NCBI GenBank assembly: GCA_015066445.1
Contig: SVOK01000015.1
Location: 1 to 44,736 of the forward strand
From: Oscillospiraceae bacterium
Lineage (GTDB): Bacteria > Bacillota > Clostridia > Oscillospirales > Acutalibacteraceae
Length of the DNA stretch: 44,736 nt
Direction: 5' to 3'
Notes under the pieces: generated by a model
The model's database searches: none
The model's input: only the letters and a program-made list of their open reading frames with translations
What the model was told of the DNA's origin: nothing
Shown: positions 1 to 44,736 of the stretch, one piece after another
Numbering within the stretch: position 1 is the first letter of the stretch
How the letters are laid out: each line of letters starts with the position of its first letter
Made by a program: the position numbers and the translations under genes

Positions 1-1
1 G

Positions 2-946
2 GCATTACTTACTATAGAACGCATTAATAATTTAAGACTTCCGAGTATCATTTCTAAAATGGGCGAGGTTGAGGTTTGGAGTGCCGAGGATATTGGCGCA
101 GATGTAAATAAATGCGGTCTTAAGGGCTCTCCTACAAGAGTGTTGAAAACTTTCGAGAATGAATCGGGCAAGAGAAAATGTAAGTTTATTTCTTTTGATG
201 TGCTTAAAAGCGCTATAGATGAGGGCTTAAAGAAAAACAAAGAAAAGGTTACGGTTTCTGCTACTTCAAATGCAAAACTTTCAAAAGTTTGTATTGTTGG
301 TGAAGCGCCACGTTCGTTTGCAGAAACGGTAAGTGATGATATTACCGTTTTACCTTTAACTAATGCTGATGATTTAGCCGAAAAAATAACTGAACTTGAG
401 CCTAATGCTGTACTTTGGGGAAGTGATTCACTTTCCAAAAAGCTGTCGGCTCAGGTCGGAGCGATGTTAGGGCTTGGCCTTTGTGCTGACTGCACCTTGC
501 TTGAAACTGACGGTGAAAAATTAATGATGTACCGTCCAGCCCTCTCGGGCAGTATTATTGCTAAAATTGAAAGCCTTACTACACCCGCAATGGCGACTGT
601 AAGAACCACTCAAGCAGGCGGCGATATAGTTGTAGCGGCAGGCTGGGGAGCAAAGGATAGCCTTGAAAAGATAAAAGCCTTTGCAGATAGCATAAATGCT
701 GATATGGCAACCACAAGAAAAGCGGTTGATAATAATATTCTGCCGTATAGCTTGCAGGTGGGACTCACTGGAAAAACTGTAAGTCCGCCCGTTTATATTG
801 CTATCGGTATTTCGGGCGCAGTGCACCATATTGTCGGTATGCAACAAGCAGGAACGGTTATTGCTATTAACCCCGATAAAGATGCTCCGATTTTCGATTA
901 TGCCGATTATGGAATTTTAGCAAATATAGAAGATTTTGATATATAA
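2..946 (+). CDS. Fused electron transfer flavoprotein, EtfB C-terminus joined to EtfA (5' partial)
   Basis: The frame is open from base 2, so the N-terminus lies outside the window; the ATG at 59 is internal. The first ~60 residues match the C-terminal part of an ETF beta subunit: an NNLRLPSI segment, then EVEVWSAEDIG and LKGSPTRV. Without a stop the protein continues into an ETF alpha subunit: a shortened N-terminal domain (SKVCIVGEA onward), then the FAD-binding domain with RPALSGSI, QVGLTGKTVSPPVYIA, GISGAVHHIVGM and AINPDKDAPIFDYADYGI. The FAD signature normally has QH where this has HH. ETFs carry electrons between acyl-CoA or related dehydrogenases and membrane or ferredoxin partners in the cytoplasm. 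Separate EtfB and EtfA are usual, so the fusion is notable. It ends at a terminator just downstream; the upstream partner gene is not visible. Confidence 0.85.
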   Translation, partial: ALLTIERINNLRLPSIISKMGEVEVWSAEDIGADVNKCGLKGSPTRVLKTFENESGKRKCKFISFDVLKSAIDEGLKKNKEKVTVSATSNAKLSKVCIVGEAPRSFAETVSDDITVLPLTNADDLAEKITELEPNAVLWGSDSLSKKLSAQVGAMLGLGLCADCTLLETDGEKLMMYRPALSGSIIAKIESLTTPAMATVRTTQAGGDIVVAAGWGAKDSLEKIKAFADSINADMATTRKAVDNNILPYSLQVGLTGKTVSPPVYIAIGISGAVHHIVGMQQAGTVIAINPDKDAPIFDYADYGILANIEDFDI

Positions 947-950
947 ATAA

Positions 951-987
951 AAAAGACTTATGACAGCTGATTTGTCATAAGTCTTTT
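951..987. terminator. Bidirectional intrinsic terminator
   Basis: A perfect 15-bp stem (AAAAGACTTATGACA, 951-965, pairing with 973-987) with a 7-base loop is flanked by A and T runs on both sides. It lies between the convergent etf gene and the GDSL lipoprotein gene and can serve both. Confidence 0.9.
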
Positions 988-1000
988 TTGATTTAATTGG

Positions 1001-1729
1001 TTAATTGAGTTCTAAATTATCCGCAATGTACTCCGCCATTTTACGGTAGCCTGCATTATTGGGGTGCAGATTATCTGATGCAAAGCCTTCACCTGTAAGA
1101 AAGTAATCGTAAAGCCCGTGGTAAATATCAATATATGGGCAGCCAAGCTCATTTGCAACCTCTCTTTGCATAGGCAAAATATAATCAACTAGCTGCTTTT
1201 CCTTTGCTTTATCATAAAGAGCAAGGGTAATACTGCTTACTATGTAAACCTCGGGCTTGGTTTCCATATCGAGATAATGTTCAATAAGCGTTGTAAACTG
1301 AGCTTTCCATTGGGCGGCATCGGCTTGGTTTTTCATAACTCTGGCATCATTAGTGCCAAGTAGAATTAATACTATATCAGGTTCGGATTTATTGCTCATT
1401 GAATATGCGGCGGTATTGGGATACCAAAGTTCTTCGGTTCTGCCCTCGTAGTAATAAACATAACTACTGCCCTTGCCACAATTACTTACCTCGTATCCCT
1501 CACCTAAAATTTGTTCAAGCTGATTAGGATAACAGCCGCTGTAGTCACCGTTTTGCCAGCCTGTAGCGCCAATTCCTTGGGTTAAGCTATCTCCAACACA
1601 GGTGATTCTCACAATACCGTCATCTTCTTCCTTTACTACTTTTTCGATTTTGTGTTTATTGCAACCACAGGCGAAAAGCAGAGCACTGCAAGTTAACAAA
1701 GATAAGTATTTTTTTAATGAAAAACACAT
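1001..1729 (-). CDS. SGNH/GDSL-family esterase lipoprotein
   Basis: This is a 242-residue secreted SGNH hydrolase. The N-terminus has a signal with a lipobox around LLFAC (Cys21), so it is probably membrane-anchored on the outer face. Catalytic blocks are visible: block I GDSLTQG with Ser48, block II Gly85 in NCGKGSS, block III GTND with Asn127, and block V ASDNLHPN with Asp219 and His222. Such enzymes in plant-polysaccharide loci are often acetyl or feruloyl esterases; the substrate here is inferred from context only. It lies 45 bases after the GH43-dockerin gene on the same strand and is preceded by an AGGGGAAT ribosome binding site, so the two are likely co-transcribed. A second SGNH lipoprotein closes the long operon at 31376-33391. 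Confidence 0.85.
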   Translation of the reverse strand: MCFSLKKYLSLLTCSALLFACGCNKHKIEKVVKEEDDGIVRITCVGDSLTQGIGATGWQNGDYSGCYPNQLEQILGEGYEVSNCGKGSSYVYYYEGRTEELWYPNTAAYSMSNKSEPDIVLILLGTNDARVMKNQADAAQWKAQFTTLIEHYLDMETKPEVYIVSSITLALYDKAKEKQLVDYILPMQREVANELGCPYIDIYHGLYDYFLTGEGFASDNLHPNNAGYRKMAEYIADNLELN

Positions 1730-1774
1730 AGTTTATTCCCCTATAGTTATTAGAAGTGGCAGGAAAAAATTTCA

Positions 1775-4700
1775 TTACTTTTCAAGCAACTGTTTTCTAA
1801 GCACTGTTAAATCTGCTGAATTAATTGCACGGTTGCCGTCAGCATCGGTGTTTGAAAATGCAATATCATCAGTAAGATTTGCTAAATATTTTTTAGCTCT
1901 TATAAGGTCTCTGACATCGGTATGGGTATCTTTGTTAGAGTCGCCTGAGGTTATGGGGCTGAATTCATAATCAACATCAACAGCGCCATCGGGCATAGTA
2001 AAGCTATAAACAGCATCGGTGTCCCAATTGGTTTTACTAAGCATAAGATTAACAGTAGTTCCGTTTTCTAAGGTTGCGGTTATTTTATTGATGTTAATAT
2101 AAAAACCGTCCTTAGCGTGCAGGGTCAAATCAATATTTTTGCCAACAGCTGATTTTTGAATATTGGCAGCGGCGTTGCCGTTTTGACATTTAATATTGAC
2201 CGAATACTCGGTTTCGGGGATTTTATTAATTTCAAAATTTTCAATAGAGGCATATCCGTTAGAGAAGGTGCCTATTCTTCCGCTTTCGTAATAAACACTG
2301 TAGTCTTTATTCATACCGTAATCAGGGTTATCAAGTACCCAATTATAGGTGGACGAAAGGGAAGGCTTATCCGCTCTGGTTACGGTTACGGTCATTTTAT
2401 TTCCAATTACAGTAATATCAAAATCAAACTTTAGCCTATAAGCTGCGGTTTTATCGGTAATATCGGAAAGTAGATTTGTATCTGAATAAGACTGATTTCC
2501 TAAATTTGCAGTTGTAATTCCGTCTGAATTTGTGCCGTATTTTGTAAGGTTAATTACTATCTTATTTGCGGCGTGAGTGCTTGTTTTTTGCAACATAATT
2601 GCATAGCCCGAAAGTCCCGGTAAGCCTTTTCCCGAGCTTACCACTAAAGCTTTTCCAACTCTGAAAGCAATACCGGCCTGAATGCCTCCGCTTGTTTGAG
2701 TAATTCCAATTCTTGCTTTGGCGGTGAAATCGGCAATATTTTGAGCCGCTTGGTCCTTTACAAGTAACTTGGAAACACCTGTGGGGATATTAATTGTACC
2801 GTTAGTGGTTGAAAAAGAACGGGTTGAAGGTAAAATTTGCTCGTAGCTATCAAGGCAGTTAAGATAACCGTAATCACTTGCAAGACTTGCAGATGAAAGA
2901 TATGGAGTAACCTTCATATTTGCAAAGGTGACACGTGAACCGCAGTTTACAAAAAGACCAATTCTTCCGCTGTCTATAGTGTCAGCAATGCTTGTTACTA
3001 TGGTTTGGTTAGCAATACTTATAGCTGTATTTGGGTCATTTTTATTGTAAGCTGTTGCGTTTACAATATTTCCTATACAGGAAAGCTCTATTACATAAGT
3101 ATCGCCGGGAATATAGGGGAGAGTGCTGTCTGTTTTTTTGATTTCATAGTTAGTAGATGATGTCGAGCTTTCGGTTTTGAAGTAGTACCTTGAAAGCTGT
3201 AATTTGACTTCGCTGCCGGAAGCGAGTAGCATACAACGATAGCCGTCAAAGGAGCAAACATTTGATGTATAATCGAGCATTTCACCGATATGGAACAAAA
3301 TTCCTGCGTTGATGCCGGTTTCATCTTTAACAGGTACAGAAGGGTTGTGAGCATTTTCGTGAGCGGCAGCAGGAATGATTTCAACACTTGATTTGAAATC
3401 TGCAATATTACTGAATTCTCTTCCCGAAACAAAAAGTCGTTTATTTCCTCCTGCACGGCAGGTTGTAATAACATTTTCGTATTCCGGGTCATCTACAAAC
3501 GGCTCACTGCTGAACCAATATTTATCGAAATCACCGAAATCATTAAAGGTATATTCCTTTCTGTATTCGGGATTTTGAGCTAGCGGCTCTGCGGTATAGG
3601 GCCTTATAACAGCAGACTTTTGAGACGTTGAGTTTTTGCTGTCCTGTGTTTCCCAAGCGGTATCGGCGTCAGCCTCGTTCCAGATATCAACTCGGTCAAG
3701 ATATCCGCCTCTTGTAAAAGCTCCATTGTGGGAAACAGTAATGGTATTTTCGCCTTCCTTGAGGTCAATATTATTTAAATCGTAATAATAAAAATTATCA
3801 ATATCGCTTGAATTACCGCCAAGCTTTCGGGTGTATTCTGTTCCGTTTACGGTAACAGTAAATCCCGATATAGTTGAACTACTTCCTGAAGCCAATAACG
3901 ATACAGTATATTTTCCGCTTTTTTCTGCGTTATAAGTAAAGGTTGCGGCTGAGCCTTTGGTAGTGAGAATTAAATGAGCTCCGTCAGAATAATAATCGGC
4001 GGGGTGGGCGGTTGTACCGTCTGTGGCAGAAACTGATTTTGCTCCGCCTGTGAGTTTTGCGTTTTCAGCTTCAAGCTCGGTGCGGTCAATTATTGCTGTA
4101 CCTGAGGGGATTTGAATTAAATCAGCGGCATTTATAGGTTTTTCAAAGCAGGGAGTACCGTTATCATACCAATAAAACTGCTGTATTCGGATTTCTCTTG
4201 GATTAGTGGCTACATTTTCTCCACCACGAGCGTGATAAATGAGATAATATTCACTTTTATCAGGTGATGCTACAAATGAGCAATGACCTACAGAATAGGT
4301 ACTTTTTTCGGCGTTTGTCTGGAGTACCGGCTTATCTGTTTTTGTCCAGTCGTCAGCATTTAATGGGTCACCGTCTTTTTTAAGCGTGAGGAGTCCTAAT
4401 GAATAGGTGGAATCGTCAAATCGGTTTGCTGAAAATGCTATATTAAGGGTACTTCCGTCGGGAGAAATAAGTGCTTGCGGGCCTTCGTTTACAGCAGGTA
4501 TTACCGAATAGGTTTCGTAAGCATAATTAGGCCTTGAAAGCTCTACACGACTGCTCGAAATTGTATACGGGTCAGACATTTCTGCTATAAATATTCGTTG
4601 GTCAACGCTTGTATAACCGCTCCAGCCTGACCAAACGGCATAGAGCTTACCTTTCCATTTAAAAATGCTTTGGTCTATTGCCCAATGACCGGGCTTGATA

Positions 4701-5479
4701 TTGTATTCAGCGTTATTCCAGCCGTCATCATTTTTATAATCTTCGTCAACCTCTTTTAACTGTCCTTTAAACGTAAATGTGCTGTAAATATCCTCGGTTT
4801 CGCTTTCCAAAACATACATACGGTGGTTTGCAGGTCTGCCTGTGCAGCCGTTCCAAGCGGTTTCATCCTCTGTTTCACCGTCATAAATGGTGAAATATAT
4901 ATACCAATGTCCGTCAATAAAGTGAAGCTCAGGTGCCCAAAGCTCTTTAACAATACCGATATTGTTTTCCTCGCTTACAAGGTCATTCATATTGAAAACT
5001 GAAACGGGGTTGCTGTTTACACGCTCAAGCTCACGTGAACGGGAAACATAAAAGGCGTTGCCTGTTACCATATAATAATACCAACCGTCGTGATATGTAA
5101 CCCAAGGGTCACCGCCAAGGTTAATGAAATGACTTTTGAAAGTGTTATTGTCATAAACATTGATTTTATGCTCGGTTACAGTACCGTCCGAAAGAGAAGT
5201 GAGGGTAACAAATCCTTTATATCCGTTATCTCTTGTGGGCTGTGTAATAAGGGCAGAATATAAAGAATTATCGTAGCTACAGGAAAGAACAGGTAGGTTT
5301 TCTAAAGAATGGGCGGTATAAATATACTCGTTATTTTGGTCGCCAAATATTCTTTCACCGTTCATAAGTATACTTATTTCTTCGGTTTTTTCTGCTACTT
5401 CGGCTATTGCTGTTAAAGGTATTCCAATAGTAGTTAAAATGGCAGTTGAAATAATCAGAGATAATAATTTTTTAAGCAT
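1775..5479 (-). CDS. Secreted multidomain GH43 glycosidase with CBM, two repeat modules and C-terminal dockerin
   Basis: The 1234-residue protein has a type I signal peptide (about 1-26) and a GH43 five-bladed propeller (~85-455). The three expected catalytic acids are present: Asp124 in GGDPWV (base), Asp269 in WAIDQSIF (pKa modulator) and Glu332 in NEGPQAL (acid), with WAPEL at 181. A CBM6/35-like beta-sandwich follows (~465-600, from ELEAENAKL to YLDRVDIW). Then come two copies (~635-860 and ~870-1086) of a module also found in two other proteins of this window, a bacterial repeat-like domain (~1090-1174) and a dockerin (1178-1234) with two calcium loops, DSNKDTHTDVRD and DADGNRAINSAD. GH43 enzymes usually act on arabinan or arabinoxylan; an arabinofuranosidase or arabinanase role is inferred. 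The dockerin implies docking to a cohesin scaffold encoded elsewhere. The start is supported by AAGGAG 8 bases upstream. Confidence 0.88.
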   Translation of the reverse strand: MLKKLLSLIISTAILTTIGIPLTAIAEVAEKTEEISILMNGERIFGDQNNEYIYTAHSLENLPVLSCSYDNSLYSALITQPTRDNGYKGFVTLTSLSDGTVTEHKINVYDNNTFKSHFINLGGDPWVTYHDGWYYYMVTGNAFYVSRSRELERVNSNPVSVFNMNDLVSEENNIGIVKELWAPELHFIDGHWYIYFTIYDGETEDETAWNGCTGRPANHRMYVLESETEDIYSTFTFKGQLKEVDEDYKNDDGWNNAEYNIKPGHWAIDQSIFKWKGKLYAVWSGWSGYTSVDQRIFIAEMSDPYTISSSRVELSRPNYAYETYSVIPAVNEGPQALISPDGSTLNIAFSANRFDDSTYSLGLLTLKKDGDPLNADDWTKTDKPVLQTNAEKSTYSVGHCSFVASPDKSEYYLIYHARGGENVATNPREIRIQQFYWYDNGTPCFEKPINAADLIQIPSGTAIIDRTELEAENAKLTGGAKSVSATDGTTAHPADYYSDGAHLILTTKGSAATFTYNAEKSGKYTVSLLASGSSSTISGFTVTVNGTEYTRKLGGNSSDIDNFYYYDLNNIDLKEGENTITVSHNGAFTRGGYLDRVDIWNEADADTAWETQDSKNSTSQKSAVIRPYTAEPLAQNPEYRKEYTFNDFGDFDKYWFSSEPFVDDPEYENVITTCRAGGNKRLFVSGREFSNIADFKSSVEIIPAAAHENAHNPSVPVKDETGINAGILFHIGEMLDYTSNVCSFDGYRCMLLASGSEVKLQLSRYYFKTESSTSSTNYEIKKTDSTLPYIPGDTYVIELSCIGNIVNATAYNKNDPNTAISIANQTIVTSIADTIDSGRIGLFVNCGSRVTFANMKVTPYLSSASLASDYGYLNCLDSYEQILPSTRSFSTTNGTINIPTGVSKLLVKDQAAQNIADFTAKARIGITQTSGGIQAGIAFRVGKALVVSSGKGLPGLSGYAIMLQKTSTHAANKIVINLTKYGTNSDGITTANLGNQSYSDTNLLSDITDKTAAYRLKFDFDITVIGNKMTVTVTRADKPSLSSTYNWVLDNPDYGMNKDYSVYYESGRIGTFSNGYASIENFEINKIPETEYSVNIKCQNGNAAANIQKSAVGKNIDLTLHAKDGFYININKITATLENGTTVNLMLSKTNWDTDAVYSFTMPDGAVDVDYEFSPITSGDSNKDTHTDVRDLIRAKKYLANLTDDIAFSNTDADGNRAINSADLTVLRKQLLEK

Positions 5480-5515
5480 TTTTAAATCTCCTTCTGGTTT
5501 ATTTAAAAATCAAAA

Positions 5516-5539
5516 TGTGTGCCGAAAAATCGGCACACA
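5516..5539 (-). terminator. Hairpin between araC-type gene and GH43 gene
   Basis: A perfect 10-bp stem (TGTGTGCCGA / TCGGCACACA) with a 4-base loop lies just after the regulator's stop codon. On the minus strand it is followed by TTTTGATTTTT, so it may terminate or attenuate transcription running from the regulator gene into the GH43 gene. No separate clear promoter for the GH43 gene was found in the remaining 36 bases. Confidence 0.6.
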
Positions 5540-5544
5540 AAATT

Positions 5545-6336
5545 TTAAGGCTTGTCAGATAAAGCACGGAGTTTTTTTCTGTAGGAACCAGGTGTAGTGC
5601 CGTAATATTTTTTATAAAGACGGATAAAATAGTCCGGACTTGTAAACCCACATTCGTATGCTAAATCCGCAATACAAATATCTGAGATGGAAAGCATTTT
5701 GTTTGCATAAAGCATAGCTGCATCAGTAAGGTCACGGTTGGGGGTGATACCAAAAAGATTTTGATATTTTGTAGAAAATCTTGAACGGCTCAGATTTACA
5801 TAATCCGCCATAGTCTGCACCGACCAGCTACCGGGGCTTTGATAAATAAGTGTTCTTAAATTATCAAACCTTGTCTGGGTTGAAAAACCGTCAAACGAAA
5901 TACGTCGGCTTTGCTCCTTGGAAATAAGAGTAAACATTTCACTTATGGTGTTATTTATAATTTCGGTATAGTTAGGCGGCTTTTTAACCGTCATTGATTC
6001 TACCATTTCAACAGCTTCGGTTATTTCGTTCTGCAAATTGGTATAGAACACCTTGTTTATCGGAATATTGAGCTTTTCAAGAATCTTTTCATCCAATAAA
6101 TTAAAATGCAGGAAATTATGCATCATACGTATTTTCTTTGCGGTGTAATGAAGCTTGCTTCCAGGAGGAAAAATAATGCAGGAGTTTGACGAGGTTGTTA
6201 TTTCTTCATCGTCAATATAAAAGGTAATTGGGTTTATAAAATGCAGAAAAATATAGGACTTTGCTATTGCATTAATTGTGAAACCGATTTTCTGATGTTT
6301 CAGGTGCATTGCTTGCTCTGCCGAAAATTGTAGCAT
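5545..6336 (-). CDS. AraC/XylS-family transcriptional regulator
   Basis: The 263-residue protein has an N-terminal sugar-sensing-type beta-barrel region (~15-100, including NSCIIFPPGSKLHY) and a C-terminal double helix-turn-helix (~160-258). SVQTMADYVNLSRSRFS fits the first helix-turn-helix, and IADLAYECGFTSPDYFIRLY with KKYYGTTPGSYRK is the AraC signature. It probably senses an arabino-oligosaccharide or related sugar and activates the adjacent glycosidase genes. It sits between the divergent GH93-like gene and the downstream GH43 gene. Its own promoter (6447-6475) lies next to an 18-base motif that recurs before the long operon at 10981. The target assignment is inference. AAAAGGAG precedes the ATG. 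Confidence 0.88.
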   Translation of the reverse strand: MLQFSAEQAMHLKHQKIGFTINAIAKSYIFLHFINPITFYIDDEEITTSSNSCIIFPPGSKLHYTAKKIRMMHNFLHFNLLDEKILEKLNIPINKVFYTNLQNEITEAVEMVESMTVKKPPNYTEIINNTISEMFTLISKEQSRRISFDGFSTQTRFDNLRTLIYQSPGSWSVQTMADYVNLSRSRFSTKYQNLFGITPNRDLTDAAMLYANKMLSISDICIADLAYECGFTSPDYFIRLYKKYYGTTPGSYRKKLRALSDKP

Positions 6337-6446
6337 TTTATCAACTCCTTTTACGGGATTTTGAACTTTGAAAAACAGTTTAGATTGAAACTATAAAAAA
6401 TTGGATAAAACCATTTTAGAGAACTCATAAAAAATACGTTGTTTTT

Positions 6447-6475
6447 ATTATAACCTATATTATAAAAATTTGCAA
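6447..6475 (-). promoter_or_regulatory. Promoter of the araC-type gene
   Basis: Read on the minus strand: a -35 TTGCAA (6470-6475), a 17-base spacer, and a perfect -10 TATAAT (6447-6452). Transcription would start near 6440, giving a leader of about 100 bases. Confidence 0.65.
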
Positions 6476-6481
6476 TTTCTA

Positions 6482-6499
6482 TAATCGACTTTTTGTTTT
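6482..6499 (-). promoter_or_regulatory. Putative operator, 18-base motif shared with 10981-10998
   Basis: On the minus strand this reads AAAACAAAAAGTCGATTA, identical over 18 bases to the plus-strand sequence at 10981-10998 upstream of the GH2-led operon. It abuts the -35 of the araC-type promoter and lies upstream of the GH93-like gene's promoter. A binding site for the adjacent AraC-type regulator is the simplest reading, but it is inferred from sharing and position. Confidence 0.5.
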
Positions 6500-6568
6500 A
6501 CTAAAAACCTTAAAACCGATTTATTATTTCGAGGTTTGTTTAAAAGACATTAAAAACATCAAGAACCC

Positions 6569-6597
6569 TTGAAGATTTTGTGCAAATTTGATATTCT
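6569..6597 (+). promoter_or_regulatory. Candidate promoter of the GH93-like gene
   Basis: A -35-like TTGAAG (6569-6574), a 17-base spacer, and -10 TATTCT (6592-6597) lie about 45 bases before the start codon. Both hexamers deviate from consensus, which would fit an activator-dependent promoter. The rest of the 304-base divergent region is AT-rich and holds the araC promoter and the shared motif. Confidence 0.45.
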
Positions 6598-6640
6598 TAT
6601 ATTGCGGAAAATCCAAAAAAATTATTGGAGGGAATAAATT

Positions 6641-8665
6641 ATGAAAAAAGTATTAGCACTTGTTCTCAGCGTAGCACTTGTTTTAAGTGTGGTAATTTTA
6701 CCCACTGCTACATTTGTTTCAGCCGAGACAGAAGACACCGCACTTTCTTTTAGTAATGCTATTACGGTTTTGGGCAACGAGCTTAATCCGAGAGCAATCA
6801 GAACAAAAGAATTGAGTGACGGAACAGTTGCCGCTGTTTATTACAGATCGGGTAAGGGCGTTTACTACGCAACAAGCACTGATGGCGGTATTACATTTAA
6901 GAACGAAGTTGAGCTTATCGGCAACGCTACTGATAGTGAGCTTGCGGCGACCGAGATTGCTGAGGGTGAAACCGCTTCAACTCAGGTTGCTTTAGCTAAA
7001 GATTATGTTGCTGAATACGGTCAATACGGACGTGGCAGACTTGAAGCACAGAATCCTAATCTTATTGAATTAAGGGACGGTAATATTGCTGCTTTTTATC
7101 GCTACAATACATATACAAGTGCTCCTGACACCAAGCCTTGGAGCATATATTATGCTTCTATCTGCTATCAGATTCTTGATAAAGAGACGGGTGTTTGGGG
7201 CGATGTTCAGGTAATGGTTGATGCTTGTAACAATAAAGAAATTACAAGTGCAGATTCTGATTACGGTTTCTGGGAGCCTGATCCTGTTTATATAGGCGAT
7301 GAGCTTTTCTGCTATTATGCAGATACATATACACCAAATAATCTTTCGCAACAGCATATTATGTACTGTGTTTTTGATGAGGATACCGGAAAATTCGGTG
7401 CTCCTGCAATTGCACAGAACGGTACCGAGCACACATCACGCGACGGTATGAGCGTTGTGACAAAGCTTTCTGACGGTACATACGCAATGGTATTTGAGTC
7501 TACAAAGACCAACAAAGAAAATACCGAGGATTATATCACATTCGTAATCAAAATGTCTTTCTCTAAGGACGGTAAAAACTGGACCGATCCTGTTATAGTT
7601 GCAAAGCCTGATATTGAAATTCGTGATTGCGCAATAAATGATGTTACCAATACAGAGTATGCAGTTTGCGCATCTCCTTATGTTGTAACACTTCCTGACG
7701 GCAGACTTGCAATTTCTTATCAGACAACCGACCGCTTTAATGGAAGAACACCTAACCGTGTGTCCTACAGAGTTGGTACTCAGGTTGCACTTTCTTCACA
7801 GGTTATCACTTATGATACATTTGCAAACAACACAATAAATGACGATGTTACATCATATTTTGCAACTGAATTAAATCCTGGAATACTCGGTGAAAATGAG
7901 TTTTCAAAGTCCGCTCAGCTTATGATTAAGGATAACAGACTTTTTGTTTATTATGGTATAGGTGCTAATGAGTGGGACGGAGACACAGTTAAAAATAATT
8001 TTGGCGCAATTAATATGGCTTATCTTCAGTTGCCTGAGGAAACCGAAGCTGTAGATTATACAAATCTTGATAACTATATTGTTTATCAAGCTGATAAAGC
8101 TGGTACGGCTCCTACTGATGAGAACGGTGTGATTACAATAGCTTCTCCCGGTACTACAAATCTTGTTGCAGGTACAGGCGCAGTTGAAAATGTAGTAAAC
8201 GATGTTGAAGCTGAAGGCTTGTTTACTGAAGAAAATTATACCGGATACAATGATACCCATAAAGGCCGTTTTTCATTTGACGAAGACACATCCACGGTTA
8301 CAGTATCAAGCGTTGCTAAGGCTTATTATAATAAGGATACTGCTTTGACAACATACAAGGTTTCTTCTGTTCTTGAAAGCTTTTATACAAAGAGCGGCGC
8401 AAGAAACGGTTATATGCAAAGCGGTTATATTATTCATGCTGCTACAGGCGATGATTTTAAGGCGGCTGCATTCAATTCAAGCGGCTATGTTATATTCTTA
8501 AGGCGTACTACAGAGAATTTAAATAAACTTGAATTATGTATGAGATATTGTAATGGTGCGACTGCGGTAACTTATCAGATGGCTACATTGAGCAGCTCTT
8601 TGGATACAACTAAGGCTGACTACAAGTTCAGACTTGATGTTGAAGTACAGAGGATAATGCTATAA
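6641..8665 (+). CDS. Secreted GH93-like (sialidase-fold) exo-arabinanase candidate, N-terminal part of a frameshifted gene
   Basis: The signal peptide (about 1-28, ending FVSA) is followed by a sialidase-type propeller (~32-450) with Asp-box-like STDGGITF and SKDGKNWTD. The segments WEPDPVYIGDELFCYY (Glu212) and SRDGMSVV...AMVFES (Glu286) recall the GH93 exo-alpha-1,5-L-arabinanases. From memory of that family, its two catalytic glutamates sit about 72 residues apart, close to the 74 seen here. The assignment fits the arabinan context but is not proven; a generic BNR/sialidase-like protein is the alternative. The C-terminal ~200 residues begin a repeat module that is cut short: the frame meets TAA at 8663 while the module continues in another frame. 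GGAGGG precedes the ATG at good spacing. It is divergent from the araC-type gene. Confidence 0.75.
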   Translation: MKKVLALVLSVALVLSVVILPTATFVSAETEDTALSFSNAITVLGNELNPRAIRTKELSDGTVAAVYYRSGKGVYYATSTDGGITFKNEVELIGNATDSELAATEIAEGETASTQVALAKDYVAEYGQYGRGRLEAQNPNLIELRDGNIAAFYRYNTYTSAPDTKPWSIYYASICYQILDKETGVWGDVQVMVDACNNKEITSADSDYGFWEPDPVYIGDELFCYYADTYTPNNLSQQHIMYCVFDEDTGKFGAPAIAQNGTEHTSRDGMSVVTKLSDGTYAMVFESTKTNKENTEDYITFVIKMSFSKDGKNWTDPVIVAKPDIEIRDCAINDVTNTEYAVCASPYVVTLPDGRLAISYQTTDRFNGRTPNRVSYRVGTQVALSSQVITYDTFANNTINDDVTSYFATELNPGILGENEFSKSAQLMIKDNRLFVYYGIGANEWDGDTVKNNFGAINMAYLQLPEETEAVDYTNLDNYIVYQADKAGTAPTDENGVITIASPGTTNLVAGTGAVENVVNDVEAEGLFTEENYTGYNDTHKGRFSFDEDTSTVTVSSVAKAYYNKDTALTTYKVSSVLESFYTKSGARNGYMQSGYIIHAATGDDFKAAAFNSSGYVIFLRRTTENLNKLELCMRYCNGATAVTYQMATLSSSLDTTKADYKFRLDVEVQRIML

Positions 8666-10848
8666 TCAATGTTTACGATGTTACTGACGGTTCTGCTACT
8701 AAGTTTGGTTCTACATATACTTGGGCACTTGATTACACTTCCGTAAAGGCTAATGCTCCTGTATATAGCACTGGTGCTTTTGCATTTGTTACTAACGGCG
8801 CTACAACATATTCTGATTTCACATTGACACAGCCTGTTACAACTAAGGTTGATACAACTGTATTTGAAAAGGCTCAAAATCTTAACGCAAATGCGGTGTT
8901 CAATTTAGCTGATACAGTGCCTGGTGGTAATCTCTATGCAGGATTTAATTTCCATACACAGGAAGCTGCAGCTGTTACAGCAGGACTTTCGGGTTATACA
9001 GTTAAATTATTACAGACATCAGGAGATTTATTAAAGCTTGAATTTTCTGTATACGAGCTCAATGAAGATAAATCGAAATGCACTAACTTGAAATCGTACG
9101 CTGTTGATATTACAGAAGCTGTTATCGGTGCGGGCGGAACAACCGCAAGCGCTAAGATGATATTAGATGTTACTGTTATTGGTGATAAAGTTACTGCAAC
9201 CGTAACTAATTCCGGTAATTTAGCATTAACTCACATTCAGGAATATGATTTGAATAATTACTACACCTATGCTGAATATGGTAAGGGCGGTTACGGTATT
9301 TATAAGCATGGTACAGGTACTATTTCTGTAGAAGATGTAGATTTCACTGTTATACCGCTTGATGTAGAGAATATTGACGATACACTCTATACCATTTATG
9401 CACCTGATGAGAGTGCAGGAATTGTATACGAAGACGGCAAATTTGTTTCTAATGATGCAGTTGCTAAGAAAATGATTCTTAATGATACTGTAGTATCTGA
9501 TTTCTCAGCTGATGCTACACTTGAAATAGGTTATGACGGTCAGCTTAAAGCAGGTATAATCTTCCGTGCACAGAATATCGGTAACGATACTGACGCTATG
9601 GAAGGATATTCTGCAGTTCTTTGGAAGAATGAAAACGGAACAGGCAATTTTGGCAGAGTATTACTTCTCATTTACAAGTGGGGTAAAAATGCTGAAGGAG
9701 AAACTGTATATCTTGGTGAAGTTGGCAGACTTGATGACCGAACAACTCTTAATAAAGTTTATCCTAAGGCTCAGACAAGTATTTTAGATGCAGCTGGTGC
9801 ACATCTTAAGATTAATATCAAGGTTGACGGCGATGTTGTAAGAGCAAGCTTTGATGTTCTTGATGAATACAATGAAATTGCGGCTTCTTCGGAAACCAGA
9901 TCATTTATGTTAAACAAAGAGTTTGATAAAGAAAATATAAATACCTATTACGAGTCGGGTGCTATCGGTCTTTCAATCAGCTCCGCAGGCGCTGTTTGTG
10001 ATTTTAATATCACAGAAAGCGTTATGGGTAAAGAAATGTCTGTTATGTCGGATTATACTGTATATTCTAACGACGATAATACCATGACAATTGACTCTTC
10101 TGTAAATAAGAAGATGTATTCGACTACAAAGGGACGTAAGCAGGCAGTTCTCAAAGGCACTCCTTTAACTAACTTTGAGGCAAGCGCTATATTAAAGAGC
10201 AATACCGCAGGCGAAGTTTACAATATGGGCTTTGACTTTATGATTAATGAAGATACCCATTCTGGCTATGCTTATAATACTACTCACGAGACTATGGGTT
10301 ATGAGGGCTATAGAGCAGTTCTTGTGCGTAATACTAATTCAAGTGCTAATCCTGCTGGCGCAGTTCTTTATCTGTTTAAGTTTACTAAGGACGAGAGCGG
10401 TTATACTCGTTCTGAGGTTAAAAAGGTTGCTAATGCAGACTTCTTTGCCGACTATACAACCGCTGATACTACCGATAAGGAGTATGCAGAAGTAGAGGTT
10501 GAACTTAACGTTAAACTTGTTGACGGCAATCTTACAGCGGTTGCTACAATGTGCGAATATCCTGAAAGAACCATTACTTTGACCACTGAAGGTCTTGAGG
10601 GTTCAGGTTCTGTAGGTTGGTTTATCAGCGACCAAGGCTCTGTTTCACAGATTTCCGTAAACAGCGTTGTTACAGAAGGTGACCTCAATGCTGACGGTAA
10701 TGTAAACAGTAATGACCTTGCAATTATGCGTAAAGCAATATTGGGAATGGAAAAAGTTGGTCTTGTTATCGGTGATGTATCTGTTAAGGATAGAGAAATC
10801 GACATTCGTGATATTGTAAAGCTTAAAAAACTTGCAGCAGGTATTTAA
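8644..10848 (+). CDS. C-terminal part of the same frameshifted gene: repeat modules and dockerin
   Basis: This frame is open from 8644. The first ATG, at 8824, has no ribosome binding site and lies inside a module, so this is not an independent gene. Translation from 8653 (DNAIINVYDVTDG) continues exactly the module interrupted at the end of the preceding frame; a single lost base between 8644 and 8662 explains the shift. Three more module copies follow (roughly 8824-9360, 9361-10020 and 10021-10680), with recurring LKAGIIFRAQNIG, EGYSAVLWK and LLLIYKWG. The C-terminus is a dockerin: the first calcium loop DLNADGNVNSND is canonical, while the second (VSVKDREIDIRD) lacks acidic residues at positions 1 and 3. 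The intact protein would be about 1,400 residues and secreted. Confidence 0.8.
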   Translation, partial: STEDNAIINVYDVTDGSATKFGSTYTWALDYTSVKANAPVYSTGAFAFVTNGATTYSDFTLTQPVTTKVDTTVFEKAQNLNANAVFNLADTVPGGNLYAGFNFHTQEAAAVTAGLSGYTVKLLQTSGDLLKLEFSVYELNEDKSKCTNLKSYAVDITEAVIGAGGTTASAKMILDVTVIGDKVTATVTNSGNLALTHIQEYDLNNYYTYAEYGKGGYGIYKHGTGTISVEDVDFTVIPLDVENIDDTLYTIYAPDESAGIVYEDGKFVSNDAVAKKMILNDTVVSDFSADATLEIGYDGQLKAGIIFRAQNIGNDTDAMEGYSAVLWKNENGTGNFGRVLLLIYKWGKNAEGETVYLGEVGRLDDRTTLNKVYPKAQTSILDAAGAHLKINIKVDGDVVRASFDVLDEYNEIAASSETRSFMLNKEFDKENINTYYESGAIGLSISSAGAVCDFNITESVMGKEMSVMSDYTVYSNDDNTMTIDSSVNKKMYSTTKGRKQAVLKGTPLTNFEASAILKSNTAGEVYNMGFDFMINEDTHSGYAYNTTHETMGYEGYRAVLVRNTNSSANPAGAVLYLFKFTKDESGYTRSEVKKVANADFFADYTTADTTDKEYAEVEVELNVKLVDGNLTAVATMCEYPERTITLTTEGLEGSGSVGWFISDQGSVSQISVNSVVTEGDLNADGNVNSNDLAIMRKAILGMEKVGLVIGDVSVKDREIDIRDIVKLKKLAAGI

Positions 10849-10866
10849 TAAATACCACTCCTTTCC

Positions 10867-10905
10867 CCCCTGTTGCCCAAGGGCAACAGGGGTTTTTCTT
10901 TTTTT
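10867..10905 (+). terminator. Strong intrinsic terminator after the GH93-like gene
   Basis: A perfect 12-bp GC-rich stem (CCCCTGTTGCCC / GGGCAACAGGGG, 10867-10892) with a 2-base loop is followed by TTTTTCTTTTTTT. It separates the GH93-like gene from the GH2-led operon. Confidence 0.92.
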
Positions 10906-10980
10906 GTTGGTATATTTTGTACATATAACTAAAAAATGGCGAAGTTTTAAGTGCGGTATCAGGAATGATTACTAAACAAC

Positions 10981-10998
10981 AAAACAAAAAGTCGATTA
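10981..10998 (+). promoter_or_regulatory. Putative operator upstream of the GH2-led operon
   Basis: AAAACAAAAAGTCGATTA is an 18-base exact match to the minus strand at 6482-6499. It is followed by AGTAAAACAAAA, whose core (TAAAACAAAA) also occurs, shifted, at the other site. It ends 40 bases before the -10 at 11039, a usual position for a class of activator sites around -50 to -70. Confidence 0.5.
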
Positions 10999-11038
10999 AG
11001 TAAAACAAAATTAATACCGCTCGTATATATATATAGTG

Positions 11039-11044
11039 TATAAT
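11039..11044 (+). promoter_or_regulatory. -10 element for the 22-kb operon
   Basis: A perfect TATAAT, 36 bases before the GH2 start codon. No good -35 hexamer sits 16-18 bases upstream (the sequence there is ACCGCT), which suggests dependence on an activator bound at the upstream shared motif. The surrounding AT-rich region 10906-11080 holds no gene. Confidence 0.5.
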
Positions 11045-11080
11045 AATAATGCAAAACTATCATAGTGGAGGAATAGTCGA

Positions 11081-12847
11081 ATGTACAACTTTGAAACTAT
11101 TGAAAAACACCCTAATCCGCAGAATTACCGCAAGGATTTTTTATGTCTTGACGGCAGTTGGGATTTTGCATTTGACTTTGATAATATCGGTCTTAAAAAC
11201 GCTTGGCAGAATGCGCAGAAGCTTGATTCTGTAATCCTTGTTCCTTTCGTGTATCAGTCTAAAAAAAGCGGCATTGATTCAGCTCAATTTTGTGAAACTG
11301 TTTGGTACAAGCGCAAGGTTACAGTTCCTGAAAGCTTTAACGGTAAGCGTGTGATTTTGAATTTTGCCGCTGTTGACTATGAGTGTGATGTTTGGGTAAA
11401 CGGAAATCATGCCACTCATCACTTAGGCGGATATTCTTCCTTTAAAACAGATATAACTGAACTTTTAAATGGGGGAGAAAACGATATTACCCTCAGAGTT
11501 ACCGACCCTGATTTTGCAAAGCAGAATATTAGAGGCAAACAGCTTTGGGGAACAGGTGAGTTTGGCTGCTGGTATAAGAGATATACAGGAATTTGGCAGA
11601 GTGTTTGGCTGGAAGCTGTATCCGAGCTTCATATTGAAAGATTTATTCTCAAAGGCGATGTTGATACAAATACCGTAAGCATTAAAGCCGAGCTTGAAGG
11701 CTTTAATAAAGATGATAACATTTCTGCTGATGTGCAGATAGTTATTAACGAAACCGAGGTTGCAAACGCTTCTTTCAAGGTTTACGGTGACTACATAAAC
11801 GAACAGCTTTCTGTAGATTATGCAGGCTCTCCTTTCAGAGGAAGTGAATGGTGGTCGCCAGAGCACCCTAATCTTTACAGAATGCTTATCACCCTTAAAA
11901 AGAATGGGCAAGAAGCTGACGAAATTCAAACCTATTTCGGTATGAGAAAGCTGGAGGCGGAGTACGGCAGAGTATTGCTTAATAACTTCCCGTTCTATCA
12001 CCGCAGTATTCTTAATCAGGGTTATTATCCCGAGGGATATATAACTCCCGAAGATGATGAAAGAATTATTTCTGATATCAAGCTTATAAAGTCAATGGGC
12101 TATAACGCAATGCGAATACATCAGAAAATCGAAAGCCCACGTTTTCTTTATTGGTGCGACCGTGTGGGTATTGCGGTTTGGGAAGAAATTCCCTCAATGT
12201 ATCAATACCGTGAGCTTGAGGCTCACAATATTATGAGCCAGATAACCGATATTGTTTTGCGAGATATTAATCACCCGTCAATATTCACTTGGGTTATGTT
12301 TAATGAGTCATGGGGCGTTCAGCAGCTTCGTTTTGATATAGGACAGCAAAATCTCACTAAGGGAGCTTATTTTACTGTGAAATCTATGGACCCGACAAGA
12401 TTTGTTATCAGCAATGACGGTTGGCAACAAACCGAAAGCGATATTATGACTATTCACGATTATTCAGCATATGGTGATGAGTTATCGGAGCGTTACGGGA
12501 CTGATGCTCCTCAAATTGGTGAAAATCCTGTTGCAGGGCAGCGTAGATTTGCGTTTGCTAAGGACCACGGATATAGCGGACAGCCCATAATGCTCACAGA
12601 GTATGGCGGTATATCCTATGCTACCGACGGCGGTTGGGGCTACAATGAAAAGGTAAAAACCGAGGAAGAATTCCTTGAACGCTTTGGCAGTCTTACAATC
12701 GCTATCAGAAAAATCCCTTATATGACAGGTTACTGTTTTACACAGTTTACCGATGTTGAAAACGAACAAAATGGTTTGGTTACTATTAATCGTGAGCCCA
12801 AAGCCGATATAACAAAAATCAGAAAGATAAATATCGGCGCTATTTAA
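11081..12847 (+). CDS. GH2-family glycoside hydrolase, cytoplasmic
   Basis: The 588-residue protein lacks a signal peptide. The N-terminal sugar-binding jelly roll (~20-180) includes LDGSWDFAFDF, VWVNGNHATHHLGGYSSF and YTGIWQSVWLE. An immunoglobulin-like domain and a TIM barrel (~300-580) follow. The catalytic acid/base is Glu409 in MFNESWG, and the nucleophile is Glu507 in LTEYGG. GH2 covers beta-galactosidases, glucuronidases, mannosidases and some arabinofuranosidases; sequence alone does not fix the substrate. In this arabinan-type locus it may remove galactose or arabinose from imported pectic side-chain oligosaccharides. It leads the long operon: AGTGGAGG precedes the ATG, and the next gene starts 14 bases after its stop. 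Confidence 0.88.
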   Translation: MYNFETIEKHPNPQNYRKDFLCLDGSWDFAFDFDNIGLKNAWQNAQKLDSVILVPFVYQSKKSGIDSAQFCETVWYKRKVTVPESFNGKRVILNFAAVDYECDVWVNGNHATHHLGGYSSFKTDITELLNGGENDITLRVTDPDFAKQNIRGKQLWGTGEFGCWYKRYTGIWQSVWLEAVSELHIERFILKGDVDTNTVSIKAELEGFNKDDNISADVQIVINETEVANASFKVYGDYINEQLSVDYAGSPFRGSEWWSPEHPNLYRMLITLKKNGQEADEIQTYFGMRKLEAEYGRVLLNNFPFYHRSILNQGYYPEGYITPEDDERIISDIKLIKSMGYNAMRIHQKIESPRFLYWCDRVGIAVWEEIPSMYQYRELEAHNIMSQITDIVLRDINHPSIFTWVMFNESWGVQQLRFDIGQQNLTKGAYFTVKSMDPTRFVISNDGWQQTESDIMTIHDYSAYGDELSERYGTDAPQIGENPVAGQRRFAFAKDHGYSGQPIMLTEYGGISYATDGGWGYNEKVKTEEEFLERFGSLTIAIRKIPYMTGYCFTQFTDVENEQNGLVTINREPKADITKIRKINIGAI

Positions 12848-12861
12848 GGAGGCTAATAGCT

Positions 12862-15807
12862 TTGAAAATATCAAAGTGGTATAGTGGAGGAAAAAGAGTA
12901 TTATCAGCTTTGTGTGCGGCAGCTTTGCTTTTGAACATAGCTCCTGCGGCATTCGCAGAAAACATCAGCAATACCGATAATACATCTTCCAATACTTCTT
13001 CTGTAAAAAACGATAATGCAGAAAAGAATTACCGTCAGGTTATAAAGAACTATAGCCTTGATTATTTTGACGGTGACGAAATAAGCCTTAATGCTGCGGA
13101 CGTAGTTTTTGGTGAGGCTGATATAATAACCGATGCTCCTGATTATAGCGGAAATGCTGTAAGGCTTTCGCAGGGAGGAGAGGCAAGTTTCGCCATTTCG
13201 GTTCCTGCAAATGCGCAATACCGAATAGCAATTGAGTATTATGACGCTTCTGACAGCACACTTCCGGTGAACTGTGATATTGCTATTGACGGTGTTTATC
13301 ATTGCTACGAAATGCGTAATCAACAGTTTGAGAGCGAATGGAAGTTTGAAACCGAAGATTTTGCCACCGACCGTTACGGTAATGAAATAGTTCCCGAATC
13401 GCTAAGAATTGAAAAATGGCGCACTAAATATTTTTGCGATGCTGCCGCTATTACAATTGAGCCTTTTTGGTTTCAGTTAGAGGCAGGAGTTCACAGCCTT
13501 AAATTCCATTGCTCGCAAGGCGCAATTATAATAAGCAAAATAATAATTTCGGGCGAAGATGCTGTGGAGTATGGCAAAACAGGCACTCCTAAGGGAGACG
13601 AATGTTATATAATTGAGGGCGAAAGATTTGCTTATAAAAACAGCGCATCTATCCGTCCTACAGGCGAGTATGACGCTTCAGTATCACCTTACGATTATTC
13701 AACTCTAAAGCTTAATATGCTCTCGGGCGGCTCTTTCGCAGACGGCGGACAGAGCGTTACCTATAGCTTCAATGTTGACAAAAGCGGATATTATTATCTG
13801 GGCTTCAGATATCGCCAGAATTCAAAAACCGATTTTCCGGTATTCCGTTACCTTTATCTTGACGGTGAGCTTTATAATGAAAGCTTTAAGAATATTGCAT
13901 TTGATTACTCACGTGGGTTTACTACTGTTACTGTTCAGGACGAAAAGGGGAAGCCTATAGGAGTTTATCTTGAAAAGGACACTGCCCACACAATAACCCT
14001 TACCGTTTCACTTGAAAATATGGCAGATATTATTGATGATGTAAATGTTCTTATCGACGAAATCAATGATATGTCGCTTCAGATTATGAAGGTTACAGGT
14101 AATAATACTTCTTCTTACCGTGATTTCGATGTTTTGGCATATCTGCCGACTATTAGGGACGATTTAAACAACTGGGCTGACCGTATAGAAGATATTTATG
14201 AGCGTTTGGCAAAGTTTGCTCCCGATGTTAAAACAGTAGGTGAGTATTCAACCTTAAAAATCTGTGTTAAGCAGTTGCGTTCATTAGCTAAGGATATCAA
14301 CGACCTGCCCACCCGTATTAATGAGCTTTATCAGGGGGACAGCTCGGTTGGTCAGTACCTTGCAAACACCTTGGAAAGTCTTTATTCTTCTCCGCTTGCT
14401 ATTGATCAGATATATGTTTATCAGTCTGAGGAGAGTCTGCCCGAGGAAAAAGGCTTCTTCTACAAGTTCGGAATGTCCTTTTGCAGGTTTATAAGCTCCT
14501 TTACTTCGGATTATTATTCATCGTCGGCTGACGGTGACGAAGAACATTTACAGGTCTGGGTAAACCGTTCAAGACTTTATGTTGAGCTTATGCAGAAGAT
14601 GGCTGATGACAGCTATTTTGAGCAATATGATATGGCGGTAGATATTTCTCTTATGCCTAATGAAGAAAAACTAGTTCTTGCAAGCGCTTCTGGTAATGCT
14701 CCCGATGTTGCAATGGGCGTTACTTATACAATTCCTTTTGAGCTTGCTATCAGAGGAGCAGTAAAGGATTTAAGCGCTTTACCTGATTGGGATAAGGTTG
14801 CAAGCCGATTTGGTAAGGGAATTATGAATATCGGTGCGGTGGATGGTGGATATTATCTCTTACCTGAAACCTCGGACTTCTTAGTTCTTTTCTACCGAAA
14901 GGATATTTTAGATGAATTGGGACTTTCTGTTCCTGATACTATGGACGATGTAAAGGAAATGCTTCCGGTATTAAAGCGTTACGGAATGGATTTCTATTCG
15001 CATATCGCAGGTCATGGGGGTACAAAGTCGCTTTCGGTATTAGTACCCTTTATTTATCAGAAAAACGCAAGAGTTTATGGAAAGACTGCAAATGAGCTGC
15101 TTATCGGCTCTGACGAAATGGTATCAGCCTTTAAGGAAATGTCGGATTTATTTACAATTTACGATATTCCTTATGAAGTAAGTAACTTCTATCAGCATTT
15201 CCGCAGTGGTTCAATACCGATAGGTATTTCGGGCTTTAATACTTATATGACACTTCTTAACTCTGCACCTGAAATTGCTAACTCCTGGAGCGTAGCGCCT
15301 TACCCCGGTTATCTTGATGAAAATGGAAATGTGCTTCGCTATATAAGCGGCGCACAGTCCACAGCAGTTATTTTTGAGAGCACTAAGTATGAGGATAAGG
15401 CGTGGGGCTTCCTTAATTGGTGGACTTCTACAGATATTCAGTCCGAGTTTGCTGAAATTTTAAGACTAACCTACGGTAACGAATATATGTGGAATACAGC
15501 TAATTTAGAGGCATTCGCAAAGCTTCCTTGGAATGAGGAGCATAAAGCTACCATTCTAGAAATGCTTGATTGGATAGTTGAAGTGCCACGTGTGCCTGGT
15601 AACTATATGACTCAGCGTTCACTTTCCAATGCGCTTAACAATATAGTTTTAAACAGTGCTAATGTGCGTCAGGAATTAGCTGAGGCTTCTAAGGATATAA
15701 AGTTAGAAATCAATTCAAAGCTTGAAGAATTCGGATATATTAAAAACGGCAAAAAAATTAAGGATTATAAAATACCACAGCAGGAGGGCTACTATGAGAA
15801 GCGATAA
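12862..15807 (+). CDS. Giant extracellular solute-binding protein with CBM-like N-terminal domains (ABC importer)
   Basis: The start is TTG at 12862, chosen because AAGGAGG ends 9 bases upstream and the signal peptide begins there (cleavage near AAFA, residue 32). At 981 residues it is about twice the usual size of a family 1 solute-binding protein. Two beta-rich CBM35-like segments (~55-235 and ~245-390; [15 protein letters not shown] marks the second) precede a helical stretch (~395-530). The binding-protein core (~545-970) includes [31 protein letters not shown] and [11 protein letters not shown]. There is no lipobox, unlike the second binding protein of the operon. It probably presents oligosaccharides to the next two permeases, whose first gene overlaps its 3' end by 14 bases. 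How it stays at the cell surface is unclear. Confidence 0.85.
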
Positions 15808-16687
15808 ATTAAAACGCAACATAACGCCCTACCTGTTTGTACTGCCTTATTTTTCACTCTTTGCTATTTTTGTGGCAGTTCCTGTTGTAATAGCAGTTAT
15901 TTTATCATTCACTAATTTTAATGCGATTCAGTTTCCGGATTTCGTGGGTATTAAGAATTATATTGAGCTTTTTTTGCAGGATGAGGTTTTTATCCGTTAT
16001 GTAATTCCTAATACAATTGTTTTTGCTGTAATAGTGGGCCCTGGCGGTTATGTTCTTTCATTCCTGCTTGCTTGGGCGCTGTCTCAGGTGACAAAGGGCC
16101 CCAGAACTATAATGGCGCTTATAATTTATTCACCCTCTATGACAGCGGGTACTACAATGGCGGTTATCTGGAAGGTACTTTTCAGCGGTGACCAATTGGG
16201 TTATATAAACAACCTGCTTATGCAGCTTGGAATAATCACCGAGCCTATTATATTTTTACAGTCGTCTGACTGGTTATTGCCCGTAATGATTATAGTAGCA
16301 CTGTGGTCGAGTATGGGCGTAGGCTTCTTGTCAATGCTTGCAGGTCTTCTGAATATTGACCCCAGCCTTTATGAGGCAGCTCATATTGACGGTATAAGAA
16401 ACCGTGTTCAGGAAGTGTTTTATATAACAATTCCGTCAATTAAGCCGCAGATGCTTTTCGGCGCTATTATGGCAATAGTAAACGCATTTAAGCAAAGTGC
16501 TATAGGTGTTCAGCTTTCGGGCGCAAACCCAACCCCTAACTATGCAGGTCAACTTATGGTAAACCATATTTCTGACTTCGGCTTCACACGTTATGAAATG
16601 GGTTATGCCTGCGCAGTTTCAGTAGTACTGCTTATAATTATTTGGGTGTTCTCTAAGGGCGCACGCACATTATTTAAGGAGGATTAG
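15794..16687 (+). CDS. Carbohydrate ABC transporter permease (MalF/UgpA type)
   Basis: The start is the ATG at 15794, with CAGGAGGG just upstream, inside the end of the preceding gene; upstream in-frame codons lack a site. The 297-residue protein has six predicted membrane segments, beginning [20 protein letters not shown]. The permease EAA loop reads [20 protein letters not shown] and would contact the importer ATPase. It is the first of a pair with the next gene and belongs to the CUT1 group of oligosaccharide importers. No ATPase gene is nearby, so a shared MsmX/MsmK-like ATPase is inferred. Confidence 0.92.
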
Positions 16688-16688
16688 T

Positions 16689-17558
16689 ATGGCTATAAAG
16701 GGTAATCTTGTAAATCCCCGTAAATTTCAAAAAGACCAGCTTAAAATATATGCCGTACTTATTCCTATGTCGCTTATAATGGTTTTGCCTATAGTTTACA
16801 TAGTGAACCACGCTTTTAAGCCTTTGGAAGAGCTTTTCGCATATCCTCCAAAGTTTTTTGTAACAAATCCTTCGTTTACAAATTTCTTCAAGCTGGTTAA
16901 TGCAACCGCAACCTCAACAGTTCCTTTTTCGAGATATTTGTTTAACAGTATTTTTGTAACGGTCTGTGTTCTTGCATTTACTTTAATTTTTACAACTATG
17001 GCGGCATTCGCTCTTTCAAAAATGAATTTCAAGGGCAAAAAATTATTGCTTGCTGCAAATGATGTCGGACTTATGTTTGTTGGACTCGCTCTCCAGATTC
17101 CAAGATACTTAATTGTAGATAAGCTCGGAATACACGATACATATCTGGCTCATATTTTACCGATTGTTGTTTTACCTGTGGGGCTTCTCCTTTTAAAGCA
17201 GTTTGTGGACGGCGTTCCTTCAGCTCTTATAGAAGCTGCTCACATAGACGGTGCAGGTGAACTTAAAACCTATTTCAGTATTATAATTCCTCTTGTTAAG
17301 CCTGCAATGGCTACAGTATCTATACTTATGTTCCAAGAGGTTTGGAATAATGTTGAAACATCTTCTATGTATATGGATACCGATGTTTTGCAGACCTTTG
17401 CTTTTTATATGCAAACCCTTTCTTCAAACACAAACAGCGTGGCGGGTCAGGGTCTTGCGGCAGCAGCAACCCTTATTATGTTTATTCCTAATGTGGTGTT
17501 GTTCGTGATTATGCAGTCAAGAGTTATGAGCACAATGGCAACATCGGGCATTAAGTAA
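16689..17558 (+). CDS. Carbohydrate ABC transporter permease (MalG/UgpE type)
   Basis: This 289-residue partner permease starts one base after the previous stop, with AAGGAGG upstream. It has six membrane segments, starting around IYAVLIPMSLIMVLPIVYIV. The coupling loop is EAAHIDGAGELKTYFSIIIP. It pairs with the preceding permease to form the membrane channel of the first importer. Spacing shows one transcript with its neighbours. Confidence 0.92.
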   Translation: MAIKGNLVNPRKFQKDQLKIYAVLIPMSLIMVLPIVYIVNHAFKPLEELFAYPPKFFVTNPSFTNFFKLVNATATSTVPFSRYLFNSIFVTVCVLAFTLIFTTMAAFALSKMNFKGKKLLLAANDVGLMFVGLALQIPRYLIVDKLGIHDTYLAHILPIVVLPVGLLLLKQFVDGVPSALIEAAHIDGAGELKTYFSIIIPLVKPAMATVSILMFQEVWNNVETSSMYMDTDVLQTFAFYMQTLSSNTNSVAGQGLAAAATLIMFIPNVVLFVIMQSRVMSTMATSGIK

Positions 17559-17570
17559 GTGGTGACTGAT

Positions 17571-19604
17571 ATGAAATATAAAAAATTGCTAAAAACAGTT
17601 TTGGCAAGCCTCTTACTGATGACCGTGTTATCAATATCTGCATTTGCTAATACTGCTTATAAAACTATCACCGTAGATAAAAACGGAGATTATATAGAAA
17701 CGCAAAATGCCTATAATCCGGTTATGACTATTGAAAAAATTGATAATGAGATTTTAAGCAAGCCGGGGGATATGACAATAAGCGGTGAAAAATTGTATAT
17801 TGCTGATACAGGCAATAAACGAATAGTTATTTCTACTCTTGAGGGTAGCCTCATTTCGGTTATCAGTTCTGAGTTTTTAAAACAGCCCTGCGGTATATTT
17901 GTCGCAGAAAACGGTGAGATATTAGTTGCTGATATGGAAGCCGAGGCGGTGTTTGCCTTCACAGAGGACGGTGTACTTCAAAACAAATATGAAAAGCCAA
18001 CTTCTGTGCTTTACGGCGAAAAGGAAAGCTTTATTCCTTTAAAGGTGGCGTGCGACGGTAACGATAATCTTTATATTTCCTGCAAGGGTAATTCAAACGG
18101 TATTGTTCAGATTTCCCGCAGTACGGGCGAATTTTTGGGTTATTTCGGCGCAAATGAGGTTACCATCAGCCTTTGGGATAGGTTTTTGGATTCCATCTTT
18201 ACCGAGGAGCAAAAAAGTCAGCTTCAACAAACTATACCGGCATCAATAAGCAACCTTACAGTGGATAGCACAGGCATAGTTTATACAATGACCAATATCG
18301 AAACAGATCAGGTTATCCGCAAGCTTAATATGTCGGCTAATGATATGCTTAAAACTGATATTTCTTTCCCGAGTCCGAGTGACCTTACCATAGGAAGTAT
18401 TGGTAACATATACGCATCTACAAGCAACGGATATATACTTGAATTCAACAGCGAGGGTGATTTGCTCTTTATATTCGGCGGCTTTGATGACGGTAGTCAG
18501 CGCATTGGTCTTTTCAGCACTATTTCCGCAATAGCTGTTACAGAGAACGGAAGACTTTATGTTTTAGATGATACAACAGGTCAAATTCAGACCTTTGAGC
18601 CCACAGAATTCACAGAAAACGTTCATACTGCTTTGGCACTTTATCAGGACGGTAAATACATTGAAAGTAAAGAGCCTTGGGAAAAGGTTTTGCTTATGAA
18701 CAACCTGTTCGATTATGCTCATAAGGGTATTGCTGAGTCTTATTATATGGAAGAAAATTATGCCGAAGCGATGAAGCATTTTGAGCTTTCCAATGATAAG
18801 GAGGGTGTTTCAAAGGCATTTACCGAGCTTAGGAACGCAGTTATCAGAAAAAATATTTTCTGGATACTCGGTATAGCGGTAGTAGTTTTAGGCGGCGGTT
18901 ATGTTTTACTTATGCTCCGCAGAAAAACCAAGGTTTTGGCTCCTGCGGGTGAGGTTATCCGTAAAGTTAGCGATAAACCGCTTTTAAATCAGCTGTTCTT
19001 CCTTTTTAAAATTCCTAAAAACCCGATAGACGCTTACTACGGTATTAAACGTGAAAATAAAGTGTCTGTAAAATCGGCAACAATTCTTTACAGCATTTTT
19101 GTTGTGATTTATCTTGCTGATAAATATTTAAGGGGATATATATTCTCCACAATTACAGTGGGTCAGTATTCGGTAATTAAGGATGCTGCAGTAATTTTAG
19201 GTATATTAATACTTATAATTCTTGCTCATTACTTGATTTGCTCTATTACCGAGGGTGAGGCTTCGCTAAAGAATGTTTACTGCGCTATAGTTTATTCTTT
19301 AATGCCTTATATTATTTTAAGACCTGTAGTAATTATTCTTACACACATTCTTACTGACAGCGAAGTTTTCATAATAAACTTCCTTAATGTAATTATTTAT
19401 GTGTGTACAATAGCATTGCTCGTGGTTATGGTAAATGAGCTTAATAACTACAAAGCATCGGAAACTGTAAAGTGCATTTTCTGGACCCTGTTTGCTTTCT
19501 TTGTGGCTATTGTAGTTTTATTTATTCTCTATGTTATGACCAAGCAAACTGCTGAATTCGTAGTTCAGATCTGGAGTGAGGTGATATATCGTGTCCAAGG
19601 TTAA
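17571..19604 (+). CDS. Secreted-propeller/TPR/YIP1-family membrane protein
   Basis: The ATG at 17571 is preferred over the in-frame GTG at 17559, because AAGTGGTG lies upstream and the signal peptide (KKLLKTVLASLLLMTVLSIS) follows directly. The ~677-residue protein has an extracellular NHL-type beta-propeller (~40-355; PGDMTISGEKLYIADTGNKR is a typical blade). One or two TPR-like repeats follow (~360-420, ALYQDGKYIESKEPW), then a membrane helix (~440-460). A C-terminal multi-span YIP1-type domain contains KIPKNPIDAYYGIKRE and five or so hydrophobic helices. From memory, similar genes accompany giant solute-binding proteins and DUF5696 genes in other Firmicutes sugar loci. No activity is established; an accessory or sensor role in the importer is inference. 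It overlaps the next gene by 14 bases. Confidence 0.8.
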   Translation: MKYKKLLKTVLASLLLMTVLSISAFANTAYKTITVDKNGDYIETQNAYNPVMTIEKIDNEILSKPGDMTISGEKLYIADTGNKRIVISTLEGSLISVISSEFLKQPCGIFVAENGEILVADMEAEAVFAFTEDGVLQNKYEKPTSVLYGEKESFIPLKVACDGNDNLYISCKGNSNGIVQISRSTGEFLGYFGANEVTISLWDRFLDSIFTEEQKSQLQQTIPASISNLTVDSTGIVYTMTNIETDQVIRKLNMSANDMLKTDISFPSPSDLTIGSIGNIYASTSNGYILEFNSEGDLLFIFGGFDDGSQRIGLFSTISAIAVTENGRLYVLDDTTGQIQTFEPTEFTENVHTALALYQDGKYIESKEPWEKVLLMNNLFDYAHKGIAESYYMEENYAEAMKHFELSNDKEGVSKAFTELRNAVIRKNIFWILGIAVVVLGGGYVLLMLRRKTKVLAPAGEVIRKVSDKPLLNQLFFLFKIPKNPIDAYYGIKRENKVSVKSATILYSIFVVIYLADKYLRGYIFSTITVGQYSVIKDAAVILGILILIILAHYLICSITEGEASLKNVYCAIVYSLMPYIILRPVVIILTHILTDSEVFIINFLNVIIYVCTIALLVVMVNELNNYKASETVKCIFWTLFAFFVAIVVLFILYVMTKQTAEFVVQIWSEVIYRVQG

Positions 19605-21819
19605 AATTTTGGCTTTGTTGCTTGTGGCCTTACTCTTAACTTCCTGCTCATCAGCAGCTGTTAAAACAGATATTCCTATAGACGGCAATTTAAAAGCTAC
19701 GGTTGCCGCTCTAAGCACTGAACCGCAGGAAAAAACCGAGGACGGATATATACTTGCAGCCTCAAATGAAAACTTTTCCCTTTATTATGAAGAAAAGGGG
19801 CTTACAGTCAGAATTAAAAATAACCGCACAGGTGAGGTTATAAACAGCGCCGCTACTCCCGATGAAAATTCAAGCGCAACCTGGAAAAATTTTGTAAACT
19901 CAGGTATTGTTCTTGAATATTTCAGGGGAGAAGCCATCAATATAAATAAAACCAATATGTATTCGGGGAACCCCGCTACCAAGGTTTATCTTATTAAAAA
20001 CGGTTTCGGTGCTGAAATTAATTTCAAATCCATTGGTATTTCGCTTAATGTTTATGTAACTCTTAATGAGGACGGTATCAGAGTTCAGGTTCCAAGCAGC
20101 TCCATTAAAGAAACTAATGAGCAATTCCGATTAGCGGCGGTTTATGTATTGCCGTTTCTTGGATATACCTACCTTGATGAGGTAGAGGGATATATGCTTA
20201 TTCCTGACGGTTGCGGAGCAGTTATTGAGCTTAAAAACAATAACAAAAAATTCTCTCAGCCTTATAAGGCTAAGGTTTATGGCGGAAACTACAGCGTTGA
20301 AACAAACAGCTATGTTGTTCAGAAGTTTGATGAAGAAATAGCAACCGCAAGTGATACAGCAGGTGTTTTCGCTCCCGTGTTTGGTATGGTGCATACCTCA
20401 AGCAATAATGCGCTTCTCGGCATTATAGAAAGCGGTAAATATAATTCCGAAATTTATGCTTATCCTAACGGAGTTATAATGGATTATAACTGGATAACCG
20501 CAAGATATGTTTACCGTGAGGTTTATCAGTATCTTACAGGTCAGTCTACAAGTATAAACAGCTCGCAAAAAGAAAGAGAAACCTTTGATATAAGCGTGGT
20601 TTACCGCTTTTTGGGCGGTGAAGATGCCGATTATGTTGGTCTTGCTAAGAGCTATCGTAAATATCTTACCGATAACGGTGTGCTCAGCAAAAAGACCGAT
20701 TTTGAGTATAGTATGAGGCTTGATTTTTTTGCAGGGGACAGAGAAAAGGCTCTTCTTGGCAAAAAATTCGTTCCGATGACAACGGTTGATAATATTGACG
20801 AAATTATAGGTGAGCTTACTAAAAAGGGTGTTTCAAAGCTTTCTGTAGCTCTTAAGGGTTGGCAAAAGGGCGGCATTTACGGCGGAATGACAGGTAAAAC
20901 CTCTTTTGAGGGCGCTGTGGGAAGCCTTAAGGATTACCAAAGCTTAGCCGATAAGTATTCAAATAATGCTGAATTTATGCTCTACGGTGACTTCCTCAAT
21001 ACCTATAAAAAGTCGGGCACAAAGGATTATATTTATCAGTATAACGGCAAGGTGTTCTCTGATGAAACATTCTTAGAGCTTCACACGAATATATACCGCT
21101 TTAAAGCCGATGTAGTTAAAGCTCATATAAATTCTCTAAATAAAGCTTTGGAGAAAGAAAAAAATATCGGCATTGCTTTTGACGGTGTAACTAATGAGGT
21201 TTATTCTTATAGCGCAGGGGAGAAGATGAATATGTTCTCCCGTCAGTATGCGGCAGATATTCACAGCAAAGCTTTAGCAGAAGCAGGAAAAAGCCGTTCG
21301 ACTGCCTATTTCACTCCTAACGATTATCTGTGGGATTATACTGAAAAATATTATGATTACCGTATTTACGGTTCGGATTATAAATTTGTTACTGGTGAAG
21401 TTCCGTTCTTTGCAATCGTTTTAAACGGTAGCTTACCGCTTTACAGCGAATATGTAAATTTCAAGGCTGATACCACCGAGTATAAGCTAAAGCTTATTGA
21501 AAGCGGAATTTATCCTTCGTTCCTGTTGTCTTATGAGTCTCCATCAGAGCTCATTTATACCGATTCTGCGGCTTTATTTTCCTGTCAGTACAGTGAATAC
21601 CGTGAAATGATATCTGAATACGATAAGGCTTTCACTGAGCTTACTAAGCTTACAAAGGGCAGCCTGATTTCGGACCACAGCACAGACGATGGCGTTAGTG
21701 TTACAACCTATGAAAACGGTACTAAGGTTGTGGTTAACTATAATAGAGATGATGTTGAGTATAACGGAAAAAATGTTGAGGGTCAGTCGTATATCATTCT
21801 TAGCGGGGAGGCGGAGTAA
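19591..21819 (+). CDS. DUF5696-family lipoprotein, function unknown, possibly a TIM-barrel carbohydrate-active protein
   Basis: The GTG start at 19591 has GAGGTGAT upstream. A signal with lipobox LLLTSC (Cys19) makes this a 742-residue membrane-anchored extracellular protein. An N-terminal beta-rich half (~45-330: NFSLYYEEKGLTVRIKNNRT, YMLIPDGCGAVIELKN) precedes a half with TIM-barrel-like alternation (~365-700: KKGVSKLSVALKGWQKGG, NIGIAFDGVTNEVYSY, ESGIYPSFLLSYES). This matches DUF5696 proteins as I remember them, which occur beside sugar importers. Asp and Glu residues at strand ends (for example in AFDGVTNE) would suit a glycosidase, but no known family signature was recognised. It is translationally coupled to the YIP1-type gene before it and the permease gene after it. 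Confidence 0.8.
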   Translation: MSKVKILALLLVALLLTSCSSAAVKTDIPIDGNLKATVAALSTEPQEKTEDGYILAASNENFSLYYEEKGLTVRIKNNRTGEVINSAATPDENSSATWKNFVNSGIVLEYFRGEAININKTNMYSGNPATKVYLIKNGFGAEINFKSIGISLNVYVTLNEDGIRVQVPSSSIKETNEQFRLAAVYVLPFLGYTYLDEVEGYMLIPDGCGAVIELKNNNKKFSQPYKAKVYGGNYSVETNSYVVQKFDEEIATASDTAGVFAPVFGMVHTSSNNALLGIIESGKYNSEIYAYPNGVIMDYNWITARYVYREVYQYLTGQSTSINSSQKERETFDISVVYRFLGGEDADYVGLAKSYRKYLTDNGVLSKKTDFEYSMRLDFFAGDREKALLGKKFVPMTTVDNIDEIIGELTKKGVSKLSVALKGWQKGGIYGGMTGKTSFEGAVGSLKDYQSLADKYSNNAEFMLYGDFLNTYKKSGTKDYIYQYNGKVFSDETFLELHTNIYRFKADVVKAHINSLNKALEKEKNIGIAFDGVTNEVYSYSAGEKMNMFSRQYAADIHSKALAEAGKSRSTAYFTPNDYLWDYTEKYYDYRIYGSDYKFVTGEVPFFAIVLNGSLPLYSEYVNFKADTTEYKLKLIESGIYPSFLLSYESPSELIYTDSAALFSCQYSEYREMISEYDKAFTELTKLTKGSLISDHSTDDGVSVTTYENGTKVVVNYNRDDVEYNGKNVEGQSYIILSGEAE

Positions 21820-21821
21820 TT

Positions 21822-22799
21822 ATGAACAACAAAGTGAAACGCAAGAATTTAAAAACCCGCCTTTTCGGTCGAGAAGCTAATTGGTATGCTTACATATTCT
21901 TACTTCCCTGGATAGTAGGAATCGCACTTTTGGTTATCCGTCCGTTAGTTCTCGCAATTTATTATTCCTTCTGTGAGGTTGGAATCACAGGTAGAGGAAT
22001 AAGCAGCGAATGGATAGGCTGGAAAAACTTTCAGGATATATGGGTAAGGGACATAAACTTCATCGACCAAGAGCTTTCGTTCCTTATAAAGGTTATACTT
22101 CAGGTTCCCATAATTGTTATTTTTGCTCTGCTTGCGGCGTTAATGCTTAACACTAATTTAAAGGGTAAGGGAATATTCAGAACAATATTCTTTTTGCCGG
22201 TAATAGTAGTAAGCGGCCCGATTATTAACGAGCTTCAGGGTCAGGGTGCTACGGCGGTTTCAACCTCTGACCAGATGATAGTTAATCAGGTTATTTCCTC
22301 TTTTCTTCCTGAATGGTTGGTTGAGCCTATATCAGGGCTTTTTGCTCAGCTGATACTTATTCTTTGGTACTCAGGTATTCAAATAATAATGTTTTTGGCA
22401 ATACTGCAAAAAATTGACCTTAATATGATAGAGGCCGCAAAAATAGATGGCGCTACAGGCTGGGAAATTTTCTGGAAGATAACCCTGCCGGCTATCCGTT
22501 CAATTATTCTTCTCAACGCAGTTTATACCTTGGTTTATCTGGCAAATTCAAGCAGTAACGGCGTTATAGATCTTATATCCAGAGCAATGATTAAAACCAG
22601 AGGCTACGGCTATGCCTCATCAATGGCGTGGATGCATTCGATTGTGGTGCTTGTTTTACTTGGCCTTATCTTTTTGCTTTTAAAGAACAAGCCTGATCAG
22701 TTCTTAAAGAACCAAAAGCGTAAGGCAAAGGAGCAAAGACGCCGTGAACGGGAAAAGAGGAGGTGGCTTGCTGATGCAGAAAAACGTGCTGATGCGTAA
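21822..22799 (+). CDS. Carbohydrate ABC transporter permease (MalF/UgpA type), second pair
   Basis: The 325-residue protein starts two bases after the DUF5696 stop, with a GGGGAGGCGGAG site upstream. Membrane helices begin at YAYIFLLPWIVGIALLVIRP, and the coupling loop is EAAKIDGATGWEIFWKITLP. A charged C-terminal tail (KRKAKEQRRREREKRR) extends into the cytoplasm, and its coding region overlaps the next permease gene. It belongs to a second importer pair distinct in sequence from the first; the two pairs may recognise different chain lengths. Confidence 0.92.
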   Translation: MNNKVKRKNLKTRLFGREANWYAYIFLLPWIVGIALLVIRPLVLAIYYSFCEVGITGRGISSEWIGWKNFQDIWVRDINFIDQELSFLIKVILQVPIIVIFALLAALMLNTNLKGKGIFRTIFFLPVIVVSGPIINELQGQGATAVSTSDQMIVNQVISSFLPEWLVEPISGLFAQLILILWYSGIQIIMFLAILQKIDLNMIEAAKIDGATGWEIFWKITLPAIRSIILLNAVYTLVYLANSSSNGVIDLISRAMIKTRGYGYASSMAWMHSIVVLVLLGLIFLLLKNKPDQFLKNQKRKAKEQRRREREKRRWLADAEKRADA

Positions 22800-23751
22800 C
22801 AGTGATGAATCGGTATTAAAATACCGAAAATCAAAAATCAAACGCTTCCTTTTTGGCTCGTATGAGAACAGCGGTTTTTTGGTAAAGCTGGCACTATATT
22901 TCGTTTTGATTGTTATCAGCTATATTTACCTCTTTCCGCTGATAACAATGCTTGTCACAAGCTTTATGTCAGTTGATGATCTTGTAAATGATTCTGTTCA
23001 CTGGATTCCCACAAAGCTTGTACTTGATAATTTTAAGCAGGCTTTTGAGGTTATGGATTTTGGCAATACTATCTCGGATACATTGCAGTTGTCCGTACTG
23101 CCGTCCCTTTGTCAGGTTGTGATATGCTGCTTTACTGGATACGCCTTTTCCCGTTACCGCTTTAAGGGTAAGGCAATTTGCTGGGGGTTACTAATTCTCA
23201 CATTTGTATTGCCCTCGCAGGCTACTATGATTCCAACATATCTGATTTTTAATGAAATGGATATTATAGGAACAGTCTGGGCGTTTGTTTTGCCTGCGGT
23301 TTTAGGTCAGGGTTTTAAAAGCACAATTATAACGCTGGTATTTTATTTGTTCTTTAGTCAGATTTCTACCTCGCAGATAGAGGCAGCCTCTCTTGACGGA
23401 TGCGGACATTTTAAGGTGTTTTTCTATATTGCACTTCCATGTGTCGGAGCGGCATTTATTATAGGCTTCCTGTTTTCACTTGTCTGGTATTGGAACGAGA
23501 CCTATCTTACTAATATGTATATATCCAACTCAAATATAGGTCACGACCATTCAATGACAACGCTTCTTGTAAAGCTGACTCAGTTTGAAGCGGCGTATAA
23601 GCTGCTTAATGAGGGTGAGGGTGATAACACACTTAACGAGGCTATAAGAATGGCGGGTACAGTAATTTGCATAACTCCTCTGCTTACAGTTTATTTCATT
23701 TTACAGAAATACTTTGTACAGAGTGTTGATATGGTAGGCTTAAAGGATTAA
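22774..23751 (+). CDS. Carbohydrate ABC transporter permease (MalG/UgpE type), second pair
   Basis: The start is placed at ATG 22774 (MQKNVLMRNSDES), with GAGGAGG at 22757-22763. A TTG at 22768 is possible but too close to that site. The gene overlaps the previous one by 26 bases. The ~325-residue protein has helices starting at VKLALYFVLIVISYIYLFPL, and its coupling loop reads EAASLDGCGHFKVFFYIALP. With the preceding permease it forms the second membrane channel. An 85-base gap follows before the next gene, the largest gap in the operon so far. Confidence 0.9.
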   Translation: MQKNVLMRNSDESVLKYRKSKIKRFLFGSYENSGFLVKLALYFVLIVISYIYLFPLITMLVTSFMSVDDLVNDSVHWIPTKLVLDNFKQAFEVMDFGNTISDTLQLSVLPSLCQVVICCFTGYAFSRYRFKGKAICWGLLILTFVLPSQATMIPTYLIFNEMDIIGTVWAFVLPAVLGQGFKSTIITLVFYLFFSQISTSQIEAASLDGCGHFKVFFYIALPCVGAAFIIGFLFSLVWYWNETYLTNMYISNSNIGHDHSMTTLLVKLTQFEAAYKLLNEGEGDNTLNEAIRMAGTVICITPLLTVYFILQKYFVQSVDMVGLKD

Positions 23752-23836
23752 CGAATATTTTAACAAGTATGAGTGAAAAATCCGCTTTTTTAAAACAGAA
23801 CTTGGATTATTCGCTTTACTTTAAGGAGGAAACATT

Positions 23837-25189
23837 ATGAAAATTGTAAAAAAATTGGTTTGCCTTTTGTTATCGGCTTGTATGCTCTTAGCAGTTGCAG
23901 GTTGTGGCGAAAAAGAGGACGGGGATTCAAACAAAATCTCCAAAGAGGGTAGAGATATTACTCTTCGCTTTGCTGCCTGGTTTGACCGTGATTTACAGCA
24001 GCATCTTGCAAATGATTTTATGGAAGCTCACCCTACAGTTTATGTAGAGCTTGTTGAAATTGATCAGAATTCCTGGAGCTCAGGTCTTCAGAACTTGGCA
24101 TCAACAGGTGACCTTCCGGATGCTTTCTGTACATTTGATTTAGCAACAGCAACAGCAAACGGTTGGACTCTTGATATTACAGAATATTACGATGCTGACC
24201 CTACCACTCAGAAGATTTCTGAGGGTCTTAAGGTAGCAGGTGTTTATAATGGCAAGCGTTATGGACTTGTTACAGAGCAGTATCCTAATGTTGTTTTAAT
24301 CAATAAGACATTATTTGAAGAAAACAATATAGCTCTTCCCGGTTATGACTGGACAATTGACCAGATGTTTGATTTGGCCACCAAGCTTACCAAAGCTAAT
24401 GAGCATCAGTATGGCTTAGGCGATAATGTTCTTTCATATTTGCGTGATGTTTATGATGCCGCATATTCAACTGACAGATGGCAGTATGGATATAATCCCG
24501 AGACAGGTACATTCAATACTGAATATTTGGCAAAGGGTTATTCAAAGGGCCTTGAGCTTCTTGGTAATCAGATAGCAGGTAACCCCACAGCAGACCAGCT
24601 TAAAGAGTGGTTTGGTGACCCCGATATCTGGCTTCCGAAAACCGGTAAGCAGGCTATGCAGCTTGATTGGTACTGGACAATTCAGACCGTTAAATCTGAT
24701 GAATATGTAAACTTAGGTCAGGAATGGCTTGTTTATCCCTTCCCAGTAGGTTCTTCAGGACGTGTGCAAACAGTAGTTAACGTTGGTTGCGTTGCAGATA
24801 CAACCGAAGAGCCTGAGCTTGCTTATGAGCTTTTGAAGTTTATGACCTTTGGCGAAGATGGCTGGAAATCACGTTATGAGTGGTATAAAAAGAATACTCT
24901 TCCCGCATCAGTTCCGATTGTGAGCGATGATGAAATTCTTGATTTGGTTAAGGAGCTTACCCCTGGGGAAGATTATGCCGCAGTTTATGATTCTATCAGC
25001 CGCAGTGTTGCTGATATTAAGAAATGGGTTCCCGGTCTTACAGAATATGAATCCTGGATGAACTCACAGAAGCTTTGGACACAGCTTCGCAATTCTTCAT
25101 TAAAGGTTGAGGACGTTTCGGGACAAATGGAACAGAAGCTTAATCTTTATTACTCAGAGTGTATGAACAAAATTAAAGCCCGCGGATAA
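23837..25189 (+). CDS. Solute-binding lipoprotein of the second sugar ABC importer
   Basis: The 450-residue protein has a lipoprotein signal with lipobox LAVAGC (Cys23) and a conventional family 1 solute-binding fold: ITLRFAAWFDRDLQQHLAND at the start, LYYSECMNKI at the end, and aromatic residues such as WYWTIQTV that could stack on sugar. It would feed the permease pair just upstream. AAGGAGG precedes the ATG. The 85-base gap before it has no clear promoter or hairpin, so it is probably part of the same transcript. The substrate is inferred from neighbours to be arabino-oligosaccharides. Confidence 0.9.
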   Translation: MKIVKKLVCLLLSACMLLAVAGCGEKEDGDSNKISKEGRDITLRFAAWFDRDLQQHLANDFMEAHPTVYVELVEIDQNSWSSGLQNLASTGDLPDAFCTFDLATATANGWTLDITEYYDADPTTQKISEGLKVAGVYNGKRYGLVTEQYPNVVLINKTLFEENNIALPGYDWTIDQMFDLATKLTKANEHQYGLGDNVLSYLRDVYDAAYSTDRWQYGYNPETGTFNTEYLAKGYSKGLELLGNQIAGNPTADQLKEWFGDPDIWLPKTGKQAMQLDWYWTIQTVKSDEYVNLGQEWLVYPFPVGSSGRVQTVVNVGCVADTTEEPELAYELLKFMTFGEDGWKSRYEWYKKNTLPASVPIVSDDEILDLVKELTPGEDYAAVYDSISRSVADIKKWVPGLTEYESWMNSQKLWTQLRNSSLKVEDVSGQMEQKLNLYYSECMNKIKARG

Positions 25190-25215
25190 TAAACCTTCCT
25201 TTTGGAGGATAAATT

Positions 25216-26763
25216 ATGAAAATACTGATTAGAGTTTTATCCGTCTTAATGTGTCTTGTGCTTACAGCCGGAATTTTCACCGGCTGTAGCAAGGAGAAGC
25301 ACAAGAAAATTGACGGACTTTTAGAGGATTACGATTACTATGTAATCCGCAATAAAGCAAGCGGTTTGGTGCTTGCTGCCGATGATTTCGGTATGGCAGA
25401 GGGTGCTAAGGTTAAAATGCGTAAATATGACGCAAAAGAGCAGGACCTTAGTATGATCTGGCGTGTGGTAGCTGTGGATGCTTCTTCTTACAGATTACAG
25501 AATATGGCTACCGAGGACAGATATTTATCTGTTAAACGTGATTCCAAGAAAAACGGCGCTATTATGTGCCTTAACACTTTAGGTGAGAGTGACGGTCAGA
25601 TTTTCGAGCTTGAAGCCGATGAAAAGTCAAAAGACGATAAGAGCTACCGCGTGTTCTCAAGACTTACCGATTTTTGTCTTGAGCCGCAGGACGGTATCTC
25701 AGATGAAGAGACCGACGCTATTCAGAACTATTTGCCTTACGGTAAGGATGTTGATTATCAGGTTTGGGAGTTTGAGCGTGTTGGCGACGGTAATATAGAT
25801 TTACCGCAGATGATAAGCGTTTCAGGCGACACACAGCATTGGTCCTGTCCTGAGATATATAATTACGATGGTACTTACTATGGCTTTATAATGTCAGCAG
25901 GTATAGCTATTAAAACCTCTAAGGATCTTAGAGAGTGGACTAAATCAGGAACCGTATTCCCAACAACCAGTTCATTGGCTTATGAATGGATGTCAAATCC
26001 TGTAACAGGTGTTGAGGGCGGCTCTATATGGGCACCCGGTATTTACAAAATAGGCGATACATATTGTGTATACTACTGTATTTCTACCTCGGGTAGCCAG
26101 AATTCACTTATAGGTCTTGCTACAAACACCACCCTTGACCCTAAGGATAAGGATTATAAGTGGGTGGATAAGGGCTGTGTGCTTCATTCTTACACAGGCG
26201 AGGATTATAACGCTATTGACCCGAATGTTATTATTGACGATGACGGTCAACCTTGGCTTGTATACGGCTCTTATTGGAGCGGTATCAAGATGCGTAAGAT
26301 AAATAAGGAAACTCTTATGCTTGATGAAGAGGAAACAACAAGGTATGACTTAGCTGCTGCTCAGACCCGTAACGGTCCGGAAGCTGGCTATATGATAAAG
26401 CACGGCGATTATTACTATCTGTTTGTTGCCTGCGGTTCTTTCTCAACAGGTTATTGGAACGGTGTGGGTCGTAGTAAAAGTGTTACAGGACCTTTCCTCG
26501 ATGCCGACGGCAACGATATGATGCGTCAGGGAGCTACTGCGGTTAACTCTTACAGAGACGGCTTCACAAAGTGCGGTCACAGTTCTGTAATGACCGATAC
26601 CGATGGCTCTCAGTATCATGTTACCGAGTACTTTAAAACCTATGACGACGGAAGCTCATCACCCAGCCTTTTGAGCATAAGTCAGCTTTATTGGACCGAG
26701 GACGGCTGGCCCGTAACGGCTACAACTCCCGGTGTTCTTGATAAGCTTTCCAAAAAGAAATAA
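25216..26763 (+). CDS. Lipoprotein with ricin-type lectin domain and GH43 arabinanase-like domain lacking the usual catalytic base
   Basis: The signal with lipobox IFTGC (Cys24) anchors the 515-residue protein outside the cell. Residues ~40-195 form a ricin-type beta-trefoil (YYVIRNKASGLVLAADD, repeated QDLSMIWRVV and DYQVWEFERV). Residues ~205-510 match GH43 endo-1,5-arabinanases: GIAIKTSKDLREW, NAIDPNVIIDDDGQPWLVYG (Asp335), SYWSGIKM, VGRSKSVTGPFLDADG. In the first blade, where the family has HDP with the base Asp, this has WSCPEI, placing Cys211 at that site. WAPDI is WAPGI, and the acid Glu motif EAP is altered to GPEAG (Glu389). It may be a poor enzyme, an altered enzyme or an arabinan-binding lipoprotein. 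It follows the binding-protein gene by 26 bases. Confidence 0.82.
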   Translation: MKILIRVLSVLMCLVLTAGIFTGCSKEKHKKIDGLLEDYDYYVIRNKASGLVLAADDFGMAEGAKVKMRKYDAKEQDLSMIWRVVAVDASSYRLQNMATEDRYLSVKRDSKKNGAIMCLNTLGESDGQIFELEADEKSKDDKSYRVFSRLTDFCLEPQDGISDEETDAIQNYLPYGKDVDYQVWEFERVGDGNIDLPQMISVSGDTQHWSCPEIYNYDGTYYGFIMSAGIAIKTSKDLREWTKSGTVFPTTSSLAYEWMSNPVTGVEGGSIWAPGIYKIGDTYCVYYCISTSGSQNSLIGLATNTTLDPKDKDYKWVDKGCVLHSYTGEDYNAIDPNVIIDDDGQPWLVYGSYWSGIKMRKINKETLMLDEEETTRYDLAAAQTRNGPEAGYMIKHGDYYYLFVACGSFSTGYWNGVGRSKSVTGPFLDADGNDMMRQGATAVNSYRDGFTKCGHSSVMTDTDGSQYHVTEYFKTYDDGSSSPSLLSISQLYWTEDGWPVTATTPGVLDKLSKKK

Positions 26764-26778
26764 GAAAGGAGTAAATGT

Positions 26779-29700
26779 ATGAAAAAGCTATTATCGATAT
26801 TTACTATCCTTGCTGTGATTTTATCTTGTGTAGCTACTGTGTTGCCAACAGCCCTTGCGGCTGACGGTGAAGCCTTTACTAATCTTTATAACGAAGATTA
26901 TTATACAGTTCGCCATAACAAAACCACAGGAAAAATAACCTTTAATTCTGAAAAGGGAACTATGCTTACAACCGATAATCAGTCCAAAGCGATGATTAAT
27001 TATTCTACTGATATGACAACGTTTGATGCTTCTATCAACGTAATGGGTAATGACCTTTCGGATTCTCCTAACTACGGTCTTATCTACGGCGGTCTGTTTT
27101 TTCACGCTGATGCTAATGATTTTAATAAAAGCACATTTTCTTTCAATACTACAGGTTATTCGGCAATAATCAAGCGTTCTGCCAGCAGTTTAGGCAGCGC
27201 TACTCTTATGATACGCTATGTATCAAATAATTCTAACAAAAAAGAATTGACCACAAACTTTACAGTACCCGCTCAGCAAAAATTGGTATTAAAGCTTGAG
27301 CTATCTGTTACTGATACAGAATTCACTGCAAAGGTTAAAAGCGCTGACGGTGCTACCGAGTATGCAAGCAAAACATATCCGCTTGATAATACCGCTTCAT
27401 ATCCTGCTACAGCGGCTTATTACAGTGGTGGCTTAGGCTTCTTATCCAACGGTAGACATACTTATTCCAACTTCAATGTAACTTCTTATGACGATTCAGT
27501 TACTATTCCTCCTGAGGAGGGTGCAGCAACTCCTCCTCCCGCACCAACTGACCCGTTAGCTGACAAATATAATGTTTTTGGAACAGTTAATACAGACGCA
27601 GATAATTTCACTGCTACTGAAACCGCTATTTCCAGAGTTCTTTTGAAGAACACCGAAAATACCACCGATTTCAGCGCCGATTTAGTTCTTAAAACTGATG
27701 CTTCTGCAGGTCTTAAATCGGGTATAATTTTCCGTGTCAAGAGCGCTGGTACATCTACAGATGATATGCAGGGATATTCTCTTATTGCTCAGAAGATGAC
27801 TTCGGGTGAGGATAAGGGTAAAATAAGACTTTACCTTTATAAATACGGCGAATATAACGGAGCTAATGCCTATCTTGGAAGAATTGCTTATGTGGCGCAG
27901 GATTTCGGTACTGTTACAGCTAATCAGGAATTCACAGTGCATATAAATGTTGTTGGCGAAAGAATTGAGGCTTATTGCTACGAAACTGCAAACCCCTCAT
28001 TGAAAAGTGAGCTGTTAAAAGCTTCTTTAAAGGATGCTACCGAAAGCGCCAAAAACAATCCCAACATTTATTATGAAAAGGGTAGTGTTGGTGCTTATAT
28101 CGCTACAGGTTCTGTAAAGGCTGTTGATTTCAAAGTTAATGAAGCCGAAACTATGAGCCCTGAGCCTATAATTCCTGCTACAGGCACTCCTGCAACTGAC
28201 GATAAAATCGGTTCTGCTGTAAAGGGTGGCTCTACGGTTGTTTCCAATGTTAACGAAAGTAATATCACAGCTCCTACTGTTGACGATTTAGAGTCATATG
28301 CAGCTGATTTTGATAATTACACCTATTATTCCTCCTCCACTTCAAATAAGCTTTTGCGTACAGAAGATGGACTCACCTCAACTACTACAGGTGCTAAGCG
28401 TGCTATTTTAGACGGTGTCACCGTTAAGGGCTTCCACGCCGCAGTTACTATGAAGATAAGCGAAGAGGGAACTCTCAGAAGCGGTATGGTTTTCAGAGTA
28501 AATAATATTGAAAAAAGTCTTGAAGAAAACGGTACATTACCTGCTAACAATATTCAGGGTTATGCTGCTATTCTTTATAAAACTAAGGGCACAACCGAAA
28601 GCCACGCCCGAGTTGTTATCTGTATTTATAAATACGGTTATAAGAAGGGCAAATACCAGTATCTTGGTACTGTTGCTTCTAAGGCGAGTGAGGTTCCGCT
28701 TAAGGGCTTTGAAAAGGATCAGTTTGCTTCTGCGGGACAGGAGCTCACCCTTGATGTAAATGTAATCGACGATGAGCTCACAGCTTATTATTACAATGCT
28801 AATAATCCATCGCTTGTAAGTGAAAAATTGGTTACAAAATTAACTGCAGAAACTGATATAGAAAAGGGAACACCCTCACTTAAGGGCATTCATTATGAGA
28901 GCGGTGCTATCGGTCTTACAGCCACAGATTATGTCACATTCACTAACTTTACTGTAAGCGAGCCTGTTTATCCTTCAAACGAAATCGGTAGTCTTTCCTC
29001 TCTTGATAGCTATACCATTTATGGTAGCGGTGTAAAGCAGGAGGGTGAATATATAACCGCTAATACATCGGGTACTAAAAAGCTTATTGTAAATAATCTT
29101 ACAGTTAAGGATTTCACTGCTTCTGTTGATATGACAATTGATAACAACGGCAACCTTAAATCGGGCTTCTTCTTCCGTGTTAACGAGGTTGGTAACGGTG
29201 CTGATGACCAGACAGGTTGGGCTATAATTGTTACACGTAACTATGCAACTAACGGCGATAATAACCCCAACCGTATAGATATAGTTCTCTTTAAATGGGG
29301 CTATTCAAACGGCAAGCTTTCCTATCTTGGTGAGGTTGCACGTGAGGTTTACAAGAGCGGCGCCTCATTTATGGACGGCAAAATGGCTGGCGAGGAGCTG
29401 ACATTTGTGGTACAGGTTAAAGGCGCTGCTATAGATGCTTCGCTTTATCACAAGGCTAATCCCAAGAACAAGCCTGTAACATTCTCAACAAACCTTAAGT
29501 TTGCGGCCAGCAAAGAAAAAGGCGATGTGGCTTATTGGGAAGCAGGCGGCATAGGCCTTTATCTCGGTAACTCGGTAAGTGACCCGCTTAACTATAACCG
29601 TGTACGTAATTTCCACATTAACGATGGCTCAGGTGTTTTGGTTAAGAATACAAAAGCCGGCGGCTTAGCTAAGCTTAAGGGTGTTCTTCCAATAACCGGA

Positions 29701-29820
29701 GAGGGCGCATTAATAACCGTTGTGGCAATGCTTTTTGTAATTGCATTGGGAGCTTTGGTTGCTTTATATGTATATAACAAAAAGGGTAAACGAGAGAATA
29801 CAGGAGATAGCATTTTATGA
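26779..29820 (+). CDS. LPXTG cell-wall-anchored protein made of four repeat modules
   Basis: The 1013-residue protein has a signal peptide (cleavage near ALAAD, residue 28). Four modules of about 200 residues follow (~32-235, 245-460, 505-740, 745-965). Each has a core such as LKSGIIFRVKSAG, then GYSLIAQK, then RLYLYKYGEYNGANAYLG, and ends with YEKGSVGAYI and a VDFKVNE-like strand. An acidic/Pro-rich linker (PEEGAATPPPAPTD) separates the first two. The C-terminus is a sortase signal: LPITG (970-974), a hydrophobic helix and KKGKRE. No catalytic domain was seen. The same modules occur on the two dockerin enzymes, so a polysaccharide-binding role at the cell surface is a reasonable inference. 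Its stop overlaps the GH51 start (ATGA). Confidence 0.85.
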   Translation: MKKLLSIFTILAVILSCVATVLPTALAADGEAFTNLYNEDYYTVRHNKTTGKITFNSEKGTMLTTDNQSKAMINYSTDMTTFDASINVMGNDLSDSPNYGLIYGGLFFHADANDFNKSTFSFNTTGYSAIIKRSASSLGSATLMIRYVSNNSNKKELTTNFTVPAQQKLVLKLELSVTDTEFTAKVKSADGATEYASKTYPLDNTASYPATAAYYSGGLGFLSNGRHTYSNFNVTSYDDSVTIPPEEGAATPPPAPTDPLADKYNVFGTVNTDADNFTATETAISRVLLKNTENTTDFSADLVLKTDASAGLKSGIIFRVKSAGTSTDDMQGYSLIAQKMTSGEDKGKIRLYLYKYGEYNGANAYLGRIAYVAQDFGTVTANQEFTVHINVVGERIEAYCYETANPSLKSELLKASLKDATESAKNNPNIYYEKGSVGAYIATGSVKAVDFKVNEAETMSPEPIIPATGTPATDDKIGSAVKGGSTVVSNVNESNITAPTVDDLESYAADFDNYTYYSSSTSNKLLRTEDGLTSTTTGAKRAILDGVTVKGFHAAVTMKISEEGTLRSGMVFRVNNIEKSLEENGTLPANNIQGYAAILYKTKGTTESHARVVICIYKYGYKKGKYQYLGTVASKASEVPLKGFEKDQFASAGQELTLDVNVIDDELTAYYYNANNPSLVSEKLVTKLTAETDIEKGTPSLKGIHYESGAIGLTATDYVTFTNFTVSEPVYPSNEIGSLSSLDSYTIYGSGVKQEGEYITANTSGTKKLIVNNLTVKDFTASVDMTIDNNGNLKSGFFFRVNEVGNGADDQTGWAIIVTRNYATNGDNNPNRIDIVLFKWGYSNGKLSYLGEVAREVYKSGASFMDGKMAGEELTFVVQVKGAAIDASLYHKANPKNKPVTFSTNLKFAASKEKGDVAYWEAGGIGLYLGNSVSDPLNYNRVRNFHINDGSGVLVKNTKAGGLAKLKGVLPITGEGALITVVAMLFVIALGALVALYVYNKKGKRENTGDSIL

Positions 29821-31328
29821 AAAAAGCAATACTGAGAACAGATAAATATTTTAAAATAGACCGTGTAGACAAACGTATCTATGGCTCTTTCTTGGAGCAT
29901 ATGGGTCGTGCGGTTTATGAAGGTGTGTATCAGCCTGAGTGTAAATTTGCTGATGAAGACGGTACTCGTACAGATGTTACTGAGCTTGTTAAGGAAATGG
30001 GTGTTACAACTGTTCGTTATCCCGGCGGAAACATTGTTTCTGCATATAACTGGGAGGACGGTGTGGGTCCTAAGGAGCTTCGTCCTGTTCGTCTTGAGGC
30101 GGCTTGGCAGAATTTGGAGGATAATAGCTTTGGTACTAACGAGTTTATGGACTGGTCTAAAAAAGCTAATATTACACCTATGATGGCGGTTAACCTCGGT
30201 ACACGAGGTGTTGATGCGGCAAGAAATCTTCTTGAATACTGCAACTTCCCCGGTGGCACATATTATTCTGATATGCGTAGAAGCCACGGTTATGAAAATC
30301 CTCATAACGTTAAGCTTTGGTGTCTTGGAAATGAGATGGACGGTCCTTGGCAGATAGGTCACAGAAACGCACACGAATATGGCACGCTTGCTGCACAGAC
30401 TGCTAAGGTAATGAAGGATATAGACCCTTCTATTGAGCTTGCAGCTTGCGGTAGCGCAGGATTAAAGCTTCCAACCTTTGGCTCTTGGGATGCTACTGTA
30501 GCAGACCGTTGCTTCCGTTATATTGATTTCCTTTCAATGCATACATACTACAACAATCAGAATAAGACTCTTGACGATACAAGAGATTTCTTAGCTCACG
30601 CTTTAACCTTTAAAGAGCAAATACACTCTGTTGTAGCAGCTTGTGACTATGCTTCGGCGATAAATAAATCAAAGAAGCGTATTCATCTTTCAATTGATGA
30701 ATGGAATGTTGTTTACCGTCCTCACGGTAAGGTGCCTGCAGATGCCCGTTGGACAAAGGCTCCCCATCAGATAGAGGATGTATATAATCTTGAGGATGCT
30801 TTGCTTGTAGGTACAATGTTTATGACAATGCTTAACCGTGCTGACCGTGTTAAGGTTGCTTGTCACGCACAGCTTTGCAATGTTATTGCTCCTATTATGA
30901 CATCGGATAATTCCGCTTGGAGGCAGACTATTTTCTATCCCTTCAAGCACTGCAGTAAATACGGTCACGGTGTAGCTTTGCAGAGTATTGTTGAGTGTGA
31001 GAAGTATGATTCAAAGCATTATACCGATATACCGTACATTGCAACCTCTGTTATTTATAACGAGGAAGAAGAGCAAATTGTTATTTTTGCTGTTAATCGT
31101 GACCTTGATGAGGATTGCTCACTTGAATCTGATTTCCGTCAGTTTAAGGATTATAAGCTTGATAAGCATATTGTCCTTAATCATGAGGATATTAAAGCAG
31201 TAAATACAGAAGAAAATCCAAATAATGTTGTTGAGGAAGTTAAAAACGCAAACTCTAAGTTTGAGGACGGTAAGCTCACATCAGTATTGGAAAAGCATTC
31301 CTGGAATGTAATTATTCTTAAGAAATAA
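29817..31328 (+). CDS. abfA: Alpha-L-arabinofuranosidase, GH51, cytoplasmic
   Basis: The 503-residue length and sequence fit GH51 closely: IYGSFLEHMGRAVYEGVY, VRYPGGNIVSAYNWEDGVGP, catalytic acid/base Glu173 in LGNEMDG, SMHTYYNN, and nucleophile Glu295 in SIDEWNVVY. There is a TIM barrel and a C-terminal beta domain. There is no signal peptide, so it would release arabinose from imported short arabino-oligosaccharides inside the cell. This is the clearest indicator that the locus handles arabinan or arabinoxylan side chains. It is translationally coupled to the LPXTG gene by a 4-base overlap, with AGGAGA upstream. No araA, araB or araD gene is in the window. Confidence 0.96.
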   Translation: MKKAILRTDKYFKIDRVDKRIYGSFLEHMGRAVYEGVYQPECKFADEDGTRTDVTELVKEMGVTTVRYPGGNIVSAYNWEDGVGPKELRPVRLEAAWQNLEDNSFGTNEFMDWSKKANITPMMAVNLGTRGVDAARNLLEYCNFPGGTYYSDMRRSHGYENPHNVKLWCLGNEMDGPWQIGHRNAHEYGTLAAQTAKVMKDIDPSIELAACGSAGLKLPTFGSWDATVADRCFRYIDFLSMHTYYNNQNKTLDDTRDFLAHALTFKEQIHSVVAACDYASAINKSKKRIHLSIDEWNVVYRPHGKVPADARWTKAPHQIEDVYNLEDALLVGTMFMTMLNRADRVKVACHAQLCNVIAPIMTSDNSAWRQTIFYPFKHCSKYGHGVALQSIVECEKYDSKHYTDIPYIATSVIYNEEEEQIVIFAVNRDLDEDCSLESDFRQFKDYKLDKHIVLNHEDIKAVNTEENPNNVVEEVKNANSKFEDGKLTSVLEKHSWNVIILKK

Positions 31329-31375
31329 TAGCCCGCCTGATTTCAGGCACTTATTTGAAAGAGAGGCTTAATTTG

Positions 31376-33391
31376 ATGAAAAAGCTATTAAGTTTGCTTT
31401 TAGCAGGTACAATGCTTTTCACTTTTGTTGCCTGCAGCAACAAGCAGGAGGAAGCTGCCAAAAAGGAACGTAAGCGTGCAACTGCAGGGCAGGATACGAC
31501 TACCTCCACAAAAGCTCCTTCAGAAGAAGTTGTTTTAGATACAGGTCTTCTTACTCCGCTTGATAAGACCTATGCTAAGAGCAATAAAGCGGATTTGGTT
31601 TACGACCCAAATGTATTTATAGAGCTTGCAAACAAGACTGACGGTAAGGTTAGCATTGCTTGCGTGGGTGACAGTATTACTTACGGCACAATGGCGGCCG
31701 ACCCCACAGACGGTGTTGCCGATATTACTACTGCGGCTTATCCCGTAAAGCTCCAAAAACAGCTTAATGCTCGTTTTGGAGATAAGTTTAAGGTAACTAA
31801 TTACGGTCACGCAGGCGCTTATATTGCAGATTTTGAGCGTTCTAACGCCGATACCTTGCGTTACTGCAATACAGCAGAATATCTTAAGCTCCGCAAGGAT
31901 AAGCCCGAGGTTGTAATAATGATGCTCGGCACCAATGACATTGGATATATAAATGATGGTGAGTCCTGTGCTGAGCTTGAAAAGGCTTACAGCGATTTGA
32001 TAGGGGATATTAAAGCACTTAAATCTAATCCCATTATCTTTGTTTGTACCCCCTTGGTAAGAGTTACGGCTTACAGTAGCTATCTTGCTATGGACGCTTT
32101 GAATAATGCTATAATCCGTGCTGCCAATTCACAGCAGGTATATGTAATAGACACATATAATATTACTAAGGAGTATTTTGAGGCTGCTCTCTATGAGGCA
32201 GACGGTCTCCACCCTGACGCTGACGGTTACACCTATTTAGCAAATACTATTATGGACGCTGTGGCTGACGGTCTTACCGAATATAAGGCGGGTGAGGTTA
32301 AGGATACTAACTATGTTGTTTATGTTGACTCCAGAAAGGGTACTTTTGACAGCGTTGGTGCTACTCCCGATAAACCCACCTCAAATCTTGCCCGTGCTAT
32401 AGACCTTTGCCGTGGCGGCGGTACAATAGTAGTTTCAGGACCTATTAATCCTGCAAAAACCGCTTCCAATGTTACAAGAGTGTTTATAGCTCCCCAAAAC
32501 AAAAATAAGATTACAATTACCAGCGTTTACGGCGGCGTTGACTACCGTGTGGCAGGTAATGGAAGCGCAAAAATCACATTGTCGGCTTCAACCTATTTAA
32601 ACGGTGACTTTGAGTTTACAAATGTTAATCTCGAGGCTGATGCTTCGGCGCTTAAAATGGTTTGTAATTATAATAACGTTACATTTGGCAAGGGTGTTTC
32701 CTGTTCTGTAAAGAGCGGCGGTCATTCAGTGCTTATTTTCGGTCACGATGTTGTAAGCCGTTGGCAGACGGAGGAGGTTTTGTCCTGTAAAGAGGACTGC
32801 ACGCTTACTGTAAATTCGGGTACATTTACCTACCTTAGAGGCGGTAACTACCGTGCTGTTTCTTCTAATGTTTCGCCTTACGCTTACGGTACGGTAAAGA
32901 GTGGTGTTACAACTAATATAGTTATAAGCGGCGGTACTTTTGAAAGAACTGACGGCGGCTCTAACTATAACACCTCAGGCGGTACTCTTACTTCTGCTAT
33001 AGGTCAAAACGGAATGGAATCAGGTGCTACTGCTAACCTTACTATAAGCGGAGGTAAAATTGCAGGCGCTGTTTTTGCAGTACCAAGACTTAATCCATAC
33101 CCCGCTACGGGAACTCCCACTATCGCAGGTGATATTAATATTACTGTAAACGGCGGAAGTATCGGCGGAGCAGGAATAGATTATTTGCAGAGATTTAAGG
33201 GTGATAAACAGCCTACGGTTACAGGTGGCTATATTCTTACAATTAATAAAGACCCATTTACAACTGCTTCAAAGCTTTCGGTTTCTGCTGCTCCTTGCAA
33301 AAATGCAACACTCAATCTTGCTTCTTCTTGCATCGATATTGCAGAATGGGCAAAGGATACTGTTTCCACCTTTAAAACAGTTAATAAATAA
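31376..33391 (+). CDS. SGNH/GDSL esterase lipoprotein with C-terminal beta-helix-like domain
   Basis: The ATG at 31376 is chosen over TTG 31355 because GAGAGG lies 9 bases upstream and the signal starts there. Lipobox FVAC gives Cys20, followed by a charged/Thr-rich linker. The 671-residue protein has an SGNH domain (~85-300) with GDSITYG (Ser100), MLGTNDIG and DGLHPDADGY. The C-terminal ~350 residues are rich in short Gly/Thr/Asn strands (NIVISGGTFERTDGG, NLTISGGKIAG, NITVNGGSIGG), typical of a right-handed parallel beta-helix. It is likely a surface esterase acting on acylated pectic material, with the helix binding the polymer; both are inference. It is the last gene of the operon. Confidence 0.85.
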   Translation: MKKLLSLLLAGTMLFTFVACSNKQEEAAKKERKRATAGQDTTTSTKAPSEEVVLDTGLLTPLDKTYAKSNKADLVYDPNVFIELANKTDGKVSIACVGDSITYGTMAADPTDGVADITTAAYPVKLQKQLNARFGDKFKVTNYGHAGAYIADFERSNADTLRYCNTAEYLKLRKDKPEVVIMMLGTNDIGYINDGESCAELEKAYSDLIGDIKALKSNPIIFVCTPLVRVTAYSSYLAMDALNNAIIRAANSQQVYVIDTYNITKEYFEAALYEADGLHPDADGYTYLANTIMDAVADGLTEYKAGEVKDTNYVVYVDSRKGTFDSVGATPDKPTSNLARAIDLCRGGGTIVVSGPINPAKTASNVTRVFIAPQNKNKITITSVYGGVDYRVAGNGSAKITLSASTYLNGDFEFTNVNLEADASALKMVCNYNNVTFGKGVSCSVKSGGHSVLIFGHDVVSRWQTEEVLSCKEDCTLTVNSGTFTYLRGGNYRAVSSNVSPYAYGTVKSGVTTNIVISGGTFERTDGGSNYNTSGGTLTSAIGQNGMESGATANLTISGGKIAGAVFAVPRLNPYPATGTPTIAGDINITVNGGSIGGAGIDYLQRFKGDKQPTVTGGYILTINKDPFTTASKLSVSAAPCKNATLNLASSCIDIAEWAKDTVSTFKTVNK

Positions 33392-33403
33392 ATCTTTTAA
33401 ACC

Positions 33404-33439
33404 AAAAAAACCAACACTCGCTTGAGTGTTGGTTTTTTT
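33404..33439. terminator. Bidirectional terminator closing the 22-kb operon
   Basis: A perfect 16-bp stem (AAAAAAACCAACACTC at 33404-33419 with 33424-33439) with a 4-base loop and T runs on both strands serves the plus-strand operon and the convergent Ldh_2-type gene. Confidence 0.93.
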
Positions 33440-33455
33440 TGGTTTTTGAGTTTAA

Positions 33456-34577
33456 TTATTTGTAAGAGCTTTGCTTTGCGGCAGAGAAATCAACATCTCC
33501 AAGATATGCTACGCTGTCCATACCTAAGTAATCGCAAAGGTCTTTCATTTCAGCAACGGTGTTAATGTTAACATCAATTCCGTTCTTCATACGGTCGGCA
33601 TAAGCCAGAATTTCCTTTTCTCCGTGAGTGTAAATTCTCTCAGCACCCTCAGCCTTTGGAGCATCACGTAGCTCTTGCAGGAATACTGAGAAACGCTCCT
33701 TCATAGCCTCGGCATCGCCGAAAACATTGGGGTCAATAGCCATAAATCCGTGGCAGGTACCGCCCTTGCCTCCAATATGAGTGTGGTTAGAGGTAAGTCC
33801 GCCCGAGAAAATGGAACAGAAAATTTCACAAAGCATACCGTAACCGTAGCCCTTGTGTCCGCCTAAAGGCTCGGTATCACCACCAAGAGGAACAATACCG
33901 CCTCCGTTTTTGCCGACAATGTTTTTAAGCACACGAGAAGCGTCTGTGCAGGGCTTTCCGTTTTCGTCAAGTGCCCAGCCGTCAGGCAAAGGCTTTGAAA
34001 GCTTGTTATAAATCTCAAGCTTGCCTCTGGTTACAACCGTTGTAGAGGAGTCAAAGAAGAAAGGGTAGGGCTCAGCAGGCATTGAAATTGCAATTGGATT
34101 AGAGCCGAGCATTGCAAGTCTTGAATAGGTGGGCACCATTATAGCCTCAGAGTTGGTCATAGCAAAACCGATAAGACCTGCGTCACATGCCATTTTAGCA
34201 TAATAGCCTGCTATACCGAAGTGGTTAGAGTTCTTAACGCTTACAATTGCCATACCTCTTTTTTTAGCCTTTTCAATGGCTAACTTCATAGCCTCAATTG
34301 AAATTAACTGACCCATACCGTCGTGACCGTCGATTACAGCAGAAACAGGAGTTTCAAAAATGATTTCGGGCTTAGCATCAACGTGAATGAGACCCTTTTC
34401 AATTCCTTTGTGGTAGCGAACAAGTCTTTGCATACCGTGAGACTCGATTCCGTAAACATCGGATAAAAGCAGTACATCGGTGATGCTCTCAGCCTCGTTT
34501 GCTGTGAAACCGAACTTTTTAAAAGCGTCACAGCAGAATTTTTTTAATTGGTCATAAGAATATCTTATATAACTCAT
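33456..34577 (-). CDS. Malate/L-lactate dehydrogenase family (Ldh_2) NAD(P)-dependent oxidoreductase
   Basis: The 373-residue length and motifs match the Ldh_2 family: SDVYGIESHGMQRL near residue 40, VKNSNHFGIAGYYAKMA, LGSNPIAISMPA, and GHKGYGYGMLCEIF near the C-terminus. Family members reduce or oxidise 2-hydroxy acids (malate, lactate, ureidoglycolate, sulfolactate) in the cytoplasm; the substrate cannot be told from sequence. The gene has its own promoter and terminator and is on the opposite strand to the arabinan operon, so a link to that pathway is not supported. GGAGG precedes the ATG. Confidence 0.9.
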   Translation of the reverse strand: MSYIRYSYDQLKKFCCDAFKKFGFTANEAESITDVLLLSDVYGIESHGMQRLVRYHKGIEKGLIHVDAKPEIIFETPVSAVIDGHDGMGQLISIEAMKLAIEKAKKRGMAIVSVKNSNHFGIAGYYAKMACDAGLIGFAMTNSEAIMVPTYSRLAMLGSNPIAISMPAEPYPFFFDSSTTVVTRGKLEIYNKLSKPLPDGWALDENGKPCTDASRVLKNIVGKNGGGIVPLGGDTEPLGGHKGYGYGMLCEIFCSIFSGGLTSNHTHIGGKGGTCHGFMAIDPNVFGDAEAMKERFSVFLQELRDAPKAEGAERIYTHGEKEILAYADRMKNGIDVNINTVAEMKDLCDYLGMDSVAYLGDVDFSAAKQSSYK

Positions 34578-34611
34578 TTGTTTTCCTCCAAATGCAAATT
34601 TTTACATATAT

Positions 34612-34640
34612 ATTGTACTGCTAAATAAAGGAAAAATCAA
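34612..34640 (-). promoter_or_regulatory. Promoter of the Ldh_2-type gene
   Basis: On the minus strand: -35 TTGATT (34635-34640), a 17-base spacer, -10 TACAAT (34612-34617), 35 bases before the start codon. Confidence 0.6.
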
Positions 34641-34656
34641 TATGACATTTTAACAA

Positions 34657-35019
34657 TTATATGTATTTTATCTTAATAGGTTTACCGATTTTTTTGCTAT
34701 ATTCTACCATTGAATTAGTTCCCGAACTTTTACCGTCCCAAAAGCAGATTATATAATCACTTATTTCTGCCATCTGCCTGTTACGTCTGGGTCCTGCACT
34801 TTTACCGTATTTTTCCCATAGAGCAGGGTAGCGCTCAATTTTAAATCCGTTTTCTTTTGCATATCGTTCACCAAGCATATCCGCACCTCGGCAACCACCC
34901 GATACAATAATTATATCGTAATTTTTGCGTATCCTTGAAATACAAAAATCTATATAGTTTTTTGCCTCATCATAATTGTTATAATCTCTGCTTCCTGCAA
35001 TAACTATTCGTTTAACCAT
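34657..35019 (-). CDS. DUF2493/SLOG-family nucleotide-binding protein
   Basis: The 120-residue protein has the Rossmann-like SLOG pattern: RIVIAGSRDYNNY at the N-terminus, IIIVSGGCRGADMLGERYA in the middle, and YPALWEKYGKSAGPRRNRQM. DUF2493 proteins resemble DprA and lysine-decarboxylase-like SLOG proteins that bind nucleotides or their derivatives, and they are common in phage and mobile regions. No specific role can be given. It is divergent from the XRE regulator gene, with overlapping control sequences between them. Confidence 0.8.
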   Translation of the reverse strand: MVKRIVIAGSRDYNNYDEAKNYIDFCISRIRKNYDIIIVSGGCRGADMLGERYAKENGFKIERYPALWEKYGKSAGPRRNRQMAEISDYIICFWDGKSSGTNSMVEYSKKIGKPIKIKYI

Positions 35020-35038
35020 AATATTAAATCCTTTTTAT

Positions 35039-35053
35039 GGGGACTATATCCCC
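35039..35053. promoter_or_regulatory. Palindromic operator candidate between divergent DUF2493 and XRE genes
   Basis: GGGGACTATATCCCC has 4-bp arms around an AT-rich centre. A related CCCCC run follows 20 bases away at 35073-35077, inside the spacer of the DUF2493 promoter. Binding by the divergent XRE protein is a guess from position. Confidence 0.35.
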
Positions 35054-35065
35054 TTAATATTTAGG

Positions 35066-35094
35066 ATTATAACCCCCATAATAGTAAATGTCAA
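35066..35094 (-). promoter_or_regulatory. Consensus promoter of the DUF2493 gene
   Basis: On the minus strand: a perfect -35 TTGACA (35089-35094), a 17-base spacer, and a perfect -10 TATAAT (35066-35071). Such a strong promoter commonly needs repression, which would suit the palindrome just downstream of the start point. Confidence 0.75.
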
Positions 35095-35105
35095 GGGGGA
35101 ATAAT

Positions 35106-35318
35106 ATGATAGTATTTGATAGATTATGGGTAACAATGAAGAAAAAAGGATTTTCAACATATAAGCTCAGGGAAAAGTGTGGTATAGACAGTAAAACCAT
35201 AAGAAGGCTTAAAGCTAATGAAAATATAGAAACTAAAACACTTGATAAAATCTGTTTAGCGTTATCTTGCCGTATAGAGGATATAGCAGAATTTGTGGAA
35301 AACTGTGATAATAAATGA
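35106..35318 (+). CDS. Small XRE/Cro-type helix-turn-helix regulator
   Basis: The start is the ATG at 35106, with AAGGGGGA ending 5 bases upstream; an in-frame codon at 35088 lacks a site. The 70-residue protein is a single HTH domain: STYKLREKCGIDSKTIRRLK is the helix-turn-helix, and TKTLDKICLALSCRIEDIAE is the usual fourth and fifth helix of the HTH_26 group. It has no sensor domain. It is divergent from the DUF2493 gene and overlaps the transposase gene by 4 bases (ATGA), so it may control one or both. Confidence 0.8.
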   Translation: MIVFDRLWVTMKKKGFSTYKLREKCGIDSKTIRRLKANENIETKTLDKICLALSCRIEDIAEFVENCDNK

Positions 35319-35800
35319 ATTTACCAAAACGCAAACCGACAAGACTGAAAAATTTTGATTACAGCCAAAACGGATATTATTTTATAACGGTATGCACGCA
35401 TAACAAACGTAAAATCTTATGTGATATTGTAGGGGAGGGTCTCTGCGCCCTCCCGACAGTAAAGCTAACACAAATCGGCGAGATAGTAAATGAAGCGGTT
35501 AATTATATCAACAGTAATTATGACGGTATATTAGTTGACAAATATGTTATTATGCCAAATCATATACATCTGATAATATCAGTTCAAACGGGAGGGCACG
35601 GAGACCCTCCCCTACAAATATATGATGTAATAGGCAATTTCAAATCTTTTACAACATATAAATACGGGCAAGCCTTATGGCAACGCTCCTTTCACGACCA
35701 CATTATACGGGAAGAAAAAGATTATTTAAAAATTTGGAATTATATTGATACTAACCCTCAAAAATGGCGTGAGGACTGTTTTTATATCGCCGAGTCGTAA
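35315..35800 (+). CDS. REP-associated tyrosine transposase (RAYT, Y1/IS200-like)
   Basis: The 161-residue protein has the RAYT layout: RLKNFDYSQNGYYFITVCTH at the start, the metal-binding MPNHIHLIISV motif (HIH), and YLKIWNYIDTNPQKW, which holds the catalytic tyrosine helix. Such enzymes nick single-stranded DNA at REP palindromes. Two REP-like palindromes lie in frame within this gene (35428-35455 and 35589-35616), encoding GEGLCALP and TGGHGDPPL. A third copy is between genes at 37042. No terminal inverted repeats or target duplication were seen, as expected for a single-copy RAYT. It is coupled to the XRE gene by an ATGA overlap, with only a weak ribosome site. Confidence 0.88.
   Translation: MNLPKRKPTRLKNFDYSQNGYYFITVCTHNKRKILCDIVGEGLCALPTVKLTQIGEIVNEAVNYINSNYDGILVDKYVIMPNHIHLIISVQTGGHGDPPLQIYDVIGNFKSFTTYKYGQALWQRSFHDHIIREEKDYLKIWNYIDTNPQKWREDCFYIAES
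35428..35455 (+). repeat. REP-like palindrome inside the RAYT gene, copy 1
   Basis: 28 bases beginning TGTAGGGGAGGG and ending CCCTCCCG, with GGGAGGG/CCCTCCC arms around an 8-base centre. It is the reverse complement of copy 2 (35589-35616) except for two centre bases, and of the intergenic copy at 37042-37069 except for one. Confidence 0.85.
35589..35616 (-). repeat. REP-like palindrome inside the RAYT gene, copy 2 (inverted)
   Basis: 28 bases beginning CGGGAGGGC and ending CCCTCCCCTACA on the plus strand, in inverted orientation to copy 1 with 133 bases between them. It differs from the intergenic copy at 37042-37069 by one base. Confidence 0.85.
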
Positions 35801-35861
35801 AAACATAAAATTTAAATGACTTTTTCGACAAAATGTGATAATATATTGTAGGGTGAGGAAA

Positions 35862-36629
35862 ATGTTTTTTGAAACAAAGGATTCAATACCTAAGGGTTTT
35901 GGTTTTAGCACATTTGGTGTTACGCATTTGATTTGGTTGTTTTCGTTTGTTGTGCTTTGTGTGCTGGGAGCGGTTATTTATACTAAATTATCCTCTTCCA
36001 AACGAAATATTATGCTTAAATTTATCGGCTGGTTTATCATTTTTCTTGAAATGATAAAAAATGTGGTAGTGGTGGCAATAGGGGATTTCGATCAGGGCTA
36101 TTTGCCGTTTCACTTATGCGGAATAAATATTCTGCTTATTTGCTTTGATTTATTTAAGCAAACTAAAATAGTTCGTAATTTTTTATATTATTTTTGTATC
36201 CCTGGTGCTTTATTAGCATTGCTTTTCCCGAATTGGACAATGCTTCCTTGTATGAATTTTTTCAGTATCAACAGCTTTTTAATACACGGCTTTCTTGTTA
36301 TGTATCCGCTGTTGTTAGTTGCAAGCGGGGAATTAACACCAACCGTTAAAATGATGCCCAATTGCATATTTTTACTTGTTTTAATGGCTGTTCCGATATA
36401 TTTTATGAATCTTGCCTGGGACACTAACTTTATGTTTTTAATGAGCCCCGAAACAGGTAATCCGTTAGGGCTTTTTGAAAAATATTTAGGCAGTCATCTT
36501 TGGGGATTTCCGATTTTACTGCCGATTGTGATGTTTATAATGTACATACCGATTTTTATTATATCTAAATGCAAAAAGAAAGACTCTAATAAAACCGAAA
36601 CAAAAGAAAAGCAGGAAATTACAGTTTAA
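35862..36629 (+). CDS. YwaF/TIGR02206-like integral membrane protein
   Basis: The ATG at 35862 is preferred, although GGTGAGG sits only 3 bases upstream; an in-frame GTG at 35853 is an alternative. The 255-residue protein has about seven hydrophobic helices (for example FGVTHLIWLFSFVVLCVLGA), with the family hallmark LPFHLCGINILLI in the middle and SHLWGFPILLPIVMFIMYIP near the end. YwaF-like proteins are widespread in Firmicutes without an assigned function. The C-terminal tail is Lys/Glu-rich and cytoplasmic. It stands alone, with a terminator downstream. Confidence 0.8.
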   Translation: MFFETKDSIPKGFGFSTFGVTHLIWLFSFVVLCVLGAVIYTKLSSSKRNIMLKFIGWFIIFLEMIKNVVVVAIGDFDQGYLPFHLCGINILLICFDLFKQTKIVRNFLYYFCIPGALLALLFPNWTMLPCMNFFSINSFLIHGFLVMYPLLLVASGELTPTVKMMPNCIFLLVLMAVPIYFMNLAWDTNFMFLMSPETGNPLGLFEKYLGSHLWGFPILLPIVMFIMYIPIFIISKCKKKDSNKTETKEKQEITV

Positions 36630-36641
36630 TATAAAACACAA

Positions 36642-36667
36642 AAAGCCTTGGAAAATTCCAAGGCTTT
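36642..36667. terminator. Bidirectional terminator between membrane protein and SHOCT genes
   Basis: A perfect 12-bp stem (AAAGCCTTGGAA / TTCCAAGGCTTT) with a 2-base loop lies between convergent genes. T tracts are short on both sides. Confidence 0.8.
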
Positions 36668-36684
36668 AATTTACTAAAATTGTT

Positions 36685-36918
36685 TTATATATTTAATAGC
36701 TGTTTTTTCTTTTCTTCAAATTCTTCTTGTGTAAGGATACCTAAATCAAGGAGTTCCTTTTGTTTTTTGATTTGTTCATAAGCTTCGGGAGTGTAGCCGT
36801 ATCGTTGCTTAAAATTTTCTCTATTACGTCTTTTCGTGGTCTTTATTGAGAAAACTATAATAAGCGGTATCAAAACAAAAATGATGAGATACGGAGAAAG
36901 TATTAAAACTATATCCAT
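36685..36918 (-). CDS. Small membrane protein with C-terminal SHOCT domain
   Basis: The 77-residue protein has one N-terminal membrane helix (VLILSPYLIIFVLIPLIIVF), a basic stretch (KTTKRRNREN), and a C-terminal SHOCT motif (QKELLDLGILTQEEFEEKKK). SHOCT domains are short helical pairs found at protein ends, thought to aid oligomerisation; no specific role is known here. GAAGGAGG lies upstream at good spacing. It is a single-gene unit. Confidence 0.8.
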   Translation of the reverse strand: MDIVLILSPYLIIFVLIPLIIVFSIKTTKRRNRENFKQRYGYTPEAYEQIKKQKELLDLGILTQEEFEEKKKQLLNI

Positions 36919-36995
36919 TGCAAAATACCTCCTTCAGAAACTGCATAAATATTATAAAGCTTAAATAGAAATTTGTCAAATGAAAAGGCGTTTTT

Positions 36996-37023
36996 TGTAG
37001 GGACAGGCGTCCTCGACTGTCCG
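36996..37023 (+). repeat. REP-like palindrome, variant family, intergenic
   Basis: 28 bases beginning TGTAGGGACAG and ending CTGTCCG, with GGACAG/CTGTCC arms. It has the same length and the same TGTAGGG start and CCG end as the other REP-like copies, but a different core. It pairs in inverted orientation with the element at 37042-37069, giving a 74-base REPIN-like unit. Confidence 0.75.
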
Positions 37024-37041
37024 TAAAATATGCATAAAAAA

Positions 37042-37069
37042 CGGGAGGGCACAGAGACCCTCCCCTACA
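37042..37069 (-). repeat. REP-like palindrome, intergenic, possibly also a terminator
   Basis: A one-mismatch copy of the element inside the RAYT gene. Read on the minus strand it is a GC-rich hairpin followed by TTTTTTATG, 15 bases after the stop of the GGGtGRT gene, so it could end that transcript. The rest of 36919-37083 holds only the other REP-like element and the SHOCT gene's ribosome site. Confidence 0.82.
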
Positions 37070-37083
37070 ATTATGAAATTGTA

Positions 37084-38085
37084 TTATTTGTTAAGTGCTT
37101 CGTTAACTGCAACAGCACAAGCAACAGTCATACCAACCATCGGGTTGTTACCTGCACCGATAAGACCCATCATCTCAACGTGAGCAGGAACGGAAGATGA
37201 ACCTGCGAACTGAGCGTCAGAGTGCATACGGCCCATTGTATCGGTCATACCATAGGAAGCAGGACCAGCAGCCATATTATCGGGGTGGAGTGTACGGCCT
37301 GTACCGCCGCCGGAAGCTACTGAGAAGTACTTCTTGCCCTGTTCGATACATTCCTTCTTATAGGTACCTGCAACAGGATGCTGGAAGCGGGTGGGGTTGG
37401 TGGAGTTACCTGTGATAGAAACGTCAACACCCTCCTTGTGCATAATAGCAACGCCTTCACGAACATCGTCAGCACCGTAGCAACGAACCTTAGCGCGCTC
37501 ACCGTTTGAGTAAGCGGTTTCTTCAACTATCTTTAATTCACCTGTGAAATAGTCAAACTGAGTCTGAACATAGGTGAAACCGTTGATTCTTGAAATAATT
37601 TTAGCAGCGTCCTTACCAAGACCGTTAAGAACAACTCTAAGGGGCTCTTTACGAGCTTTATTAGCGCTTCTTGCCAAGCCGATAGCACCTTCAGCAGCAG
37701 CGAAGGATTCGTGACCTGCCAAGAATGCGAAGCACTTAGTCTCCTCACGGAGAAGCATAGCGCCGAGGTTACCGTGGCCAAGACCAACCTTACGGTCATC
37801 AGCAACAGAGCCGGGGATACAGAAAGACTGGAGACCTACACCGATTTTCTCAGCAGCCTCAGCAGCAGTCTTAACTTCGTCCTTAATAGCGATAGCGCAG
37901 CCTACAACATAAGCCCAAGCAGCGTTCTCAAAGCAGATAGGCTGAATACCTTTAACGATATTGTAAGCGTCAACGCCTGCTTTATCGCAAATTTCTTTTG
38001 CTTCTTCAATGGAAGAAATGCCATGCTTTGCGAGTTCAGCGTTTATTTGATTTATTCTTCTGTCATAACTTTCAAATAATGCCAT
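37084..38085 (-). CDS. GGGtGRT family protein
   Basis: The 333-residue protein carries the name-giving GGGTGRT motif at residues 259-265 (SVASGGGTGRTLHPDN). Other strongly conserved-looking stretches are GLGHGNLGAMLLREETKCFA, FLAGHESFAAAEGAIGLARS and ITGNSTNPTRFQHPVAGTYK. The family is common in anaerobic Clostridia and its biochemical role is unknown. It directly follows a FeS-scaffold-like gene, which suggests joint work on iron-sulfur or related cofactor handling; that is inference. AGGAGG precedes the ATG. Codon use here and in its partner is more biased than in neighbouring genes by eye, which would suit high expression. Confidence 0.88.
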   Translation of the reverse strand: MALFESYDRRINQINAELAKHGISSIEEAKEICDKAGVDAYNIVKGIQPICFENAAWAYVVGCAIAIKDEVKTAAEAAEKIGVGLQSFCIPGSVADDRKVGLGHGNLGAMLLREETKCFAFLAGHESFAAAEGAIGLARSANKARKEPLRVVLNGLGKDAAKIISRINGFTYVQTQFDYFTGELKIVEETAYSNGERAKVRCYGADDVREGVAIMHKEGVDVSITGNSTNPTRFQHPVAGTYKKECIEQGKKYFSVASGGGTGRTLHPDNMAAGPASYGMTDTMGRMHSDAQFAGSSSVPAHVEMMGLIGAGNNPMVGMTVACAVAVNEALNK

Positions 38086-38103
38086 TGTTCATTTCCTCCT
38101 TAA

Positions 38104-38796
38104 TTATTCTTCACGGGGGTCGATGAGCTTAGCAGCGTCATCAACGCGACCGTACTGACCGCTGGCTTTTTCTAAAGCCTCATTAGCGTCCATACCTTTT
38201 TTAATCATATCCATCATCTTGCCAAGGTGAACGAACTTGTAACCGATAATAGTATCGTTATCGTCAACAGCAATCTTGGTGATATAGCCTTCAGCGAGCT
38301 CTAAGTAACGGGGACCCTTTGCAAGAGTAGCATAGGTGGTACCGCACTGTGAACGAAGACCCTTACCTAAGTCCTCAAGACCTGCACCGATGGGAAGACC
38401 GTCCTCAGAGAAAGCGGTCTGTGTACGACCGTAAACAATCTGGAGGAAAAGCTCACGCATAGCGGTATTGATAGCATCGCAAACGAGGTCGGTGTTAAGA
38501 GCTTCAAGAATAGTCTTACCAACAAGAATTTCAGAAGCCATAGCTGCAGAGTGAGTCATACCAGAGCAACCGATAGTCTCAACCAAAGCCTCTTGAATGA
38601 TACCTTCCTTAACATTAAGGGTTAATTTACAGGTTCCCTGCTGAGGAGCGCACCAGCCGATACCGTGGGTAAGACCGGATACATCTTTAACTTCCTTAAC
38701 CTGAACCCATTTGCCCTCTTCCGGAATGGGAGCGGGGCCGTGATATGTGCCTTTAGCCAAAGGACACATATTTTCTACTTCATGTGAATAGTTCAT
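38104..38796 (-). CDS. Iron-sulfur cluster assembly scaffold-like protein paired with GGGtGRT
   Basis: The ATG at 38796 is chosen because AAAGGAG lies 8 bases upstream; an upstream in-frame ATG at 38844 would fall at the transcription start. The 230-residue protein has a NifU/IscU-type core with Cys in WCAPQQGTCK, IGCSGMTHSAAM (where the scaffold family has a conserved Cys) and RSQCGTTYA. It is longer than standard IscU (~130 residues). A C-terminal helical part (ALEKASGQYGRVDDAAK) follows. Scaffold proteins assemble FeS clusters in the cytoplasm; whether this one does is not shown. It is 18 bases upstream of the GGGtGRT gene and shares its promoter. Confidence 0.85.
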   Translation of the reverse strand: MNYSHEVENMCPLAKGTYHGPAPIPEEGKWVQVKEVKDVSGLTHGIGWCAPQQGTCKLTLNVKEGIIQEALVETIGCSGMTHSAAMASEILVGKTILEALNTDLVCDAINTAMRELFLQIVYGRTQTAFSEDGLPIGAGLEDLGKGLRSQCGTTYATLAKGPRYLELAEGYITKIAVDDNDTIIGYKFVHLGKMMDMIKKGMDANEALEKASGQYGRVDDAAKLIDPREE

Positions 38797-38852
38797 TATA
38801 TGTACTCCTTTCAGAATTGTCAGACTTAAAGTATTAGTCCACACTAAATAAC

Positions 38853-38881
38853 ATTATAACAAAATGCGACAGAAAAGACAA
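38853..38881 (-). promoter_or_regulatory. Promoter of the scaffold/GGGtGRT operon
   Basis: On the minus strand: -35 TTGTCT (38876-38881), a 17-base spacer, and a perfect -10 TATAAT (38853-38858). The start point would be near 38846. Confidence 0.72.
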
Positions 38882-38910
38882 TAGTAAACTGTGAAAAAAA
38901 TAACATTTTT

Positions 38911-39390
38911 TCATTCTTTTTGAGCCATAACGCTTTCAAAATAATCTTCTGCAGATTTTTTGCAGTTATCAATCAGCTCGGATTTGCGCTCTGCTTCCAA
39001 ATCAGAATTAACTATCCTCAAAATTTCTGCCTTGGCTACCTCGGTCCTGCCTAAAATTAAATTTACAAGCTCTTTGGGGTCATAACCGTCATTAGAAGAT
39101 GTCAACTTATTACAATAGGCGGTAGCTTTAACAACTATTTTTCCGATAGCGGAAGCGCCGTATTTTTCTTCTTCGGTGAATTTTGCCTGATTTATAACCT
39201 TTTTTTCAAGCTCTTTTAAAGGCTCGGTAGCGTTTTGCTTTTCGGATAAAGCCTTATTATCGTTCCACAGAAGTTCAACTTTTTTAGAAAGCTCAGCATT
39301 TTCAGCTTTTAATTCCTCATACATAGCCTTATACTTTTCGGCCTTTTCGTAAAGCTCTCGGTTGAGGTTTAATAATTCACCCCGTCTCAA
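38911..39390 (-). CDS. Coiled-coil protein of unknown function
   Basis: A TTG at 39390 is the best start, because AAAGGAG ends 8 bases before it; the in-frame GTG at 39399 overlaps that site and cannot use it. The ~159-residue protein is strongly helical. An N-terminal coiled coil (~5-70: ELYEKAEKYKAMYEELKAEN) is followed by a second helical part (FTEEEKYGASAIGKIVVKAT onward). The pattern loosely recalls DivIVA- or ZapA-like division proteins, but no family was recognised. It lies 14 bases after the VanZ-like gene and downstream of ftsEX and the hydrolase gene, so a cell-envelope role is possible. Confidence 0.65.
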   Translation of the reverse strand: MRRGELLNLNRELYEKAEKYKAMYEELKAENAELSKKVELLWNDNKALSEKQNATEPLKELEKKVINQAKFTEEEKYGASAIGKIVVKATAYCNKLTSSNDGYDPKELVNLILGRTEVAKAEILRIVNSDLEAERKSELIDNCKKSAEDYFESVMAQKE

Positions 39391-39403
39391 ACAGACCACT
39401 CCT

Positions 39404-39892
39404 TTATGTGTATTTTTTAATGAATTTGAATTTCAGTACCTTCGTCAATAGGGTAAAGAATGCAATACCTAACAGCGCACCGCAAAAGTCAATTAAAACG
39501 TCACGAACTTCACCGCTTCTGCCTGCTACTGCAAGCTGATGTAATTCATCGCTCACAGCATATAAGAGGCAAAAAGCAGAGCTTATTGCAAGACGGAAGA
39601 AAAACGGTATTTTTTTATATGTTACAACGCTTAAAAAGGATAATGCACCTAAAATTGCATAAATTGTGAAATGGGCGGTTTTCCTTATTATAAATTGCAA
39701 TTGTTCTCTTAGCGCCAGCTGTTCGGCCCCTGACAGATTTTCATAATCAGGGAAGAGTATGTTGATTATAGCCGCAACAAAGCCACCGCTTGTTTTGGAT
39801 GAGGTTTCAGCTGTTTCTGCTGAAAGGCAAAAAATCATAATTGCCCAGCCTATTAATAACAAAACACTTATAATTCTAAAAAATTTTAACAT
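39404..39892 (-). CDS. VanZ-like family membrane protein
   Basis: The start is the ATG at 39892 (MLKFFRIISVLLLIGWA); an in-frame TTG at 39913 is less likely. The ~162-residue protein has four or five membrane helices and the VanZ-family signature RKTAHFTIYAILGALSF with SDELHQ...GRSGEVRDVLIDFCGA. The family includes VanZ of teicoplanin resistance, but most members are unlinked to resistance and have no known function. There are no van genes here. It lies after the M23 hydrolase gene, separated by a hairpin. Confidence 0.85.
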   Translation of the reverse strand: MLKFFRIISVLLLIGWAIMIFCLSAETAETSSKTSGGFVAAIINILFPDYENLSGAEQLALREQLQFIIRKTAHFTIYAILGALSFLSVVTYKKIPFFFRLAISSAFCLLYAVSDELHQLAVAGRSGEVRDVLIDFCGALLGIAFFTLLTKVLKFKFIKKYT

Positions 39893-39911
39893 AATATTCA
39901 CTCTAAAATTC

Positions 39912-39944
39912 AAGCCGCCACCGTCAAAACGCCGGTGACGGCTT
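39912..39944 (-). terminator. Imperfect hairpin between M23 hydrolase and VanZ-like genes
   Basis: 12-base arms (AAGCCGCCACCG with CGGTGACGGCTT) pair at 11 of 12 positions. The T tract after it on the minus strand is poor (GAATTTTAG), so partial termination or mRNA processing is as likely as full termination. Confidence 0.5.
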
Positions 39945-39957
39945 AAAAAAGCATTTA

Positions 39958-41163
39958 TTATTTTGAGTAATAATTCATCGGGTCAACATAGCCCTCGTTA
40001 TTGCGCATAATACCAAAGTGTAAATGGTAGCCTGTAGAGTCGCCGGTAGTGCCGACATAGCCAATAACCTGACCCTGCTTTACGTGTTGACCGTTGCTTA
40101 CAGCAGTGGTATTCATATGAGCATACATAGCTTTAATACGTTCACCCTGAACGTAACCGTGATCTATTGCAACATGGTTACCCCAACCGCTACCGCATCT
40201 GCAGCGACTGCCTCTATCCTTATGAGGACAGCTGTTGTAAACCTCATAAACAGTACCGTCGGTAATAGCTACAATCGGTTTTCCGAATATGCCGCCACCT
40301 GATATATCAATACCACGGTGCATTGTGCCCCAACGGGGACCGTAATAAGATGTGATATTCTGACAGCTTGGAACAGGCCATACAAAGCCTACCTTGGAGT
40401 TTATAAAGCTTGTTGAAGAACCTCCATATAAAAGTTTGTTAAGGTAGTTAGTCTTTTCTTTAATAATAGCCTCTACATTAGCGTTATCTTTTTCTGCCTG
40501 TTTTTGGTCAGCTGCGATAGAATCGTAAATTGACTGTGCGGCAGCCTCTTCTGCTTCTAACTCCTTTTGAGCAGCAACAACGGTTGCCCTTACAGCTACC
40601 TGTTCGTCAAGCAATTTCTGGTTTTCAGCATTTTTGGCTTCAAGCTCTTTGATAACAGCTATCATATCCTCTATCATACGCTTGTCTCTTGCTGAAACCG
40701 AGGCAGTAAGCTGAGATAATTGCAGGAAATCCGAGAAATCGTCAGCACCTAAAAGGATTTGTATATTACTGCCTGAATTGCTCATATAAATTGCACGCAA
40801 GCGTTTTTTGAATTCTAACTTGCTTGCTTCAATCTCAGTGTTTTTAGCGTCGATTTCCTTTTTATTAGCGGCAATTTTTGCATTAATAGAGTTAATTTCC
40901 TGATTGCAACGCAAAACCTGAGCTTGAATATTGGCTATTTTTTTCTGGATAGCTGCAAGTATGGTTGCTTGGTCTTTTTTGTCATTTTTAAGACGCTGTA
41001 TTTCAGCTTCAAGCTTTTGGGATTCCTTTTGAAGCGCTGCAATATCATCTCTTAAAGAGCCTGCAGTATCAGCACTGGTTATCCAATTAGTGCTGTTAAA
41101 CACGAGAAGTGTTAAACAAAAGCAGAGAAAAACCGAAACCGAGCGTTTAATAATTTTGTTCAT
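39958..41163 (-). CDS. PcsB/EnvC-like peptidoglycan hydrolase: coiled coil plus M23 peptidase
   Basis: The ATG at 41163 is chosen over the one at 41220 because CGGAGG lies 6 bases upstream and the signal peptide (KRSVSVFLCFCLTLLVF) follows. The ~401-residue protein has long coiled coils (~33-245) and a C-terminal M23 LytM domain with zinc ligands in MHRGIDI and HLHFGI plus YAHM. This is the architecture of EnvC and other FtsX-controlled hydrolases. It lies 28 bases downstream of ftsX, matching FtsEX-hydrolase operons, so activation by FtsEX during septal wall cleavage is a strong inference. Between the first ligand motif and AIDHG there is a Cys-rich insert (NSCPHKDRGSRCRCGSGWGN) that is unusual. 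Confidence 0.9.
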   Translation of the reverse strand: MNKIIKRSVSVFLCFCLTLLVFNSTNWITSADTAGSLRDDIAALQKESQKLEAEIQRLKNDKKDQATILAAIQKKIANIQAQVLRCNQEINSINAKIAANKKEIDAKNTEIEASKLEFKKRLRAIYMSNSGSNIQILLGADDFSDFLQLSQLTASVSARDKRMIEDMIAVIKELEAKNAENQKLLDEQVAVRATVVAAQKELEAEEAAAQSIYDSIAADQKQAEKDNANVEAIIKEKTNYLNKLLYGGSSTSFINSKVGFVWPVPSCQNITSYYGPRWGTMHRGIDISGGGIFGKPIVAITDGTVYEVYNSCPHKDRGSRCRCGSGWGNHVAIDHGYVQGERIKAMYAHMNTTAVSNGQHVKQGQVIGYVGTTGDSTGYHLHFGIMRNNEGYVDPMNYYSK

Positions 41164-41191
41164 AAAAGCCTCCGTAAAAATATAAGGGGGG

Positions 41192-42268
41192 TTAAATTGC
41201 AGCAAACTCACTGCCTTCACGGCGGAGATATTTGCTTATCATAATAAAGCTTCCTAATATACCTGCAAATACGCCGATGCCTAAGAATACTAACAACAGT
41301 ATCCAGGCCATATCGCTGTATTTAACAATATCAGATGTGCCAAGGGTGGTGATAATGGTTTCTGTGGCAACACGGTAGCAGAAGTACAAAAGTCCTTCCG
41401 AAATGAGTGCCGAAATAATACCGATAAGCACACCTTCAACTACAAATGGGATACGTACAAAGGTGTCAGTAGCGCCAACAGCCTTCATAATACTTATTTC
41501 AAGCTTGCGGTTGTACATGGTAACTCTTATCGTGTTAGAAACGATAACCAATGAGATTATCATAAGAATAGCTATAATCCAGACACCTGCTACGCCGATA
41601 CCGTTTTTAACAGCTGTTATCTTCTCAGCAAGATCGCCGTAGGACTGAATGGCATCAATACCGTCAAGCTTTTCTATTTGCTTGAGTGTTTTATCAAAAA
41701 GAGCCATATCCTTCATAGTAACCTTAGCCGCAGAGGGGAGGGGGTTACCGTATTCCTCGTCAAGGAAGGTGAAGTATTTCTTCTGGTCATCGGGCATAGA
41801 TTCTTTTACTGTTTCAAGACCTTCGTTGCTTGAAATATAGGTCACTTCTGCAACGTTGGAGATTTTTGCAATTTCGTCGCAAAGGGCTTTAGCCTCTTTT
41901 TCGTCGTGTATTACATAATCGCTATGCTTGATGCCATTTTTGTCAGCTTCTTCTGCGGTGCTTTCTGCAGAGGAAGTGTCAGTTCCTTCTTCAGCAGAGC
42001 TTGTGTCAGACGAAGAGCTTTCAGCAGAAGAGGTATCTTTTTTATCGCTGTAAAGAGCCCAGTTATAATCTTTCATATAAACCATAACAACATTTTGCTG
42101 TTCCAGATTTCCAATTGCAACGTTTACATTTTCGGAAATAAGAATTGCAAGACCGATTATTACCATACAGGCAACAAGCACACCTACAGATGCCAAGGTC
42201 ATAAGACGGTTTACCCAGGCGTTTTTAATGCCCTCGCCGGTGAGGTATTTGATACTACTTAATTTCAT
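41192..42268 (-). CDS. ftsX: Cell division protein FtsX with a Ser/Glu-rich extracellular insert
   Basis: The 358-residue protein has a first helix (LMTLASVGVLVACMVIIGLA), an extracellular loop, and three C-terminal helices of the FtsX/MacB permease domain (VWIIAILMIISLVIVSNTIR, KLEISIMKAVGATDTFVRIP). FtsX transmits FtsE ATP hydrolysis to wall hydrolases outside the cell. The loop, normally near 100 residues, carries an extra low-complexity stretch at ~75-112 (nt 41933-42046) with three DTSSAE repeats. The gene overlaps ftsE by 4 bases (ATGA) and precedes the hydrolase gene. Confidence 0.93.
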   Translation of the reverse strand: MKLSSIKYLTGEGIKNAWVNRLMTLASVGVLVACMVIIGLAILISENVNVAIGNLEQQNVVMVYMKDYNWALYSDKKDTSSAESSSSDTSSAEEGTDTSSAESTAEEADKNGIKHSDYVIHDEKEAKALCDEIAKISNVAEVTYISSNEGLETVKESMPDDQKKYFTFLDEEYGNPLPSAAKVTMKDMALFDKTLKQIEKLDGIDAIQSYGDLAEKITAVKNGIGVAGVWIIAILMIISLVIVSNTIRVTMYNRKLEISIMKAVGATDTFVRIPFVVEGVLIGIISALISEGLLYFCYRVATETIITTLGTSDIVKYSDMAWILLLVFLGIGVFAGILGSFIMISKYLRREGSEFAAI

Positions 42269-42990
42269 TGAATACTACCTCCGGCATTATCTGCTACTAT
42301 TTTACCGCCGTCCAGCATAATAACTCTGTGCTGGAAGTCACGTACTAAGTTATGGTCGTGCGTTACCATTAGGATAGTTGTGCCCTGCTTATTAATTTCA
42401 GTAAGCATAGATACTATTTCGTAAGACATATTAGGGTCAACATTTCCTGTAGGCTCGTCCGCAATGATAAGGTCTGGGTTGTTGATAAGCGCTCGTGCAA
42501 GACCAACACGCTGTTGCTCACCGCCGGAAAGCTGGGAGGGCATAGAACGTGCTTTATGCCCGAGTCCTACTTTACTTAAAACCTTTGAAACCTCTTTGCG
42601 GACATTTTTATCCGAAGAGCCCACAACGTGCATAGCAAAGGCAACGTTCTGAAAAACGTTCATAGTAGGTATCAGGCGGAAATCCTGAAACACTATTCCC
42701 ATAGTACGTCTAAGCATAGGAACATTCTTGCGTTTCATATTGGTAAGATCAAAACCATTAACGGTGATTTTGCCGGTGTTGGCTTTTTCTTCACGCATAA
42801 TAAGCTTCATAAAGGTACTTTTACCTGCGCCTGAAGAACCAACAACAAACACAAATTCGCCTTTGTTTATTGTAATGTTTACGTCTTCTAAAGCGTGAGT
42901 ACCTGTCATATATGTTTTAGAAACACCCCTGAACTCAATTGCTGGCTTTTGGGGGATAGGGGTTTCTTCAGTTGAAAAAAACTGTTCCAT
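42265..42990 (-). CDS. ftsE: Cell division ATP-binding protein FtsE
   Basis: The 241-residue ABC ATPase has Walker [11 protein letters not shown]-loop VFQDFRLI, signature LSGGEQQR, Walker [11 protein letters not shown] and H-loop VTHDH. It is the cytoplasmic motor of the FtsEX complex that controls septal peptidoglycan hydrolases. The N-terminus has a short extra leader ([15 protein letters not shown]) before the usual [11 protein letters not shown] start. It lies 15 bases after the PucR-type regulator gene and is coupled to ftsX by ATGA. Confidence 0.95.
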
Positions 42991-43005
42991 CAGAACTCCA
43001 CTTTC

Positions 43006-44082
43006 TTAGTATTTAATAGGATTGCTCTTTAAATATTTGTTTACCATAAGAGCAATTTTGAAAACAATAGCGTGGTCAAATTCACGCAGGTCAAGACCGG
43101 TTATCTTCTTGATTTTTTCAAGTCTGTACACAAGGGTATTACGGTGTACAAAAAGCTTTCTTGAAGTTTCCGAAACGTTAAGATTGTTTTCAAAGAAACG
43201 CTGAATTGTGAACAGAGTTTCCTGATCAAGACTTTCAATGGAGCCCAATTTGAATACTTCTTTAAGGAAGGTTTCGCAAAGAGTGGTGGGAAGCTGGTAG
43301 ATAAGTCTTGCAATACCTAAATTATCATAAGCTACGATGGTCTTTTCGTTATCGAAAACCTTGCCAACCTCGAGAGCGGTCTGAGCCTCTTTAAAGGAAC
43401 GTGCCAAGTCCTTAAGGTTGTCCACAGTAGTGCCGATACCGATAACAGCATGAATATAAAACTCACCAGACATAGTGTCAGCTATAGTAGATGCTAATTT
43501 TTCAATGGTTTTGGGGTCAATTCCGGGCTTGGTTTCTTTAACGAGAGCAATATCTGTTTCGTTAATGCTGATAACAAAATCCTTGGTTTTGTCAGGGAAC
43601 AGATTCTGAACAATATCATAAACCGAAATATCATGATGCTCAGTTGCACGGATAAGAATAACAGTACGCATAACATCGCTGTTAAAGTAAAGCTCACGAG
43701 CCTTTAAATAAATATCGCCAGGAAGAATATTGTCAAGAATAATATTCTTTATAAAGTTACTGCGGTCGTATTTTTCATCATAGTAGAATTTAATGTTTGA
43801 AAAAGCCACTGATAAAACCGAAACATATTTAGAGGCTAACATATCGTCACCCTCGACAAATGTTATGTAATTTGGCCCCTGAGCCGAGCCCAAGCTCTTA
43901 AAAGAAACACCGTTTTTAACAGTAAGCTCTGTGCCAACAGGAGTAAAGCTTTCAACGATTTCACCTATTTTGCCGAGCTCAGAGCAGGCAATAATGGTGA
44001 AGTTCTCATCGATTACACCAAAGGTGCGGTCGATAGAATCCTTCATCTGATGAATAACTCCCTGAAAAAGACGATTTGACAT
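43006..44082 (-). CDS. PucR/CdaR-type helix-turn-helix protein
   Basis: The 358-residue protein has an N-terminal sensor-like region (~1-110: FGVIDENFTIIACSELGKIG), a degenerate GGDEF-like middle domain (~120-260), and a C-terminal PucR-type HTH (~300-350: NVSETSRKLFVHRNTLVYRL). Such proteins usually regulate sugar-acid or purine catabolism. Here it is the first gene of the ftsE-ftsX-hydrolase transcript, so control of cell division genes is suggested by position only. It has its own well-formed promoter at 44168-44196. Confidence 0.85.
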   Translation of the reverse strand: MSNRLFQGVIHQMKDSIDRTFGVIDENFTIIACSELGKIGEIVESFTPVGTELTVKNGVSFKSLGSAQGPNYITFVEGDDMLASKYVSVLSVAFSNIKFYYDEKYDRSNFIKNIILDNILPGDIYLKARELYFNSDVMRTVILIRATEHHDISVYDIVQNLFPDKTKDFVISINETDIALVKETKPGIDPKTIEKLASTIADTMSGEFYIHAVIGIGTTVDNLKDLARSFKEAQTALEVGKVFDNEKTIVAYDNLGIARLIYQLPTTLCETFLKEVFKLGSIESLDQETLFTIQRFFENNLNVSETSRKLFVHRNTLVYRLEKIKKITGLDLREFDHAIVFKIALMVNKYLKSNPIKY

Positions 44083-44167
44083 AGTTTAAATACACATCCT
44101 TCAAATTTATATAAAACAAAACCTAACAAAAATTGCGCATAGTACTAAGCATACATATACATTCTCT

Positions 44168-44196
44168 ATTTTACACAATCTTGTTTCATTTTGCAA
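44168..44196 (-). promoter_or_regulatory. Promoter of the PucR-type/ftsEX operon
   Basis: On the minus strand: -35 TTGCAA (44191-44196), a 17-base spacer, -10 TAAAAT (44168-44173), about 85 bases before the start codon. The rest of the 413-base intergenic region (44083-44495) is AT-rich and holds only this promoter and the PAS gene's promoter. Confidence 0.65.
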
Positions 44197-44430
44197 GTAA
44201 TATTATTCAAAATACATAAAAAAGTTACAAAATAGTTACAAAAATGGGGAGTTGGTTTTCATTGGAAGAAAATAGTGTTGATTTTGCTGGAAAATTTTAT
44301 GCTTTTTTGGTTTGATTTGTATTTTTTAGTTATTCAAACTACGGTTTTGTAAGACAGTTTTGAGGAGTTGTCGTATAACACAAGCACATTAATAAAAATC
44401 AGATACTGAGGATATTTTATAAATAAAATA

Positions 44431-44459
44431 TTGCGACAATAGATATCAAATGATATAAT
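44431..44459 (+). promoter_or_regulatory. Promoter of the PAS-domain gene
   Basis: -35 TTGCGA (44431-44436), a 17-base spacer, and a perfect -10 TATAAT (44454-44459), about 36 bases before the start codon. Confidence 0.68.
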
Positions 44460-44495
44460 TACTATATAGTAAAATGGTTTTAAAGGAGGATTTTT

Positions 44496-44736
44496 ATGGA
44501 TTTGGCTTTGTATTTTAAAAGCGTGTTAGAACAGGATACGGCGCCTGTTGTGATTTGCAATCTTGAGCATACTGTGGTATATATGAATTCTGCCGCCCGC
44601 TTACGCTACCGTATAGATATTATAGGTAAAAGCATAAAGGCTTGTCACAACGAGGAATCTAATAAAAAAATTGACAGAGTGGTTGACTGGTTTAAAAAGA
44701 GTAAAGCAAATAATAGGGTTTATACTTCAAGAAATG
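44496..44736 (+). CDS. PAS-domain protein (3' partial)
   Basis: AAAGGAGG precedes the ATG at 44496, and the frame runs off the window after 80 residues. The visible part is a PAS-type start: MDLALYFKSVLEQD, then APVVICNLEHTVVYMNSAAR, GKSIKACHNEESNKKI and NRVYTSRN. Small stand-alone PAS proteins of this pattern (CHN-E-SN motif) are common in gut Clostridia. The ligand is unknown; the conserved Cys-His could bind a cofactor, but that is speculative. Confidence 0.75.
   Translation, partial: MDLALYFKSVLEQDTAPVVICNLEHTVVYMNSAARLRYRIDIIGKSIKACHNEESNKKIDRVVDWFKKSKANNRVYTSRN

Follow-up and report, generated by a model that had tools for sequence, protein, structure and literature searches.

Results

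Genes of the locus and the proteins that carry the module

The window, meaning the whole stretch of 44,736 nucleotides analysed here, encodes ten related modules of ~190-230 residues each, which are spread over three proteins (Table 1): two in a GH43-dockerin protein, four in a frame-broken GH93-like protein and four in an enzyme-free protein with a wall-sorting signal. The same ten copies (2 + 4 + 4) had been counted in an earlier sequence-only reading, and leave-one-out profiles recovered 10/10 of them with scores of 30.0-128.8 bits, the best shuffle reaching at most 9.4 bits (200 shuffles per copy, the split copy being represented by its first piece only). Since a second score set was obtained with a profile in which nine of the window's own modules are rows, the left-out scores are the independent test. 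In the own genome the nine-copy profile gave 9 matches, every one inside the window, and the split tenth copy, not a row in that profile, was found by its first piece at E 3.2e-8. The range 640..29700 assigned earlier should start at 2201, with the first module, and not at 640. The shared sequence pieces named at that time were present in the alignment (G-x-x-F-R, G-Y, K-Y/W-G, Y-x-S-G-x-x-G and N-F-x-V).

Table 1. Positions of the module-bearing genes, the modules and the neighbouring genes in the window, with the matches obtained (left-out, score in the leave-one-out test)
Feature	Position	Strand	Match or score
GH43 enzyme with two modules and dockerin	1775..5479	-	Pfam GH43 E 2.6e-32; dockerin E 1.3e-6
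GH43-dockerin module 2	2201..2866	-	left-out 93.6 bits; 207 bits with profile including the module
GH43-dockerin module 1, fold-predicted copy	2879..3541	-	left-out 41.9 bits; AlphaFold2 pLDDT 77.8, pTM 0.81
GH93-like catalytic part and start of first module, broken gene	6641..8665	+	BNR_2 24.7 bits, below cut-off 31.4
GH93-like module 1, first piece (frame breaks here)	8219..8653	+	28.1 bits; left-out 30.0 bits (slightly longer piece)
GH93-like module 2	8803..9375	+	left-out 46.6 bits
GH93-like module 3	9370..10029	+	left-out 104.2 bits
GH93-like module 4, dockerin after	10033..10689	+	left-out 47.6 bits; dockerin E 9.6e-5
Two ABC permeases	21822..23751	+	BPD_transp_1 E 2.4e-8, 3.4e-14
Solute-binding protein of ABC importer	23837..25189	+	SBP_bac_8 E 4.1e-13
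Endo-1,5-alpha-L-arabinanase with ricin-type lectin domain	25216..26763	+	GH43 E 1.6e-46; RicinB_lectin_2 E 4.4e-15
Enzyme-free, predicted wall-anchored protein, four modules and wall-sorting signal	26779..29820	+	PF06439 31.6 bits (cut-off 26.8)
Module m1, most wall-distal	26881..27507	+	left-out 41.7 bits
Module m2	27556..28155	+	left-out 104.4 bits
Module m3	28297..28977	+	left-out 128.8 bits
Module m4, most wall-proximal	28990..29643	+	left-out 104.7 bits
Alpha-L-arabinofuranosidase, GH51-type by C-terminal domain	29817..31328	+	Alpha-L-AF_C E 7.1e-46

The seven solved matches of the GH43-dockerin protein were GH43 xylosidases, arabinofuranosidases or unnamed GH43 proteins. The GH93-like protein begins with what looks by eye like a signal peptide, and the sole solved relative of its catalytic part at E up to 1 was the exo-arabinanase 3a71 (E 0.002). 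With two orthologues added to the query, the exo-arabinanase was found at E 0.0015 and a GH43 chain came next at 0.45, so the name GH93-like is tentative. As had been noticed before, the gene is frameshifted: the frame changes inside the first module (window 8601-8824) and the remainder reads in another frame, whereas the orthologues of two related genomes, each with four modules, are uninterrupted reading frames (1479 residues in G304, 1642 in G303). The break may be either real or an assembly fault. On visual inspection, residues 478-525 (window about 8072-8215) resemble the beginning of an additional, truncated module that precedes module 1.

The enzyme-free protein ends with LPITG, a hydrophobic stretch and a basic tail (by eye), and the Pfam scan recognised no part of it besides the modules. 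SPMTG, SPITG and SPVTG stand in place of LPITG in three counterparts (window, L023, L024 and L052 compared by eye). Two sortases are encoded in the genome, and the protein is accordingly predicted to be a sortase-anchored wall protein. The genome also gave 13 dockerin matches (two below the cut-off) and four cohesin matches (two marginal); with these cohesin matches and the two sortases, docking to a cellulosome is possible, and so is anchoring to the wall.

Downstream of both enzyme genes lie a GH2 gene, two ABC transporter gene sets, the endo-arabinanase gene, the gene of the wall-anchored protein, the GH51-type gene and a GDSL esterase gene. Endo-arabinanases were the best solved matches of the protein at 25216..26763 (E 6.9e-59), and the genes of the wall-anchored protein and the GH51-type enzyme overlap by 4 bases in the window and two relatives. 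From its gene content, the locus looks like an arabinan-use system. The earlier observation that the repeat occurs both on enzymes and on an enzyme-free surface protein, within a plant-polysaccharide locus, stands.

Other genes of the window were also recorded. A 981-residue protein at 12862-15807 has a solute-binding domain at residues 600-870 only, and its first 600 residues gave no Pfam match at E up to 0.001. Between the two ABC permease sets, 17559-21819 encodes an NHL/Yip1 protein and a DUF5696 protein with counterparts in three other genomes. An IS200-like transposase at 35315-35800 was a weak match below the cut-off.

Distribution in related genomes

Synteny of the cluster extends over four genomes of a single genus (the window, G303, G304 and G324) within the stretches fetched, except that no GH2 gene was seen in that of G303. 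In the genus sample 5/70 genomes matched, the own genome included and one of them weakly. The family (5/300), order (3/394) and class (3/391) samples, which overlap and include the own genome, gave only weak matches besides it. When the whole surface protein was compared with public genome contigs, 2 loci were found among 32 candidate stretches. On a separate contig of G304 (L051 6343-9831), one protein joins a GDSL esterase to three modules and an InlB-type repeat. Genes nearby encode a dockerin protein and a GH3 enzyme, and no named arabinan enzyme is among the five neighbours scanned.

The module is a divergent branch of the PF06439/CBM66 superfamily

Profile bridges and one predicted model place the module in the lectin-sandwich superfamily to which PF06439 (formerly DUF1080) and CBM66 belong, as a divergent branch of it. 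The wall-anchored protein as a whole passes the PF06439 cut-off (Table 1) and its G303 counterpart scored 49.9 bits, while the other three reading frames (P0001, P0002 and P0003) gave no PF06439 match at E up to 1. Scanned singly, 0/17 modules reached the cut-off and 5/17 matched at E up to 1 (best E 8.3e-4). A six-frame search of the genome with PF06439 at E up to 0.001 had m4 as its sole match (19.2 bits, below the cut-off). Among the five distant matches that the module profile gave in the family sample, four were scanned, and each of these was a PF06439 domain on a GH127 or GH2 enzyme.

A bridging profile of five PF06439 domains scored 42.4 bits with the CBM66 fragment of SacC and up to 38.1 bits with the modules; 23/39 modules exceeded the top score of 780 shuffles (8.0 bits), one equalled it and 15/39 fell below. 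Comparison of the modules with the five PF06439 domains by hhalign gave probabilities of 96-97% and scores of 67-70, against a best score of 19.1 (probability 1.4%) among 100 column-shuffled controls, and a separate hhalign comparison with PF06439 gave 96.1%. These values point to homology of the modules with PF06439 at the profile level. With an eight-domain profile, one domain of which was a module of the subfamily, three CBM66 levanase chains were the top PDB matches (E 5e-10 to 7e-10; next 8e-4). The direct comparison of the 39 modules with the CBM66 fragment, a founder sequence of 119 residues only, gave an hhalign score of 16.2, with 4/100 shuffles higher (best 18.7), and the five best HMMER rows were all shuffles, the founder being absent from them. 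Since this direct comparison fails, the modules are a distant branch of the superfamily and not CBM66 by sequence.

The fold prediction proposed in the sequence-only reading was carried out with AlphaFold2 on module 1 of the GH43 protein and yielded a lectin-sandwich model (confidence values in Table 1). The model suggests that the module shares the SacC-type lectin sandwich of CBM66 (Bacillus subtilis SacC; 4azz, 4b1l and 4b1m), with 14-15% identity and about 35-65 more residues; unlike the CBM66 of SacC, the modules stand in tandem strings. In structure comparison the fold was also found in proteins other than carbohydrate-binding modules, such as thrombospondin. A functional reading of the structural matches to thrombospondin and legume lectins was set aside, and these were taken as shared fold.

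The PF06439 match, the profile comparison and the model agree with the LamG/DUF1080-like beta-sandwich suggested at the outset. The statement that no named family could be recognised did not hold, because the wall-anchored protein passes the PF06439 cut-off and the superfamily includes a characterised binding family, CBM66. With this placement, 'possibly undescribed' applies to the subfamily and not to the fold or the superfamily; as far as the tools used show, novelty lies only at the subfamily and ligand level. The PDB sequence search with module profiles alone gave 0 matches. With two single relatives as queries it gave one chance-level match for one and none for the other. NCBIfam returned one irrelevant match only and PHROGs two weak matches only.

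Conserved residues

In the alignment of 39 modules, one strand column is aromatic in 39/39 (Y 27, W 8, F 4; residue 103 in m4) and may be a candidate stacking site. The column beside it is lysine in 25/39 modules. Tryptophan is absent from 19/39 modules, which is unusual for a sugar-binding module. No acidic, basic or histidine residue is invariant in the 39 modules, the best polar column being an arginine in 28/39.

These columns bear on whether the modules could themselves be catalytic, as some members of PF06439 are (3-keto-disaccharide hydrolases; DUF1080 endo-glucanase). The Pfam family name (3keto-disac_hyd) is that of an enzyme, and a DUF1080 endo-xanthanase has been described (PMC10881899). 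The lack of any invariant polar column argues against a common catalytic centre, and in the proteins examined the modules adjoin other catalytic domains or form strings. We therefore set this reading aside as very improbable.

Divergence of wall-distal and wall-proximal modules

In a tree of the 39 modules and the five PF06439 domains, all 39 modules formed one branch apart from these domains with support 100/100, the tree program warning of one long outgroup branch. The modules clustered mostly by position and not by genome. One exception was the m1 type, where module 1 of the G303 surface protein pairs with module 1 of the GH93-like protein from the same genome (97/80). Modules of the m1 type occur in the surface protein as well as in the GH93-like and GDSL proteins (100/99). 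The grouping by position and the shared m1 type indicate that most duplication and shuffling predates the split of the four genomes. The G303 surface protein has a fifth module, forming a sister pair at position two.

The wall-distal modules diverge faster (29-48% identity) than the wall-proximal ones (60-86%) at similar synonymous divergence, which is a new observation. Among the window, L023 and L024, identity was 66-86% for m3 and m4, 41-48% for m1 and m2 (39-46% by BLAST) and 80-91% for three neighbour genes; in comparisons with G303 it was 60-68% for m3 and m4 and 29-42% for m1 and m2. Replacement differences per site among the same three loci were 0.34-0.41 (m1, m2), 0.10-0.22 (m3, m4) and 0.06-0.13 (neighbour genes), and synonymous differences were similar across m1-m4 and the neighbour genes (0.57-0.73). 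As these synonymous values are near saturation, we do not infer positive selection. The pattern would suit a fixed receptor near the wall with a freer outer part, and could come from relaxed constraint just as well as from diversifying selection.

Stiff sandwich domains could also serve only as spacers, lifting active parts off the wall or spacing enzyme and dockerin. The tandem strings with short linkers, the fast drift of the wall-distal modules and the extra module there in G303 would suit such a role. On the wall-anchored protein, however, nothing else was recognised that could be lifted, m3 and m4 stay 60-86% identical between genomes, and positions mostly retain their own module type across genomes, so that we regard a spacer role as rather improbable.

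Discussion

We consider it reasonably likely that the repeat is a carbohydrate-binding module with no catalytic function, from a divergent PF06439/CBM66-type branch, that holds enzymes and the cell surface on arabinan. Homology, the accompanying domains and the locus are the grounds on which sugar binding is inferred; arabinan as the ligand and its hand-over to the importer are proposed. On the two dockerin enzymes the modules would keep the enzyme on its arabinan substrate, while the module string of the wall-anchored protein, probably an enzyme-free arabinan-holding protein, would retain arabinan chains on the cell, next to the endo-arabinanase and the binding protein of the importer. Counted against this reading are the failed direct CBM66 comparison, the 15/39 modules at shuffle level with the bridging profile alone, the fold shared with non-CBM proteins, the scarcity of tryptophan and the G304 GDSL-module protein, which has no named arabinan enzyme among its five scanned neighbours.

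The modules might instead bind another glycan (galactan or the rhamnogalacturonan I backbone), or module types might bind different pectic side chains. The module types are position-specific, old and mostly kept apart, the cluster has GH2 and GDSL esterase genes, and ligands vary within the superfamily, CBM66 members binding fructans or xanthan according to PMC11002231. The module-carrying enzymes, however, look arabinan-directed (one weakly), and an arabinanase and an arabinofuranosidase are the neighbours; we judge binding to another glycan unlikely. Building on arabinan binding, a bolder and doubtful proposal is that the subfamily is a new arabinan carbohydrate-binding family and the wall protein a Gram-positive counterpart of surface glycan-binding proteins, with the wall-proximal pair as a fixed arabinan receptor feeding the importer and a wall-distal pair that can vary freely, towards other pectic chains or to evade recognition.

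Arabinan is a pectin side chain in feed and food. If the modules bind it, this would be a new ligand for a superfamily with two characterised specificities named in the sources consulted (fructan ends and xanthan). It would also reveal how a gut bacterium that bears dockerins keeps a soluble side chain near its importer. A pectin-related role of CBM66 is reportedly already in print, going by the title of a pectate-lyase paper. Among the open-licence papers listed, none concerned a proven arabinan-binding member of the superfamily. CBM66 members are reported to bind fructan ends or xanthan and others, on a pectate lyase and an arabinanase, are called uncharacterised (PMC11002231), an endo-xanthanase is reported for DUF1080 (PMC10881899), the SacC CBM66 of the Bacillus subtilis levanase binds levan (PMC8715580, PMC13003330), and a Roseburia arabinan locus is listed (PMC5320581).

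Besides CBM66 and PF06439, two known systems come close to the proteins described here. Cter_2817 of Clostridium termitidis is reported to be a cell-bound GH43 protein with several CBM66 domains (PMC4125193), and in this it is like the module proteins; it carries enzymes and SLH domains, whereas the wall-anchored protein consists of modules and a sorting signal only. The layout of the wall-anchored protein has a further parallel. Surface glycan-binding proteins of Bacteroidota loci are enzyme-free, multi-domain and encoded between depolymerase and transporter genes. By analogy of its enzyme-free multi-domain layout and gene position, the wall-anchored protein may do the job of these proteins, from which it differs in its Gram-positive type sorting signal, its ABC importer and its different modules.
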